Notes under the pieces: generated by a model
Told to the model about the DNA's origin: nothing
Seen by the model: only the letters and a program-made list of their open reading frames with translations
Database searches by the model: none
Translations under genes and position numbers: made by a program
Origin: Tsukamurella sp. 8F
Lineage (GTDB): Bacteria > Actinomycetota > Actinomycetes > Mycobacteriales > Mycobacteriaceae
Assembly: GCF_029167375.1 (NCBI RefSeq)
Contig: NZ_JARFTP010000002.1
Location: 62,001-126,000 of the forward strand
DNA: 64,000 nucleotides
Direction of reading: 5' to 3'
Part shown: piece after piece, positions 1 to 64,000 of the stretch
Numbering within the stretch: position 1 is the first letter of the stretch
Layout of the letters: each line of letters opens with the position of its first letter

Positions 1-17
1 TCCATCGACGGGGCCGG

Positions 18-629
18 GTGCCGGTGCTGCGGCTCGGACCTGCGCAGCTCGCGGCGGCGACGGTGCTGCCGTCACCCGCGAGCGGGCGTGTAGGGGGACG
101 TACGCGGACCCTGTCGGACGATGCCCTGGTGCTGCCCGACGGGGTCCGCGTCGACCGTGCGTCCTGTCTGGTCCTCTGGCGTCTCGAACCTCTGCCGCGC
201 GGCCGCCACGACGAACTGCTGTTGTGGCTCAACGCCTTAGGGGAGTCGGCGGTCAACGCTCCTGACCCCGCTTTCCCGGCGGGCAGGCACGCGCGCCTGC
301 TGCACCTCGCTCCCGCGGGCGAGGATGCGGCACCGTCGTACTGCGTCTACGGCACCGCCGTCGACGACTCGGTGACAGCCGAACCGGTCGAGCTCCGCCC
401 GCCGGCGCTGGTGTTGGACGGGCACACCGTCGGGGGCCCGGCGTGGGCCGGGGTCCTCGCGTCCGCGCTCGGGCTGCACGTGGCCGAGGTGCGATATGGG
501 ACGGTGCGCGGTGACACCGTCGTCGTAGGCGTGTCGGCTGTGCCGGGGCTGACGGGTGCAGGTCAACTCGGGGCGCTCGCCGGGTATCTCGAACGCCGGG
601 CAGCCGAAGGGGTGGCGAGCGCTGCCTAG
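18..629 (+). CDS. Conserved hypothetical protein, possibly 5'-partial
   Basis: I do not recognise this family. The frame is open back to the window edge, so the GTG at 18 may not be the true start and the gene may begin outside the window. The visible 203 residues are rich in Leu, Ala and Val, with no signal peptide, membrane segment or clear catalytic motif. The high-GC codon usage matches its neighbours and there is no overlapping ORF with better character. A 215-base gap follows before the next gene on the same strand. Confidence 0.5.
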   Translation: MPVLRLGPAQLAAATVLPSPASGRVGGRTRTLSDDALVLPDGVRVDRASCLVLWRLEPLPRGRHDELLLWLNALGESAVNAPDPAFPAGRHARLLHLAPAGEDAAPSYCVYGTAVDDSVTAEPVELRPPALVLDGHTVGGPAWAGVLASALGLHVAEVRYGTVRGDTVVVGVSAVPGLTGAGQLGALAGYLERRAAEGVASAA

Positions 630-844
630 CGAGTCCGGCTGTCGGCCGGCTGGTGGACCGCAGATGCGAAGGCAGGCCTCGGCGGCCGTGAAGGCGTGAT
701 TACAACCAGGGTGAAGTCGTCTCAGGCTGGTCTCAGAGAGTGTCGGGCAGATTCCCAGTCGTGCCCATGTCGTCCTAGACCCGTGTCGTCGAAGACTCGC
801 AGGGCCGAACCGACCGAACACCCGACAGGAAAGCGAGTACGACC

Positions 845-1300
845 ATGACCTTCGCACCCCGCCGCCTCATCGCCGCCGCAGGAATCGCCGCTGCGCTCGC
901 CGTGCCCGCCGCCGCGGTCGCGAACGCTGCGCCCGCCGCCCCGAGCAGCCCGGCCGCGTCCACCACCCAGGCGAAGCCTGCTGCCAAGCCCCAGGCGAAG
1001 CCTGCCGCCAAGCCCGCCCAGAAGCAGGCCAAGGTGACGCTCACGGACGTCAAGACAACGCTGAAGTCCATCGAGACCGCGAAGAAGCCTGCCGACCTGG
1101 CCAAGTCGCTCGCCGCCGACGTCACGACCCTGACCAAGGGCGAGAGCACCGTCTCCAAGAAGGCGAGCAAGCAGTACACCGCCTTCGTGAAGGAGCTGCA
1201 GACCGCGTCCACGAAGAAGTCACTGACCGGCAAGGACGCGGCGAAGACCCTGACGAAGATCCAGGCCGACGCCAAGAAGCTGGGCTCCGGGCTCGAGTGA
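845..1300 (+). CDS. Secreted Ala/Lys/Pro-rich small protein
   Basis: A 151-residue protein of unknown function, exported by Sec. Residues 1-28 form a classic signal peptide: basic start, Ala/Leu core and an Ala-x-Ala site ending ANA. The mature part opens with a low-complexity Ala/Pro/Lys stretch (repeats of the type AKPAAKPQ, about residues 38-62). A Lys-rich, probably helical region (about 65-150) with many Thr and Lys and no cysteine follows. This composition suggests a small basic cell-wall or extracellular protein. A purine-rich ribosome site (aggaaagcgag) precedes the ATG. It is monocistronic, followed by a terminator-like hairpin. No enzyme motif is visible. Confidence 0.75.
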   Translation: MTFAPRRLIAAAGIAAALAVPAAAVANAAPAAPSSPAASTTQAKPAAKPQAKPAAKPAQKQAKVTLTDVKTTLKSIETAKKPADLAKSLAADVTTLTKGESTVSKKASKQYTAFVKELQTASTKKSLTGKDAAKTLTKIQADAKKLGSGLE

Positions 1301-1307
1301 CCCGTTG

Positions 1308-1353
1308 CGGGCGGGTTCTTCTCGGCTCGTGCGAGCCTGGCGGAACCCGCCCG
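1308..1353 (+). terminator. Hairpin terminator after the secreted protein gene
   Basis: The 11-base arms CGGGCGGGTTC (1308-1318) and GAACCCGCCCG (1343-1353) are perfectly complementary. A second small hairpin (GGCTCG/CGAGCC) sits in the loop. It lies 8 bases after the stop codon. There is no clear U-tract, as is common in actinobacteria. Confidence 0.6.
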
Positions 1354-1383
1354 TCACCGTCGGGCTTGCGGTAGCAAGGACGC

Positions 1384-3051
1384 ATGCCCGACCGCATCCT
1401 CCCCATGCACTCCACCATGCAGGACGAGCAGCTGTCGCTCGCCACCCTGCTCGAGTACGGCACCGGCTGGCACGGCGACGCCACCGTCTCCACGTGGACC
1501 GACGCCGGTACCCGCCGCATCACGTTCGCCGAACTGGGCCGCGAGGCCGCTCGGCTCGCGAACGGTCTGCGGTCCCTGGGTATCAAGCCCGGCGACCGCG
1601 TGGGCACCTTCTCGTGGAACAACATCGAACACATGACGGCGTACGCCGCCATTCCCGCTATGGGCGCGGTGCTACACACCGTCAACATCCGGCTCTTCGC
1701 GGAACAGGTCGCGTTCATCGCCGATCACGCGGCAGACCGGGTCATGCTCGTCGACGGCAGCCTGTTATCGCAGCTGAGCGCGGCGCTTCCGGGCATCCGC
1801 ACGCTCCGTCACGTCGTCGTCGTGAACGGCGACGCCTCGGCCCTCGAAGCGCCGATCGGCGTCGAGGTGCACGACTACCGCGAGTTGCTCGACGCGCAGT
1901 CGGACTCCTACCCGTGGCCCGACATCGACGAGCGCGCAGCGGCGGCGATCTGCTACACGTCGGGAACGACGGGCGACCCGAAGGGCGTCGTCTACTCTCA
2001 TCGCTCCATCTGGCTGCATTCGCAGCAGGTCACCGCCAGCTACGGCATGGACGTCTCACCTGAGGACACGGTCCTACCGATCGTGCCCATGTTCCACGCG
2101 ATGTCGTGGGGGATCCCGTACGGCGCGCTGATGGCCGGGTCGTCGGTGGTGATGCCGGATCGGTTCCTGCAGCCGAATCATCTTGTGCGCCTTCTCGCCG
2201 AGGAGCGGCCGACCTTCGCCGCAGCTGTGCCCGCGGTGTGGATCGGTGTGCTGCAACAGCTCGACGCACACCCACAGGACATCACCCACCTGCGGCACGT
2301 GGTGGTCGGTGGATCGGCGGTGCCGCCGTCTCTGTCGCGCGCGTTCTCCGAACGGCACGGTGTCGAGATAGTCCAGGCGTGGGGCATGACCGAGATCTCG
2401 CCGTTGGCGTCGCTCGCGTGGGCGCCCCGGGACACATCCGGCGACGAGGCCTGGAACTACCGCTATACGCAGGGCCGCTTCCTGCCGGGCATCCGGGCAC
2501 GCCTCGTCGACGACGAGGGCCGACTGGTACCTCCCGACGGGGAGTCGTTGGGAGAGGTGGAGATCCGCAGCCCGTGGACGACCGCGTCGTACTACTCGCC
2601 GGGGTCGACTCCGGTCGGCGACGACAAGTTCGACGACGGCTGGCTACGCACCGGTGATATCGGCAAGGTGACGCCCAACGGGTACCTCACGCTCGTAGAC
2701 CGTTCCAAGGACGTGATCAAGTCCGGCGGCGAGTGGATCTCGTCGGTGGACCTCGAGAACGAGGTCATGGCGCACCCGGACGTGCTCGAGGCCGCGGCGA
2801 TAGGCATACCCGACGAGAAGTGGGACGAGCGTCCCCTCCTCGCCGTCGTACTCCGTGAGGGTGCGACGGTGACACCCGATCAGCTCCGCGGGCATCTCGC
2901 GGCGAAGTTCGCGAAATGGCAGCTGCCGGAACGCTGGTCGTTCATCAGCGAGGTCCCCAAGACCAGCGTCGGGAAGTTCGATAAGAAGGTGCTGCGAGCC
3001 CGCTACGCCGATGGCGAGTTGGACGTCGTCGCGTCGGTGCGCGGCGACTGA
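1384..3051 (+). CDS. Fatty-acyl-CoA synthetase / AMP-dependent ligase (FadD-like)
   Basis: An adenylate-forming enzyme (ANL superfamily) that activates a carboxylic acid with ATP and transfers it to CoA, most likely a medium- or long-chain fatty acid. The P-loop-like motif [11 protein letters not shown] is at residues 191-201, the WLRTGD motif is at about 420-425, and the C-terminal adenylation lysine lies in SVGKFDKK (about Lys531). The 555 residues are full length for the family and there is no membrane segment. The ATG at 1384 is the first in-frame start after the upstream hairpin. It is not in an operon, so the substrate cannot be inferred from neighbours. A cytoplasmic role in lipid catabolism is likely. 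Confidence 0.9.
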
Positions 3052-3063
3052 CCGGCGAGCGGG

Positions 3064-4032
3064 TCACCTCACGATCCGCTCCAGATCGTCGAGGATCTGC
3101 CGCGCGCCGGTCACGCCGATCCCGGTGATCCACAGACGGTAGTCCACCTGGTGGACGCCGTTGGTCCTGGCGGCGGGGAACTGCGACAGCGTCGGTCCGG
3201 GGATTCCGAAGTCGCCCTTGGGAAGCGTGTTGGGGATGAACACGAGCTCCGAATCCACGGTCGCGGCCTGCTCGAACGAGATCTCCGCCATGTCGTTGGA
3301 GTTCCACGCCCGCTGCGGGATCCGCAGGCCGCTGTCGGTGAGTACGGACCCGGAGAACGACTTCGGGCCGTGCAGGCGCAATGTGCTCGTCATGACGCGC
3401 AGGATGTCGGCCGTATGCGTGCCACCCCGTGCGCGGAGCGCCGCGGTGCGGCCGCGGTACTCGGCGAGCAGCCTGTCCGCCTCGGCCGTGCGGCCCATCG
3501 CGTCGGCGTAGAGCTGCACCGAGCCCTGCCAGTCGACCGCCGGAGACGCGGCGAACACCGTAGGCGCGATCTGCGACAGTTTCTCGTACAGGGCGCCGTG
3601 ACGGAGCTCGTTGGAAAGGATGAGGTCCGGCTTCAGCGCCGCGATCTTCTCGAGGTCCGGTTCGGCGATCTTGCCCACGACCTCGGTGTTCTCGAGACCC
3701 GCGGCGAGGTACTCGGGAAGCGACGACGCCGACCCCGCCTCTGCCGCACCGACCGGGTGGACGCCCAGGCTCACGACGGTGTCGATCGCGAGGCTGTCGA
3801 GTGCGATCACGCGCTTCGCCTCTGCGGGGACCCGCACGGCTCCGTGTACGTCGGTGACGGTGCGCTGCGCCGGCTGCTCGGTCTCGGTCGACGACGAGCC
3901 GCACGCCGTCATCACGGCGGCCAGCGCGAGAGCGCCGACCGTGGCGCCGAACCGACGGCGCGTGCGGGTGGTAGTCGGGGTCGTGGACGTCGTCCGCAAC
4001 GGGCTCGGCGGGACGGCGAAGGTCGTGGGCAT
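3064..4032 (-). CDS. Iron-siderophore ABC transporter substrate-binding lipoprotein
   Basis: A periplasmic-binding-protein-like lipoprotein of the FecB/FepB/FhuD class, which captures ferric siderophores for an ABC importer. A long basic N-terminus (RTRRRF) precedes a hydrophobic segment and a lipobox ending MTAC, so the mature protein should be anchored by a diacylated cysteine at about residue 43. The rest matches the family: the [20 protein letters not shown] region, then the [17 protein letters not shown] motif typical of the first lobe. No permease or ATPase gene lies next to it, so it must work with transporter genes elsewhere. An IdeR/DtxR-like box lies just upstream, which supports iron regulation. 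Confidence 0.88.
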
Positions 4033-4047
4033 TCGGTCTCCTATGGG

Positions 4048-4060
4048 TAGGTTTGCCTAA
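4048..4060 (-). promoter_or_regulatory. IdeR/DtxR-type iron box
   Basis: On the minus strand this reads TTAGGCAAACCTA. It matches the core of the DtxR/IdeR operator (TTAGGCTAACCTAA in the second half of the 19-bp consensus) at all but one position. It lies 16 bases upstream of the binding-lipoprotein ATG, where a repressor would block transcription when iron is abundant. The uvrC start at 4152 is on the other side and is probably not controlled by it. Site by inspection only. Confidence 0.65.
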
Positions 4061-4151
4061 AGTTTCTAGCACGCGCCGGATTGTGACCTGCGTCGTTGCG
4101 ACGTTCGGTGCGTCGGAGAAAGGTGTCGGTGCCCGGGCCTACGCTGGATAC

Positions 4152-6221
4152 GTGGCAGACCCGTCGACCTACCGGCCCGCGACCGGCACCATCCCCACCG
4201 AGCCGGGGGTCTATAAATTCCGGGACCCGCACGGACGGGTCGTGTACGTCGGCAAGGCGAAATCGTTGCGCAGCCGGCTCAACTCGTACTTCGCGGATGT
4301 GTACTCGCTGCATCCGCGCACCTATCAGATGGTGCACACCGCAGCGTCGGTCGAGTGGACGGTGGTCGGGACCGAGGTCGAGGCGCTGCAGCTCGAGTAC
4401 AACTGGATCAAAGAGTTCGATCCGCAGTTCAACGTGCGTTATCGCGACGACAAGACGTACCCGATGCTCGCGGTCACTCTGAACGAGGAGTTCCCTCGGC
4501 TCTACGTCTACCGCGGACCGCGGCGCAAGGGTGTGCGCTACTTCGGGCCGTACTCTCATGCGTGGGCGATCCGCGAGACCCTCGACCTGCTGCTGCGTGT
4601 CTTCCCGGCGCGAACGTGTTCTGCGGGGGTGTTCAAGCGGCACAGTCAGATCGGGCGGCCGTGCCTGCTCGGGTACATCGACAAGTGCTCGGCACCGTGC
4701 GTGGGCAAGGTGACTGCGGACGAGCACCGCGTGATCGTCGAGGACTTCTGCGACTTCCTCGCCGGCAAGACCGAGGTACTGATCAAACACCTCGAGACAG
4801 ACATGCTGGAGGCTTCGGAGGAACTCGACTTCGAGCGGGCGGCCCGCCTACGGGACGATGTGGCGGCGCTGCGGAAAGCTGTCGAGAAGCAGGCTGTGGT
4901 GCTCGGCGACGGCACGGACGCCGACCTCGTCGCTTTCGCCTCGGACGAGCTCGAGGCAGCCGTGCAGATATTCCATGTGCGCGGCGGGCGCGTGCGCGGC
5001 CAGCGCGGGTGGGTCGTCGAGAAGGCAGGCACCGAGACGCTGGACGCAGCTGAGGACAGCTCGTCCGAGACCGCCGAGATGGTGGGTCAGTTCCTCACCC
5101 AGTTCTACGGCGGCGAGGTGGACCAGGCGGCCACCTCGCCGGACGGTGGCACCCCCGTTCCACGTGAGGTGCTCGTGCCCGAGCTGCCGGAGGATGCCGA
5201 CGAACTTCAGAAGTGGCTCAGTGCGTTACGCGGATCGCATGTCTCGCTGCGGGTTCCGCAGCGCGGAGACAAGAAGGCCCTGGCCGAGACCGTTGCGCGT
5301 AACGCCGACGAGGCGCTGCACCAACACAAGCTCAAGCGCTCGGGCGACCTCACGGCGAGATCCGCAGCGCTGCAGGGACTTCAGGATGCGCTCGAACTCG
5401 ACTCGGCGCCGCTGCGGATCGAGTGCGTCGACATCAGCCATGTACAGGGCACCGACGTGGTCGCGTCGCTCGTCGTGTTCGAGGACGGGCTGCCACGCAA
5501 GTCCGACTACCGCCACTACGCGATCAAGGAGGCTGCGGGCGACGGCCGCAGCGATGACGTCGCGTCCATCGCCGAAGTGACCCGGCGCAGGTTCCTGCGC
5601 CACCGGGCCGACGCTGCCGGGATGGCAGGGGAGGCCGCTGAGGAGGCGCCCGGCGCGGCCGCGCCGGCAGGGGCACCCGGTGTCGCGCCGGACGGCAGGC
5701 CCGCCGACGCAGACGGGGGAGACCTCGCTCCCGATGCGGGTGTCGACCCCACCACGGGGCGCCCGCGTAGGTTCGCGTACCCGCCGAACCTCTTCGTAGT
5801 CGACGGCGGCGCGCCCCAGGCCGCGGCGGCGCAGGCGGTGCTGGACGAACTCGGCGTCACCGATGTCGCGGTCGTCGGTCTCGCGAAGCGCCTCGAGGAG
5901 GTGTGGGTGCCCGGCGACGAGGATCCGGTGATCCTGCCGCGTAGCTCGGACGCGCTCTTCCTGCTTCAGCGGGTGCGCGACGAGGCACACCGGTTCGCCA
6001 TCACCTTCCATCGAAGCAAACGCGGCAAGCGCATGACGGCGAGCGCGCTCGACGAGATCCCGGGGCTCGGCCCGACGCGAAAGAACGCGCTCGTCAAGCA
6101 CTTCGGCTCAGTCGCGAAGTTGCGCGATGCAACGGTCGACGAGATCACCGCGGTGCCAGGGATCGGCCGCGCGACCGCGGAGACCATCGCGGCGGCGCTT
6201 GCCCCCGTCGAAGCGAGCTGA
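4152..6221 (+). CDS. uvrC: Excinuclease ABC subunit C
   Basis: The dual-incision nuclease of nucleotide excision repair. It cuts 3' and 5' of a lesion after UvrA/UvrB loading. Domain order: a GIY-YIG nuclease (GVYKF at 19-23, [14 protein letters not shown] at about 32-45), a UVR UvrB-binding motif ([10 protein letters not shown], about 225-235), the RNase-H-like C-terminal nuclease (ECVDISH, Asp427) and tandem helix-hairpin-helix motifs at the end ([28 protein letters not shown]). An Ala/Gly/Pro-rich stretch of about 50 residues interrupts the RNase-H domain. I chose the GTG at 4152 because the family starts just there. The frame is open upstream to 4053, but that part crosses the iron box. 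It starts the uvrC-rapZ-yvcK-whiA neighbourhood. Confidence 0.97.
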
Positions 6222-6273
6222 CGGATCCCGTTGTGGTCGTTCACCCGCGGGAAACGCGGCACCCGACCGGGGC

Positions 6274-6741
6274 TCAGCGGTCCGAGGCGTCCGTGAGTGG
6301 CGCCGGGCACGTGCCGCCGGGAGCGGTCAACACCTCGAAATGCCACCACTCATTGGCGTAGGCGCGGCACAGGCCGTAGCGGGATCCGTTAGCGCGCAAC
6401 CAGTTCGCGCCCGTGGCAGGGCCGACGTCGATGGCCTTGCCGGTCACGTGCGTCGACTCGGAGGGTGGCAGCACCCACCTGCGCGCGGCCGCGGGGCTGC
6501 CGTACTGGGCGATGCCCTGCTCCCACAGTCGTTCCTGCTCGGACCAGGAGCGCTTGCCGGAGGTGATCCACGTGGTCACGCCGTCTCGGGCCGCAGCCGC
6601 ATGGGCTTCGCTGTATGCCTCGGCGAGCGCTGGTGTGAGGCCTCCAGTCCCTGGGGCGTAGGCGTGCGCTGAGGGCGCAGCGCCCAGACCACCGATCAGC
6701 AGAGCGGCGGACGAGGCGAGAACACGGCGGGGAATACTCAT
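6274..6741 (-). CDS. Secreted M15B D,D-/L,D-carboxypeptidase-like protein
   Basis: A small exported zinc peptidase of the VanY/M15B type, predicted to trim peptidoglycan stem peptides. Residues 1-27 are a signal peptide with an AHA cleavage site. The zinc-site motifs are present: SGKRSWSEQERLW, then STHVTGKAIDVG (the HxxGxAxD pattern), then NEWWHFE with the second metal histidine. At about 155 residues it is a bare catalytic domain without a cell-wall binding module. The start at 6741 is set by the signal peptide; the frame runs on upstream into non-coding-looking sequence. It ends 52 bases from uvrC in convergent orientation. Confidence 0.85.
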   Translation of the reverse strand: MSIPRRVLASSAALLIGGLGAAPSAHAYAPGTGGLTPALAEAYSEAHAAAARDGVTTWITSGKRSWSEQERLWEQGIAQYGSPAAARRWVLPPSESTHVTGKAIDVGPATGANWLRANGSRYGLCRAYANEWWHFEVLTAPGGTCPAPLTDASDR

Positions 6742-6791
6742 GGCATTGCCACCGTAGCTCCGACCGGCGCTCGGCGGTACGCATGCGGTGC

Positions 6792-7367
6792 TCAGCGATA
6801 CACGCGCAGCGGTATCTCGCGCGGTTCCGGCCCATTCGGCACGACCGCGCCCTCGAAGCGGAATCCGAGGCGCGACGCGAGGGCTTCCTCGACGATGTAC
6901 TCCAGGTCGAGGAAGTCCGGATCGACCTGGTCCTCGCCGTGTTCGGCCCGCTCGAACGTCAGCGGTTCGCCCACGTCCTCCTGTACCTCCCCGTCGGCGC
7001 CCGCGATCGCGCGGACCAGGTTGCCGCCGTCCCAGTGTCCATAGATTCCCAGTGCGGATACAGAGTGCAGGGCGAACTGGTCGACCGTGCCGCCCCGTGC
7101 AGCCGCGATCAGCCCCGGTGGGATCTTGGTCGGCTCGGTGACGAAGCCCTCGTAGGCGACGATCGCCACGTCGTGGAACACTCCGGCCGCGATGTGCCCG
7201 TCGCGCGGATCGGCGTCGGTGAAGAGGTCGCCCGGACGCCTGAACCGTCGCCGTCCGAACAGGTCGTCCACCAGAGCGTCCGTCGCCGCGATGTCGATTC
7301 GAGGGCGGCGCAGCACGTCCGCCGGAGCCGAGTGTGCGAGGACGACGAACCATGCCTTCATTCCCAT
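6792..7367 (-). CDS. Conserved hypothetical protein, DUF6928-like
   Basis: A 191-residue cytoplasmic protein that resembles, from memory, the actinobacterial DUF6928 family; its function is unknown. It begins MGMKAWFVVLAHS. It has a mid-region HDVAIVAYEGFVTEP and an SVSALGIYGHWDGGNLVRAI segment typical of a compact alpha/beta fold. There is no signal peptide or membrane segment. The ATG at 7367 is preferred; Met at 7361 is an alternative. The frame is open far upstream, but that part is the antisense of rapZ and is ignored. It is divergent from rapZ with about 140 bases between, and 50 bases upstream of the peptidase gene on the same strand. Confidence 0.65.
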   Translation of the reverse strand: MGMKAWFVVLAHSAPADVLRRPRIDIAATDALVDDLFGRRRFRRPGDLFTDADPRDGHIAAGVFHDVAIVAYEGFVTEPTKIPPGLIAAARGGTVDQFALHSVSALGIYGHWDGGNLVRAIAGADGEVQEDVGEPLTFERAEHGEDQVDPDFLDLEYIVEEALASRLGFRFEGAVVPNGPEPREIPLRVYR

Positions 7368-7505
7368 GGCCGGGAAGCTAGGGCGCGTTACTTGCCTCCG
7401 GGTGAACGAACGCCTGGCATGCACGAGCTGCACTACCGGACGAACCGCCCGGACCCGAGTGCGGTCCCGGACTACTGTGGAGCGCAGTGCGCCGGGAGAG
7501 AGGGA

Positions 7506-8465
7506 GTGCAAGTGGTCGGAGGCCGCGGGACACACGGCGAGGAGATGCAGAGTCGCGAGACGCACGGCGAGGAGCGGACCGTCGGCGCGAACAGCAGCGA
7601 CGGCCCGATGGACGTACTGCTGGTGACCGGCCTGTCGGGTGCCGGGCGCGGTACGGCCGCGAAGGTACTCGAGGATCTGGGCTGGTACGTCGCGGACAAC
7701 CTGCCGCCCGCCCTGATCCGCAACATGGTGGATATGGGGCTCTCGGACGAGTCCCGCATCCCCCGCCTGGTCATCGTTACGGATGTGCGCTCCAAGACGT
7801 TCACCGGCGATTTCGCCAGCATCCGCCGAGAGCTGGCCGAGAAGGACATCGAGCCGCGCGTCCTGTTCCTCGACGCCTCCGACCAGACCCTGATCCGTCG
7901 CTTCGAGGCGGTCCGGCGCCGTCACCCACTCCAAGGCGACGGCACGCTCGCCGAGGGGATAGCCGCCGAACGCCGGATCCTGCAGCCGATCCGGTCCACC
8001 GCGGACCTGGTCGTCGACACCACTGCCCTCTCGGTCTCGAAGCTGCGCGGAACCATCGAGAGCGCGTTCTCGAGCGCACGCTCCGGCATCGTCACGGTGA
8101 CTGTGCAGTCCTTCGGCTTCAAGAACGGCATCCTGCTCGATGCCGACATGGTGCTCGACGTGCGTTTCCTGCCGAACCCGTACTGGGTCCCGGAGCTCCG
8201 CCCGCACAACGGCCGGGATCGCGAGGTCGCGGACTACGTGCTGGGCCAGCCGGGCGCGAGCGACTTCCTCGACACCTATATCGATCTGCTCGATCCCGTC
8301 ATCGCGGGCTATCGCCGCGAGGGCAAGCTGTATCTGACGGTCGGGATCGGCTGCACGGGCGGCAAGCACCGCAGCGTCGCGATGACCGAGGAACTAGCGC
8401 GGCGCCTATCGTCCCGCGCAGATCTGCAGGTTCGCGCGACCCACCGGGACCTGGGGCTCGAATGA
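7506..8465 (+). CDS. rapZ: RNase adapter / nucleotide-binding protein RapZ (YvcJ)
   Basis: The P-loop nucleotide-binding protein of the RapZ/YvcJ family. The Escherichia coli member steers RNase E processing of small RNAs; the actinobacterial role is less clear. The N-terminal P-loop is GLSGAGRGTAAK, with Arg at the usual Lys position, as in other actinobacteria. The conserved DVRFLPNPYWVPELRP and GIGCTGGKHRSV motifs mark the C-terminal domain. A variable leader of about 35 residues (GEEMQSRETHGEE) precedes the conserved start. GTG 7506 is preferred for its purine-rich upstream sequence; GTG 7512 is possible. It overlaps yvcK by an ATGA junction, which implies translational coupling. Confidence 0.93.
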   Translation: MQVVGGRGTHGEEMQSRETHGEERTVGANSSDGPMDVLLVTGLSGAGRGTAAKVLEDLGWYVADNLPPALIRNMVDMGLSDESRIPRLVIVTDVRSKTFTGDFASIRRELAEKDIEPRVLFLDASDQTLIRRFEAVRRRHPLQGDGTLAEGIAAERRILQPIRSTADLVVDTTALSVSKLRGTIESAFSSARSGIVTVTVQSFGFKNGILLDADMVLDVRFLPNPYWVPELRPHNGRDREVADYVLGQPGASDFLDTYIDLLDPVIAGYRREGKLYLTVGIGCTGGKHRSVAMTEELARRLSSRADLQVRATHRDLGLE

Positions 8466-9412
8466 CGGGCCGGGACTTCGCCGTCGCCTCACTCGGCGGC
8501 GGTCACGGGTTGTTCGCGACACTGCAGGCCGTCCGCACGCTGACGCGAGACATCACGGCGATCGTCACGGTCGCCGACGACGGCGGCTCCTCCGGCCGGT
8601 TACGCACCGAGCTGGGCATCATCCCGCCCGGCGACCTGCGAATGGCGCTCGCGGCGCTGCTGCCGGACACCGAGCAGGGCCGGTTCTGGGCGGGCGTTCT
8701 GCAGCACCGGTTCGGGGGCGGAGGTGCGATGGCCGGGCACCCCGTCGGCAATCTGGTGCTGGCCGGCCTGTGCGAGGTGCTGGGGGATCCGGTGAGCGCC
8801 CTAGACGAGTTCGGCCGGAGGTTCGAGGTCCAGGGCCGGGTGCTGCCGATGGTGTCCGGGCCGCTGCGCATCGAGGCGGATGTTGCCGGACTGGAGGACG
8901 ACCCGCGGCTGACCAGGGTGATTCGCGGCCAGGTAGCGGTGGCGGCGACGCCGGGCAAGGTGCGTCGGGTGCGGCTGGAACCGCCGGAACCGGGCGCCAC
9001 GGAAGAAGCCGTGCATGCCATCCGGAATGCCGACGTGGTGACCGTCGGGCCCGGATCGTGGTTCAGCTCGGTGATACCGCACGTCCTCGTCCCGGCTCAA
9101 CTCGAGGCTCTGCGGACGACGAATGCCCGCCGGATCCTGATCCTGAATCTGGCGCCGGAACCGGGTGAGACCAGCGGATTCTCGGCAGAGCGACATCTTC
9201 ATGTTCTCGCGGCGCATGCGGAGGGACTACAGTTCGACGACATCCTGATCGACGCGGACACTGCGCCGTCGGGGGCGGACCGGGCGCACCTGGTGCGTGC
9301 GGCGTCGGTGTTCGGCGCGAAGGCGCACTTCGTACCCGTATCACTGCCTGGAACGCACCGGCACGACGTCGCGGCGCTCGCGTCCGCGATCAGGCGGTGT
9401 CACGTACAGTGA
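8462..9412 (+). CDS. yvcK: Gluconeogenesis factor / CofD-like protein YvcK
   Basis: Member of the YvcK/CofD-like family, needed for growth on gluconeogenic carbon and for cell-wall homeostasis in other Gram-positives. Nucleotide-sugar binding is known for the family. The sequence starts with the Rossmann-like SLGGGHGLFATLQ. It continues with the family blocks VADDGGSSGRLR, PPGDLRMALAAL, GHPVGNLVLAGL and VTVGPGSWFSSVIPH. The 316 residues are full length. The start ATG overlaps the rapZ stop codon. It lies 64 bases before whiA, the order conserved across Gram-positive bacteria, so the three genes probably share a transcript. Confidence 0.95.
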   Translation: MTGRDFAVASLGGGHGLFATLQAVRTLTRDITAIVTVADDGGSSGRLRTELGIIPPGDLRMALAALLPDTEQGRFWAGVLQHRFGGGGAMAGHPVGNLVLAGLCEVLGDPVSALDEFGRRFEVQGRVLPMVSGPLRIEADVAGLEDDPRLTRVIRGQVAVAATPGKVRRVRLEPPEPGATEEAVHAIRNADVVTVGPGSWFSSVIPHVLVPAQLEALRTTNARRILILNLAPEPGETSGFSAERHLHVLAAHAEGLQFDDILIDADTAPSGADRAHLVRAASVFGAKAHFVPVSLPGTHRHDVAALASAIRRCHVQ

Positions 9413-9429
9413 ATCAAGTACAGTGAATC
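9404..9429. repeat. 12-bp tandem direct repeat at the yvcK stop
   Basis: GTACAGTGAATC occurs at 9404-9415 and again at 9418-9429. The first copy contains the yvcK stop codon; the second lies in the whiA leader. A small local duplication is the simplest reading. Confidence 0.8.
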
Positions 9430-9476
9430 GCTTGCAGGACTATTCTGAACGATAGTGAAACGGAGGACACCCCGTC

Positions 9477-10460
9477 GTGGCATTGACTGCCGAGGTGAAG
9501 GACGAACTGAGCCGGCTGGCGATCACCCAGGTCAGTTGCCGCCGCGCGGAAGTCGCCTCCCTACTCCGATTCGCGGGTGGGCTGCACATCCAGGGCGGCC
9601 GGGTCGTCGTCGAGGCCGAGGTCGACATGGGGATCATCGCCCGTCGGCTCCGCAAGGAGATTCTGGACCTGTACGGCTATAACGCGGACGTGCATGTGCT
9701 CGGCGCAGGTGGCCTGCGGAAGGCCGCTCGATACATCATCCGCGTCGCGAAGGACGGCGAGGCGCTGGCGCGCCAGACCGGTCTGCTCGATCAGCGTGGC
9801 CGCCCCGTTCGGGGGCTTCCGCCCCAGGTCGTGGGTGGTTCCGTGGGTGACGCCGAGGCCGCGTGGCGGGGCGCCTTCCTCGCCCACGGCTCCCTGACCG
9901 AGCCCGGCCGCAGCAGCGCGCTCGAGGTCTCGTGCCCCGGCAACGAGCTCGCGCTCGCGCTCGTAGGGTGCGCGCGCCGCCTCGGCGTGACGGCCAAGGC
10001 GCGCGAGGTCCGCGGCGGGGATCGCGTCGTCGTTCGGGACGGCGAGGCGATTGGCGCACTGCTCACGCGCATGGGCGCCAATGACACCCGCCTCGTATGG
10101 GAGGAGCGGCGCATGCGCCGCGAGGTCCGGGCGACTGCCAACCGGCTCGCCAACTTCGACGACGCAAACCTCCGCAGGTCCGCCCGCGCGGCGGTCGCAG
10201 CCGCCGCGCGTGTCGAGCGGGCCCTCGAGATCCTCGGCGACGACGTGCCCGACCACCTCGCCAAGGCGGGCGCGCTCCGCGTGGAGCATCGGCAGGCGTC
10301 TCTGGAGGAGCTGGGCGCGCTGGCCGACCCGCCGATGACCAAGGACGCGGTCGCGGGAAGGATCCGGCGACTGCTCTCGATGGCCGACAAACGCGCAACT
10401 CAGGACGGCGTTCCCGACACCGAGTCCGCCGTCACGGCGGATATGCTCGAGGACGGCTGA
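9477..10460 (+). CDS. whiA: Sporulation-type transcription factor WhiA
   Basis: A DNA-binding regulator with a degenerate LAGLIDADG homing-endonuclease-like N-terminal domain and a C-terminal helix-turn-helix. In Streptomyces it works with WhiB to start sporulation septation; non-sporulating relatives keep it for cell division or chromosome control. The start [14 protein letters not shown] is the family start, with GGAGGAC as ribosome site before GTG 9477. The C-terminal HTH region includes [17 protein letters not shown]. 327 residues, full length. It is the last gene of the rapZ-yvcK-whiA set. Confidence 0.96.
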
Positions 10461-10522
10461 GCCGCTCCCCGGGGCGGTGCCGAAGAACCTTTCGCCCGGC
10501 GGAAAGCGGTGATCGCCGATAG

Positions 10523-11584
<1,062 letters not shown>

Positions 11585-11585
11585 T

Positions 11586-12824
11586 ATGTCCTCTGTGCCT
11601 ACCCTTACCGATCTGATCGAAGCCGGTGTAGCCGGCCGCACGGTGCTCGTCCGTTCGGACCTGAACGTCCCGCTCGACGGCGACGTGATCACCGACGCGG
11701 GCCGCATCGCCGCCTCCGTCCCCACCTTGAAAGCTCTCGTCGAGGCGGGTGCGAAGGTGATCGTCACCGCGCACCTCGGCCGCCCCAAGGGTGAGCCGGA
11801 CCCGAAGTTCTCGCTCGCGCCGGTGGCCGTCGAGCTCGCGAACAGGCTGGGGCGCAACGTCCAGCTCGCGACCGACGTCGTCGGGCAGGACGCTCTCGCG
11901 CGCGCGGAGGGGCTCACCGACGGCGACGTCCTACTGCTGGAGAACGTGCGCTTCGACCCGCGGGAGACCAGCAAGGACGACGCGGAGCGTGAGGCCCTCG
12001 CGCGCGACCTCGCGGAGCTCGTCGACGTGTCCTCGCACGTCGGGCCGGGCGCGTTCGTCTCCGATGGCTTCGGTGTCGTGCACCGCAAGCAGGCCTCCGT
12101 CTACGACATCGCCAAGCTGCTGCCGCACTACGCCGGCAACCTGGTCGACTCGGAGGTCCGCGTTCTCGGGCGGCTCACCGAGAGTCCCTCGCGGCCATAT
12201 GCCGTGGTGCTGGGCGGGTCGAAGGTATCCGACAAGCTCGGAGTGATCCGGGCCCTCGCACCTAAGGTCGACACCCTGGTGATCGGCGGCGGCATGGCGT
12301 TCACCTTCCTTGCCGCGCAAGGGTATTCGGTCGGAACCTCGCTCCTGCAGGAGGATCAGATCGAGGTCTGCAAGCAACTGCTCGATGAGTTCGCCGATGT
12401 GCTGCACCTGCCGACCGATGTCGTGGTCGCGGACGCGTTCTCTGCGGACGCGAACTCGCAGACCGTTGCGGCATCCGAGATCCCCGACGGCTGGATGGGG
12501 CTCGACATCGGCCCCGAGTCGGTCAAGCGGTTCGCGCAGGTCCTCACCCAGGCGAAGACGGTGTTCTGGAACGGCCCCGCGGGTGTGTTCGAGTTCCCGG
12601 CGTTCGCGGCGGGCACGAAGGGGGTCGCCGAGGCCGTCATCAAGGCCACGGGTGGTGGCGCGTTCACCGTCGTCGGCGGCGGAGACTCGGCCGCAGCCGT
12701 GCGCACGCTCGGCCTCGACGAGGACGGCTTCAGCCACATCTCGACCGGTGGCGGCGCGTCGCTCGAGTACCTGGAGGGCAAGGAGCTGCCCGGCCTCGCC
12801 GTACTGTCCGAGCCCAACGCATAA
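11586..12824 (+). CDS. pgk: Phosphoglycerate kinase
   Basis: Transfers the acyl phosphate of 1,3-bisphosphoglycerate to ADP, the first ATP-forming step of lower glycolysis. Recognised by [14 protein letters not shown] near the N-terminus, [13 protein letters not shown], the hinge-region [14 protein letters not shown] and the nucleotide-loop [13 protein letters not shown] near the C-terminus. 412 residues, full length. It sits directly after gap, with 9 bases to tpiA. Confidence 0.97.
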
Positions 12825-12833
12825 GGAGTACGC

Positions 12834-13616
12834 ATGAGCCGCAAGCCGCTGATCGCCGGCAACTGGAAGATGAACCTGAACCACCTCGAGGCGATCGCGG
12901 TGGTTCAGAAGCTCTCGTTCTCGCTCCCTGAGAAGTACTTCGCCCACGTCGACGTGACGGTGATCCCGCCGTTCACGGACCTGCGTTCGGTGCAGACCGC
13001 CGTCGACGGTGACGACCTCCTCATCACCTACGGCGCACAGGACCTGTCGCCGCACGACTCCGGCGCGTACACGGGGGACATCAGCGGGGCCTTCCTCGCG
13101 AAGCTCGGGTGCACGTACGTCGTGGTCGGGCACAGTGAGCGCCGCACCATCCACGGCGAGACCGACGAGGTCGTTCTCGCCAAGGCCAAGGCGGCGCTGC
13201 GCAACGGGCTCACGCCGATCGTCTGCATCGGCGAGGGGCTCGACGTGCGCGAGCGAGGCGAGCAGGTGGCCTACAACGTCGCGCAGCTGAAGGGCTCGCT
13301 CGCGGGACTCACCGCCGAGGAACTGGCGAAGACCGTGATCGCCTACGAGCCGGTCTGGGCGATCGGGACCGGCAAGGTCGCGACCCCCGCCGACGCGCAG
13401 GAGGTGTGCGCCGCGGTACGTGGCACGATCGCGGAGCTCGCGAACGACGAGGTCGCCGCAGGCATCCGCATCCTCTACGGCGGCTCGGTGAGCAGCAAGA
13501 ACGTGGGAGACATCGTCGCCGAGACCGACGTCGACGGTGCGCTCGTCGGAGGTGCGTCGCTGAAGCCCGAGGAGTTCGCCTCACTCAGCGCCATCGCCGC
13601 CGGTGGGCCGCTCTGA
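12834..13616 (+). CDS. tpiA: Triosephosphate isomerase
   Basis: Interconverts dihydroxyacetone phosphate and glyceraldehyde-3-phosphate. The catalytic residues are in place: Lys in AGNWKMNL, His in VVGHSERR, Glu in [12 protein letters not shown]. The phosphate loop YGGSVSSKN follows. 260 residues, full length. The start is set by AAGGAG a few bases before ATG 12834. Third gene of the glycolytic operon. Confidence 0.97.
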
Positions 13617-13652
13617 CGGCGTCCGACGACTGATCGCGTAGACTGGCCGACC

Positions 13653-13895
13653 GTGGAAACGTTGCGGACCGTGCTGAATATCGCACTCATCGTGCTGAGC
13701 CTGCTGCTCGTCATGCTCGTGCTCCTGCACAAGGGCAAGGGCGGCGGCCTGTCGTCGATGTTCGGCGGCGGCGTGCAGTCGTCGCTGTCGGGCTCATCGG
13801 TGGTGGAGAAGAACCTGGACCGGCTGACGATCTTCGTCGGCATCGTGTGGGTCGTCTGCATCGTCGGCGTGACGCTGAGCATCAAGCTGGCTTAG
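13653..13895 (+). CDS. secG: Preprotein translocase subunit SecG
   Basis: An 80-residue accessory subunit of the SecYEG channel. It has two membrane segments (about residues 7-26 and 57-77) joined by the hallmark Gly/Ser-rich loop KGKGGGLSSMFGGG. GTG start at 13653, 36 bases after tpiA. The placement after tpiA is the conserved bacterial order. A strong terminator hairpin follows 11 bases later. Confidence 0.95.
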   Translation: METLRTVLNIALIVLSLLLVMLVLLHKGKGGGLSSMFGGGVQSSLSGSSVVEKNLDRLTIFVGIVWVVCIVGVTLSIKLA

Positions 13896-13906
13896 CATCT
13901 GACGAA

Positions 13907-13944
13907 GAGAACGCCGCGAGTCCTTTTGGGCTCGCGGCGTTCTC
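13907..13944 (+). terminator. Strong terminator closing the gap-pgk-tpiA-secG operon
   Basis: A perfect 14-bp stem, GAGAACGCCGCGAG (13907-13920) with CTCGCGGCGTTCTC (13931-13944), closes a 10-base loop containing TTTT. It lies between secG and ppc. Confidence 0.85.
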
Positions 13945-14015
13945 GCGTGTCGGGATGTCGCAGCGCACGTTGCTCGCACTGAGAGATCGGGGCAGCGGCG
14001 GCATAATGCTCTCTC

Positions 14016-16775
14016 ATGACGACAGCCCCCGATCGTGGCGCGACCGAACCCCTGCGGGACGACATCCGTCTGCTCGGCGGGATCCTGGGGGAGACCGTGC
14101 GCGAGCACGCCGGGGAGGAGACCTTCGACCTGGTCGAGAAGGCTCGCGTCGAATCCTTCGCGGTGCGCCGCTCCGAGCTCGACCGCGCCGAGCTGGCGGC
14201 GATGCTGGCGCCCATCCCCACGGCGCAGGCGCTGCCCGTCATCCGGGCGTTCAGCCACTTCGCCCTGCTCGCCAACCTCGCCGAGGACCTGCACCGCGAG
14301 CGGCGTCGAGCGATCCACGTGCGTGCGGGGGAGCCGCCCCAGGCGTCGTCGCTGGCGGCGACATACGCCGTGATCGACGACGCCGGCCTGGCGCCGTCGG
14401 ACGTGGCGGCGGCGCTTCGTCATGCATTGGTGGCTCCTGTGATCACCGCGCACCCGACGGAGACCCGCCGACGCACCGTGTTCGAGACGCAGCATCGGAT
14501 CACCGAGCTCATGCGGTACCGCGACCGTACCGAGCTCGATGCCGGGGAGGAGGCGCGCATCGAGCTCGCGCTGCGGCGGCAGGTCCTCACGCTGTGGGAT
14601 ACGGCCCTTGTGCGGCTCGAGCGGCTGCGCATCCAGGACGAGATCGAGTCGGGCCTGCGCTACTTCGAGGCGTCGTTCCTCGAGGTGATGCCCGAGCTCA
14701 ACCGCGAGTTGCGTACCCGGCTGCGCGAGATGTATCCGGGTGTCGACCTGCTCGCGGAGCCGATGCTCCGGCCGGGTTCGTGGATCGGGGGCGACCGCGA
14801 CGGCAATCCGAACGTCACGGCGGAGGTCGTCGCCATGGCGACGCAACGCGCGTCGGCGACGGTCCTGCAGCACTACCTGCGGCAGCTCGCCGAGCTCGAG
14901 CGTGAGCTGGCCCTGTCGGTCCGCCTCACGACGGTGTCCGACGAGTTGCTCGCGCTCGGTTCGTTCGACGAGTCGCCCCGCCGAGCCGACGAGCCGTACC
15001 GCCGCGCGCTCAACTGGATCCACGGGCGGCTGTCCGCGACCGCGGATGCGCTGCTGTCGGGTGAGTTCGATGGGCGCCTCGACATCGGTGCGCCGCGCTA
15101 TACCGACCCAGCCGAGTTTCGGGCGGATCTGGACGTCGTGGACGATTCGCTGCGCGGAGGCGGCGACGGCCTGCTCGCCGATGACCGCCTGCAGGACCTA
15201 CGCGAGGCGGCCGCCACGTTCGGCTTCCACCTCTCGTCGCTGGACATGCGGCAGAACTCGGACGTGCATGAGGAGACGATCGCCGAGATCTTCGCGTGGG
15301 CGGGCGTGCACGACGACTACGTGTCGCTCGATGAAGACGATCGGGTCGCTCTGCTGTCCGCGGAGCTTCGTACCCGGCGGCCGTTGACAGGGCCCGGTGC
15401 CGAGTTCTCCGAGCAGACCACCAAGGAGCTCGGGATCCTCCGTGCCGCTGAGCACGCGGTCCGCACGCTGGGCTCGGCCGCGGTGCCCAACTACATCATC
15501 TCGATGTGCACGTCGGTATCCGACATGCTCGAGGCCGCCGTATTGCTCAAGGAGGCCGGTCTGCTGAGGCCCGGCGACGGTGCAGCGGGCGGCCCCGCCT
15601 GCCCTCTCAACATCGTGCCCCTGTTCGAGACCATCGAGGACCTGCAACAGGGGGCGCCGACGATACGCGCCGTGCTCGGCGTGCCCGAGTACCGCGCCCT
15701 GGTCGATGGCAAGGGTGGGCTGCAGGAGGTGATGCTCGGCTACTCGGACTCCAACAAGGACGGCGGCTACCTGGCAGCGAACTGGGCGCTTTACCGCGCC
15801 GAGCTCGACCTCGTGCAGGCGGCGCGCGACACCTGCATCACGTTGCGGCTGTTCCATGGGCGCGGGGGCACCGTCGGACGCGGCGGCGGTCCGTCGTACG
15901 AGGCCATCCTCGCGCAGCCGCCGGGGGCGGTCCGGGGTTCGCTGCGGCTTACCGAGCAGGGTGAGATCATCGCCGCCAAGTACGCCGAGCCGACCCTCGC
16001 GCGGCGCAACCTGGAGTCCCTCGTCGCGGCGACACTCGAGTCCTCCCTACTCGATACCGAGGGGCTGGGCGACGACGCCGGGGACGCCTACGCGATCCTC
16101 GACGAGCTCGCGGCGCTGGCGCGAGAGGCCTACAGCGACCTGGTCCACCGCACCGAGGGGTTCGTCGAGTACTTCACCACCTCGACGCCGGTCGCCGAGA
16201 TCGGTTCGCTCAACATCGGGTCGCGGCCGAGCTCGCGCAAGCAGACGTCGAAGATCTCGGATCTGCGGGCGATCCCGTGGGTGATGTCTTGGTCGCTCTC
16301 GCGCGTGATGCTGCCCGGCTTCTACGGTACGGGCGCTGCCTTCGAGCAGTGGGTGGGCGGAGATCCGGAGCGCCTGGAGAAGCTGCGGGACCTGTACCGG
16401 CGGTGGCCGTTCTTCCAGACCGTGTTGTCCAACATGGCGCAGGTGCTCTCGAAATCGGATCTCGGTCTCGCGTCCCGCTACGCGGATCTCGTTCCGGATA
16501 AGACGTTGCGGGACAAGGTCTTCGGGATGATCTCCACGGAGCACACACGCACTATAGATATGTACTTCCAGATCACGGAGACCGATGACCTGCTCGCTGA
16601 CAACCCGGCTCTGAAGCGCTCCGTATTCAACCGGTTCCCGTACCTGGAACCCCTGAACCACCTGCAGGTGGAGTTGCTGCGCCGGTATCGAGCCGGCGAC
16701 GCCGACCCGCAGGTGCAGCGCGGGATCCTGCTCACCATGAACGGCCTCGCCACCGCCCTGCGCAACTCGGGCTAG
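14016..16775 (+). CDS. ppc: Phosphoenolpyruvate carboxylase
   Basis: An anaplerotic enzyme that carboxylates phosphoenolpyruvate with bicarbonate to oxaloacetate. Catalytic signatures are intact: [14 protein letters not shown] with the active-site His, [25 protein letters not shown] and the GSRPSSRK phosphate loop. 919 residues, full length. The C-terminus ends NSG, close to the usual NTG. It has its own short leader after the secG terminator, so it is probably transcribed separately. It is convergent with the kinase gene, with 22 bases between. Confidence 0.97.
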
Positions 16776-16797
16776 CTCGCAACGAGTGCAGACGGTC

Positions 16798-18540
16798 CTA
16801 GAACGTCCGGGTGGTGCCGCTGGGGCCCGCGGTGTCGGAGATGAACTTGGCGAGGCAGTGCTCGTTATCGAACCCGCTGGTCTTGCACCAGTTGACGGCC
16901 GAATCGGGATCGGGGAACGAGAACGCGGTGACGGTGACCCACGCGTCCTGCATGTCGAAGACGGTCCAGTCGGTGCTGTAGAGCAGGCGCGCGCCGCCGT
17001 ATCGCTGGCTCAGCGAGTTCTCCTCGTCCAGGATCGCCGCGGCGTCCCAGACCTTGCCGTCGACGTTCCACCCCGGCTGCTTCGTCGACAGCTGCGCGAC
17101 CCAGCGGTTGTTCAAGGACGCCAGCACGTACGGCCGATCTCCCGCGGCACGGGCCTGTAGGTCCGCGACGGTGACCGCAGGCGCCGCGGAGGTCCCGGTC
17201 TGCGTCGGCGGTGCCGCGATCACGGTGGTGGCCTGTCCCTGTGCCGTCACCGTCTGTGTCGCCGTCTGGGTCGCGGTCGGTGGAGCCGCGGCCGAACCCC
17301 CGGCCGCGGTAGTCTCGGGACGCGAATCGCGGTTCCCCAGAAGCACATACGCCAGCACGCCCACGATCGCCACGAGCGCGAGCGCCGCCGTGGCCAGGAC
17401 GGGGACCGCGATGCCGCGCCGCGGCGCGGGGGCGGGGTACGGGTGGCCCAGGGCTCCCGGATATCCGGCCTGCGGGTACGACCCCTCCGCCCGCGGATAC
17501 GAAGCACCGCGATAGCCCCCGGGATGCGAGACGCCCGGATATGAGGCCGCCGGATACGAAGCCGCGGGCGGGAGGCCGGGCTGCGAGACGTGCGTAGGTG
17601 CGTCCACCGACCGTGAGGCTCCGGTCTCGCCGCCGGCGGCGACAGCGGGACGGATCACCGTCTCGTCGTACCCGGTTCCCGGGTCGGGGAGGCGGACCGT
17701 CGGGGCGGAGGCACCGTCGAGGGCGGCCCGCGCGGCGGCACTGAGCTCGCCGCAGCTGCCGTACCGATCGCCCGGCTCCTTGGCCATGCCGCGCTCGATC
17801 ACACCGTCCATCGCGGTGGGGACAGCAGCTGTATCGGACACCCGCGGGATCTCGGCGGTCGCATGCAGGCGCAGCATGGCTCCCAGCGAATCGGCATGGA
17901 ATGGCGGCCTGCCCGTGAGGGCCTCGAACAGAACGCAGGTCAGCGCGTACTCGTCGCCGGCCGCCGTCGGCGTCGTGCCGTCGAACCGCTCGGGCGCTGC
18001 GTACGCCTGCGATCCGACGAACATCCCCGCCGACGTCATCCGGGACTGGCTGTCCGCGACCGCGAGCCCGAAGTCGACGAGGTACGGGAACCCGCTCGCG
18101 GTGAGTCGGATGTTGGCGGGCTTGACGTCGCGGTGCACCAACCCCTTGGCGTGTGCGGCGTCGAGGGCGCCGGCGACCTGCGCGACCACGTCGACGGCCT
18201 CTGCCGCATCGAGTGGGCCGTCGCGCAGTACATCCGCGAGGTCCCGGCCCTCGACGAGGCGCATGTCGATGTAGAGCACGCCGTCGATCTCGCCGAAGTC
18301 GTGGATCGGGATGACATGCGGGTCGGCGAGCCCCGCGGCGGCATGCGACTCCCGGTCGAATCGCGCTCGGAACGCCTCGTCCTCGGCGACGGAGGAGTGC
18401 AGCACCTTGAGTGCCACGTCGCGGTCGCGGCGCTCATCGTGCGCGCGATAGACCTCTCCCATGCCGCCTCGCCCGAGCAACCGGCCGATGCTGTACGGCC
18501 CGAGCGTCGTACCTGTGCGGGCCCCGTCGGTGTTCGACAT
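16798..18540 (-). CDS. Receptor-type Ser/Thr protein kinase with extracellular sensor domain
   Basis: A Hanks-type (Pkn) kinase. Cytoplasmic kinase domain at about residues 10-270: GRGGMGEVY glycine loop, catalytic Lys in VALKVL, HRDVKPAN catalytic loop, DFGLA and APE motifs. Then a Pro/Tyr/Ser-rich juxtamembrane linker with repeated SYP units, a single membrane helix (AVPVLATAALALVAIVGVLAYVL region, about 390-412) and an extracellular Thr/Ala-rich part of about 165 residues. There are no PASTA repeats. I chose ATG 18540, with AGGAGGGGG upstream; the frame is open to 18612. Ligand and targets are unknown. It is divergent from the next gene. Confidence 0.92.
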   Translation of the reverse strand: MSNTDGARTGTTLGPYSIGRLLGRGGMGEVYRAHDERRDRDVALKVLHSSVAEDEAFRARFDRESHAAAGLADPHVIPIHDFGEIDGVLYIDMRLVEGRDLADVLRDGPLDAAEAVDVVAQVAGALDAAHAKGLVHRDVKPANIRLTASGFPYLVDFGLAVADSQSRMTSAGMFVGSQAYAAPERFDGTTPTAAGDEYALTCVLFEALTGRPPFHADSLGAMLRLHATAEIPRVSDTAAVPTAMDGVIERGMAKEPGDRYGSCGELSAAARAALDGASAPTVRLPDPGTGYDETVIRPAVAAGGETGASRSVDAPTHVSQPGLPPAASYPAASYPGVSHPGGYRGASYPRAEGSYPQAGYPGALGHPYPAPAPRRGIAVPVLATAALALVAIVGVLAYVLLGNRDSRPETTAAGGSAAAPPTATQTATQTVTAQGQATTVIAAPPTQTGTSAAPAVTVADLQARAAGDRPYVLASLNNRWVAQLSTKQPGWNVDGKVWDAAAILDEENSLSQRYGGARLLYSTDWTVFDMQDAWVTVTAFSFPDPDSAVNWCKTSGFDNEHCLAKFISDTAGPSGTTRTF

Positions 18541-18653
18541 CCCCGTCCCCCTCCTGAGGCTCCGCGTGCTTGGGGAACCGCTGGAAACGATGGTATTCCG
18601 GCGGTGCGACAAGTTTTGCGAGACGGACGGGAAATCGTCTCTACTCTTGGGTC

Positions 18654-19094
18654 ATGACTACTCGGATCCAGGCAGATCAGGACGTCGTGACCCGCTTCCT
18701 CGCCGATATGGCGGCAGGCCGCGTGGACGCGGCGATCGCGGCCTTCGACGACGACGTCGTATATACCAACGTCGGGCTCGCGACGCTACGTGGCCGCCGC
18801 AGGGCCGGGCGCGTCATCGCGTTGCTCGATCGCCCGGCTCTCGGGTTCGACGTGCAGTTGACGTCGATAGCGGCCGACGGTGGCACCGTCCTCACAGAGC
18901 GGATCGACGAGCTGCGCATCGGGCCGATGCGCATCCGGTTCTGGGTGTGTGGGCGATTCGACGTGTCGGACGGTCGGATCACGTTGTGGCGCGACTACTT
19001 CGACAACGTCGACGTCCTCAAGGGGCTCGCCCGGGGCGTCGTCGCCCTCGCGATCCCGGCTGTGCAGCGGCCGCTTGCACCGATCGAGAGATGA
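18654..19094 (+). CDS. Limonene-1,2-epoxide hydrolase-like (NTF2-fold) protein
   Basis: A 146-residue NTF2-fold protein of the limonene-epoxide-hydrolase family. Family members add water to small epoxides with an Arg-Asp-Asp centre. The R-x-D pair is visible in ERIDELRIG (Arg83, Asp85) and the second Asp in WRDYFD (Asp114), so it may be active; the substrate is unknown. The start is set at ATG 18654; the frame is open to 18570 but family similarity begins here. The stop overlaps the ATG of the next gene (ATGA), so the two are coupled. Confidence 0.8.
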   Translation: MTTRIQADQDVVTRFLADMAAGRVDAAIAAFDDDVVYTNVGLATLRGRRRAGRVIALLDRPALGFDVQLTSIAADGGTVLTERIDELRIGPMRIRFWVCGRFDVSDGRITLWRDYFDNVDVLKGLARGVVALAIPAVQRPLAPIER

Positions 19095-19633
19095 CGGGCT
19101 ACGGTCACCCGCCGCAGCGCGGGGGGAGTGTGGTGACCGCGGTCGTCGTCGGGGCGATGGTGGTCGCTCTGGCGGCCGCGGCGACGTTCGTGTACGTCGG
19201 CGTGCAGATCGGTTCGCGCGCCGTGGTCGGCCGAGCTGTGGCCATCACGCCCGACTACGGCCGCGCCGACCAGGTGGCCGTGCGCTATGCGCGAGGTGCC
19301 GCAGCGATCGACTACCGGCGGATCGATGCGTGGAAGTCCGCGGTGGTGTGGCATACCTCGCCCGAGTTGAAGGCCAGGCTGGAGGGCACATTCGGCGCGA
19401 TGACCAGCCTCGTCACCGGAATGCAGTGGGTGTCGACGGTGACCGGCGAGCCGGACGCCGTGCGCAGGCAGGCCAAGGGGCTCACCGCGGTCGTCGACGT
19501 GTTCATGCACATTCGGACCGTGTCATCGGCTGCTGCGCAGGGGTCTTCGTCTACCGTCCAATACGTCATCACGCTGGACGGGGCGCGGGACTGGCTGATC
19601 ACCGACGTGGGCGCACCCGGCACACCCAGGTAG
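19091..19633 (+). CDS. Single-pass membrane protein of Mce-associated type, function unknown
   Basis: 180 residues: a short cytoplasmic N-terminus, one membrane helix (VVTAVVVGAMVVALAAAATF, about 14-33) and an extracytoplasmic domain. The layout and the TSPELKARLEG / VVDVFMHIRT stretches resemble the Mce-associated membrane proteins of mycobacteria and relatives; this is a resemblance, not an assignment. There is no mce operon nearby. It is translationally coupled to the upstream hydrolase-like gene and followed by a strong hairpin. Confidence 0.65.
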   Translation: MTGYGHPPQRGGSVVTAVVVGAMVVALAAAATFVYVGVQIGSRAVVGRAVAITPDYGRADQVAVRYARGAAAIDYRRIDAWKSAVVWHTSPELKARLEGTFGAMTSLVTGMQWVSTVTGEPDAVRRQAKGLTAVVDVFMHIRTVSSAAAQGSSSTVQYVITLDGARDWLITDVGAPGTPR

Positions 19634-19657
19634 TGACCACGGACGCCGATTCCAGAC

Positions 19658-19698
19658 GAGAGCGCCGGCCGCCCCACTCGGGGACGGCCGGCGCTCTC
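19658..19698. terminator. Bidirectional terminator
   Basis: A perfect 14-bp stem, GAGAGCGCCGGCCG (19658-19671) with CGGCCGGCGCTCTC (19685-19698), and a 13-base loop. It sits between convergent genes (membrane protein and acyl-CoA dehydrogenase) and can serve both. Confidence 0.85.
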
Positions 19699-19711
19699 GC
19701 GTGAGATCGCG

Positions 19712-20857
19712 CTAGAGGGTGCGCGCGATGATCTCCTTCATGATCTCGTTGGTGCCTGCGTAGATCATCTGCACGCGGTTGTCGACCCAGAAGCGGGCCG
19801 CGGGGTACTCGGCCATGTACCCGTAGCCGCCGAACAACTGCAAGCACTCGCTCGCGACCTGCTGCGCACGGTCGGACGTCCACCACTTGGCCATCGCGAC
19901 CGTCGGGATGTCGAGCTCGCCCTTGACGTGCTTCTCGATGCAGTCGTCCACGAAGACCCGGGCCACGGTCGTCTCGGTGATCGCCTCGGCGAGCTTGAAC
20001 TTGGTGTTCTGGAAGCCGAAGATGGGCCGGCCGAACGCCTCGCGCTCCTTGGTGTAGCGCAGGGTCTCCTCGAAGATGACCTCCATGCCGGCGGTACACG
20101 CCTGCGCGATGATCAGTCGCTCCTGGGGCAGCTGCTGCATCAACTGGTAGAAGCCCTGACCCTCGTCGGTCCCCAGGAGATTCGAGGCAGGGATACGGAC
20201 GTCGTCGAAGAACAGCTCGGACGTGTCCTGACCCTTCTGACCGATCTTGTTGAGCACGTTGCCGCGGCGGAAACCCTCGCGGTCGCCCTCGACGAGCACC
20301 AACGAGATGCCGGAGGCACCCTGGCTGGGGTCGGTCTTGGCGACCACGATGATGAGGTCGGCCTGCTGGCCGTTGGTGATGAACGTCTTGGACCCGTTGA
20401 CGACGTACTCGTCGCCCTGCTTGATGGCGCGGGTCTTGACGTTCTGCAGGTCCGAGCCGGTGCCGGGCTCGGTCATCGCGATCGCGCCGACCACCTCGCC
20501 GGACGCCATCTTGGGCAGCCACTTCTTCTTCTGCTCCTCGCTGCCGTAGGACAGGAGGTAGTGCGCGACGATCCCGTTGTGCAGCGAGACGCCCCAGGAG
20601 GTGTCGAACGCCTGGGCCTGCGCGGCGATGAGCACGGCCTCGTGGCGGAAGTCACCGCCGCCGCCCCCGTACTCCTCGGGGATCGAGAGGCACAGCAGCC
20701 CGAGCTCGCCGGCCTTGTTCCACAGGTCGCGGTCGACGTGGTGCTGCTCGGCGTACTTCTCGATGTTGGGCGTCAGCTCCTTGGCGAGGAAGGCGTCAGC
20801 CATCTCGCGGAGCTGGTCCATCTCCTCGTTCATCCAGCTCGAACGGCGTCGGGCCAT
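19712..20857 (-). CDS. Acyl-CoA dehydrogenase (FadE-like)
   Basis: An FAD-dependent acyl-CoA dehydrogenase of beta-oxidation or related lipid pathways. Signatures: AIAMTEPGTGSDLQNVKT (flavin and substrate binding), EREAFGRPIFGFQNTKFKLAE, and the C-terminal LQLFGGYGYMAEYP with VQMIYAGTNEIMKEII. The catalytic Glu position falls in the YAGTNE region or a nearby alternative. ATG 20857 is chosen for its GAGGTG ribosome site; the frame opens to 20899. 381 residues, full length. It is monocistronic and divergent from the ESX-type pair. Confidence 0.92.
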   Translation of the reverse strand: MARRRSSWMNEEMDQLREMADAFLAKELTPNIEKYAEQHHVDRDLWNKAGELGLLCLSIPEEYGGGGGDFRHEAVLIAAQAQAFDTSWGVSLHNGIVAHYLLSYGSEEQKKKWLPKMASGEVVGAIAMTEPGTGSDLQNVKTRAIKQGDEYVVNGSKTFITNGQQADLIIVVAKTDPSQGASGISLVLVEGDREGFRRGNVLNKIGQKGQDTSELFFDDVRIPASNLLGTDEGQGFYQLMQQLPQERLIIAQACTAGMEVIFEETLRYTKEREAFGRPIFGFQNTKFKLAEAITETTVARVFVDDCIEKHVKGELDIPTVAMAKWWTSDRAQQVASECLQLFGGYGYMAEYPAARFWVDNRVQMIYAGTNEIMKEIIARTL

Positions 20858-21168
20858 AGCGGTCACCTCTCTGCGAAGGAATCGGCGAAAAACAATCACC
20901 AGTGCATGTATTTGCGATGGTAGCGCGTCCCGGATTCTTCCCGAAACCGAGGGGAACCGAACAGCGCGCCCGCGCGTCTAATTGTTGCGGGACACACAGG
21001 GGCCGCAAGCGCGTCGGCCGATCAGGTGGGGCTGTGTGTTCTCGCAGATCCGCGACGCAGGCCAGCCGGTCCGAGGGCCCCGGGCTGGGAGCGCGTCGAG
21101 GAGGCATGCGGGGCCGTGGGCGAGAGGGGAGCGTCCACGGCCCCACTCGTCGGCACGGAGGGGGATTC
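20858..21168. other. Divergent intergenic region, no gene
   Basis: 311 bases between the acyl-CoA dehydrogenase and the ESX-type pair. No convincing coding frame. It should hold both promoters; the one clear element is the ECF-type promoter at 20953-20980. Confidence 0.6.
20953..20980 (+). promoter_or_regulatory. Candidate ECF sigma (SigM-like) promoter
   Basis: GGAACC (20953-20958), 16 bases, then CGTCTA (20975-20980). This matches the mycobacterial SigM-type ECF consensus (GGAAC, 16-18 bases, GTC). It points toward the ESX-type pair, about 190 bases upstream of its first start codon. SigM is known to drive ESX-type genes in Mycobacterium tuberculosis, so the context agrees. Found by eye. 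Confidence 0.5.
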
Positions 21169-21483
21169 ATGGACTTCACACTCGACTCGGACGCCATGCG
21201 TGAGCGCCAGGGCCGTCTGGACGGCGTGGCGGTCCTGGCGGAGGGGGCCGCGACCGCGGCACACTCCAGGCTGGACTCGACCGCGATGGGGACGCTCTTC
21301 GGGGCGTTGACAGAAGCGGTAAACGGGGGCCTGGGGGCGATCGACGGTGCCGTATCGCGTCAGGTGGCCGACCTCATCGAGTATTCGGGTGGTCTGGAGC
21401 GGACGTTGGCCCTGCTGTCCGCCGCCGACGGTGCCGGGGCCGACGGCCTGACTCGCGCGGCGGCGGGCTCGGGGGCGCCGTGA
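21169..21483 (+). CDS. Small ESX-type (EspC/DUF2580-like) protein
   Basis: A 104-residue, cysteine-free, strongly helical Ala/Gly/Leu-rich protein. Its size, its start MDFTLDSDAMRERQGRL and its position before a large WxG protein suggest the EspC/DUF2580 group of type VII secretion substrates. A clear WxG is not visible in this member. The start follows GGAGGGGG. The TGA stop overlaps the GTG of the next gene, so both are made together and probably form a secreted pair. No ESX core genes are in the window. Confidence 0.6.
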   Translation: MDFTLDSDAMRERQGRLDGVAVLAEGAATAAHSRLDSTAMGTLFGALTEAVNGGLGAIDGAVSRQVADLIEYSGGLERTLALLSAADGAGADGLTRAAAGSGAP

Positions 21484-22451
21484 GCGGCGCGGTGGGGCTC
21501 GCCGACGGCATCCCGGTGGTAGAGGCGGTCGAGGGCGCCGCCGGCGCGGTCGCCAGCGGCGACTGGACGGGCGGAGTGTCCGCGGGCATGGCGTTGTCCA
21601 CGGCCGGTTCCGCCGCGGTGGCCGATCCGGTCGGGACGATCGTGGCGGGCGGTTGGGGCTGGGTGTTCGAGCACGTCCCGGTCCTGCGGGATGCGCTCGA
21701 CTGGCTGGCGGGTGACGCGCAGGCGATCGAGGCGACCTGTGCCGCGTGGTCCGAGCAGGTCGCCGTTCCGCTCGGGCGTGCGGGGGAGTCGCTGGCCGAT
21801 ACGGTCGAGGGAACGAGGGGGATCTGGACCGGTGACGCGGCGGACGCCTATCGCGACGCGGGCCGCCGGCTCGCCGAACGGCTCGGATCCGTCGCGATCG
21901 CGGCCAGGGCTGCTGCGGTCGGGATCCGGATCGCCGGCACTCTGGTACTGGAGACACGAAACCTCATTCGCGACATGCTCGCTGAGTTCGCAGCGTGGCT
22001 CAGCGTCACATGCGCGGCCGCGGTGGCGTCGTCCGTTCCGACCGCGGGCTCGTCGGTCGCGACCTGGATGCAGATCGCGACCGCTCGGGCCGCCGCCCTC
22101 GGGGAGAAGGTCACGTCGAAGCTGGCCGCGCTGGCGCCGAGACTCGAGGCCTTCACCTCGCATGTGGGCACACTCGCCCGGGTCACGGAGAGACTCGGGC
22201 GGGTAGCGGCGGGCCTCGAGGGTGCGTCCGGATTCGCCCGGCGCGTCGCCGCCGCGCCTTCGCCGAGCGCTGAACTCGCAACTCGGTTGAGCCGCGCCGC
22301 ATCGGCGGTGCCCACGGGCGCCGCGGCCCGGGAGGCCGTCGCGGGGGCAGCCCCCACGGCGGTCGTCAAGGCCGTCGGCGACGGATGGAAGGCGGCGTCG
22401 CAGTCCGGCCCGCCTGAAGCCGCCGGTGCAGACGCGGGTAGCGGTACGTAG
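21480..22451 (+). CDS. Large WXG100-like type VII secretion protein
   Basis: 323 residues, Ala-rich and almost entirely helical, with no signal peptide. The sequence IWTGDAADAYRDA carries the W-x-G turn (Trp116-Gly118) followed by the YxxxA-like helix of WXG100/LXG proteins. A hydrophobic region follows (about 135-190, with LIRDMLAEFAAWLSVTCAA). The C-terminal part is low complexity and could be a variable effector or linker, but no toxin motif is visible. GTG start overlaps the stop of the small partner. The pair organisation is typical for ESX-associated substrates. Confidence 0.65.
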   Translation: MSGAVGLADGIPVVEAVEGAAGAVASGDWTGGVSAGMALSTAGSAAVADPVGTIVAGGWGWVFEHVPVLRDALDWLAGDAQAIEATCAAWSEQVAVPLGRAGESLADTVEGTRGIWTGDAADAYRDAGRRLAERLGSVAIAARAAAVGIRIAGTLVLETRNLIRDMLAEFAAWLSVTCAAAVASSVPTAGSSVATWMQIATARAAALGEKVTSKLAALAPRLEAFTSHVGTLARVTERLGRVAAGLEGASGFARRVAAAPSPSAELATRLSRAASAVPTGAAAREAVAGAAPTAVVKAVGDGWKAASQSGPPEAAGADAGSGT

Positions 22452-22465
22452 TGCAGGATGGGCGC

Positions 22466-23185
22466 GTGACCGAACCGCCAGTAGATGCCGTCCCGGCCCG
22501 CGACGCCGTCATCCTCGATGTGCCCGAGACCTCTCGCGAAGCGCACGCCCGGCTGCTGGGCAAGCCGCCGGGGCCCGCGATCACGGTGGGCGGCGTGGAA
22601 CTCGTTGTGGGGCTGCCCGAATGGGCGTCGTCATCGGGACTGCTGATCGGTGAGGCGGACGATACAGGCGGTGCCGTCCGCCTCACCCGTCGGCGGGGGC
22701 TCGCGGTCGCCGACGGCGGCCGGTACCACCCGGCGGCTGTGCACGGGCTGACACTCGGCGTCGTCGGGCCGGAATCCCGAGAATGCGAGCAGGACCGAGC
22801 ATCGGACGGGGAGTCGGACGTCGTGGGTCTCGACCATCTGGTCCTGCTGTCCCCGAATGCCGACCGCACGATCGCCACGATGTGTGGCCGGCTCGGGTTC
22901 GACCTGCGCCTGGACCGCGTGCAGGACTGGGGCGTGCATCAGCTGTTTCTCCGCCGCGCCGCGCTGTTGGTGGAGGTCGTGATCCAGGACGGCGATCCGT
23001 ACGGCGACGACGCCCTGTGGGGAACCGCTTGGCGCACGGCCGATATCGACGCGACTCACGCCCGCCTCACAGCGGAGGGCGTAACGGTGAGCGAGGTGCG
23101 CACCGGCCGCAAGCCGGGCACTCGCGTCGCCACCGTGAAGGACCCCGCGCTGGGGATCCCGACCATCGTCATCGAGCAGCGATGA
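22466..23185 (+). CDS. VOC-superfamily (glyoxalase/dioxygenase-like) protein
   Basis: About 239 residues with two-module VOC architecture. The C-terminal module is clear: VGLDHLVLLSPN, then LGFDLRLDRVQDWGVHQLFLRRAALLVEVV, ending with DPALGIPTIVIEQ. His in GLDH and Glu in LVEVV fit VOC metal ligands. The N-terminal half is degenerate. The substrate cannot be told from sequence. GTG 22466 is preferred, with GGATGGG upstream; an in-frame GTG at 22451 overlaps the previous stop. It converges on pgl. Confidence 0.75.
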   Translation: MTEPPVDAVPARDAVILDVPETSREAHARLLGKPPGPAITVGGVELVVGLPEWASSSGLLIGEADDTGGAVRLTRRRGLAVADGGRYHPAAVHGLTLGVVGPESRECEQDRASDGESDVVGLDHLVLLSPNADRTIATMCGRLGFDLRLDRVQDWGVHQLFLRRAALLVEVVIQDGDPYGDDALWGTAWRTADIDATHARLTAEGVTVSEVRTGRKPGTRVATVKDPALGIPTIVIEQR

Positions 23186-23249
23186 CCACATCCGCCGCTG
23201 ATGCCGTCGGCCCCGTTCGTGTGGGCGGGCGATGGATGCGTCGGAACGG

Positions 23250-23984
23250 TCAGGACTGCAACTCGGCCGCCGCGGCCTTGTCGATGTACCAGACGGTGTC
23301 GTCGATACCGTGGGCACCGGCGCACGGCCAGTCGTCGGGATCCGCGTCGCCGACGCCCGCGGCGACGGCCTGAGCCTTCGCCTCACCGGACACCAGGAAC
23401 CACACCTGCCGCGCGTAGGCGACGGCCGGCAGGGTGAGTGTCAGGCGCTTCGGCGGGGGCTTCGGTGAGTCGGTCACTGGAACCACGAGTCGTGATTTCT
23501 CGCGCACCGCGTCGGTGTGCGGGAACAGCGAGTTGATGTGACCCTCGGGGCCCATGCCCAGCAGGTGCACATCGAAGGTGGGCAGTGGTCCGGCGAAGCC
23601 GCGCTCGGATGCGTTGTCCGACAGCCGCTTAGCGTATACCTGGGCGGCCAGCGCGATGTCGCCGCCGAACTCGTCGGATGTTGGATATCGGAACAGTCGC
23701 GGGCCCTGCACATGCGAGAACAGGGCCTCGTCGGCCTGGACATCGTTGCGGTCGCGGTGGCCGTCGGCCACGAACCGCTCGTCGCCGTAGAACACGTCGA
23801 CGCGCGACCAGTCCACCGCGGCCCGCCGCAGTTCGCGCAGGATCGCGATGCCGTTCGAGCCGCCGGTCACCACGATGGACGCGAAGCCGCGTGCCTCTTG
23901 CGCGGCGGCGATGAGCGCCGCCAGGTCGTCCGCGGACGCCGCTGCCAGGGCGGGGGAGTCCGGGAAGATCTTCACGGTGGTCAC
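23250..23984 (-). CDS. pgl: 6-Phosphogluconolactonase
   Basis: Hydrolyses 6-phosphogluconolactone, the second step of the oxidative pentose-phosphate pathway. Family motifs: VVTGGSNGIAILREL near the N-terminus, VDVFYGDERFV, and LLGMGPEGHINSLFPH in the active-site region. 244 residues, DevB type. The GTG at 23984 overlaps the opcA stop codon (GTGA). It is the last gene of the tkt-tal-zwf-opcA-pgl operon, so it lies next to the enzyme that makes its substrate. Confidence 0.95.
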   Translation of the reverse strand: MTTVKIFPDSPALAAASADDLAALIAAAQEARGFASIVVTGGSNGIAILRELRRAAVDWSRVDVFYGDERFVADGHRDRNDVQADEALFSHVQGPRLFRYPTSDEFGGDIALAAQVYAKRLSDNASERGFAGPLPTFDVHLLGMGPEGHINSLFPHTDAVREKSRLVVPVTDSPKPPPKRLTLTLPAVAYARQVWFLVSGEAKAQAVAAGVGDADPDDWPCAGAHGIDDTVWYIDKAAAAELQS

Positions 23985-24904
23985 GATGCGGCCTCCTCGA
24001 CCTCGGGCACGCCCGCGAGGGCGAGCTGATAGATCACGTCGTCCTCGAGGCGGCGCAGCTCCTCGGCGACGCAGTCGCTGATGTCGCGGCGCGCGATCGC
24101 GACCCGGCCGTCGGGTTGGCCCGGACGGCTGATCACGGCGGTGTTGTTCTGGTCGACGGCGAGCGTCAGCGTGCGTTCCCCGCGGGACAGGCGCACCTCG
24201 AAGCTGCCGACCAGGCGCTGGACGGGCACCCCGAGCTGAGCGCGCAGCCATCCCGCGAGCAGGTCGATCTCGGGGTTGCCTGCCGGTCCGGACACCCGCG
24301 CAGCCGTGATCGGACCGTGGGGCGGCTGGTCGAGGGCGGACGCCAGGAGCGCGCGCCACGGCGTGATACGCGACCAGCACAGGTCAGAGTCGCCGGGCCG
24401 GTAGCCGTCGCGCCGTGCCGTCAGCGCTGAGCGGGAACCTTCTCCCGCGGCGACGCTCTTGCCCGCATCGGTGATCCGTCGGGAAGCGAGGCGGCCCAGC
24501 CCGTCGTCCGCGGGCACGGCAGGGGCCCGCCCCGGCCACCAGGCCACCACCGGGGTGTCGGGCAGCAGGAACGGAACGACCACGGAGTCGGCATGGTCGG
24601 CGAGTGGTCCGTACAGGCGCAGAACGACCACCTCGGACGCACCGGCGTCGCCGCCGACGCGGATCTGCCCGTCCAGCCGGGAGCGCTCGGAGCGTGAGCC
24701 GCGCGCGATCACGATCACGCGGCACGGGTGCTCGCGCGACGCATCGTTCGCGGCCTCTATCGCCGTCTCGGTCGGTTCGCCCTCCTCCGCGGACACGATG
24801 AGCGTCAGGACGCGGCCGATGGTGACCGCGCCGCCGGATTCGCGGAGGCTGATCAGCTTCTTGCTGACCGCCGCAGTGCTGCTGTCGGGAAGGTCCACGA
24901 TCAT
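23981..24904 (-). CDS. opcA: Glucose-6-phosphate dehydrogenase assembly protein OpcA
   Basis: An allosteric/assembly factor for glucose-6-phosphate dehydrogenase, known from cyanobacteria and actinobacteria. 307 residues with the family start MIVDLPDSSTAAVSKKL, the central PDTPVVAWWPG and the C-terminal ARRDISDCVAEELRRL. Its ATG overlaps the zwf stop (ATGA), which suits one-to-one production with its partner enzyme. Operon member. Confidence 0.95.
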   Translation of the reverse strand: MIVDLPDSSTAAVSKKLISLRESGGAVTIGRVLTLIVSAEEGEPTETAIEAANDASREHPCRVIVIARGSRSERSRLDGQIRVGGDAGASEVVVLRLYGPLADHADSVVVPFLLPDTPVVAWWPGRAPAVPADDGLGRLASRRITDAGKSVAAGEGSRSALTARRDGYRPGDSDLCWSRITPWRALLASALDQPPHGPITAARVSGPAGNPEIDLLAGWLRAQLGVPVQRLVGSFEVRLSRGERTLTLAVDQNNTAVISRPGQPDGRVAIARRDISDCVAEELRRLEDDVIYQLALAGVPEVEEAAS

Positions 24905-26454
24905 GGTCGCCGCCACGTCCTTCCTGTGCGGGCGAGCATCTCGTCCGCGCTTTCGGGTCCCCAGGTACCTGACTCGTACTCCTCCGGACGACCGCCGGCC
25001 GCCCAGTGCCCGATGACCGGGTCGAGGATCCGCCAGGACAGCTCCACCTCGTCGTTCACGGGAAACAGCGAAGGCACCCCGAGCAGCACGTCCAGGATGA
25101 GGCGCTCGTATGCCTCGGGAGAGCTTACGGTGAACGCGGTGCCGTACGAGAAGTCCATGTTGACGTCGCGGACCTCCATCGACGAGCCCGGCACCTTGGA
25201 ACCGAACCGCAGGGTGACGCCCTCGTCGGGCTGGACGCGGATGACCAGGGCGTTCTGACCGAGCTCCTCGGTCATCGTGTCGTCGAACGGCAGATGAGGC
25301 GCGCGCTTGAACACGAGCGCGATCTCGGTGACCCTGCGCCCCAGGCGTTTTCCCGTGCGCAGGTAGAAGGGCACCCCGGCCCACCGCCGCGAGTCCACCT
25401 CGACGGTGATGGCCGCATAGGTCTCGGTGGTGGAGTCCTTCGAGAAGCCCTCCTCATCGAGCAGCCCGACGACCTCCTCGCTGCCCTGCCAGCCCGGCCC
25501 GTACTGCCCGCGTGCGGTCGTCTCATCGAGGGGCTCGGCGAGCTTCGCGGCCGACAGCACCTTGATCTTCTCGGCCTGCAGCTCCGACGGGTGGAAGCTC
25601 GTGGGTTCCTCCATCGCCACCAGCGCCATCAGCTGGATCAGGTGGTTCTGGATGACGTCCCGCGCGGCGCCGATGCCGTCGTAGTAGCCCGCGCGCCCGC
25701 CCAGGCCGATGTCCTCGGCCATCGTGATCTGCACGTGGTCCACGTAGTGACTGCTCCACACGGGGTCGAACAACTGGTTCGCGAAGCGCAGGGCGAGGAT
25801 GTTCTGCACCGTCTCCTTGCCGAGGTAGTGGTCGATGCGGAACACCGACTGCTCGGGGAAGACGTCGTTGACGATCCTGTTGAGCTGCTTCGCGGATTCG
25901 AGGTCGTGACCGAACGGCTTCTCGATCACGACGCGGCGCCAGGACGACTCGCTCTGGTCGGCCAGCCCCGAGCGCTTCAGCTGTTGCAGCACCGTCGGGA
26001 ACGCGCCCGGCGGGATGGAGAAGTAGAACGCGTGATTGCCGCCGGTGCCGCGCTCGGTGTCCAGTTGCTTGAGCGTGGCCGCGAGCTTATCGAAGGCGTC
26101 GTCGTCGTCGAAGCTGCCCTGTACGAAGCGAAAGCCCTCGGAGAGCCTGTCCCACACGTCCTTTCGGAATGGTGTGCGGGAGTGCTCCTTCGCGGCGTCG
26201 CGGACGATGGCGGCGAAGTCCTCGTGGTCCCAATCCCGGCGCGCGAAACCGACGAGTGCGAAGCTCGGCGGCAGCAGGCCGCGATTCGCGAGGTCGTACA
26301 CGGCCGGCATGAGCTTCTTGCGGGCCAGATCGCCGGTGACGCCGAAGATCACGAGCGACGACGGTCCCGCGATGAGCGGGAGGCGCCGGTCGCGCGGCTC
26401 CCGGAGTGGGTTACTCCACGAGTCTTCCGGCGCCCCGTCGGGGGAGTCCGCCAT
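24901..26454 (-). CDS. zwf: Glucose-6-phosphate 1-dehydrogenase
   Basis: Oxidises glucose-6-phosphate with NADP to the lactone. The nucleotide-binding motif VIFGVTGDLARKKL (about 34-47) and the active-site signature RIDHYLGKE are intact. 517 residues, full length. The start ATG 26454 overlaps the tal stop codon. Coupling to opcA downstream fits the known enzyme-chaperone relationship. Confidence 0.97.
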   Translation of the reverse strand: MADSPDGAPEDSWSNPLREPRDRRLPLIAGPSSLVIFGVTGDLARKKLMPAVYDLANRGLLPPSFALVGFARRDWDHEDFAAIVRDAAKEHSRTPFRKDVWDRLSEGFRFVQGSFDDDDAFDKLAATLKQLDTERGTGGNHAFYFSIPPGAFPTVLQQLKRSGLADQSESSWRRVVIEKPFGHDLESAKQLNRIVNDVFPEQSVFRIDHYLGKETVQNILALRFANQLFDPVWSSHYVDHVQITMAEDIGLGGRAGYYDGIGAARDVIQNHLIQLMALVAMEEPTSFHPSELQAEKIKVLSAAKLAEPLDETTARGQYGPGWQGSEEVVGLLDEEGFSKDSTTETYAAITVEVDSRRWAGVPFYLRTGKRLGRRVTEIALVFKRAPHLPFDDTMTEELGQNALVIRVQPDEGVTLRFGSKVPGSSMEVRDVNMDFSYGTAFTVSSPEAYERLILDVLLGVPSLFPVNDEVELSWRILDPVIGHWAAGGRPEEYESGTWGPESADEMLARTGRTWRRP

Positions 26455-27605
26455 CAGGCCTGTGCCTTCAACTGCTCCGCAGTGGCGTCGAGGAGCTCCT
26501 TCCACGCCTTCTCGAACTTGTCGACGCCTTCGTCCTCGAGCACCCGGAACACGTCGGCCAGGTCGACGCCGACCTGCTCCAGCGCGCCGAACACGGCCTC
26601 GGACTCGTCGCCCCGCCCGACGATGGAGTCGGTCTTCGGCGTGCCGTGGTCGGCGAACGCGTCCATCGTCTTGCCGGGCATGGTGTTGACCGTGTTGGGT
26701 GCGACGAGGTCGGCCACGTAGAGCGTGTCGGGGTAGTCGGGGTTCTTCACGCCGGTGGACGCCCACAGCGGTCGCTGCTTGGTGGCGCCCGAGCCGATAG
26801 CCTTGAACCGCGCCGCCGAATCGGAGGCGCCGTCCTCGGGGCGTACTCCGTCGGTGCCGTTGAAGGACTCCTCGTAGGCCACGTACGCCAGGCGCGCGTT
26901 CGCCAGGCCGGCCTTGCCGCGCAACGCCTTCGCCTCGTCGGAACCGAGGGCCTCCAGGCGCTTGTCGATCTCGGTGTCCACGCGGGAGACGAAGAACGAC
27001 GCGACGGAGTGGATCCGCGACAGGTCGTGGCCCGCCTTCTTCGCCTCCTCGATGCCCGCGAGATAGGCGTCGATGACCTCCCGGTAGCGCGCCACCGAGA
27101 AGATCAGCGTCACATTCACGGATATGCCCTCGGCGAGCACACGGGTGATCGCGGGCAGGCCCTCGACTGTGGCGGGGATCTTGATCAGCAGGTTCGGCCG
27201 ATCGACGATCTTCCACAGCTCGACGGCCTGCACGACGGTCTGGTCGGTGTCGTGCGCCAGGCGGGGGTCGACCTCGATGGAAACGCGGCCGTCGACGCCG
27301 CCGGTCTGCTCGTACACCGGGGCGAGGACGTCGCACGCCTCGCGGACGTCGTCGGTGGTGACGGTGCGGACGGTCGCGTCGACATCGGCTCCGCGCTGCG
27401 CGAGCTCTGCGACCTGCCCGTCGTACGCGGTGCCCTTCGACAGCGCGGCCTGGAAGATCGACGGGTTCGTGGTGACGCCGGTGACCGACTTCGTCTGGGT
27501 CAGTTCGGCGAGCCCGCCCGACTTGATCAGGTCACGGGACAGGTCGTCCAGCCACACGGAGACTCCGGCGGCATGCAGGGCGGCGAGATTGGGGTTCTGC
27601 GACAT
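26454..27605 (-). CDS. tal: Transaldolase
   Basis: Transfers a dihydroxyacetone unit between sugar phosphates in the non-oxidative pentose-phosphate pathway. Actinobacterial long-type transaldolase, 383 residues: [11 protein letters not shown] near the N-terminus, [24 protein letters not shown], and the Schiff-base lysine in [13 protein letters not shown] 27605, 60 bases after tkt. The stop overlaps the zwf start. Confidence 0.97.
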
Positions 27606-27665
27606 GTTCGGTCTTCTTCCCTGTCGGTTCTCTATGGACGTAACTGGGGGGTGGCGTACTGGGTT

Positions 27666-29762
27666 TCAGCCGCGCGCAGAAGCGATCGACTCCTCGGCCT
27701 TCGCGGCGACGTTGTCCGCCGTGAAGCCGTACTTGGCGAACAGCACCTTGTCGGAGGCCGACTCCCCGTAGTGCTCGAGCGCCACAGCGCGGCCGTGGCT
27801 GCCGAGGATCTTCCACCAGGGCATCGAGATCCCGGCCTCGACCGAGACGCGGGCGGTCACGGCAGGTGGGAGCACCGAGTCCCGGTAGGCCTGATCCTGT
27901 GCGTCGAACCACTCGAAACAGGGCAGGGAGACCACGCGGGCCTTGATGCCCTTCTCGGCGAGCAACCCGGCCGCGCCTACCGCGTACTGCACCTCGGATC
28001 CCGTGCCGATGAGCAGCACGTCAGGGGTGCCATCGGTGTCGACGAGGACGTAGCCGCCGCGCGCGACCCCCTCGGCGGACGTGCCCTCGAGGATGGGAAC
28101 GCCCTGACGGGTCAGGGCGAGGCCGACGGGCCCCGTCGACGACGTGCCCTCGAGTGTCGTCTTCCATGCGTAGACGGTCTCGTTGGCGTCGGCGGGACGC
28201 ACGAGCGACAGGTTGGGGATGGCGCGGAGTGCCGCGTAGTGCTCGACCGGCTGATGCGTCGGGCCGTCCTCGCCGAGGCCGATCGAGTCGTGCGTCCACA
28301 CATAGATCGGATGGATGTCCATGAGTGAGGCGAGCCGCACGGCGCCGCGCATGTAGTCGGAGAACTGCAGGAATGTACCGCCGTACGCACGGGTCGGGCC
28401 GTGCAGCACGATGCCGGACAGGATCGCGCCCATCGCGTGCTCGCGGACGCCGAAGTGCAGCGTGCGGCCGTACGGCTGAGCGTTCCAGGTGGACGTCGCG
28501 ATCGAGGTGGGCCCGAACGACTCCGCGCCCTTGATGGTCGTGTTGTTGGAGCCCGCCAGGTCGGCCGAGCCGCCCCACAGTTCGGGGAGGGTCTGGCCCG
28601 CGGCGGCGAGGAAGGCGCCCGACGCTGCGCGCGTCGCAAGCGGCTTGTCGCCGGTCGACCAGCTGGGCAGATCCGCGTCCCAGCCGTCGGGCAGCTCGCC
28701 GGCGGTGAGGCGGTCCAGCAGGGCCTTGCGCTCGGGATTCGCCGCCGCCCACGCGTCGAACCGCGTGTCCCACTCGGCGTGGGCCTTGCGGCCGCGCTCG
28801 ACGAGCCCGCGCGTGTGCTCGATGACCTCGTTCGGAACCTCGAACTTCTTGTCGGGATCGAAGCCGAGGATCTTCTTCGTGGCGGCCACCTCCTCGTCGC
28901 CCAGGGCGGACCCGTGCGCGGCGCCGGTGTTCATCTTCTTCGGCGCGGGGAAGCCGATGATGGTGCGCAGCACGATGATGGAGGGCTTGTCGGTGACGGC
29001 CTTGGCCGCGGCGATGGCCTCCTCGATGCCGGTGACGTTCTCGCCGCTCTCGACGTACTGCACATGCCAGCCGTACGACTCGTAGCGCTTGCCCACGTCC
29101 TCACCCAGTGCGATCGACGTGTCGTCCTCGATCGAGATGTGGTTGTCGTCGTAGAACAGGATCAGGTTGCCGAGCTCCTGGACCCCGGCCAGCGACGACG
29201 CCTCGCCCGTCACGCCCTCCTCGATATCGCCGTCCGAGGCGATCACGTAGATGAAGTGGTCGAAGGGGCTCTCCCCGGGGGCGGCGTCGGGGTCGAACAG
29301 GCCGCGCTCGTAGCGCGACGCGAACGCCATGCCGACGGCCGACGAGAGCCCCTGGCCGAGCGGCCCGGTGGTGATCTCGACGCCTCTGGTGTGGTGGTAC
29401 TCGGGGTGGCCCGGCGTCAGCGAGCCCTCGGTGCGCAGGGCCTCGATGTCGGAGAGCTCGAGGCCGAAGCCGCCCAGGAACAACTGCAGGTAGAGGGTGA
29501 GGCTCGAGTGGCCGCACGACAGGACGAACCGGTCGCGGCCGATCCAGTGCGTGTCGGACGGGTCGTGGACCATCGTCCGCTGGAACAGGGTGTAGGCGAG
29601 CGGCGCCAGGCTCATCGCGGTGCCGGGGTGGCCGCTGCCCACCTTCTGCACGGCGTCGGCCGCAAGGACACGGACGGTGTCCACTGCTCGCGAGTCGATG
29701 TCGGTCCAGTCCGCGGGGTGTGCGGAGGCGGTGAGGGCTTCGATCTCGGGGGTGGCAGTCAC
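27666..29762 (-). CDS. tkt: Transketolase
   Basis: A thiamine-diphosphate enzyme that moves two-carbon units between sugar phosphates. Motifs: GSGHPGTAMSLAPLAYTLF, TGPLGQGLSSAVGMA, the ThDP-binding ASDGDIEEGVTGEAS segment and the pyrimidine-binding TFLQFSDYMRGAVRLASLM. 698 residues, full length. GTG 29762 is the family start. It heads the minus-strand pentose-phosphate operon, so the promoter should be in the 215-base gap shared with ctaB. Confidence 0.96.
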   Translation of the reverse strand: MTATPEIEALTASAHPADWTDIDSRAVDTVRVLAADAVQKVGSGHPGTAMSLAPLAYTLFQRTMVHDPSDTHWIGRDRFVLSCGHSSLTLYLQLFLGGFGLELSDIEALRTEGSLTPGHPEYHHTRGVEITTGPLGQGLSSAVGMAFASRYERGLFDPDAAPGESPFDHFIYVIASDGDIEEGVTGEASSLAGVQELGNLILFYDDNHISIEDDTSIALGEDVGKRYESYGWHVQYVESGENVTGIEEAIAAAKAVTDKPSIIVLRTIIGFPAPKKMNTGAAHGSALGDEEVAATKKILGFDPDKKFEVPNEVIEHTRGLVERGRKAHAEWDTRFDAWAAANPERKALLDRLTAGELPDGWDADLPSWSTGDKPLATRAASGAFLAAAGQTLPELWGGSADLAGSNNTTIKGAESFGPTSIATSTWNAQPYGRTLHFGVREHAMGAILSGIVLHGPTRAYGGTFLQFSDYMRGAVRLASLMDIHPIYVWTHDSIGLGEDGPTHQPVEHYAALRAIPNLSLVRPADANETVYAWKTTLEGTSSTGPVGLALTRQGVPILEGTSAEGVARGGYVLVDTDGTPDVLLIGTGSEVQYAVGAAGLLAEKGIKARVVSLPCFEWFDAQDQAYRDSVLPPAVTARVSVEAGISMPWWKILGSHGRAVALEHYGESASDKVLFAKYGFTADNVAAKAEESIASARG

Positions 29763-29977
29763 GGGTTGCAGACTCTCCTGTTCGCAGTGGCGATTCCAAC
29801 CAGTGAGCCTACTCGGCACAGACGTGCCGCACAGTGCGCGTGCGACCACTGGATTCATGAATCCTGACGGCGAGGGTCTACCATGCTCTGTAGTAGACCG
29901 AAGGTCTGTCGATCGGGTGCGCCGCGAGGCGTGCAGGCGCGCCGAGAGTCGGCGCGCGTCAAGAGAAGCGGGTACGG

Positions 29978-30961
29978 ATGGTGGAGAAGCTCGGGCACGG
30001 TTTCGACGCGCCCGGGACAGGTGGATCCGCCGCGGCTCCGGCACCGTCGGGCTCGGTCGGCCGTATCCGGCAGACCGTCCTCGCATACATCGGCCTCACC
30101 AAGCCCAAGGTGATCGAGCTGTTGCTGGTCGCCACCATCCCGGTGATGCTCCTGGCGGATCGCGGCCACGTAGACCTCCCACTGATCCTGTCGACCCTGT
30201 TCGGGGGCTGGCTCGGGGCGGCGGCGGCCAACACGCTCAACATGGTCGCGGACGCGGACATCGACAAGAAGATGAAGCGCACCGAGCAGCGGCCCCTCGC
30301 GCGTCAGGCGGTGCCGACGCGGCACGCCCTGATCTTCGGGCTCGTGCTCACCGCCGCGTCCTTCGCCTGGCTCGCATGGCGCGCGAACGTGCTCTCGGCC
30401 GTGCTGGTCCTGGTGACCATCGCGTTCTACCTGTTCGTCTACACGATGCTGCTGAAGCGGCGTACCTCGCAGAACGTGGTGTGGGGCGGCGCCGCCGGTT
30501 GTATGCCTACGCTGGTCGGCTGGTCCGCGGCGACGGGCCACATCGGGTGGCCCGCGGTCGTGCTGTTCCTCGTCATCTTCTTCTGGACGCCGCCGCACAC
30601 GTGGGCCCTCGCCATGCGCTATCGCGAGGACTACAAGGCCGCCGGGGTCCCGATGCTGCCGGTGGTTGCGCCGGAGACCACCGTCGCTCGGCAGATGGTC
30701 TGGTACACGTGGGCGACCGTGATCACGACGCTCGCCGTAGTGCCCGCGGCCGGCGCGGTGTACGCGGTCGCCGCCCTCGCATGTGGCGGTTGGTTCCTGT
30801 TCGCGGTGCACCGCCTGTACAGCCGGACCAAGGCCGGTCAGGAGATCAAGCCGCTCAAGGTCTTCCTACAGTCGAACAACTACCTAGCGGTGCTGTTTCT
30901 AGCCCTGTCGGTCGACTCGATCCTCAACACTCCCACCATCGGCCACCTACTCGGCTGGTGA
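29978..30961 (+). CDS. ctaB: Protoheme IX farnesyltransferase (heme O synthase)
   Basis: Converts heme B to heme O with farnesyl diphosphate, for aa3-type cytochrome oxidase. A UbiA-superfamily membrane protein with about nine helices. The prenyl-diphosphate/Mg motif is [20 protein letters not shown], and the second conserved block is [12 protein letters not shown]. 327 residues. ATG 29978 follows AGAGAAGCGGG. It is divergent from tkt, the conserved mycobacterial arrangement, and works with ctaA further along. Confidence 0.96.
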
Positions 30962-31045
30962 CGCGGCGGGGTAGACCTGGCTCCACCTCGGAGTCTCGCA
31001 CGCACCCCACCGACGCGGCCGCCGCGCGCACCTAGCGTCTTCGGT

Positions 31046-32290
31046 ATGGACACCACCACCGATCCCGAGCCGGATCTCGGCGCAGTCTGGCGCCCGCTCG
31101 CGCACCCCATCGACTACCTCGACTCGTCGCGTCCCTGGCGCGCGGTCGCCTACAGCCTCGTCACGGCCGTCCTGGCCGCGATCACAGCGGGCCTGGTGCT
31201 GTCGATACTGCTCATCCCGCTGCTGCCGCTGTGGGCGTACATCCTCGGCAGACTGGACCGAGTGCGTGTCACGCTGCTCGGGACCGAGCGCATCGCCGAT
31301 CCACACAGGCCCGTCGCGGGGCCGTTGATCGAGCGGTGCGGAGCGCGGCTGGGTGAGGGTGCTACCTGGCGCGAGACGGTGTATGTCGTCGCCATCGCGA
31401 CCCTGTCCGGCGCGGCGGCCCTGGCGGCGATGCTGTTCTGGGCGATGGCCGGCGCCCTGGTCGTATCGCCGCTGCTCGTCCGCTCGGAGCCGATCGACGT
31501 CTGGCGGGTCACCGTCACGACGTCCCAGCAGGCCGTGCCGCTCGCCGTGGCCGGGCTCCTGTTGGTGCCCGTGGGACTCTGGCTGCACGGTCTGCTCGCG
31601 GCCGTCGAGTCGAGCCTCGCGGTGTGGCTGCTGGGACCGACGCAGGGGGAGCTGGCACGCCGCGTCGCGGGCCTGGAGACCTCGCGCAGTGTGCTGGTGG
31701 ACTCGTTCGAGGGCGAGCGCCAGCGGATCGAGCGAGACCTGCACGACGGACCCCAACAGGATCTCGTCGGACTGGCCATGACGCTGGGTGAGATGGAGGC
31801 CGAGCTGGGGGAGCGACCCGAGCCGCGCGCCCAGCTGGCGACCGCGCAGGCGCAGCTCGACCGTGCCCTCGCCTCCCTGCGGGCTGCGGTGCGCGGGGTA
31901 CATCCGGCTGTGCTCACCGACCGCGGCGTCGCGGCTGCCGTAGCCGAGCTGGGCGGCCCGTCGCTGCCCGTGACCGTCGTATGCGGGGAGGGCTGGTCGC
32001 CCGGGTTACGGCTGCCGCCGGCCGTCGAGGCGACGATGTACTTCACCGCGAGCGAGGCGGTCACCAACGCCGCCAAGCACGGCGCGGCCACGGCGGTGTC
32101 CGTCGCGCTCGACGCGGACCGCGACGGTATCCGGATGACGATCACCGACGACGGCGCCGGCGGGGCCGACCCGGACGCGGGATCCGGTTTGGCGGGCCTG
32201 GTGGAGCGGGCCGCGACCGTCGGTGCCGAACTGCACGTCTTCAGCCCGCAGGGCGGCCCCACGACGCTGGCGTGGCGGATGGCAGGCTGA
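31046..32290 (+). CDS. Sensor histidine kinase (NarL/DesK type)
   Basis: Membrane sensor kinase. The N-terminal half has about four hydrophobic helices (around 35-60, 115-140, 165-185) resembling the 'putative sensor' domain of actinobacterial kinases. The dimerisation/phosphoacceptor motif is ERDLHDGPQQDLVGLAM, with the phosphorylated His in LHDG. The ATPase domain has EAVTNAAKHGAA (N-box) and TDDGAGGADPDAGSGLAGL (G-box). 414 residues. The response regulator starts 4 bases downstream, so they form one two-component system. The signal is unknown. Confidence 0.9.
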   Translation: MDTTTDPEPDLGAVWRPLAHPIDYLDSSRPWRAVAYSLVTAVLAAITAGLVLSILLIPLLPLWAYILGRLDRVRVTLLGTERIADPHRPVAGPLIERCGARLGEGATWRETVYVVAIATLSGAAALAAMLFWAMAGALVVSPLLVRSEPIDVWRVTVTTSQQAVPLAVAGLLLVPVGLWLHGLLAAVESSLAVWLLGPTQGELARRVAGLETSRSVLVDSFEGERQRIERDLHDGPQQDLVGLAMTLGEMEAELGERPEPRAQLATAQAQLDRALASLRAAVRGVHPAVLTDRGVAAAVAELGGPSLPVTVVCGEGWSPGLRLPPAVEATMYFTASEAVTNAAKHGAATAVSVALDADRDGIRMTITDDGAGGADPDAGSGLAGLVERAATVGAELHVFSPQGGPTTLAWRMAG

Positions 32291-32294
32291 CCTG

Positions 32295-32948
32295 GTGCGA
32301 ATCGTGCTGGCGGAGGACTCGGTACTGCTGCGCGAGGGGCTCGTCCGCATCCTGGAGCGCGCGGGACACGACGTGGTCGCTGCCGTCGGAGATGCGGCCG
32401 CACTGGCTGATTCGGTTGCGGCGGACGCCCCGGACCTGGTCGTGACCGATGTTCGTATGCCCGCCCGGGCCGGTGCCGACGAGGGCGCTCTGGACGAGGG
32501 GCTTCGGGCGGCGCTCGCGCTGCGTAGGGGCACCGCGGGTGTGCCCGTGCTGGTCCTGTCTCAGTACGTCGCCGGCGCGTACGCGCGGGAGCTGGTCGAA
32601 TCGGGCGGGGGTGTCGGCTATCTGCTCAAGGAGCGGGTCGGCCGGGTCGCCGACTTCCTCCGCGCCGCAGACACCGTCGCGTCCGGCGGCGTGGTCGTCG
32701 ACCCCGAGGTGGTGACCCAGATGTTCCGGTCGTCACCCCTCGACCGGTTCACGCCCCGCGAGCGCGAGGTGATGGAGCGGATGGCGCGCGGCGACGGTAA
32801 CGCGCAGATCGCCGCGGACCTCGTCGTGTCGGATGCGGCGGTGTCGAAGCACGTCGCGTCCGTGTTCGCGAAGCTCGACCTGCCGCCCGAGGAGGGGAAT
32901 CGTCGAGTGCGCGCCGTGCTCGCGTACCTGGCCGAGCACCCGACGTGA
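32295..32948 (+). CDS. LuxR/NarL-family response regulator
   Basis: 217 residues: a receiver domain starting VRIVLAEDSVLLREGL, with the phospho-acceptor Asp in LVVTDVRMP, Ser/Thr-type switch in VLSQY and Lys in YLLKERVG. Then a C-terminal LuxR helix-turn-helix (TPREREVMERMARGDGNAQIA, with SDAAVSKHVASVFAKL as recognition helix). GTG 32295 directly follows the kinase stop. It should be phosphorylated by the kinase next to it. Targets cannot be read from the sequence. Confidence 0.92.
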   Translation: MRIVLAEDSVLLREGLVRILERAGHDVVAAVGDAAALADSVAADAPDLVVTDVRMPARAGADEGALDEGLRAALALRRGTAGVPVLVLSQYVAGAYARELVESGGGVGYLLKERVGRVADFLRAADTVASGGVVVDPEVVTQMFRSSPLDRFTPREREVMERMARGDGNAQIAADLVVSDAAVSKHVASVFAKLDLPPEEGNRRVRAVLAYLAEHPT

Positions 32949-32966
32949 GCGGTCCGGGCGCTGCGC

Positions 32967-33932
32967 TCAGGGGATGAGCACCACGGAGCCCGTGGTCTTG
33001 CGCGCCTGCAGATCCGTGTGCGCCCGGGCGGCGTCCGCGAGCGGGTACGAAGCGCCCACCAGGAATCGCAGGGTGCCGTCCGCCAGCCCGTCGAAGACGA
33101 ACGACGACCGGCGCTCGAAGTCCTGCGGCGTGGCGACGTACGAGCCCAGCGACGGCCGCTGGATGTACAACGAGCCGTGGCTGTTGAGCTGCTGCAGGTC
33201 GAACGGCGGGATCGGCCCCGACGCCGCGCCGAACGCGATGATGTACCCGTGCGGCCGGGCCGAAGCGAGCGACGCCTGGATCGTGTCCTTCCCGACGCCG
33301 TCGTAGACCGCGGCCACGCCCGCCCCGTCCGTCAGCTCGCGGACCCGACCGGCGACGTCGTCGGTGTATCGGAGCGTCGCGGCGGCACCCGCGCCGCGCG
33401 AGAGCTCGGCCTTGGCGTCCGATGACACAGTGCTGATGACGCGCGCCCCCAGCCCCTTCGCCATCTGCGTGACCAGCAGGCCCGTGCCGCCCGCACCCGC
33501 GTGCACGAGGACGGTGTCGCCGGGCTGCACAGGGTATGAATCGTGGGTGAGATAGTGCGCGGTCATGCCCTGCAGGAGCACCGAAGCGGCGACGTCGGAT
33601 CCGACCGCGTCGGGAACCCGGACGGTCCGGTCGGCGGGCACGGTCGCCAGCTCGGCGTAGGTGCCGGTGCCGTCGGCGAACGCGACGCGGTCCCCGACCG
33701 AGCGGGAGGTCACGCCGTCACCCAGCGCGACAACGGTGCCGGCCCCCTCGGTGCCGGGTGTGTAGGGCGGCTTGGACGGGTAGATGCCCTGGCGGAAGTA
33801 GGTGTCGATGAAGTTCACGCCGACCGCCTCGACGCGGACCAGCACCTGGCCCGGCGCGGGAGTCGGATCGTGTGCCTGCCCGTACTCGAGTACCTCTGGG
33901 CCGCCGTTCCGCTGGACCGTGATTGCACGCAT
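32967..33932 (-). CDS. qor: Quinone oxidoreductase (zinc-free MDR family)
   Basis: NADPH-dependent quinone reductase of the zeta-crystallin/Qor group. Start MRAITVQRNGGPEVL, the VGVNFIDTYFRQGIYP signature, the nucleotide loop VHAGAGGTGLLVTQMAK, and no catalytic zinc ligands. 321 residues, full length. It converges on the response-regulator gene, with 18 bases between. Its position near ctaB/ctaA is conserved in mycobacteria. Confidence 0.92.
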   Translation of the reverse strand: MRAITVQRNGGPEVLEYGQAHDPTPAPGQVLVRVEAVGVNFIDTYFRQGIYPSKPPYTPGTEGAGTVVALGDGVTSRSVGDRVAFADGTGTYAELATVPADRTVRVPDAVGSDVAASVLLQGMTAHYLTHDSYPVQPGDTVLVHAGAGGTGLLVTQMAKGLGARVISTVSSDAKAELSRGAGAAATLRYTDDVAGRVRELTDGAGVAAVYDGVGKDTIQASLASARPHGYIIAFGAASGPIPPFDLQQLNSHGSLYIQRPSLGSYVATPQDFERRSSFVFDGLADGTLRFLVGASYPLADAARAHTDLQARKTTGSVVLIP

Positions 33933-33986
33933 GGCAGGTACTACCTCGGCGTCCGGGACGTTATTCCGCCTCGGTAGGCTGCCGGC

Positions 33987-34316
33987 ATGAGCGATGAGGC
34001 TACATCCGCTGCTGAGCAGGCTGCCCCGGCCGCGCCCGCCGGCGTCGTGAAGATCGTCAAGGCGTTCGCATCACGTCACGGCGGCGCGAACGCGGTGCTG
34101 CAGGACATGGGGGAGCAGGGCGTGCGTATCACCCTCGTAGGCGAGGACGGGATCCTCGGGGACCAGGTCGTCGCGGACCGGCCCACGGCGGAGGCCGTCG
34201 CCGCCGAAGCCGGGATCGAGACCTCGGAGTGGGTGCGCGATCTGGTCTCGAAGGTCACGCCCGAGGAGCCGAAGCACTTCCGGCTGATGGCCGGCTACCG
34301 GGCTCGGTCGCTGTAA
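33987..34316 (+). CDS. Conserved hypothetical 109-residue protein
   Basis: Small soluble protein of unknown function. An Ala/Pro-rich N-terminus of 20 residues is followed by a compact alpha/beta part (VVKIVKAFASRHGG, VRITLVGEDGILGDQVVADRPTAEAVAAEAGI). No signal peptide or cysteine. It is divergent from qor. Its last 62 bases overlap the 3' end of ctaA on the other strand, which is unusual here but both frames look real. Confidence 0.6.
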   Translation: MSDEATSAAEQAAPAAPAGVVKIVKAFASRHGGANAVLQDMGEQGVRITLVGEDGILGDQVVADRPTAEAVAAEAGIETSEWVRDLVSKVTPEEPKHFRLMAGYRARSL

Positions 34317-35262
34317 CGGAGCTCCGCACCGTTCGAGGCGCCATGGCCTGGTACAGGATCGCGGTCTCGGCGATCACGGAGCACGCGCCGGCGACGTGCA
34401 GCACGACCAGCACCGCCGGCACGTTGGTGAAGTACTGCACCACACCGATCAGCGCCTGTGCGCACACGACGGCGAACACGATCCGCAGGCGGCGGCGCAC
34501 CGCGTCGGACGCTCCGCCGCGCACGGCCACGAAGGCCGCGGTGATCAGCAGCACGAGATAGACCACGAGCAGCCCGCCGTGCACCGAGGTCAGCGCCGGG
34601 ATGGACCAGTGAAGCCGGTCGATGGCCTCCGGATTGGTGCGATCGCCCGCGTGCGGACCGGCCCCGGTCACCATGACCCCCGCGGCGAGCACGAACGCCA
34701 TGACGGCTGCCGACAACGCGACGATGCGGCGGGCGACGGGCGGTGCGGCGGCGCTCCGCGCGCCGTCGTCGGGCTGCGCGATCTTGATGTACAGGGTCGC
34801 TGCAAGCCACACCATCGCGCACGATGCGAGCATGTGCGCGCCGACGACCCACCACTTGAGCCCCGTCAGCACGGTGATACCGCCGAGGACGCCCTGCACG
34901 AGAGTGGACGCCGGCATGATCCACGCGTAGACCAGGACCTCGCGTCGGCGGCGAGCGCGCGTGACGGCGAGCACGACGGCGGCGGACAGCGTCACCACGA
35001 TCCAGACCGCGATCTGCCGGTTCGAGAACTCGATGGCCTGATGCCACCACGGAACGTCCTCGTGCCGGATCGGGACGAGGCTGTCGTCGAAGCACTTCGG
35101 CCACGTCGGACAACCCAGGCCGGACGCGGTGACGCGCACGACCGAACCGGTCACGGCGATGAGCGCCTGGCTCAGGATTACCCAGAGGGCGATGATCCGC
35201 TGCGCCCTCGCGCCCGGGAGCGGGAGGAGATCGACGAGACGGAGGAACCCTCGGTACAGCAC
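34255..35262 (-). CDS. ctaA: Heme A synthase (CtaA/COX15)
   Basis: Oxidises the C8 methyl of heme O to the formyl group of heme A. 335 residues with eight predicted membrane helices. Conserved family parts: SGLGCPTWPKC with the cysteine pair in the first loop, WWHQAIEFSNRQIA with a heme-ligand His, and later VGAHMLAS and LTSVHGGLL His positions. It completes the heme A pathway begun by ctaB. The C-terminal tail (about 25 residues, Ser/Ala/Pro-rich) overlaps the convergent hypothetical gene. Confidence 0.95.
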   Translation of the reverse strand: MLYRGFLRLVDLLPLPGARAQRIIALWVILSQALIAVTGSVVRVTASGLGCPTWPKCFDDSLVPIRHEDVPWWHQAIEFSNRQIAVWIVVTLSAAVVLAVTRARRRREVLVYAWIMPASTLVQGVLGGITVLTGLKWWVVGAHMLASCAMVWLAATLYIKIAQPDDGARSAAAPPVARRIVALSAAVMAFVLAAGVMVTGAGPHAGDRTNPEAIDRLHWSIPALTSVHGGLLVVYLVLLITAAFVAVRGGASDAVRRRLRIVFAVVCAQALIGVVQYFTNVPAVLVVLHVAGACSVIAETAILYQAMAPRTVRSSVTATEPGSRPSAGSASAPRA

Positions 35263-35308
35263 GCGCCCATACTACGGGCTGTCGTTGACCGTTCCGAATC
35301 CAGTCGGG

Positions 35309-36103
35309 TCAGCCGGTGAAGCGGAAGTACCGGACGGCGGCCGCCGTCCCCACCATGCCCCACACCAGCAGCGTCGCGATCCCGAACCAGTCGAACGAGC
35401 CGCGGTCGGTCGCCCGTGTGAGGGCCTCGGTCAGGGCGCCCGACGGCACCAACCGCGCGACCCAGTTCAGCGCCGTGGGCACGTGCTGGTGTACGAGCAC
35501 CACGGAGCCGACGGCCGCCAGCACGAACCACAGCAGATTTGCGAGTGCGAGCACGACCTCGGCTTTGAGCGTGCCACCCAACAGCAGGCCCAGCGATGCG
35601 AACGCGAACACGCCGAGCGCGAGCACACCTGCGCCGATCACGAGGCCCAGCGGCTGCGGGCGCCACCCGAGCGCGAGCCCGATGGCGCCGAGGATCGCCG
35701 ACTGCAGCGCGACCACTATGACCACCGCGAGCGTCTTCCCGACGATGATCGCCCAGCGTGGCAGCGGCGTCGCACCCAGCCGTTTGAGCGCCCCGTAGCG
35801 GCGGTCGAAGCCGACGGCGATGGCCTGGCCGGTGAACGCGGTGGACATCACGGCCACGGCCATGATCGCCGGCACGAATACGTCCGCGCGGGTCTCCGCG
35901 TAATGGCCGATCGGCAGCAGTGACAGCCCCACGAGGAGGGCGATCGGGATGAACATCGTCAGTAGCAACTGCTCGCCGTTGCGTAGCAGCAGCGTGAGCT
36001 CCATCCGGGTCTGCGCCGCGACCATCGGCCCGGGCGCCGCAGCCTCAGGCTGGGGTGAGAACGTGCCGGGCCGGAAGCGGTGCGCTGGTGCGGTCATGGT
36101 CAT
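35309..36103 (-). CDS. ABC-2 type exporter permease
   Basis: 264 residues with six predicted membrane helices and the ABC-2 layout: an N-terminal cytoplasmic part, TLLLRNGEQLLLTMFIPIALLVG, and FDRRYGALKRLGATPL (amphipathic coupling segment). The ATG at 36103 overlaps the stop of the ATPase gene, so it is the channel partner of that ATPase. The substrate is unknown. The ATPase, permease and ctaA follow MptB in the same order as in mycobacteria. Confidence 0.92.
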   Translation of the reverse strand: MTMTAPAHRFRPGTFSPQPEAAAPGPMVAAQTRMELTLLLRNGEQLLLTMFIPIALLVGLSLLPIGHYAETRADVFVPAIMAVAVMSTAFTGQAIAVGFDRRYGALKRLGATPLPRWAIIVGKTLAVVIVVALQSAILGAIGLALGWRPQPLGLVIGAGVLALGVFAFASLGLLLGGTLKAEVVLALANLLWFVLAAVGSVVLVHQHVPTALNWVARLVPSGALTEALTRATDRGSFDWFGIATLLVWGMVGTAAAVRYFRFTG

Positions 36104-37038
36104 CCCCTCAGATCGCGCCCGGTCAGGTCGAGGAACACGTCCTCGAGGCTCTTGGCGCCCACGTGCAGGTTGCTGATCAGGGCGTTCTCGCCCGCACACC
36201 ACGCGGCGACGCCCGCCACCTCACGCGGCGTGACCGCGCGCCCACGCACGACGTAGACGGACTGGCCGTCCGCGCCGCCGCGCTGCGTCTCGTCGACGGC
36301 GAAACCCGCGCCGAGCCGGGTCGCGAGCCCGGCGGCGTCCAGGCCGCGGACGGCGGTGAAGCGCAGTTCGTTCTGGGACCCGGCGTGCGTCAGCTCGGTG
36401 GGCGTGCCGGCGGCGACGGTGCGGCCGTGGTCGATGATGACGACGCGGTCCGCCAGCTCCTCGGCCTCGTCGAGCAGGTGCGTGGTGAGCAGCACGGTGA
36501 CGCCGTCGCGGCGCAGGGAGTCGACGAGGTCCCATACGAGCAGGCGGGCCTGCGCGTCCAGGCCCGCGGTCGGCTCGTCGAGGAAGACGAGCTCGGGACG
36601 TCCGACGATGGCGCATGCCAGCGCGAGCCGCTGCTGTTGCCCGCCCGACAGACGCCGGTAGCCGACCGTCGCTGCGTCGGCGAGGCCGAGCGTCTTCAGC
36701 AGCCAGTCGGGGTCGAGCGGGTTCGCGGAGTAGGCGGCGACGAGCCGGAGCATCTCTCCGGCTTTAGCGCCGGGATACGCGCCTCCGCCCTGCAACATCA
36801 CGCCGATGCGCGGCCGCAGCCGCGCCGCGTCGGCGACCGGATCGAGGCCGAGGACTTCGATAGTGCCCTCGTCGGGAGAGGCGAAGCCCTCACACATCTC
36901 GACGGTCGTGGTCTTACCGGCGCCGTTCGGGCCGAGAAGGGCGAGGACCGTGCCGTCGTCGATCTCGAGATCGAGGCCGTCGACGGCGGTGAGGTCGCGA
37001 TACCGCTTGGTGACGGCTTTCGCGGACAGGGCAACCAC
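36100..37038 (-). CDS. ABC transporter ATP-binding protein
   Basis: 312 residues with Walker A GPNGAGKTTTVEM, Q-loop, signature LSGGQQQRLALA, Walker B LVFLDEPTAGLD and the switch His in TTHLLDEAEELADRV. The C-terminal extension (about 90 residues) is typical of DrrA/CcmA-like exporters. GTG start at 37038, 7 bases after the mannosyltransferase gene. It forms a two-gene exporter with the following permease. Confidence 0.95.
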   Translation of the reverse strand: MVALSAKAVTKRYRDLTAVDGLDLEIDDGTVLALLGPNGAGKTTTVEMCEGFASPDEGTIEVLGLDPVADAARLRPRIGVMLQGGGAYPGAKAGEMLRLVAAYSANPLDPDWLLKTLGLADAATVGYRRLSGGQQQRLALACAIVGRPELVFLDEPTAGLDAQARLLVWDLVDSLRRDGVTVLLTTHLLDEAEELADRVVIIDHGRTVAAGTPTELTHAGSQNELRFTAVRGLDAAGLATRLGAGFAVDETQRGGADGQSVYVVRGRAVTPREVAGVAAWCAGENALISNLHVGAKSLEDVFLDLTGRDLRG

Positions 37039-37044
37039 GGGTGC

Positions 37045-38865
37045 TCAGCGTACAGCCCGGTCCGACGGACCCCGTCGGCGCACGCGTGCCACGACGGCCG
37101 AGGTCAGCGCCCGCCCGCCGCCGAACGTCAGGTAGAGATACAGCGCCACCACGATCGCCGTGGTGATCGCCGACCGCGCGATCACGTACGGCTCGATCTC
37201 GCCGCCGTTCGGCATGAGCATGAGCGACACGACGCACGACGCGATCACCGCGGACAACCGGAACGCGGGCGCCGTCGCCCAGGCCGCCAGCGGGATGATG
37301 GCCCACAGCAGGTACCAGGGCTGGACGACGGGGAACAGCAGGACGATGGCGGCCATCGAGACGCCGATCGCACCGACGGGGTGGATCCGCCCGGAGAGCG
37401 TGCCGAGGAGCATGCGGCACACGATGACGGCCGCGATCGCGGCGGCGAGCGGGCGGGTGAGGGCGAGGATCGCGGTGGTGTGGTCGCCGAGCCCGAGTAG
37501 GACACCGATCTGTCCGGTCCCGAGCCCGAGGATCGTCGGGATCGACATCCACGACCGCACCTTGTTCGCAGTGCCCAGCGTGCTGGCGTCGAGCCAGCCG
37601 TAGCCGAGGCCCGTCACCTGGCACACCAGCACGACCACGGCGACGAGGACGACGGCCAGCAGGCAGGCGGACGTGGCGAGTGCCAGCGTCGTGCGGCGCC
37701 ACGTTGGCCGCATGCCCGTCAGTGCGAGGCGCCAGTTCCCGGCACGCCCCCCGATGTTCGGGAAGACCGCGCCGAGGCGCCGCGCCAGGGCCATCCCGAC
37801 GAACCCCATCGCGAGCACGGACGTGATCTTGATCAGGCTCGACGCCGCGATCGTCGCGGCTCCGGCGACGAGCAGCCAGCCCGTGCGGGATGGCAGCCAC
37901 GGCCTTTCGAGCCTCGCGGTTCCGCCGAGGAACGATCGGCCGGAGTCGATCGCGCGCAGTGCCCACTCGATGCCGACCAGCATCAGCCCGAGCATGAGGG
38001 CCTCGTTGTGGATGCCGGCGATCAGGTGGAAGATCAGTAGCGGGTTCGCGGCGCCGAGCCACAGCGCGGCGACCTCGTTGACCCCGCAGCGCCGCGCGAG
38101 CCGCGGCAGCGCCCAGACGATGAAGGCCACGCCTGCGAGAGCGAGGAGCCGGTGCAGGACCACCGCCTCGACGATGTTCTCACCGGTCAGGGCCGTGATA
38201 CCGCGGCCGAGGTAGAGGAACAGCGGTCCGTAGGGCGCGGGGGTGTCGCGCCAGATGTTCGGCACCGAACGGGTGAACACGTGGTCGATGCCCAGCGCCG
38301 CGGCGGGGCCGATCCGGTAGGGATCCATGCCGCGCGCGGTGATCTCGCTCTGCGCGAGGTAGGAGTACACGTCCTTGCTGAACATCGGAGGCGCGAACAC
38401 GAACGGCAGGCACCAGAGTGCGAGGATCCGGTCGAACGCCCTGCGCTGCAGCCGCCGGGGCGGGGCGGGCGGACGGTGTGCGTTGGGTGCGAGGTATCCG
38501 ACCGTGTACCGGCGCAGCAGTACCCACGCGAGCATCAGCATCGCCGTGCCGGTCATCGCGACCGTCAGCGCGGTCGACGGCATGCGGAACATGAGACCGA
38601 ACAGTCGGACACCCGCGATCGGATTCTGCACGACCGGGAACGACCCGACCCCCAGTGCGCCGAACGCTATGAGGACCGCGCCGACGCCGCCGAACATCGC
38701 TATCCTGCGCGCCTGACGCTTCTCGGCAGGCAGGAGGTCGGGATATTCGCCCTCGTCGCCGTGCAGGCTCGTTACGGTGGCCGACGACGACGCCTCCGTG
38801 CGCGTAATGCCCAGGTAGCGGCCCACGGCCTTCGCGGCTGCGGGACTACGGACCGTGGGCGACAC
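37045..38865 (-). CDS. mptB: GT-C alpha-1,6-mannosyltransferase, MptB-like
   Basis: Polyprenyl-phosphate-mannose-dependent mannosyltransferase of the lipomannan/lipoarabinomannan core pathway (MptB group). 606 residues with about 13 membrane helices. The GT-C acidic motif region lies in the first external loop (FSKDVYSYLAQSEITARGMDPY). The GIHNEALMLGLML segment and the long C-terminal membrane part are also family-like. The MptB assignment is supported by position: its mycobacterial homologue sits directly divergent from sufR, as here (one kinase gene intervenes). GTG start at 38865. Confidence 0.85.
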   Translation of the reverse strand: MSPTVRSPAAAKAVGRYLGITRTEASSSATVTSLHGDEGEYPDLLPAEKRQARRIAMFGGVGAVLIAFGALGVGSFPVVQNPIAGVRLFGLMFRMPSTALTVAMTGTAMLMLAWVLLRRYTVGYLAPNAHRPPAPPRRLQRRAFDRILALWCLPFVFAPPMFSKDVYSYLAQSEITARGMDPYRIGPAAALGIDHVFTRSVPNIWRDTPAPYGPLFLYLGRGITALTGENIVEAVVLHRLLALAGVAFIVWALPRLARRCGVNEVAALWLGAANPLLIFHLIAGIHNEALMLGLMLVGIEWALRAIDSGRSFLGGTARLERPWLPSRTGWLLVAGAATIAASSLIKITSVLAMGFVGMALARRLGAVFPNIGGRAGNWRLALTGMRPTWRRTTLALATSACLLAVVLVAVVVLVCQVTGLGYGWLDASTLGTANKVRSWMSIPTILGLGTGQIGVLLGLGDHTTAILALTRPLAAAIAAVIVCRMLLGTLSGRIHPVGAIGVSMAAIVLLFPVVQPWYLLWAIIPLAAWATAPAFRLSAVIASCVVSLMLMPNGGEIEPYVIARSAITTAIVVALYLYLTFGGGRALTSAVVARVRRRGPSDRAVR

Positions 38866-38919
38866 GGATGCAGCGTACTCGGGGCGGCTCGGGGCGCCGT
38901 GGCGTGCGCGGCCGCGACC

Positions 38920-39594
38920 TCAGCGCACGGGGTGCGATGCCGCCGCGGCGGCCGCGACGACGCGATCAGCTCGCATTGCGGCGGCGGCCACACGGCGGGC
39001 GTTCGGCTCGTCCACCTCGCGCACCCAGGCCCACGCCGCGTCTGGGGTCTTACCGAACCGGATGTGCCTGCGCACCAGTCGTTCCCGGCGTATCGCATCG
39101 TCGACGACTACGAACCACACCTCGTCGAGCGCAGCGCGCACCGGAGCCCACACCTCGTCGTCGAGCAGCAGGTAGTTGCCCTCGGTGACGACGATGCGGC
39201 ATGCGGGTTCGATGGGGATCGCTCCCGCGAGGGGTTGCTCGAGCGTCCGCTCGAACGCGGGCGCATAGGCGGTGCGACTCCTGTCGGGATCGACGAGTCG
39301 GCGCAGCAGGGCGGCATAGCCGTCGGCGTCGAACGTGTCCGGAGCGCCCTTGCGGCCGAGCCGACCCAGTCGTAGGAGCTCGGCGTCGGCCAGGTGGAAG
39401 CCGTCCATCGGCACGTGTACCGCTCGATCGGGGCCTATACCGGCGGGCGGCTCCGCGGCCAGCGCGCCCACCAGTGCCTCGGCGAGGGTCGTCTTCCCGG
39501 CTCCGGGTGCCCCGCATATCCCGAGTACGACCGGGCGGTCCGGCAGCACCAGCGCACGCGCCGCCGCGACGGCGTCGGGGAGCGTGTCGAGCAT
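38920..39594 (-). CDS. P-loop nucleoside/pantothenate-kinase-like protein
   Basis: A kinase of the uridine-kinase/PRK superfamily. Walker A GICGAPGAGKTTLAEAL near the N-terminus; then VHVPMDGFHLADAEL (substrate/catalytic Asp), and VVTEGNYLLLDDEVWAPVRAALD, which is typical of the YfdG/FrcK-like nucleoside-triphosphate hydrolases. 224 residues from ATG 39594, preceded by GGCGGG. An upstream TTG at 39639 would add 15 residues. Its substrate is unknown. It lies between mptB and sufR, where mycobacteria usually have nothing. Confidence 0.8.
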   Translation of the reverse strand: MLDTLPDAVAAARALVLPDRPVVLGICGAPGAGKTTLAEALVGALAAEPPAGIGPDRAVHVPMDGFHLADAELLRLGRLGRKGAPDTFDADGYAALLRRLVDPDRSRTAYAPAFERTLEQPLAGAIPIEPACRIVVTEGNYLLLDDEVWAPVRAALDEVWFVVVDDAIRRERLVRRHIRFGKTPDAAWAWVREVDEPNARRVAAAAMRADRVVAAAAAASHPVR

Positions 39595-39690
39595 CCCGCC
39601 ATTCTGCCGGGTGATATGCGACACGGGGATTTCGGCCAAGCGCTGGCGAGCTTAGCCTGCCCTTGCTAGCATGCGCGGCGGATTTACGAA

Positions 39691-39703
39691 ACAATCGTGT
39701 TGT
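39691..39703. promoter_or_regulatory. Possible SufR operator
   Basis: ACAATCGTGTTGT is a perfect inverted repeat (ACAA, 5 bases, TTGT) overlapping the sufR start codon. Auto-repression by [4Fe-4S]-SufR is known in mycobacteria, with an operator at this location. The exact sequence match to a published site is not claimed. Confidence 0.35.
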
Positions 39704-40397
39704 GAAAAACCACGAGACGACTGTGCGCGAGGGTGGTGTCCGCCCATTGGAGGGCGACACCCGCCACGCCATCGTGTCTCTGCTCGTGGCGAAGGGGGCC
39801 TGCACCGCGGCGGACATCGGTGAGGAACTCGACATCACACCCACGGCCGTCCGTCGCCATCTCGACATCCTCATCGATGCAGGTGAGGTGACCTCAGCGC
39901 CACCGTCGACTCGTAGCGACCATCGTCGCCGCGGGCGTCCGGCCCGGCAGTTCCTGCTGACGCAGGCCGGCCGCCGGCAACTGTCCCAGGGCTACGACGT
40001 CCTGGCCGGTGACGCGCTCCGCGCCCTCCGTGAGGTAGGCGGGGAGGAGGCGGTACGGGCGTTCGCCCGCCGCCGGGCGGAGGCCGCTGTGGCCTCGGCC
40101 GACACCAGCGCCACGGCGGACACGGGCACCAACGCCCGGAGGATCGCCGTCGCACTGTCGGATGCCGGCTTCTCGGCCGACACCCGCATCGTCGGGTCCG
40201 GCGTCCAGATCTGCCAACACCACTGCCCGGTGTCGGAGGTCGCCAGCGAGTTCCCCGAACTCTGCGAAGCAGAAATAGAGGTCATCGGGGAATTGTTGGG
40301 AACACACGTCCAGCGTTTGGCGACGATCGCCAACGGGGACCGCGCATGCACCACACACGTGCCCCTGACCACGGGGCAGCCGAAGGAGCTTCGATGA
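39702..40397 (+). CDS. sufR: Fe-S cluster-sensing repressor SufR
   Basis: A winged-helix regulator that represses the suf operon when carrying a [4Fe-4S] cluster. N-terminal [29 protein letters not shown]-terminal cluster ligands: CQHHCPVSE, then ELCEAE (Cys-x3-Cys-x13-Cys pattern). 231 residues. GTG 39702 is preferred: it lies right at the inverted repeat and lacks a strong ribosome site, so a different or leaderless start is possible. The stop overlaps the sufB ATG. Confidence 0.92.
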
Positions 40398-41866
40398 CTA
40401 CCACCGAGAACGAGATCGTGTCCCCGGGCACGATCGCCCAGCCGGCGAGCTCGGGGCCGCTCACCCAGGAACAGACCATCGAGTCGCTCGGCAAGTACGG
40501 CTACGGTTGGCACGACGCCGACGCCGCGGGGGCTTCCGCCCAGCGCGGGCTGTCGCCCGCCGTCGTGGCGGACATCTCTGCGAAGAAGGACGAGCCGCAG
40601 TGGATGCTGGAGAGCCGGTTGAAGGCCCTCGGCATCTTCGACAAGAAGCCGATGCCCACGTGGGGCAGCAACCTGGACGGTATCGACTTCGACAACATCA
40701 AGTACTTCGTGCGCTCCACGGAGAAGCAGGCCGCCAGCTGGGAGGATCTGCCCGAGGACATCAAGAACACCTACGACAAGCTCGGCATCCCCGAGGCGGA
40801 GAAGCAGCGCCTCGTCGCCGGTGTGGCCGCGCAGTACGAGTCCGAGGTCGTCTACCACCAGATCCGTGAGGATCTGGAGGAGCAGGGCGTCATCTTCCTG
40901 GACACCGACACCGGCCTGCGGGAGCACCCGGAACTGTTCCGCCAGTACTTCGGCTCGGTGATCCCCGCGGGAGACAACAAGTTCTCCGCGCTGAACACCG
41001 CCGTGTGGTCCGGTGGCTCGTTCATCTACGTGCCGCCGGGCGTGCACGTCGACATCCCGCTGCAGGCCTACTTCCGTATCAACACGGAGAACATGGGCCA
41101 GTTCGAACGCACGCTGATCATCGTGGACGAGGGTGCGTACGTGCACTACGTCGAGGGCTGCACCGCGCCGATCTACCAGTCGGACTCGCTGCATTCCGCG
41201 GTCGTCGAGATCATCGTCAAGAAGGGCGGCCGCTGCCGTTACACGACCATCCAGAACTGGTCGAACAACGTCTACAACCTGGTCACCAAGCGCGCCAAGG
41301 CCGAAGCCGGTGCCACGATGGAATGGATCGACGGCAACATCGGCTCCAAGGTCACGATGAAGTACCCGGCCGTGTGGATGACCGGTGAGCACGCCAAGGG
41401 CGAGGTGCTCTCGGTGGCGTTCGCGGGCGAGGGACAGCACCAGGACACGGGTTCCAAGATGGTGCATCTCGCGCCCAACACGTCGAGCAACATCGTCAGC
41501 AAGTCCGTCGCACGCGGCGGCGGTCGGGCGTCCTATCGCGGCCTCGTGCAGGTGAACAAGGGTGCGCACGGTTCGCGCTCGACGGTGAAGTGCGATGCGC
41601 TACTTGTGGATACGATCTCGCGCTCGGACACGTATCCGTACGTCGACATCCGCGAGGACGACGTCACGATGGGGCATGAGGCGACCGTATCCAAGGTGAG
41701 TGACGACCAGCTCTTCTATCTGATGAGCCGCGGCCTGACCGAGGATGAGGCCATGGCCATGGTGGTGCGCGGCTTCGTCGAGCCCATCGCCAAGGAGTTG
41801 CCGATGGAGTACGCCCTAGAGCTGAACCGACTGATCGAGCTGCAGATGGAAGGGGCCGTGGGCTAA
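40394..41866 (+). CDS. sufB: Fe-S cluster assembly scaffold SufB
   Basis: Core scaffold of the SufBCD complex, where clusters are built. 490 residues, full length. Typical blocks: [11 protein letters not shown], the beta-helix stretch [26 protein letters not shown] (scaffold cysteine region, given in part here), and the C-terminal [21 protein letters not shown]. There is no intein, unlike the SufB of Mycobacterium tuberculosis. Translationally coupled to sufR and directly followed by sufD. Confidence 0.96.
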
Positions 41867-43090
41867 GTGACAGAGTCTGATTCGCGCCTCGCCGGGCCGT
41901 CGGTTGCGACGCCCGGGAACAACGTGGCGGCGGCCGCAGAGTCCGCACAACCGGTCACCAACAAGGGCGAACTCTTCACGTCGTACGACGTCGACGCCTT
42001 CGAGATCCCCAGTCACCGCGACGAGGCGTGGCGGTTCACGCCGCTGCGCCGACTGCGCGGCCTGCACGACGGCAAGGCGACCGTCGACGGCGTCGTGTCC
42101 TTCACGACGGGCGATGTCCCGGCCGGCATCACCGTCGAGACCGTGGGGCGGGACGACTCCCGCCTCGGCGCCGCCGGTGTCCCGTTCGATCGCGTTGCCG
42201 CGCAGGCGTGGTCGTCGTTCAGCGAGGCGACCGTCGTCACCGTCGGGCGCGAGGTCGAGGCGGATGGCGCGCTCATCGTCACCGTCGAGGGCCCGGGCGA
42301 GGGTCGGACCGCGTTCGCGCACCTGCAGATCCGCGTCGAGCGTTTCGGGCGAGCGGTCGTGGTGCTGGACCATCGTGGCTCCGGAACCGTCTCGGAGAAC
42401 ATCGAATTCGTCATCGATGACGGCGCCCTGCTGTCCGTCGTGGACGTGCAGGATTTCGCCGACGACGCCGTGTGGGCGACGCAGCATCACGTCACCGTGG
42501 GGCGCGACGCGACGGTCAAGCACTTCGCTGTGCAGCTCGGCGGCGACACGGTACGTATGACACCGCACGTGCGGTTCACCCAGCCGGGCGGCCATGCCGA
42601 GATGTACGGCCTGTACTTCGCCGACGCGGGCCAGCACCTGGAGCAGCGTCTGCTGGTAGATCATGCTGTACCGCACTGCAAGTCGAATGTCGTGTACAAG
42701 GGTGCGCTACAGGGCGACCCGGCTTCGAGGAAGGGTGACGCCCATACCGTCTGGGTCGGGGACGTGCTCATCCGTGCCGAGGCCGAGGGCACGGACACGT
42801 TCGAGCTGAACCGCAACCTGGTGCTCACCGACGGTGCGCGGGCAGACTCGGTGCCCAATCTGGAGATCGAGACCGGCGAGATCGAGGGTGCGGGCCACGC
42901 GTCGGCGACCGGACGGTTCGACGACGAGCAGCTGTTCTATCTGCGCTCACGCGGAATCCCGGAGGACCAGGCCCGCCGCCTCGTGGTGCGTGGCTTCTTC
43001 CAGGAGCTGATCGAGCGCATCACGGTGCCCGAGATCCGCGCCCGGCTCGAGGCAGCCATCGAGACCGAACTCGCCACAGCCGGCGTCTGA
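41867..43090 (+). CDS. sufD: Fe-S cluster assembly protein SufD
   Basis: Second scaffold-like subunit of SufBCD, 407 residues. SHRDEAWRFTPLRRL is the family start region. QRLLVDHAVPHCKSNVVYKGAL holds the interface His/Cys region. FYLRSRGIPEDQARRLVVRGFF is the shared SufB/SufD C-terminal motif. GTG 41867 directly abuts the sufB stop. Confidence 0.95.
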   Translation: MTESDSRLAGPSVATPGNNVAAAAESAQPVTNKGELFTSYDVDAFEIPSHRDEAWRFTPLRRLRGLHDGKATVDGVVSFTTGDVPAGITVETVGRDDSRLGAAGVPFDRVAAQAWSSFSEATVVTVGREVEADGALIVTVEGPGEGRTAFAHLQIRVERFGRAVVVLDHRGSGTVSENIEFVIDDGALLSVVDVQDFADDAVWATQHHVTVGRDATVKHFAVQLGGDTVRMTPHVRFTQPGGHAEMYGLYFADAGQHLEQRLLVDHAVPHCKSNVVYKGALQGDPASRKGDAHTVWVGDVLIRAEAEGTDTFELNRNLVLTDGARADSVPNLEIETGEIEGAGHASATGRFDDEQLFYLRSRGIPEDQARRLVVRGFFQELIERITVPEIRARLEAAIETELATAGV

Positions 43091-43125
43091 GACCACTAGA
43101 AGCGAAAGCCCAAGGAAAGCAACTG

Positions 43126-45234
<2,109 letters not shown>

Positions 45235-45235
<1 letters not shown>

Positions 45236-45717
45236 TGCGAATGGAACAGATGTACCAGGACGTGATCCTGGACCACTACAAGCACCCGCACCATCGGGGG
45301 CTGCGTGAGCCGTTCGGCGCCGAGGTGCATCACGTCAACCCGACGTGCGGCGACGAGGTCACGTTGCGCGTGCAGTTGTCGGACGACCGCGAGATTGTGG
45401 TCGACGTCTCGTACGACGGGCAGGGCTGCTCCATCTCGCAGGCCTCGACCTCGGTCCTCACCGATCAGGTGATCGGCGAGCCCGTGGGCGAGGCGCTGAA
45501 GATGCTGCAGAGCTATACCGAGATGCTGTCCTCGCGTGGCACCGTCCCGGGTGATGAGGACCTGATAGGCGACGGCATCGCCTTCGCCGGGGTCTCGAAG
45601 TACCCGGCGCGCGTGAAGTGCGCCCTGCTGGGATGGATGGCGTTCAAGGATGCGTTGGCACAGATCGTCGACGGCGATCGCGACACCGCCGACGACAGCA
45701 AGGAGAAGACGGCATGA
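45235..45717 (+). CDS. sufU: Zn-dependent sulfur-transfer protein SufU
   Basis: Accepts persulfide sulfur from SufS. 160 residues with the three conserved ligand cysteines: PTCGDEV, GQGCSISQAS and VKCALLGW, plus the SufU-specific insertion between the last two. ATG 45235 overlaps the sufS stop; ATG 45241 is an alternative. The stop overlaps sufT. Confidence 0.95.
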
Positions 45718-46055
45718 CGGATACCGAGCAGACGCCCAATCTGCCGACGCTGGACGACGTCGAGGAGGCGATGCGCGACGTCGTCGACCCGGAGCTGGGG
45801 ATCAACGTCGTCGACCTCGGCCTGGTCTACGACATCAGGGTCGACGACGATGCGGCGGCGCTGCTGGACATGACCCTGACGTCCGCGGCCTGCCCCCTCA
45901 CCGACGTGATCGAGGACCAGACGCGTTCCGCGCTGGTCTCGAGCGGACTGTGCACCGACGCCAAGATCAACTGGGTCTGGATGCCCCCGTGGGGCCCGGA
46001 CAAGATCACCGACGACGGTCGTGAGCAGCTGCGGGCTCTGGGCTTCACCGTCTGA
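45714..46055 (+). CDS. sufT: SufT (MIP18/DUF59 family), 3' end supplied by the island
   Basis: Fe-S maturation factor of the DUF59 family; 113 residues with DVVDPELGINVVDLGLVYDI and TLTSAACPLTDVI. Its ATG overlaps the sufU stop. The last stretch (45968-46018) is identical to a second copy at 63212-63262. After that, 46019-46055 and 63263-63299 encode the same residues, REQLRALGFTV, with different codons and different stop codons (TGA here, TAG there). The simplest reading is that an island integrated inside the gene and brought its own 3' end, which leaves the protein unchanged. The terminator of the ancestral gene is now 17 kb away. Confidence 0.93.
   Translation: MTDTEQTPNLPTLDDVEEAMRDVVDPELGINVVDLGLVYDIRVDDDAAALLDMTLTSAACPLTDVIEDQTRSALVSSGLCTDAKINWVWMPPWGPDKITDDGREQLRALGFTV
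45968..46018 (+). repeat. attL: 51-bp direct repeat in sufT
   Basis: 51 bases identical to 63212-63262 in the same orientation, starting CAACTGGGTCTGGATGCC and ending GACGACGG. It lies inside the sufT coding sequence. Beyond it, similarity continues with silent differences to the stop codon. This is the expected left attachment site of an element that uses the 3' end of sufT. Confidence 0.88.
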
Positions 46056-47114
46056 CGTATAGGCTCCTGTCGCTGGGGCAGTATCTGCAGGTCACCGTCG
46101 GTATCTGTGCCGATTGACCGGCCGTGCTTGCGGCAGCTTCTTGGTGTATCGCACGGCTTGGGCGTTCGGTGGGTGCGGATTGAGCAAGGGCTCAGATTTG
46201 CCGATTTTTCTATCACTGTGTGTCGTTTTGTGTGTTGCTGGCGCTACGGCGGTGTGGCTCGCTGGTGATACAGGGTGGTCATGGACCGCACAGGTGTTGA
46301 ACGTGCGGGATAAAGGTGTTCTGGATGCTGCCGTAGGTATGGACTAGCCGCCTAACGCCTAAGGTTCACTTTGCACCGCGCTGCTGTAGCTGCTGCCCGA
46401 CAACGGGGCGTGGCCTTGACTCATCGGGCCGACTGCCGAACCTGGTGGTCAAGCATTTGTTCTCGCGACCTGAGTACATCCGGAAAGTGGTCCAAGAAGC
46501 CGGCGAGCTCGACCGCGACGACCGCGTCCAGGGGCTACCTCGGCGTGCTCTTCACGCCGGACTACGCCGGGTTCGGCACGCGGTTGTAGCTCCTCTAAGA
46601 GCAGGCCTGGCGGAGGGATCAGGTGTTCGATGCTGCGCACCGCGCCGACGTGGCCTCATCGCAGGCGGGAAGGACCACTCGTCGCGGCGCTGGCGGCCTG
46701 ACCGAGTCGAGGTGTGCCGCGCGTACCGGGCCCCGCGTACCGAGCCTCGCAGCCGGGGGCCCGAGGCGAAGTACGCTCTCGAGGTGGCTGTCGCAGGGCG
46801 CATCACATCACGATGACGGGGCCACCGGGCACCTAATGCGGCTCCAAGTGACCTGTGCCCTTATGTGAGCACGTGAGTGACCTCTACAAACGTCAGTGAC
46901 TTCACCGAACTTGGCGAGATTTTGTCGGTGTACGTCCTTAACTGAGCATGCAACGGGCTTAGTGGCGACTATTGGAATGTCGATTGGCGGACGGGCACAG
47001 GTGTCGTGTCAGTGTTCAACGTGGGGCGCACCTGCTGAAGACGACGACTGGCAACACGCGCTCATGACGCTATATGCCCAGGCTATCGCCGGTAGGCGAC
47101 AGTCGGCGTTTCTG
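46056..47114. other. Left island end, no supportable gene
   Basis: Just over 1 kb between sufT and the AlbA_2 remnant. The base composition is visibly less GC-rich than the core. Open frames here are short and lack family features or ribosome sites (for example 46114-46347 and 46445-46816 on the plus strand), so I call no gene. The only structured element is the 20-bp repeat at 46217-46236. The region could be the former attachment/regulatory arm or the scar of a lost recombinase gene. Confidence 0.55.
46217..46236 (+). repeat. 20-bp repeat, left copy (possible arm site)
   Basis: TGTGTGTCGTTTTGTGTGTT, identical and in the same orientation at 63115-63134. It lies 198 bases inside the left repeat. 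It is AT-rich compared with the genome, as arm-type recombinase sites often are. Confidence 0.7.
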
Positions 47115-47561
47115 TCAGTCGCCGTGAAAGAACAGGGTCTCGAACAATGCTGCAGCGTCAAGACGCTCGTCGGTCGACACCTGGATCTCGCCTGCGGTCA
47201 CTTCGTCGTTGGCGTCTTCGGTCAGCATCCAGGAGACCTGCACCTCGGTGGCTTCGGGGGCCCGTGCGACAACCACATAGTCGTCCACGTCAGTGGTCCA
47301 AGGCACATTCGGGCGAAAAGACTCTGGAGTGAGGACGACCTCGGCGTTGTCGTCGCGGTTGTTCCAGGTAACGGGATAGCCGCGAGGAGTGAACTGCAGA
47401 GTCGACGGATCGAACGAAGGTCCATACGGCTCCTGGGTGCGCACGACCGGCTCGACGGCCTTCTCGAAATCGGCGTTGCCCGGGTCCAGATGATCGAGGA
47501 CTTCGCAGCCGTGGAAGGTCACGATCAAGTGAGGTTTTGCGACGAATCGGTCTCGGCTAGT

Positions 47562-48651
47562 TGTTCTGACCACGGACGTTAGGGGCACGGCGTGGTGAGG
47601 TGACAAGACGAAGACCTCCGGGTGAAGTGCGAACTGTCGAGGAAACGCACACACCCTGGAGGTCTTCGTGGTCCACCGTAACGCGTCGTTGTCGGAAACC
47701 GGGCGGCTGCGGCTCGCTCGGTGTGTGGTCGATGAAGGGTGGCCGGTGCGTCGTGCTGCGGAGCGGTTCCAGGTTTCGCCGACGACCGCAGCGCGCTGGG
47801 CCGGCCGGTACCGCGCTGGTGGCGCCGCGGCGATGGCCGATCGACCGAGTCGCCCGCATCACAGCCCCATGCGCACACCGACGCGGACCGAACGCCGCAT
47901 CGTCAAGGTCAGGGTTCTGCGTCGCTGGGGCCGGCACGAATCGGTTACCTACTGGGTTTGCATCCGTCGACGGTGCACAGGGTGCTCACCCGCTACGGCC
48001 TGGCACGGTTGCGCTGGCTCGACCGTCCCACCGGCCGAGTGGTGCGGCGGATCGAGACCACCGCCTGCGGTGAGTTGGTGCACGTTGATGTCAAGAAGCT
48101 CGGCAAGATCCCTGCCGGCGGCGGCTGGCGGATGCTCGGGCGCGAGGTCGGCGGCCGCAACTCCCAGGCCGACCGCAGCAGCGGCCGGTTCAACAAGTCC
48201 CGCCAACCGCTGCGCGGGCATCATTTCCTGCACACCGCCCTCGATGGGCACTCCCGGATGGCCTACAGCGAGATCCTGACCGATGAACGGAAAGAGACTG
48301 CGGCAGCGTTCTGGATCCGCGCCAACACATGGTTCGCAGAGCGCGGGATCCTTGTTCGGAAAGTGTTGACCGACAACGGATCATGCTACCGCTCACATGC
48401 CTTCCGGGATGCGCTCGGCGTCATTGAGCACCGCCGGACCCGCCCCTACCGACCCCAAACCAACGGCAAGGTCGAACGTTTCCACCGCACACTCGCCGAC
48501 GAATGGGCCTACGCCCAGCTCTACCGCACCGACGCCGAACGCAACCAGCGATACCCGGCCTGGCTACACACCTACAACTACCATCGAGGCCACACGGCAC
48601 TCGGAGGAAAGCCGCCCGCGAGCCGCGTCCCTAACCTCACAGGGCAGAACA
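47562..48651 (+). mobile_element. IS481-family insertion sequence, 1090 bp
   Basis: Ends are 23-bp imperfect inverted repeats (18 of 23 matching), both starting TGTTCTG and ending GTTAGGG: 47562-47584 and the complement of 48629-48651. A perfect 6-bp target duplication GCTAGT flanks it (47556-47561 and 48652-48657). This fits the NCTAGN target known for IS481. It interrupts the AlbA_2-type gene. The exact duplications indicate a fairly recent insertion. Confidence 0.92.
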
Positions 48652-48656
48652 GCTAG
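47668..48656 (+). pseudogene. IS481 transposase with a -1 frame break
   Basis: DDE transposase. The N-terminal helix-turn-helix part (SETGRLRLARCVVDEGWPVR, SPTTAARWAGRYRAGG) is in one frame from GTG 47668. The catalytic core is in another frame: HVDVKKLG (first Asp), LTDNGSCY (second Asp) and NGKVERFHRTL (Glu). The frames meet at TGGGG (47926-47930), where one more G restores RRWGPARIGYLLG. This is either a one-base deletion or a programmed -1 slip; the family usually has a single ORF. The TAG stop at 48654 is not part of the IS: it comes from the duplicated target site. Confidence 0.82.
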
Positions 48657-49743
48657 TGATGCGGATACCCATCCCGGTTAGCCCGACACCGAGAACGTGC
48701 TCGCGTCCTTTCATGATGTGTTCGTCCTTGTCGGCGCGCCAGGTGGCCAGGGCGTCAGCGCGTTCCTGGCGCGATAGCGGCTCGGCGCGACCGTAGAGGC
48801 TTGCTGCGAACTGATGTGCTCCTGGCGGGAAAGCGGTCGCTGCCCCGCGCTGTGCCTTCTTACTGAACTGCTCTTCCCGGTAGTCCCGTAGCTTCTCCAG
48901 GACCTCTTTCACACGATCGACGCGGTGGACCCGGCCGAGCGTTCGACATCAAGGGTGATCGGCGGCTTCCCAGCACCCCGCGCGCGTTCGACAAGTGCTA
49001 GGACCTCCCCGGCGCGTGCAGGTCGGGTATTGCTGGTTCCTCGCACATAGATTGCGCCGTCCTCGAGGCTGTCACGGCGGTCGTCGCCCTGGTAGCTCTT
49101 GTGGCAGGGGTACATCGCCTGGCCGTCCTCGGGTGGCTGAGCGATGACGAACAGAACCTCGTTGCCGGAGTCGATGCCGATCCTGCCGAATTCGAACGCG
49201 GGGAACTGCGGTCCGAGGTATGGACGGAGACGGTCTTCGAGCTCATGAGCCTCGGTTCCGCGCGGGACTCCGGGGCACTGTTCTGTTGTGCACCGATCAC
49301 CAAGACCGCGTAGCCACGGAAGTATCGGACCGCATCTTGTGGCCGGCGGTTCGCCGCTCCGAGAAGGAACTTCGCAATCTTGGCCGTGGTCGCCTTGCTT
49401 GGCATGTCGAGTGAGCCCTTGACCTCAAGGTAGTTCGTCTCCGCTTCATCACCGACCGCGATTACATGATCGAGGATGCTCTGGAGCGCTCGCGCGCCGA
49501 GCGGGATGATGTTGGTGTCGAACTTGGTTGGCGCAGGCTCAGCGCCGGGAAAGCGACGGATCGGGCATGGTGGGATTCTCCCATTCGGGACGACCGCGAT
49601 ATCGCGGAACTTGGATCCACTGTCGCTGTCTTGGAGGACTCTGGCCCATATGTCCAGAGCGCCCTCCGATCCGACGCTCGTGACATGCTGCGATAGCGGA
49701 GTTGCGCGCGGACGGAGCGATCAGACCTGGAAGACTGCTAGGC

Positions 49744-52700
49744 ATGCCGGTGACGATCCATGACCTCCTCGATGACCTCCGCTCTCGCGCTATCGATGAG
49801 CGCGACAAGGGCGACAAGTTCGAGCGGCTGATCAAGGCCTACTTGTCGAACGAGCCCGAGTGGACCGCGCGCTTCGAGAACGTCTGGCTGTGGTCCGAGT
49901 GGGCGGGCCGAGGCACGCGCACCGACACCGGCATCGATCTAGTCGCCCAGCGCCGCGACGGTCAAGGCCTGGCGGCGATCCAGTGCAAGTTCTACGCCGC
50001 CGACCACAAGGTCGCGAAGTCCGACATCGACTCGTTCATTTCTGCCTCGGCCAAGAGCGAGTGGACGGAGCGCTACGTCTTCGACACCGCCGCTGGATGG
50101 AGCGGAAACGCCGAGGAAACCCTCGAAGGGGTCGCCCAACGAATCGACATCGGATTCTTCGACGACGCACGCGTCGACTGGTCGCAATACTCCTGGTCCA
50201 AACCGGATGCCGTTGCATTGGCGACCGCCCATAAGCCGCGCCGACATCAGCGTGCTGCCCTGGACGCTGTGCGGACTGGACTGGCCGAACACGACCGCGG
50301 CAAACTGATCATGGCCTGCGGCACGGGCAAGACCTTCACGGCGCTCAAGATCGCTGAGGACCTCGTCGGCGCGGGTGGCCGCGTGTTGTTCCTGGTGCCC
50401 TCGATTCAGCTGCTCTCGCAGACGCTGCGGGAGTGGATGGCCCAGTCGGAGGTCGACATTCGGCCATTCGCGGTGTGCTCGGACGTGCGCGTTGGACGCC
50501 GCACCAGCACGGCCGACACGGGCGACATCTCGACGATCGACCTCACCGAGCCCGCGACCACGGACGCTCCGACACTGGTGAAGCGCGTGAACGCCGGAAC
50601 GGACGCCGCGGACCGGATGACGGTGGTGTTCTCCACCTATCAGTCGATCGACGTCATCTCGCAGGCGCAGCTGCTCGGCCTTGGCGACTTCGACTTGGTG
50701 ATCTGCGATGAGGCGCACCGCACCACGGGGGTGACGCTCGCCGGGCAGGACGAGTCGCACTTCGTCAAGGTCCACGACAATCGGTTCATCCAAGCGGCCA
50801 AGCGGCTGTACATGACCGCGACGCCGAAGGTCTTCGACGACGCGGTGACGAAGAAGGCGATCGAGAACGACGCCGTGCTCGCGGACATGAATCGGGAAGA
50901 CCAGTTCGGACCGGAGTTGCACCGCCTCGGATTTGGTGAGGCTGTCGAGAAGGGCCTGCTGACCGACTACAAGGTGCTCGTGCTGAGTGTCGAGGAGGAG
51001 TACGTCGCCGCCCACTTCCAGAAGGCGATGGCAGAGTCCGGCGAGATCCAGCTCGGCGACGCGTCGAAGCTCCTCGGCTGCTGGAACGGCCTCGCGAAGA
51101 ACTTCGGCTCCGAGATCGGGACCGCCGGCGACCGCACGCCGATGCGGCGCGCGGTGGCGTTCGCGAAGGACATCCGGTCGTCGAAGGCGGCTTCGGCCGC
51201 GTTCCCTACCCTTATTGACCGAGCACTGCAGGACGATGTCCGCGCCGGCTCAAACAGCCTGCGCGTGGAAGCGGCCCACGTCGACGGCGGAATGGGCATC
51301 CACGAGCGAAACAAGCACCTCGACTGGCTCAAAGCCGAAGCTGACCCCGATGTGTGCCGGGTGCTGACAAACGCGCGCTGCCTGTCCGAGGGCGTCGACG
51401 TTCCGGCGCTCGACGCGGTGATGTTCTTGACGCCGCGCGGGTCTCAGGTCGACGTCGTCCAGTCGGTCGGCCGCGTGATGCGGCTCGATCCGACGGGCCG
51501 CAAGAAGCTCGGCTACATCATTCTGCCGGTCGTCGTACCGTCCGGGATCCCGCCGGAGGAAGCGCTGAAGGACAACCAGCGTTATAAGGTCGTCTGGCAA
51601 GTGCTGCAGGCGCTGCGGTCCCACGACGACCGGTTCCACGCGATGGTGAACTCCATCGAGCTCAACAAGCGGCGGCCCGACCAACTGCCCATCATCGACG
51701 CCACGCCCCGCCCTCCAAGTGACGATTCGGACTCGAGTGGGGGCGGTCAGAATCAGTCCGGCGACGAGCAACTCACTCTCGACTACGGCTTCGAGGGCTT
51801 CCGCGACGCGATGTATGCCCGGATTGTCAAGAAGGTCGGGGAGCGCAAGTACTGGGACACGTGGGCGAAAGAGGTCGCCGACATCGCCCACCAGCACGTC
51901 ACCCGCATCAACGGCCTACTGAATGATCCAGAGTCACCGCAAGCGGTCGAGTTCGACAAGTTCCTGACTGGATTGCGCGACTCGTTGAACGGCTCGATCA
52001 CCGAGACTGACGCGGTGGACATGCTCGCGCAGCACCTGGTCACCCGGCCGATCTTCGAGGCGCTGTTCGAGGGCTACGCCTTCGCCGAGACCAACCCCGT
52101 GGCTCAGATCATGGAGCGGATGCTCGCGAGCTTAGACGAGCACCCGCTGAGCGCCGAGAACGCACCGTTGGAGAACTTCTACGACTCCGTCCGCAGGCGC
52201 GTCGCTGGCGTCGACAACGCCGAGGGCAAGCAGAAGATCCTCATCGAGCTGTACGACAAGTTCTTCACTGTCGCGTTCAAGAAGACCGTCGACAAGCTCG
52301 GCATCGTGTACACCCCGGTGGAGATCGTCGACTTCATCCTCCGCTCCGCCGACGACGTGCTGCGCCAGGAGTTCGGCCAGGGATTGACCGACGAAGGCGT
52401 GCACATCCTCGACCCCTTCACCGGCACCGGCACGTTCCTCGTCCGGCTGCTGCAGTCCGGCTTGATCGAGCCGCACGACCTGGCCCGCAAGTACGCCAAC
52501 GAGCTCCACGCCAACGAGATCCTGCTGCTCGCCTACTACATCGCCGCCGTCAACATCGAGACCACCTACGCCGACCTGGCGGGGGAGCAGACCGAGTTTC
52601 CGGGCCTGGTGCTGACCGACACGTTCCAATCCTGGGAGCCCGACGACACCCCCGACCTCGGAATGTTCGTCGAGAACAACGAGCGCCTGCAGAAGCTCAA

Positions 52701-54528
52701 GAAGCTGCCGATCACGGTGATCATCGGCAATCCACCGTATTCAGTTGGCCAGGACTCGGCCAACGACGATTCGGCGAACGAGAAGTATCCCGCTCTCGAC
52801 GAAGCGATCCGGACGACCTATGCGGCGAGAGCAGCGACGTCCTCGATCAGAGGCATGTATGACTCATATGTTCGGGCACTGAAATGGGCGTCGCTTCGAC
52901 TCGGCCAGCGCGGTGTGATCGCCTACGTAACGAACGGCGGATTTCTCACTGCGAGCTCCTCGGTCGGTCTTCGAAGGTCGCTTGTAGAGGAGTTCGCGGA
53001 GATCTACGTGTTCAACCTGCGCGGCAATCGCCGTAACGCTGGAGCCGAAGGTCGACCGATCTTCGAGGCATTCGCGAAGGGGTCTGGGGGATCAATTGCC
53101 GGCATTGCAATTGTCGTGCTCGTCAAAGACGACACCCGCGAAAAGCGGGCTGCGACCTTGCGCTACGCCCAGGTGGCTGACTTTACGACCGCCCAAGAGA
53201 AGGTTGACGAACTAGTCGCGACGCAGTCGATTCTGCGTACAGAAGCGTGCGACATCATCCTGGACGAACACGGCGACTGGTTTGGGCAGCGTCGCGGTGA
53301 CTTCGCTCGATGGCTTTCTCTGCACGACCTCGATGGCCCCTCCGTATTCGGCGTCACTTCCAAAGGGCTGACAACCAATCGAGACGCCTGGGTCTACCGC
53401 GCCTCGCGAGCGTCGCTGCTTGCGGACCTGGAGCGCCTCGCGGCTACATACAGAAAAGCGCTGGACAGTGGCGTTTCTGTAAGAGATTTGCCCAGAAATC
53501 CGAGTAATATCGCGTGGTCGCGGCGCTTGTTGGCCCGATTCGCGAGCGGACAAGGAATTGAAATCGAGGACGGCGCGACGCGGCGGGCGACATATCGTCC
53601 CTTCGTGCGTCAGTTTGTATATTTTGACCCAACGTTGAATGAGGACCGTCGACGGCTGCCGATTCTATTTCCAACGTCTGAGCTGGGGACTCAAGGAATC
53701 TTGCTGACCGGGGTGTCCTCGCACTACGACTTCGGTGCTATCGCTTGCGACAGCATCCCAGACCTCCACCTCCTCGACACCGGACAGTTTTTCCCGCGTT
53801 GGCGGTACGAGAAGGTCGACGATTCCGGCATGCTCGACCTCGGCGACGGCGGCGACTCGGTGGACGGATACCGGAGGATCGACAACATCACAGACGATGT
53901 GTTGAAGCGGTTCCAGTCTCAGTATTCATCGGCGGACATAACGAAGGACGACATCTTCGACTACGTCTACGGACTCCTTCACTCGCCGGAGTACCGCGAG
54001 ACGTACGCCGCCGATCTGAAGAAGTTGCTGCCCAGGATTCCGTTCGTGCGGGACTTCGTCGGCTTCGCGACCGCTGGCCGGAGGCTGATCGAGTTGCACC
54101 TGGACTACGAGAATCAGCAGCCGTACCCGCTCGATGGTCTCGACGTGGTCGCGAAGGGGGACTCCTACGATTTCTTCGCGGTCGGCGACAAGAAGATGCG
54201 TTTCGGCGGCACCGCCAAGCAGAAGGACCGCACGACAATCCACTACAACGACCGGATAACGCTGTCTAACGTCCCGGAAGACGCCTACCGCTACACGCTG
54301 GGCAGCCGCTCGGCGATCGAGTGGATCATCGACCGTTACTACATCAAGACGGACAAGGCCTCGGGGATTGTCAACGACCCCAACGACTGGTCCCGCGAGA
54401 TAGGCGATCCAAGGTACATCCTCGACCTGCTCGCGCGGATCGTCACCGTGTCCGTCGAGACGATGAAGATCGTTGACGCACTGCCGCCGCTGGACACCCT
54501 CAAGGCGGCCGAAGACGAATCGGGATAA
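49744..54528 (+). CDS. Type ISP restriction-modification enzyme (LlaBIII/LlaGI-like)
   Basis: A single-polypeptide restriction, translocation and modification enzyme, 1594 residues. Order: Mrr-like PD-(D/E)xK nuclease (GIDLVAQ at about 64, IQCK at 79-82); SF2 helicase with Walker A ACGTGKT (191-197), DEAH (322-325), TATPK and QSVGRVMR (573-580); a coupler; N6-adenine methyltransferase with LDPFTGTG (about 889-896) and NPPY (996-999); and a C-terminal target-recognition domain. Length and domain order match the type ISP family. It should methylate one strand of an asymmetric site and cut foreign DNA after head-on translocation. ATG 49744 is preferred over 49702 because the Mrr-type start follows. 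All key motifs are intact. Confidence 0.93.
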   Translation: MPVTIHDLLDDLRSRAIDERDKGDKFERLIKAYLSNEPEWTARFENVWLWSEWAGRGTRTDTGIDLVAQRRDGQGLAAIQCKFYAADHKVAKSDIDSFISASAKSEWTERYVFDTAAGWSGNAEETLEGVAQRIDIGFFDDARVDWSQYSWSKPDAVALATAHKPRRHQRAALDAVRTGLAEHDRGKLIMACGTGKTFTALKIAEDLVGAGGRVLFLVPSIQLLSQTLREWMAQSEVDIRPFAVCSDVRVGRRTSTADTGDISTIDLTEPATTDAPTLVKRVNAGTDAADRMTVVFSTYQSIDVISQAQLLGLGDFDLVICDEAHRTTGVTLAGQDESHFVKVHDNRFIQAAKRLYMTATPKVFDDAVTKKAIENDAVLADMNREDQFGPELHRLGFGEAVEKGLLTDYKVLVLSVEEEYVAAHFQKAMAESGEIQLGDASKLLGCWNGLAKNFGSEIGTAGDRTPMRRAVAFAKDIRSSKAASAAFPTLIDRALQDDVRAGSNSLRVEAAHVDGGMGIHERNKHLDWLKAEADPDVCRVLTNARCLSEGVDVPALDAVMFLTPRGSQVDVVQSVGRVMRLDPTGRKKLGYIILPVVVPSGIPPEEALKDNQRYKVVWQVLQALRSHDDRFHAMVNSIELNKRRPDQLPIIDATPRPPSDDSDSSGGGQNQSGDEQLTLDYGFEGFRDAMYARIVKKVGERKYWDTWAKEVADIAHQHVTRINGLLNDPESPQAVEFDKFLTGLRDSLNGSITETDAVDMLAQHLVTRPIFEALFEGYAFAETNPVAQIMERMLASLDEHPLSAENAPLENFYDSVRRRVAGVDNAEGKQKILIELYDKFFTVAFKKTVDKLGIVYTPVEIVDFILRSADDVLRQEFGQGLTDEGVHILDPFTGTGTFLVRLLQSGLIEPHDLARKYANELHANEILLLAYYIAAVNIETTYADLAGEQTEFPGLVLTDTFQSWEPDDTPDLGMFVENNERLQKLKKLPITVIIGNPPYSVGQDSANDDSANEKYPALDEAIRTTYAARAATSSIRGMYDSYVRALKWASLRLGQRGVIAYVTNGGFLTASSSVGLRRSLVEEFAEIYVFNLRGNRRNAGAEGRPIFEAFAKGSGGSIAGIAIVVLVKDDTREKRAATLRYAQVADFTTAQEKVDELVATQSILRTEACDIILDEHGDWFGQRRGDFARWLSLHDLDGPSVFGVTSKGLTTNRDAWVYRASRASLLADLERLAATYRKALDSGVSVRDLPRNPSNIAWSRRLLARFASGQGIEIEDGATRRATYRPFVRQFVYFDPTLNEDRRRLPILFPTSELGTQGILLTGVSSHYDFGAIACDSIPDLHLLDTGQFFPRWRYEKVDDSGMLDLGDGGDSVDGYRRIDNITDDVLKRFQSQYSSADITKDDIFDYVYGLLHSPEYRETYAADLKKLLPRIPFVRDFVGFATAGRRLIELHLDYENQQPYPLDGLDVVAKGDSYDFFAVGDKKMRFGGTAKQKDRTTIHYNDRITLSNVPEDAYRYTLGSRSAIEWIIDRYYIKTDKASGIVNDPNDWSREIGDPRYILDLLARIVTVSVETMKIVDALPPLDTLKAAEDESG

Positions 54529-54530
54529 CG

Positions 54531-55679
54531 ATGGCAACGGGAACCGATGCTGGGCTGTTGGAAAGCCCGAAGCCGCAGTCGGTCTACAAGCACGCGATCC
54601 TGGAGCAGTACATCATCCAGTACGCGACCATGACCGCCAGCAAGCTGACCCCAAAACGGTGCGTCCTCTTCGATGGCTTCGCGGGGAGGGGACGGTTCGA
54701 CACCGGCGAGGCAGGATCAGCCGAGCATATGATGGTCGCTGCGCAGAAGCGGAAGGGGTCGACCCAGATCGACTTGCTTCTGGTGGAACAGGCACATAAG
54801 GACTACGAGATCCTCGACAAGGTCGCTGACGAGTACCGCTCCCGCGGTATCCGTATCGACAGTCACCACGACGACTGCAAGAACCGCCTCGACGAGATGC
54901 TTCAACTTGCGAAGCAAGCCAGCCTGTTCGTCTTCCTCGACCCGTGCGGTGCGGTGCTCCCGATGGATTCAATCAGGGACGTGCTCGCCAAGCGCGGGAC
55001 ATGGCCGCGGACAGAGGTGCTTCTGAACTTCAATGCTGGCCTGATTCGGCGCGCGGGCGGACAGTTCAAGAAGGGACAGCTAGACCTTGGCGGAGTGGCT
55101 CAGGCGGACAGGGTGTGCGGCGGTGAATGGTGGCGCGACGTGGCGATTCGAGCCCATGAGGACTCCGGCGGTCAAAACTGGGAGTCGGCGGCTGAAGCGG
55201 TCGCCCACGAGTACGCCCGTCGTCTAACCGCCGCGACACCGTACGGCTCGGTGGTCGCGCCGGTCCGCCGACAGGTGCACCAACAACCCATCTACTACCT
55301 GATTCTCCTCACCTCGCAGCCCCACGGATTCTGGGTCTTCGGCGTGTCAGCGGCCAAAGCTCGGGAGAAGTGGATCGACTTCCTCGGCCCCGATCCGGAC
55401 GAGCGCGAGAGCATGCTGTGGGACACCGTGGCCGATCAGCTCGAGCGTGAGCGCGCGTGCGCCATCCAGCACATCACCAACAATCTGCGTACGTTGACCG
55501 CCGACGGCAAGCCGAAGAAGGCCGTCGATAACGTGCATGCGATCTTCGGAGCCCTCTACGGCGAAGCGAGGGAGACTGCTTTCACTGCGGCACTACGGGA
55601 GTTGGTGAAGTCCGGCGAACTCGAGTACGTGACAAAAGGGAGTAAGCCGAGGGACTTTGTGTTTCGGCGGGTGAGCTAG
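54531..55679 (+). CDS. tcmP: Three-Cys-motif partner protein TcmP (first copy)
   Basis: 382 residues of the TcmP family, named because it occurs beside three-Cys-motif (DUF5131) proteins; biochemical function not established. The start region KHAILEQYIIQYATMT and FDGFAGRGRFDTGEAGSA is the family hallmark and resembles a Rossmann methyltransferase-like glycine loop. VFLDPCGAVLPM follows a DP motif position. The C-terminal 90 residues look like a winged-helix tail (AALRELVKSGELEYVTKGSK). It starts 2 bases after the restriction enzyme stop, so it is in its transcript. Its 3' end overlaps the DUF5131 gene by 4 bases on the other strand. Confidence 0.85.
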   Translation: MATGTDAGLLESPKPQSVYKHAILEQYIIQYATMTASKLTPKRCVLFDGFAGRGRFDTGEAGSAEHMMVAAQKRKGSTQIDLLLVEQAHKDYEILDKVADEYRSRGIRIDSHHDDCKNRLDEMLQLAKQASLFVFLDPCGAVLPMDSIRDVLAKRGTWPRTEVLLNFNAGLIRRAGGQFKKGQLDLGGVAQADRVCGGEWWRDVAIRAHEDSGGQNWESAAEAVAHEYARRLTAATPYGSVVAPVRRQVHQQPIYYLILLTSQPHGFWVFGVSAAKAREKWIDFLGPDPDERESMLWDTVADQLERERACAIQHITNNLRTLTADGKPKKAVDNVHAIFGALYGEARETAFTAALRELVKSGELEYVTKGSKPRDFVFRRVS

Positions 55680-56428
55680 GCCGATGTCCGGGCCAGCTCC
55701 GGCATGTCGTCCCAGGTACGGCCGTCGAGCTCGCGACCGTTGGCCTTAGGCGTCCTGCCGCCCCACTGCTTGAAGAAGAACGCGACGTCGGCCGCGAGGC
55801 ACTGGTCGCGGATGTCCTCCACCCACGCCGGGTCCATGGGTCGCGCGCGTGGACCGGACTCGCCGCCGGCGATGACCCAGTCGATGCCGCGCAGGTCCAG
55901 GCCGGGCAGTGCTGTCAGGAGGGGTTCGCACGAGAGGAAGCGCGTTGCGGCCGGCACGGCACGTAGGTGGTCAATTCTGTCGACGACGTCGGACGATTCG
56001 ACAGAGACGCCCATCCAAAGGTTGTTGGGCCACTCGAGCTTATCGGCGATTCGCGCTGTGCGATGGGCGCGCTTGGTGAGTACTTGATATGTGTGCTGCG
56101 GTGTCTCGCGGATCACATCGAATACCTCGCGGATGAAGCCGAGCGGGACCTTGGCGTGGAAGAGGTCGCTCATCGAGTTGACGAACACGACCTTGGGGGC
56201 ACGCCAGGTGAAGGGTTGTTGCAGCGACCGAGGGTGGAGTGTCACTCCGAACCCCGGGCCTGAGGTGCGAGGGTCGCCGTCGTGCTGATACTTCTCGGCC
56301 CCCATCGCCTTGAGCCTCTTGGCGAGCGCGAGGGCGTAGCAGTTGTCGCAGCCAGCTGCTACGCGGTCGCAGCCCGTGACGGGATTCCACGTGACCTCTG
56401 TCCACTCGATGGCGGTGCCGCTTGCCAT
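55676..56428 (-). CDS. DUF5131 (phage Gp37/Gp68-like) three-Cys-motif protein
   Basis: 250 residues of the Gp37/Gp68 family. Three cysteines at the N-terminus, WNPVTGCDRVAAGCDNCYA (Cys20, Cys27, Cys30), recall radical-SAM-like or other Fe-S binding. Family blocks follow: VFVNSMSDLFH, PQHTYQVLTKRAHRT, LWMGVSVES, FLSCEPLL, WVIAGGESG and FFFKQWGG. The molecular role is not established. ATG 56428; the frame opens further upstream without similarity. It lies between two TcmP genes, its known partner family, convergent with the first and divergent from the second. Confidence 0.88.
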   Translation of the reverse strand: MASGTAIEWTEVTWNPVTGCDRVAAGCDNCYALALAKRLKAMGAEKYQHDGDPRTSGPGFGVTLHPRSLQQPFTWRAPKVVFVNSMSDLFHAKVPLGFIREVFDVIRETPQHTYQVLTKRAHRTARIADKLEWPNNLWMGVSVESSDVVDRIDHLRAVPAATRFLSCEPLLTALPGLDLRGIDWVIAGGESGPRARPMDPAWVEDIRDQCLAADVAFFFKQWGGRTPKANGRELDGRTWDDMPELARTSA

Positions 56429-56665
56429 GTGTCTCCCATCGCTGCCTGTGGTGCTGCCTATTGTGCACCCTCCCCAGAACAATCCGTTAACTCACGTCAC
56501 AGTGGTCACGTCGACTCGCGACTGTGTCATGTACTCCTCGGTGTGACGAGCGTCCCTATAATCAGTCCAAAGTGGGCTGATCGTCAGCGTGGCTAACGAT
56601 GTTTCCTGTCGCCGTCGGGGCACATCAGACCGGCACCGCCCATCCTCAGACAGGAGCGAACCGCT

Positions 56666-57778
56666 ATGGCAGGTAGCAACCCCGTACCGTGGTCAGCTGA
56701 TCAGCACACCAAGGCCAAGCATGCCGTATATGCCCAGTACCTCGACAAATGGATGCCCATCATGGTCAATGGCTGGGGAGCAGACATCACGTACGCGGAG
56801 GGCTTCGCAGGCCCGGGAGTCTATCTCGACGGCTCCGCCGGCTCTCCGGTGATCGCAGTCAAGGCGCTCGTCGGCAACAAGGCCATTCGCACCAAGGTGA
56901 GAAATGGTGGAATCCGGTTCGTCTTCATCGATCGCGATCAACGGTGCATCGATCTGCTGCCGATGGAGATAGCGAAAGCAACCGCGCCTGTCCCTCTTGA
57001 CGGACTGAGCGCTCACGGCGTCCACGTGACGGTGGAGAAGGGGGACTGCGAGCCAGATCTGCAGCGTGTGCTGACCCGGGAGCGGGCATGGGGGCGACCC
57101 ATCCTCGCCGTACTCGACACGTGGGGCGGGGCAATCTCGTTTGATCTTGTCCAACGGGTCGCGGAGAACCCTGGCAGCGAGGTGATCATCACCATGCAAC
57201 CGCAGTACTTCTCGCGCTTCGCCTCCGTCGACTCGATCGAGCATGGTGACCGAGTGTTCGGAGGGTCTAGCTGGCGTGAGGTTGCAGGCCAGCCACCCGA
57301 GAAGAAGGATCGCTGGTTGTTGCAGCGATACCGCCAAACCATTCAGCAAGCGGGGTTCCAGTACGTGCTGGACTTTGAGCTCATCGATAAGCGCGGTCAG
57401 TCCCTGTTCTTGGTGTTCGGAACGACCCACGAGAGAGGCCTAACCAAGATGAAGGAGGCCATGTGGGAGGTCGATGATATCGCCGGCGTTGGGTACCGAG
57501 ATCCGCGAGATCCGAACCAGGAGGCCCTCGCGATTGAGATCGAACCGAATACTGCGCCGCTCAAGCGGCTGATCGTGGACCATCTCCGCGCGCTTCCTGG
57601 GAACCAGGCTACCGTCAACCACCTTCGCAAGTTCGCTTTGCGAAGCACCGTGTACAAGGAGAGTCAAGCGGCGTCGGTTGTTCGTGAGATGGTCGGCGAG
57701 GGACAGCTCACACGCACTGGCGGAGGATTGCACCGCTCGCGACTTTCATCCACCGACGTGGTCGCACTGCCGACGTAG
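56666..57778 (+). CDS. tcmP: Three-Cys-motif partner protein TcmP (second, divergent copy)
   Basis: 370 residues, same family as the gene at 54531 but clearly diverged. Shared layout: KHAVYAQYLDKWMPIM, then YAEGFAGPGVYLDGSAGSP, matching the KxxxxxxYL and GFAGxGxYxxGxxGS pattern; LAVLDTWGGAISFDL at the DP-motif position; and a winged-helix-like tail (NHLRKFALRSTVYKESQ). The ribosome site is CAGGAG before ATG 56666. Transcribed away from the DUF5131 gene, with 237 bases between. Having two TcmP types around one DUF5131 gene suggests a multi-subunit system. Confidence 0.83.
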   Translation: MAGSNPVPWSADQHTKAKHAVYAQYLDKWMPIMVNGWGADITYAEGFAGPGVYLDGSAGSPVIAVKALVGNKAIRTKVRNGGIRFVFIDRDQRCIDLLPMEIAKATAPVPLDGLSAHGVHVTVEKGDCEPDLQRVLTRERAWGRPILAVLDTWGGAISFDLVQRVAENPGSEVIITMQPQYFSRFASVDSIEHGDRVFGGSSWREVAGQPPEKKDRWLLQRYRQTIQQAGFQYVLDFELIDKRGQSLFLVFGTTHERGLTKMKEAMWEVDDIAGVGYRDPRDPNQEALAIEIEPNTAPLKRLIVDHLRALPGNQATVNHLRKFALRSTVYKESQAASVVREMVGEGQLTRTGGGLHRSRLSSTDVVALPT

Positions 57779-57854
57779 AGCGCTGCTTGAGATCAAATGG
57801 CGGGGGAGCAACTGCTCGAGAGTGCGCGGCCCTCGTTCCGTACCGTGGAGGAGC

Positions 57855-58026
57855 ATGAAGGAGATCGTGCATTGGTGCGAGGTCTGCGGCACGGAGGAAC
57901 TGCTGACTTCCGAAGAGGCGTACCGGGGCGGCTGGGACTTCCCGCTGAAGATGGGAAGTGGGGTGTCATCTCCCCGCGCACGTGTGGATCCTGCCCGATG
58001 AACGCCACGGTCTGGTGGCCACCGCT
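57855..58026 (+). pseudogene. Small zinc-ribbon protein, frameshifted
   Basis: Starts MKEIVHWCEVCGTEELLTS with a CxxC pair. In the next frame the text continues WGVISPRTCGSCPMNATVWW with a second CxxC pair, and in a third frame VEQLSARQRKVLARILNEKP. One extra base in the GGG at 57953-57955 and one in the GGG at 58033-58035 would restore a single protein of roughly 90 residues with two Cys pairs, a common small zinc-ribbon type in actinobacteria. Ribosome site GTGGAGGAGC precedes the ATG. As read here it stops after 48 residues. Confidence 0.5.
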
Positions 58027-58482
58027 ATGGGCGGGTACGACGTCGAGCAGCTCAGCGCACGACAACGCAAGGTTCTCGCCCGCATCTTGAACGAGAAGCC
58101 TGACGAGCCAGCCAAACCCATCGACGGCTACGAACGCCGGGATCGGCTCGGCCTCGAGGCCGGCGGTTCGTGGGTCGTCTCGACGCGGTCGGGCTCCCAC
58201 TATCTTCTTCAACTCGATGGGGAGGAGAAGACGCTCGTGCGTCTGGCCGTCGATCACGGCCACTCCTATCCGGACGGGACGCATGCGCTTCGGCGAGACG
58301 GACAGGTGTTGCCTCTGCTCGGCCTGGTGGACGGACCGATCGAAGTCGGCAGACCCGCGTACCTGGTGATCGGCGGTCTGACTGATGCCGAGGGCTACGT
58401 CTCCACGACACGGGCGACCTCGGACGTGACCGAGATCAAGAGCGCGACGTATAGCCCACCTCCGGTGCACGAGGGGAAATGA
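58027..58482 (+). CDS. Hypothetical protein, start uncertain
   Basis: Open frame that contains the end of the zinc-ribbon remnant (VEQLSARQRKVLARI) followed by what looks like a separate small beta-rich protein (SWVVSTRSGSHYLLQLD, LRRDGQVLPLLGLVDGP, VEVG-like IEVGRPAYLVIGGL, TTRATSDVTEIKS). The second part is the better-supported coding unit, but no good internal start is visible. ATG 58027 is the first Met in frame. The function is unknown. It ends 56 bases before the OLD-type gene. Confidence 0.5.
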   Translation: MGGYDVEQLSARQRKVLARILNEKPDEPAKPIDGYERRDRLGLEAGGSWVVSTRSGSHYLLQLDGEEKTLVRLAVDHGHSYPDGTHALRRDGQVLPLLGLVDGPIEVGRPAYLVIGGLTDAEGYVSTTRATSDVTEIKSATYSPPPVHEGK

Positions 58483-58538
58483 CACTGTGATCATCCGACT
58501 CGGCCGCGCCCGGCACGGCTGCCTCCTAGGCTGACGGC

Positions 58539-60359
58539 ATGCATATCGAGCAAGTCCACATCAGGCGTCTTTTAGGCTTTGAGACCCTGTCGCTTGACGT
58601 GGATCCGGCCCTTCAACTCATCGCAGGGCCGAACAACGCTGGAAAGTCTTCGTTCATCCGTGTACTCGAAGCCTTTTTCTCGGATCCGACAGCCGACGAT
58701 TTCAGGCGTCTGAAGCCGCTGAATGACTACTACGTCGATGGCGGCCGCAGGATGCTGTCGAGCATCAAGGTCCACTTCGGTGGACTCACTGACGCCGAGA
58801 CCGACGAGCTGGACGGCACAGTCGGCCGCGACGAGACCTTCTGGGTCCAGATCACGTGCTCGCGAAATGGCAAGATTAGTTACCGCACGTGGCGGGGTAC
58901 AGACGCACGATCTCGCGAGATCTACGAATGGGTGCTTCAGTCGTTCGACTTCGTGAAGATCCCCTCGATCAGGGTGAGTGATGCTGACCAGGGTGACGCG
59001 GACCAGTCATTGACGCGGCTCCATGACACGCTGGAGGGGGTACTGGTTCGCTCGGGAAGCTCCCGCTCCACGCAACTCCAGAAGGACTTCGCCAAGGCAA
59101 TCGAGCCTGTAGAGAATCTGGTGCGGGAGGTCCTCAGCGAGTCGGTACAGTCGGTCGCGGTCGAACTCCCTTTCCAGGATCCGGTCCTCGGAGTTGACCT
59201 GCCGACGCCCCGGCACGCGCTGCGCGGGATGCTCCGGGAAGCTGTCATCACCAGTCAGGACGACGTCGTAGTCCCGATCGCCGAGCGCGGCACGGGATTT
59301 CAGTCGGCTCTAGTGCTGGGTATCCTCCGTTACGTCTCGTTGAAGAGCAGACAGGCAGGCACCAACGTCCTCTTCGCCGTCGAAGAGCCTGAGGCATTCC
59401 TCCACCCGCAGACGCAACGGGCGATGGCCAAGATCCTGAAGGACATCTCGGCGGAGGCACAGTTGCTTGTAACGACACACAGTCCGGTGCTGGTCGACTC
59501 GTTTTCCGTCACCAGGATTGCGCGACTTCCGCTCAGTCCGGAGGGTATGACGTACTCAGCGTCCAAACCGGACTTGGCGGTTGACGAAGAGGGGCGGTTG
59601 ACTCGCTACTGCGACGCGACCAACAGCGAGCTGGTGTTCGCCAGCTCGGTGATCCTGGTCGAGGGCCACAGCGACAAGCTCGTTATCGACTTTCTGTTGG
59701 AGAGGATCACCGGTGGTCCGGGTGGACACTACGCCCTGGGCATCGCGGTGATCGAGGCGTCCGGGATCACGACGATCTCCCATCTGCTCCGGCTCGCCCA
59801 GCTCTTCGGCGTCCGCGCCTACGTGCTCACCGACAAGGACGGCGTGCACAAGAACGGGGACAACAAGCGCGCTCTGGTCGAGATCCTCAAGGCCAAGGAC
59901 CCGAAGCCGCCCACACTCTTCCTCAACAGTCTGCGAGAGCTGGCTGACCGGCAGGTGAAGACCCTCAAGGCTGCACTCGAGCACCAGGAGGAGCTCAACA
60001 CGATGTTGAAGCAGTGGGACGCGTTCGTGCTGAGCTCCGATCTCGAAGGCCTGCTCCTCGACGTGGTCGGGCAAGAGAAGCTGGCGAAGTTGCTCGGCCC
60101 TGACGAGACAGGGGAAGTAAGTAAGGAGACCGCGGAGACGTTCGCGACAGGGACCGCCGGCCGCGAGGCGATGGCGGCGTACCTCGGTGCGAAAGGGTGG
60201 AACTCCGACCGCAAGAAGTCTGGCAAGGCGAAGCCGCACATTCCGTCGGCTTTGCTGCGGCAGCACCTCGGATCGGCGTCGGGACATCGCCGCGCCATCA
60301 AGCCGTTGACGAATTGGCTGAACGAGATCGTAGACGCGCATAGGCGCGCGCCGCTTTGA
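58539..60359 (+). CDS. OLD-family ATP-dependent nuclease (AAA + TOPRIM)
   Basis: 606 residues. N-terminal ABC/SMC-like ATPase: Walker A GPNNAGKSS (30-38), Walker B region VEEPEAFLHPQT, switch TTHSPVLVDSF. C-terminal TOPRIM nuclease: VILVEGHSDK with Glu375 and VLTDKDG with Asp432/Asp434. This is the architecture of OLD proteins, which cut DNA and act against phages alone (class 1) or with a UvrD-like helicase (class 2, as GajA with GajB). No helicase gene is adjacent, so it is either class 1 or works with the next gene. ATG 58539. Confidence 0.9.
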   Translation: MHIEQVHIRRLLGFETLSLDVDPALQLIAGPNNAGKSSFIRVLEAFFSDPTADDFRRLKPLNDYYVDGGRRMLSSIKVHFGGLTDAETDELDGTVGRDETFWVQITCSRNGKISYRTWRGTDARSREIYEWVLQSFDFVKIPSIRVSDADQGDADQSLTRLHDTLEGVLVRSGSSRSTQLQKDFAKAIEPVENLVREVLSESVQSVAVELPFQDPVLGVDLPTPRHALRGMLREAVITSQDDVVVPIAERGTGFQSALVLGILRYVSLKSRQAGTNVLFAVEEPEAFLHPQTQRAMAKILKDISAEAQLLVTTHSPVLVDSFSVTRIARLPLSPEGMTYSASKPDLAVDEEGRLTRYCDATNSELVFASSVILVEGHSDKLVIDFLLERITGGPGGHYALGIAVIEASGITTISHLLRLAQLFGVRAYVLTDKDGVHKNGDNKRALVEILKAKDPKPPTLFLNSLRELADRQVKTLKAALEHQEELNTMLKQWDAFVLSSDLEGLLLDVVGQEKLAKLLGPDETGEVSKETAETFATGTAGREAMAAYLGAKGWNSDRKKSGKAKPHIPSALLRQHLGSASGHRRAIKPLTNWLNEIVDAHRRAPL

Positions 60360-60521
60360 TTCTTCCTGTGATGCGTGCTCGAACTTCGTGATCTGTGTGG
60401 ACCGCAACATCGCATACACGCGTGCGATATTGGAGCCAAGGGCCTCCCTGGTTTGAATCACTGTCGCTGCCGGCCATGGAATCTGCACACAGGCTCGCCT
60501 TGTGGTGGCAACCTTTGATGG

Positions 60522-61679
60522 ATGGCGACAGCGGAAGAGGAGGCTGGGCGTCGTTTGTCCGAGACCGTGCTGCGCGACGTCGGTCAGCCGATCCCGCACG
60601 AGGCTCGTGACTACTCGCTGGCCTCCTATCGGTCTGAGTTCTCGTCGCGAGAGGCACCGCTGCCGGTCCTGCTGCGGTACGCGCTGTCCCTCGTCGGGCT
60701 GAAGCACCACGGACCGCGCGAGAAGGTCGCGTGGTGGGTGCCGTTCACGTATCGGGGCTACCCGTGCGAGCTTGCGCACGAGAAGTTCGGCGTCCGACTG
60801 AGAATCGTCGGCGACCTCAGTGAGGAGCACGCCGACGACCTCATGGCCGAAGTGCGTCAGAAGCTGACGTTGGCGGTCAAGACCGTCGAGCAGCTGCTCT
60901 CCGAGAGCGCGGGCGGGATCCTCGACGCCGGCGACGTCACCGTGGTGAACCAGCACTTGCAGCTGCGGCGCGCCTACGACTACTTCCGTGAGCGCGCGAG
61001 CAACCCGGATGTGGTTGAAGACGTCCGCGAGAGCGGCATGAGCGATGTGGGCGAGTGGTGGTCGATCCTGTTGGGGGAGGAGGTCATGACGCTCAACGCC
61101 AGTCACGATCTCGTCGCCGCGATCTCGGCGTTCCTCAGCTCGCTGGAGCACGACCTTGTCTTGGCGCTGCCCTTCCTTGATTTCGACCCGAGCATTGACT
61201 GCCTGACCAAGATCATCGGAGCCCGTTGGGGTGACAAATGGCGGCGGGTGGTGGGTCACTCCGACCCGGAAGCAGTTCGTCTCCGGGAGCGTCTGACTGA
61301 AGTGATCGAGCGGTGGCGGAACCCGTACTCGCACGGTGGGTTCGAGAAGGGGCACGGTGCCACCGTGTACCTACACACGCCGGGACTCGGGGCGCTCCCG
61401 GTCGGGTTGTCGGGCATCCGCGACAGCCCTCTGTTCTCTTTCCATGCGGTTTCGGGTACCGACATCGAGGGCGTGTTCGCTCTCTTCGACGAGATCGACG
61501 TCTACTTCGCCAAGGCCTTCCCTCACGCGATGGGCTGGATCGACTCCGGCCTCGACGTCCAGTTCAACGCGGCGTTCCGGATGGAGGTGATCGAGCGCGT
61601 CGGGGCCGAAGGCAGCCTCGCGCGGATGATCGACGTTTACGCCAACCGGGTCGACCGGATCACGAACATGGACTTCTAG
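60522..61679 (+). CDS. HEPN-motif protein, possible RNase partner of the OLD protein
   Basis: I do not recognise the family. 385 residues, soluble, mostly helical. Near the C-terminal third it has ERWRNPYSHGGFEK, which fits the HEPN ribonuclease motif Rx4H (Arg266, His271) embedded in a helix, as in many toxin and abortive-infection proteins. The N-terminal half (VAWWVPFTYRGYPCELAHEKFGVRL) is unlike known HEPN toxins. It follows the OLD-type gene on the same strand after 162 bases. The function as an RNase is inference from the motif and the neighbourhood. ATG 60522 is the first start; no strong ribosome site. Confidence 0.6.
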   Translation: MATAEEEAGRRLSETVLRDVGQPIPHEARDYSLASYRSEFSSREAPLPVLLRYALSLVGLKHHGPREKVAWWVPFTYRGYPCELAHEKFGVRLRIVGDLSEEHADDLMAEVRQKLTLAVKTVEQLLSESAGGILDAGDVTVVNQHLQLRRAYDYFRERASNPDVVEDVRESGMSDVGEWWSILLGEEVMTLNASHDLVAAISAFLSSLEHDLVLALPFLDFDPSIDCLTKIIGARWGDKWRRVVGHSDPEAVRLRERLTEVIERWRNPYSHGGFEKGHGATVYLHTPGLGALPVGLSGIRDSPLFSFHAVSGTDIEGVFALFDEIDVYFAKAFPHAMGWIDSGLDVQFNAAFRMEVIERVGAEGSLARMIDVYANRVDRITNMDF

Positions 61680-61768
61680 CGAGGCTCTCGAACCTCGTGC
61701 CGACAGACCAAGTGGGCGGCGAGATTGACGTAGATTGTCCTGCTTAACGACCGTTTGCGGAGCCATCG

Positions 61769-62691
61769 TCAGGATGACTCGACGACCCTCCATCGGAAAT
61801 CGACGAACGGCGGGACGTACTGACGATCGCTTGTGTCCTCGCGCTGCACGTCAAGAATGTCGACGACTGCGAGTCGCCCGTGCGTGTTCATGAGCACGAC
61901 ACTCTGGCCGACGCACGGAGTGACGGGGATTGTCCAGGCGTGAGCTGCTGTGCGACGGCGTGGTCGACGCCCTTGACTCGAACGAGCCCGACGGCCTTGA
62001 TGGGACCTTTGTAGACGTACACCGAGTTGTCGGCGCATCCGCTGACCTGCAGCGCGAACTCAGAATGGCGGACGCCCCAGCGAAAGGTCTTCTGCGGCGC
62101 TTCTTCGTAGACGAAGTGCGTCTCGCCGGCGAGGTCCGGGCTTCTCCACTGTGTTGGGTCACTGCGCAGATCTTGATGCTCGAGCCGTGTGGCCCGCTCT
62201 CGAAGAGTTGCGATCGGCGTCGCGCTGTCGAGATTGGCCGGGAGTCCCGCGGCCCACCGCCACAGGTCTTCGATCTGCTCGGCACCCGGGGACTCTTGCT
62301 GGCTTCCCGGAGCGTGGTTGAAATCGAAGCCCTTAGGCATCCTGTCGCCGAGCCACGCCGGTAGGACGTAGGAGCGGTTATCGACGAAGAGGGCTGACAG
62401 CCAGGCGGCCTCACGAGACGCGTCGACCTCGGCGATCCAGCGGTTCTCTTTGCCTACGCCAGACTCAGGGATGGTGTCGGCCCTCTGGACGTAGTTCTGG
62501 TCCACGATGAGCAGCACACGCTTACAGTCTGAGACTCGACGCATGAAGCCGTTGAGGTCGTCGCCGTAGTCGACGTCCGCGTCGATGAGGACGTCGAAGC
62601 CGAGCGCCTTGAGCTGCGCCGCGAGCAGGCGCACCCACTCCCGGTGCGCCTCCGATGTCCAGGCGTACGAAATGAACAAGTCTGCGCCCAC
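61769..62691 (-). pseudogene. SEFIR/TIR-domain protein with a C-terminal frameshift
   Basis: The N-terminus is a SEFIR/TIR-like domain: MGADLFISYAWTSEAHREWV, then LKALGFDVLIDADVDYGDD, SDCKRVLLIVDQNYV and ENRWIAEVDAS. It looks complete (about residues 1-140) and may still be made. The first frame reads to a stop at 61888 (267 residues). The better C-terminus, AHAWTIPVTPCVGQSVV to FVDFRWRVVESS, is in the next frame and ends at 61769. One base lost near 61941-61952 would explain it (ancestral length about 306 residues). SEFIR/TIR proteins act as NAD-consuming or signalling parts of anti-phage systems; catalysis here is not shown. Convergent with the HEPN-motif gene. Confidence 0.7.
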
Positions 62692-63211
62692 ACGCTTCCT
62701 TACGTCGATTCGCTCAAGGTTGCCTAGCGTGAGCAGCCGTCCTCACGAGACTACGGGGCGTTTCGGCCCGAGTGCGGGGACACCAGTTGAAGCTTCATCC
62801 ACGTCTGGAACGAGACGACCCGTGGTCGCTCGGCTGCTTCGCCGGATTCCAGCCGCCCGGTGGTTAGACGACCAACCGTGAGACGCCCGCACAGCAGTTG
62901 GGGCGCATCCGCTCGCGGGTACCGAGACTGCGATCGCATTCCACGGAGCGGTGGAGGGGGCGGTTACCGCGGAACACCGCGCCGCCACAGAGATCGTCGC
63001 TGCGCAGGCGGCGGGGGTGACGAGCCGTGAAAGCTACAAGCATGCTCGGCCCGTTGTAACCCGTGGTCCACCGTCGTCCCCTACCGTCCCCCGCTCCGGT
63101 GTCCTTGAAATTTTTGTGTGTCGTTTTGTGTGTTTTTCGTCGACCATCATCCCGATCGTTCAGTCCATTGATGCAGGTAGAAGCACATATCTGGTCAACA
63201 AGGCCGTAGGC
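62692..63211. other. Right island end, no gene
   Basis: 520 bases between the SEFIR gene and the right repeat. No credible coding frame. It holds the 20-bp repeat copy at 63115-63134, in an AT-richer patch around 63100-63140. The open frame on the minus strand at 62864-63292 exists only because it crosses the sufT copy. Confidence 0.6.
63115..63134 (+). repeat. 20-bp repeat, right copy (possible arm site)
   Basis: TGTGTGTCGTTTTGTGTGTT, same orientation as 46217-46236. It ends 77 bases before the right 51-bp repeat. If the island circularises, the two copies would flank the core site at -77 and +198. Confidence 0.7.
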
Positions 63212-63262
63212 CAACTGGGTCTGGATGCCCCCGTGGGGCCCGGACAAGATCACCGACGACGG
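63212..63262 (+). repeat. attR: 51-bp direct repeat, sufT 3' fragment
   Basis: Identical to 45968-46018. It is followed by the probable original end of sufT (63263-63299), which encodes REQLRALGFTV and TAG. This fragment has no start and is not a gene. It marks where the chromosome resumes. Confidence 0.88.
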
Positions 63263-63313
63263 CCGCGAGCAGCTGCGCGCCCTCGGGTTCACGGTCTAGC
63301 CGGGACGGCATAG

Positions 63314-63357
63314 GGCCGGGCCCGCCGCACATGTGGCGCTGACCCGAAGGCCCGGCC
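63314..63357. terminator. Original sufT / peroxidase terminator
   Basis: GGCCGGGCC (63314-63322) pairs with GGCCCGGCC (63349-63357). An inner CGCC/GGCG hairpin lies between. It sits between the sufT remnant and the convergent peroxidase gene and would have ended both transcripts before the island arrived. Confidence 0.6.
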
Positions 63358-63385
63358 GTTCCCGCTCCCGCTCGGTGGCCGGCTT

Positions 63386-64000
63386 TCAGCCGTCCAGGCC
63401 GGCCAGGAACGGCAGAGACGGCACGAAGAACGTGCAGCCGGTGACCGCGGTGGAGTAGTCCAGGATCCGGTCGTGCAGCGGCGGGGGCGCGCCGACGAAC
63501 ATGCGTTGCAGCATCTCCTGCATCACCCAGAGGTGCCGCGAGTAGCCGATGAAGAAGGTGCCGTACTCGCCTTTGCCCGGTGTGGCGAAGGGCATGTTGT
63601 CCCGAAGAATGTCGTGCTCACCGTCCGCGTCGGTGACGGTGCAGAGCGTCTTGTGTGCCTTCTGCTGGTCCGCTTCGGCATCGGGAAGTTCGACGTTGTC
63701 GAACTTGGTCCGACCGATGACCGCCTCCTGGACCTGCGTGGGCTGGCTCCGCCAGCTGCCCAGGTCGTGCAGGTACTTCTGGGTGATCACGTAGCTGCCG
63801 CCCGCGTGTGCGGGGTCCTCCTGGCCGACGATCGTGTCGTGCAGCGCATCGGTGCCGATCGCATTCGCCGTGCCGTCGACGAACTCGAGCATGTCCCTGG
63901 TGTCGAAATACCGGAAACCGGCGACGTCGTCCACGGCCGTAACAGCATCGCCGAACGCTTCCAACAGCAGTTTCTCGAATTCGACGATCAAATCCATACT
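63386..64000 (-). CDS. DyP-type heme peroxidase (YfeX-like), 5'-truncated by the window
   Basis: C-terminal part, about 204 residues, of a dye-decolorising-type peroxidase. The key distal motif is EFVDGTANAIG with the catalytic Asp. GGSYVITQKYLHDLGSW and VIGRTKFDNVEL are typical of the YfeX/DyP-P group, and TFFIGYSRHLWVMQEML carries the conserved distal Arg. The frame continues past the window edge, so the Met at 63997 is probably internal. No encapsulin gene is visible in the window. Convergent with sufT before the island inserted. Confidence 0.88.
   Translation of the reverse strand, partial: SMDLIVEFEKLLLEAFGDAVTAVDDVAGFRYFDTRDMLEFVDGTANAIGTDALHDTIVGQEDPAHAGGSYVITQKYLHDLGSWRSQPTQVQEAVIGRTKFDNVELPDAEADQQKAHKTLCTVTDADGEHDILRDNMPFATPGKGEYGTFFIGYSRHLWVMQEMLQRMFVGAPPPLHDRILDYSTAVTGCTFFVPSLPFLAGLDG

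Follow-up and report, generated by a model that had tools for sequence, protein, structure and literature searches.

Site-specific integration at the 3' end of sufT as the probable origin of a defence island in Tsukamurella sp. 8F

The window analysed here, a 64,000-nucleotide stretch of the Tsukamurella sp. 8F genome, contains an intact sufT gene, preceded by genes of the cysteine desulfurase and NifU_N/SufU types, and, further downstream, a bare 3' fragment of sufT that has no gene start. A perfect direct repeat formed by these two sufT ends brackets 17 kb of DNA, whose features are collected in Table 1.

Table 1. Features of the sufT locus and the bracketed island, in window coordinates
Feature	Position	Strand	Supporting match
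sufT, intact	45714..46055	+	Pfam FeS_assembly_P E=1.6e-18
Left 51-bp direct repeat (attL core region)	45968..46018	+	
Probable crossover interval, first 18 bp of repeat, transferred from the G005 island	45968..45985	+	
Diverged rest of left sufT tail, TGA end, probably island-borne	46019..46055	+	
Left island end, no recognised gene	46056..47114	.	
Left putative arm-type motif TGTGTGTCGTTTTGTGTGTT	46217..46236	+	
Hypothetical protein, no family	47115..47654	-	
IS481-family transposase, two frames (47668-48279, 47739-48656)	47668..48656	+	NCBIfam IS481 E=5.5e-78
Type ISP restriction-modification enzyme	49702..54528	+	Pfam Type_ISP_C, ISP_coupler, Mrr_cat_2, ResIII; PADLOC REase_MTase_IIG
TcmP (three-Cys-motif partner) protein	54531..55679	+	NCBIfam TIGR04474 E=2.9e-40; PADLOC candidates PDC-M41A/M30A
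DUF5131 protein	55676..56482	-	Pfam DUF5131 E=7.4e-103; PADLOC PDC-M41B E=2e-112
Second TcmP protein	56666..57778	+	NCBIfam TIGR04474 E=8.9e-48
OLD/GajA-like AAA ATPase with TOPRIM	58539..60359	+	Pfam AAA_15, OLD-like_TOPRIM; PADLOC GajA, Old
Hypothetical protein, 385 aa	60522..61679	+	no Pfam, PADLOC or NCBIfam match
TIR/SEFIR-domain protein (bSEFIR-like)	61888..62691	-	Pfam TIR_2 E=3.6e-12; PADLOC bSEFIR E=8.2e-40
Right putative arm-type motif: two TTTTGTGTG half-sites, 12 bp apart	63112..63134	+	
Right 51-bp direct repeat (attR core region)	63212..63262	+	
Diverged rest of right sufT tail, TAG end, probably the displaced native end	63263..63299	+	
DyP-type peroxidase, runs beyond window end, right flank outside island	63386..64000	-	Pfam Dyp_perox_C/N

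The left end of the island holds a 71-bp fragment resembling yifB (46759-46829), and 407 bp of the hypothetical gene that follows resemble a Dietzia plasmid gene (68%). Pfam rve_3 was found on the second of the two IS481 frames. This frame-split element was rejected as the mover of the island, because it sits inside it and leaves the sufT repeats unexplained; a tRNA as the target was ruled out as well, the window being without one. Among the remaining genes, the DUF5131 protein corresponds to the B component of the candidate defence systems PDC-M41/M30, and the 385-aa protein is possibly a partner of the OLD-like gene.

A first, sequence-only reading of this DNA had described a 51-bp perfect direct repeat with both copies in sufT coding sequence, and this was confirmed. 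Each copy represents the sufT 3' end, and an exact match of 51 bp within 64 kb is no chance event. With the rest of the sufT tail included, the ungapped pair extends to 86 bp at 92% identity; the changes beyond repeat position 51 are synonymous, and the left tail stops at TGA (46053-46055), the right one at TAG (63297-63299). When the 86-bp tail was compared with the whole genome (70 contigs), two matches were obtained at E<=0.001, both at the island. A 113-aa SufT query retrieved sufT relatives, and in a survey of 16 Tsukamurella genomes, with up to 40 candidates scored per genome, two full sufT tails were present in one other genome, referred to here as G005. Neither G005 nor the present genome has a third tail.

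The sufT tails of G005 lie 12.9 kb apart and bracket a different, 12.8-kb defence island, the cargo of which is a type II CBASS unrelated to that of the 17-kb island. T. tyrosinosolvens NCTC13231 has the same island as G005 (12971 bp aligned, one gap, no mismatch), and since the two are nearly letter-identical, we count them as one occurrence and the independent sufT islands as two. In both islands the repeat begins at the same base of sufT, and in both genomes the left copy, shared with the 3' end of the gene, completes an open sufT. The two tails that would be island-borne end in TGA and the two right copies in TAG, while the sufT stops of 14 other congeners are TAG in 12, TAA in one and TGA in one (G010). 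Moreover, the right 86-bp copy of the present genome is identical to the single-copy sufT tail of another congener, G004. It seems plausible from these comparisons that the last ~70 bp of the intact sufT were supplied by the island. One might still ask whether two contigs were misjoined at the repeat, as the draft assembly consists of 70 contigs. However, an equal arrangement is present in G005 (4 contigs) and in the NCTC13231 record, which is labelled complete, and we regard such an artefact as extremely improbable.

The expectation that the core genome is continuous outside the repeats held for the left flank and found no support at the right one. The family of the DyP-type peroxidase was assigned from its full-length gene (L056:387-1340). 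In 13 of the 15 other Tsukamurella genomes the neighbourhood of sufT could be judged, over 3.6 to 16 kb on its downstream side, and none of them has this gene behind sufT; in G002 and G007, which fall outside this check, the contigs stop 188 and 990 bp past sufT. The relative closest to the peroxidase (72%) is encoded in G007, there on a contig separate from that of sufT and without a sufT tail, and the remaining matches are 45-50% identical. As the adjacency is absent and the best DyP match lies on a sufT-less contig, the right flank was matched to no relative. The empty site that had been predicted (sufT, terminator, DyP peroxidase) was accordingly found in none of the 13 genomes judged. For the second island, the gene after the right copy in G005 lies within about 17 bp of a single sufT in five of the 15 other Tsukamurella genomes (G001, G003, G006, G013 and G015), and the match to G003 covers 1713 bp at 90%. 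Judged by this gene order, the five sister genomes represent the empty site of the G005 island.

In attachment sites of tyrosine integrases the core is, as a general rule, flanked on either side by arm-type direct repeats. Short repeats are present inside both ends of the two islands. At the left end of the 17-kb island, a half-site TTTTGTG starts at 46226, 170 bp past the sufT stop; the corresponding distance in the G005 island differs (179 bp), and that island has one extra half-site in its middle. At the right end, the starts of the paired TTTTGTGYG half-sites precede the core by exactly 100 and 88 bp in either island, and this equal distance is kept even though the spacer between half-site and core is identical at only 23 of 78 positions. 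TGTGYGTNGTTTTGTGYG, with at most one mismatch, has four matches in the 16 whole genomes, each at an end of one of the two islands, and TTTTGTGNNNNNTTTTGTG has two, both of them right island ends. As a point on the other side, the reversed arm pattern (again with at most one mismatch) gave three matches in the same genomes. Among 401 family genomes the arm pattern was found at seven places, four of them at island ends; matches in G019, G135 and G148, inspected as 3-kb stretches, were set aside, as they showed long unrelated ORFs and no integrase recognised by eye. Core and motifs together have, as far as their arrangement tells, the layout of a tyrosine-integrase attachment site, and the paired TTTTGTGYG repeats may be arm-type integrase sites. 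As to the point of exchange, the left and right copies of G005 differ at repeat position 19, where three of the sister genomes (G003, G006 and G015) carry the letter of the right copy.

Direct repeats of sufT would also be expected if a sufT-carrying circle had entered by homologous, Campbell-type recombination without any dedicated recombinase, and the islands do contain no detectable tyrosine or serine recombinase. On the other hand, it would then be difficult to understand why islands with unrelated cargo share the first base of homology, why both have arm-type repeats at a constant spacing to the right core, and why the allele change in G005 falls within the first 18 bp instead of being spread over the tail. 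We consider this explanation improbable.

Site-specific integration at the 3' end of sufT, as the sequence-only reading had suggested, is thus supported by an island of unrelated cargo at the same sufT base, by the single-sufT empty site in five sister genomes and by the paired motif at a fixed distance from the right core. It seems very probable to us that the region 46056-63211 is an integrated mobile defence island that entered by site-specific recombination of the tyrosine-integrase type. Points that weigh against it are the failure to find an integrase in either island, the lack of a relative with sufT next to DyP, the unequal left half-site distances, the half-site in the middle of the G005 island, the matches of the reversed arm pattern, the negative searches of phage records and viral contigs for the sufT core, and the small number of independent islands (two). 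In this scenario, the element would bring along its own sufT end, which starts at the NWVWM codons and closes with the TGA stop, an integrase would bind the paired TTTTGTGYG repeats inside both ends, and crossover would fall within the repeat's first ~18 bp. The native sufT tail would be displaced 17 kb downstream upon integration, and because the element brings its own tail, sufT would stay whole. This may be of importance, as the product of sufT, an Fe-S maturation factor, has been described for M. tuberculosis as essential (PMC9045647); an inserted element would therefore have to preserve the gene, and the islands would do so with their own tail.

Neither island contains a detectable tyrosine or serine recombinase: PF00589 and PF00239 were without a match at E<=0.001 in both (six frames, stops read through), so that neither shows the site-specific integrase of its own that integrase-bearing IMEs, MGIs or PICIs carry, and a cognate integrase for the attachment site was likewise not found within them. 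A home-made integrase profile gave a best island match at E 0.13; it is not counted as evidence, because some of its input frames look wrong. No conjugation or mobilisation genes were detected among the 13 island ORFs scanned with at least one of Pfam, PADLOC and NCBIfam, nor among nine ORFs of the G005 island scanned with PADLOC, and no virion or packaging genes among the scanned ORFs of both islands (Pfam, PADLOC, NCBIfam). Being without a detectable integrase, both islands would be non-autonomous, and the enzyme would have been either lost after integration, in the manner of CIMEs, or supplied by another element. The best reading, in our opinion, is that both are stranded, integrase-free, CIME-like integrative elements using sufT.

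The first of these two routes assumes that both islands lost their own integrase after insertion, like classical CIMEs arising by decay, the arm sites being fossils. Signs of decay are indeed present near the left end, namely ~1 kb without a recognised gene, the yifB fragment and the frame-split IS481 nearby, and CIMEs have been described as remnants devoid of recombination genes that keep their att sites and can be common (PMC5704250, PMC7563491). What speaks against it is that no remnant of a tyrosine or serine recombinase was left at the above threshold even with stops read through, and that two islands of unrelated cargo would both have lost the integrase, yet kept the arm sites and the exact right-end spacing. 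We find this route quite possible, if slightly short of probable.

According to the second route, the islands never had an integrase and, like satellites with nothing but an attP, depend for movement on a helper, either a phage or a conjugative element, whose integrase recognises the same core and arm sites. That two of two islands with different cargo have no detectable integrase and retain both arm sites with matching right-end spacing would fit this well, but n is 2. The motif occurs nowhere else in the 16 Tsukamurella genomes, hence beside no integrase there, and no helper carrying it was present among them. The sufT core was also absent from the viral contigs and phage records searched: its pattern had no match in the viral contigs, blastn of the sufT tail against phages gave no real match (10 records, their matches 25-35 bp long with E 0.7 and put down to chance), tblastn of the 29-aa SufT tail gave none, and the G005 right end did not match phages. 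Among plasmids, seven records showed some match to the sufT tail, those of Nonomuraea and Microbacterium over 100% and 92% of the query; the one record examined of the seven was that of Tsukamurella. The left end of the window had short or internal matches in four plasmid records, and the right end had no plasmid match. The repeat pair itself was found in 22 viral contigs, 21 of them at a G+C of 46% or less, where the motif is less specific because of this low G+C. Five of the 22 contain a tyrosine recombinase, and two of these five were examined. In one (L159) the motif lies inside an ORF; in the other (L158, from IMG/VR) a tyrosine integrase gene is followed, 257 bp further on, by the same pair at 12-bp spacing, which would suit a helper, but as one of 22 motif matches it may be due to chance. 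Movement by a helper thus appears possible, though somewhat doubtful.

Further sufT islands were sought more widely. Two sufT-tail matches were found in eight of 101 genomes, and the second matches in six of these eight were dropped as 24-46-bp fragments located elsewhere; as the family survey scored two candidates per genome, among the matches listed, short second tails could be missed. In ten of 80 named sufT loci the tail of the resident sufT has a further short match (L071 and L078 being the two examined), and the arm pair was present in none; these loci reach no more than 10 kb beyond sufT, which would leave a longer island unseen.

Integration at gene ends is well precedented (IME review, PMC5704250), and the unusual part here is the target gene. 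Titles and the first lines of abstracts contained no description of sufT as an integration site, titles on Tsukamurella genomic islands with an integrase show nothing on sufT islands, and the main text of PMC10654092 mentions neither SufT nor Rv1466. In related Actinobacteria, the sufT site can serve as a landmark by which to find defence islands, and the missing integrase can be searched for with the paired arm motif.

Among known systems, the sufT islands are most readily compared with CIMEs, in which attL and attR repeats enclose cargo devoid of recombination genes at a housekeeping gene's 3' end; the 17-kb island has the 51-bp repeat and putative arm-type motifs at both ends, and the tyrosine/serine recombinase search was negative, with the IS481 transposase in two frames present. 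Classical CIMEs measure 1.2-13 kb (PMC5704250, PMC7563491), a range that includes the 12.8-kb G005 island. Unlike CIMEs, the present island is bigger (17.2 kb), neither island is seen in tandem with an ICE or IME, no parent ICE or IME of the sufT islands was found, and their cargo is mostly anti-phage defence. Islands of the SGI1 and dusA type carry their own integrase. SGI1 at trmE and the dusA islands likewise use the 3' end of a gene, though not of sufT, and are described as mobilizable by IncC plasmids (PMC8409611). Like CALINs, the integrase-less hitcher elements, the sufT islands would need an outside recombinase, whereas CALINs are integron cassette arrays with attC sites (PMC11389934). 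Finally, the defence hotspots of E. coli are chromosomal sites where defence systems are exchanged although no mobility genes can be identified, and the survey describing them left open how such islands spread (PMC10121019). In contrast to these hotspots, the sufT islands have att-like ends that can be delimited and compared between the two, and are defined well enough to test spread without mobility genes. It is conceivable, although on balance unlikely, that they belong to a family whose mobility parts are DNA sites only (the sufT-tail core and the arm repeats, paired at 12-bp spacing), whose anti-phage cargo is interchangeable and whose insertion is carried out in trans by a helper phage or conjugative element that uses sufT as well. 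If true, such a family would be a concrete answer to the question of how defence islands devoid of mobility genes move.

The perfect 51-bp direct repeat that the sequence-only reading had described is indeed present at both ends of the window island, and without gaps the pair extends to 86 bp at 92% identity. Both copies were also correctly taken for sufT coding sequence, the left one ending an intact gene, and the right one carrying the same final codons, with synonymous differences and a TAG stop, without a gene start. We call the gene sufT because of its position and its FeS_assembly_P domain; upstream of it lie an aminotransferase class-V/cysteine desulfurase-type gene and a NifU_N/SufU-type gene, and the same suf gene order is annotated in T. 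tyrosinosolvens NCTC13231. A whole-genome search found sufT-tail matches in the window genome only at these two copies.

Features of the window island and its ends
Feature	Position	Strand	Remarks
sufT, intact	45714-46055	+	left repeat copy is the gene end; stop TGA
Left repeat copy	45968-46018		identical to right copy
20-bp perfect repeat, left	46217-46236		just within island end
Type ISP restriction-modification enzyme			
Two TcmP proteins and one DUF5131 protein			PADLOC candidates PDC-M30/M41
OLD/GajA-like ATPase-TOPRIM protein			
385-aa protein	60522-61679		behind OLD-like gene; without a family match in Pfam, PADLOC or NCBIfam
SEFIR/TIR protein			
IS481 transposase			two-frame split
20-bp perfect repeat, right	63115-63134		just within island end
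Right repeat copy	63212-63262		

Judged by its gene content, the DNA between the tails is a defence island, in which the 385-aa protein may be an undescribed partner of the OLD-like gene. Its G+C content per kb is 59-65%, whereas the 6 kb on its left side have 64-69%. A 71-bp stretch in its left end (46759-46829) is 85% like the middle of a Tsukamurella yifB gene.

The sufT tail is present in all 16 Tsukamurella genomes, and two of them, the window genome and G005, carry two full-length tails (G014 has an additional 31-bp match elsewhere in its genome). In a survey of 401 family genomes, with two candidates scored per genome, 380 matched at E<=1e-8, a second match being confined to the same two genomes. 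The suggested search for other islands ending in a sufT 3' fragment thus yielded one in G005, its tails 12.9 kb apart. This island has a type II CBASS locus, made up of a cyclase, E1-E2 and a JAB-TIR-SAVED effector, together with HTH genes and genes for an IrrE-like peptidase and for an HNH protein. Its recognised cargo is entirely different from that of the window island. It aligns with T. tyrosinosolvens NCTC13231 over 12971 bp with one gap and zero mismatches, and the two islands are therefore counted as one occurrence; the two strains may belong to one species. Misassembly is an unlikely source of the arrangement. The NCTC13231 sequence concerned, NZ_LR134447.1, is labelled plasmid 5, yet it contains lgt, pyk and suf genes and resembles a piece of chromosome; the CBASS effector is annotated there as two genes, versus one in G005, the islands differing by the one gap.

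An island of this kind would recombine into the 3' end of sufT by a tyrosine-integrase-type reaction, bringing a substitute tail with it, and we consider it very probable that both islands entered in this way. Homologous insertion seems unlikely. The right copies of both islands enter the sufT homology at an identical base, the junctions reading ...TAGGC or ...TCCCC followed by CAACTGGG, where sufT proper has AAGAT CAACTGGG. In G005 the left and right copies first differ at position 19, and there G006, G003 and G015, its nearest by upstream identity among the genomes compared, share the right-copy letter; the right tail equals that of G003 over all 86 bp. The right tail would thus be native from position 19 and the left tail the island's, which places the exchange within the first 18 bp, and it is there that we read the G005 crossover. 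The window right tail equals that of G004 over 86 bp, and as these two genomes are distant, the argument from alleles is weaker here than for G005.

The gene starting at most about 17 bp from the right copy in G005 is equally near the single sufT in G001, G003, G006, G013 and G015, that is, directly behind it in five of the 15 other genomes; in G014 it is 1.6 kb off, and the remaining genomes have different sequence behind sufT. The G005 right flank matches G003 across 1713 bp at 90%. On this comparison of flanks, a single sufT adjoining that gene is the empty site of the G005 island. The order predicted for an island-free relative of the window genome, sufT followed by the DyP peroxidase gene, was absent from all 13 assessable Tsukamurella genomes (G002 and G007 were left out, their contigs ending 188 and 990 bp past sufT); upstream of the site the window genome has 78-82% DNA identity to the other Tsukamurella genomes and is not close to them. 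Relative to G003, the single-copy genomes G001, G004 and G008 have about 3.1, 0.2 and 4.0 kb more DNA separating sufT from a conserved flavoprotein gene, and the spot is therefore variable beyond the two islands.

Outside the genus, Gordonia malaquae has a degenerate second sufT tail (L071:10498-10536, 79% over 39 bp) about 160 bp past the sufT stop, as if it were the scar of an earlier insertion. In Tomitella biformata (L078:10319-13977) the last 33 bp of sufT, including the stop, are repeated exactly 3.6 kb downstream, followed by more matching sequence; read by eye, the DNA between these tails holds two long ORFs resembling a regulator and a desaturase-reductase, and no integrase was recognised there.

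Direct repeats beside a core are, as a general rule, the arm sites of tyrosine integrases. An 18-bp part of the 20-bp repeat, with three mismatches allowed, occurs in the window at just the two island ends (0.02 expected). All three TTTTGTG half-sites of the window island lie at its ends, as do four of the five in the G005 island. On the right, both islands have half-sites whose starts are exactly 100 and 88 bp away from the core, and the left ones lie 170 (window) and 179 bp (G005, with another at 46 bp) from the sufT stop. In an ungapped comparison, 18 of 26 positions agree between the right arms and only 23 of 78 between the right arm-to-core stretches; as the distances are nevertheless equal, spacing is kept and sequence is not. 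With one mismatch allowed, TGTGYGTNGTTTTGTGYG has four matches in the 16 whole genomes, namely the four island ends, while its reversed control has three, in three genomes; TTTTGTGNNNNNTTTTGTG matches only the two right ends (control 0). A near-identical arm pattern gave seven matches in the 401 family genomes, four being the island ends. We infer that these repeats are putative integrase arm sites. In the IMG/VR contig L158 (4529-6074) the same paired motif as in the islands, two TTTTGTGTG repeats 12 bp apart, begins 257 bp past a gene for a tyrosine integrase; we take this as no more than a lead.

Six-frame searches gave eight PF00589 matches in the window genome and 14 in G005, and four and three PF00239 matches, respectively, none inside either island; the closest downstream PF00589 match is about 55 kb off in the window genome and 27 kb in G005. 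An integrase once present in the islands may have been lost later, a possibility we hold at somewhat under even chances; that a helper supplied it throughout is rather less probable. The former would make the islands CIME-like, after the cis-mobilizable elements defined in PMC5704250 and PMC7563491. Two kinds of island are already known: those at the 3' ends of protein genes, and att-flanked ones that lack an integrase. We found no report of sufT as an integration site of such islands, in a search with most subscription literature outside it, and what we rate as new here is the sufT site together with two defence islands with comparable ends.
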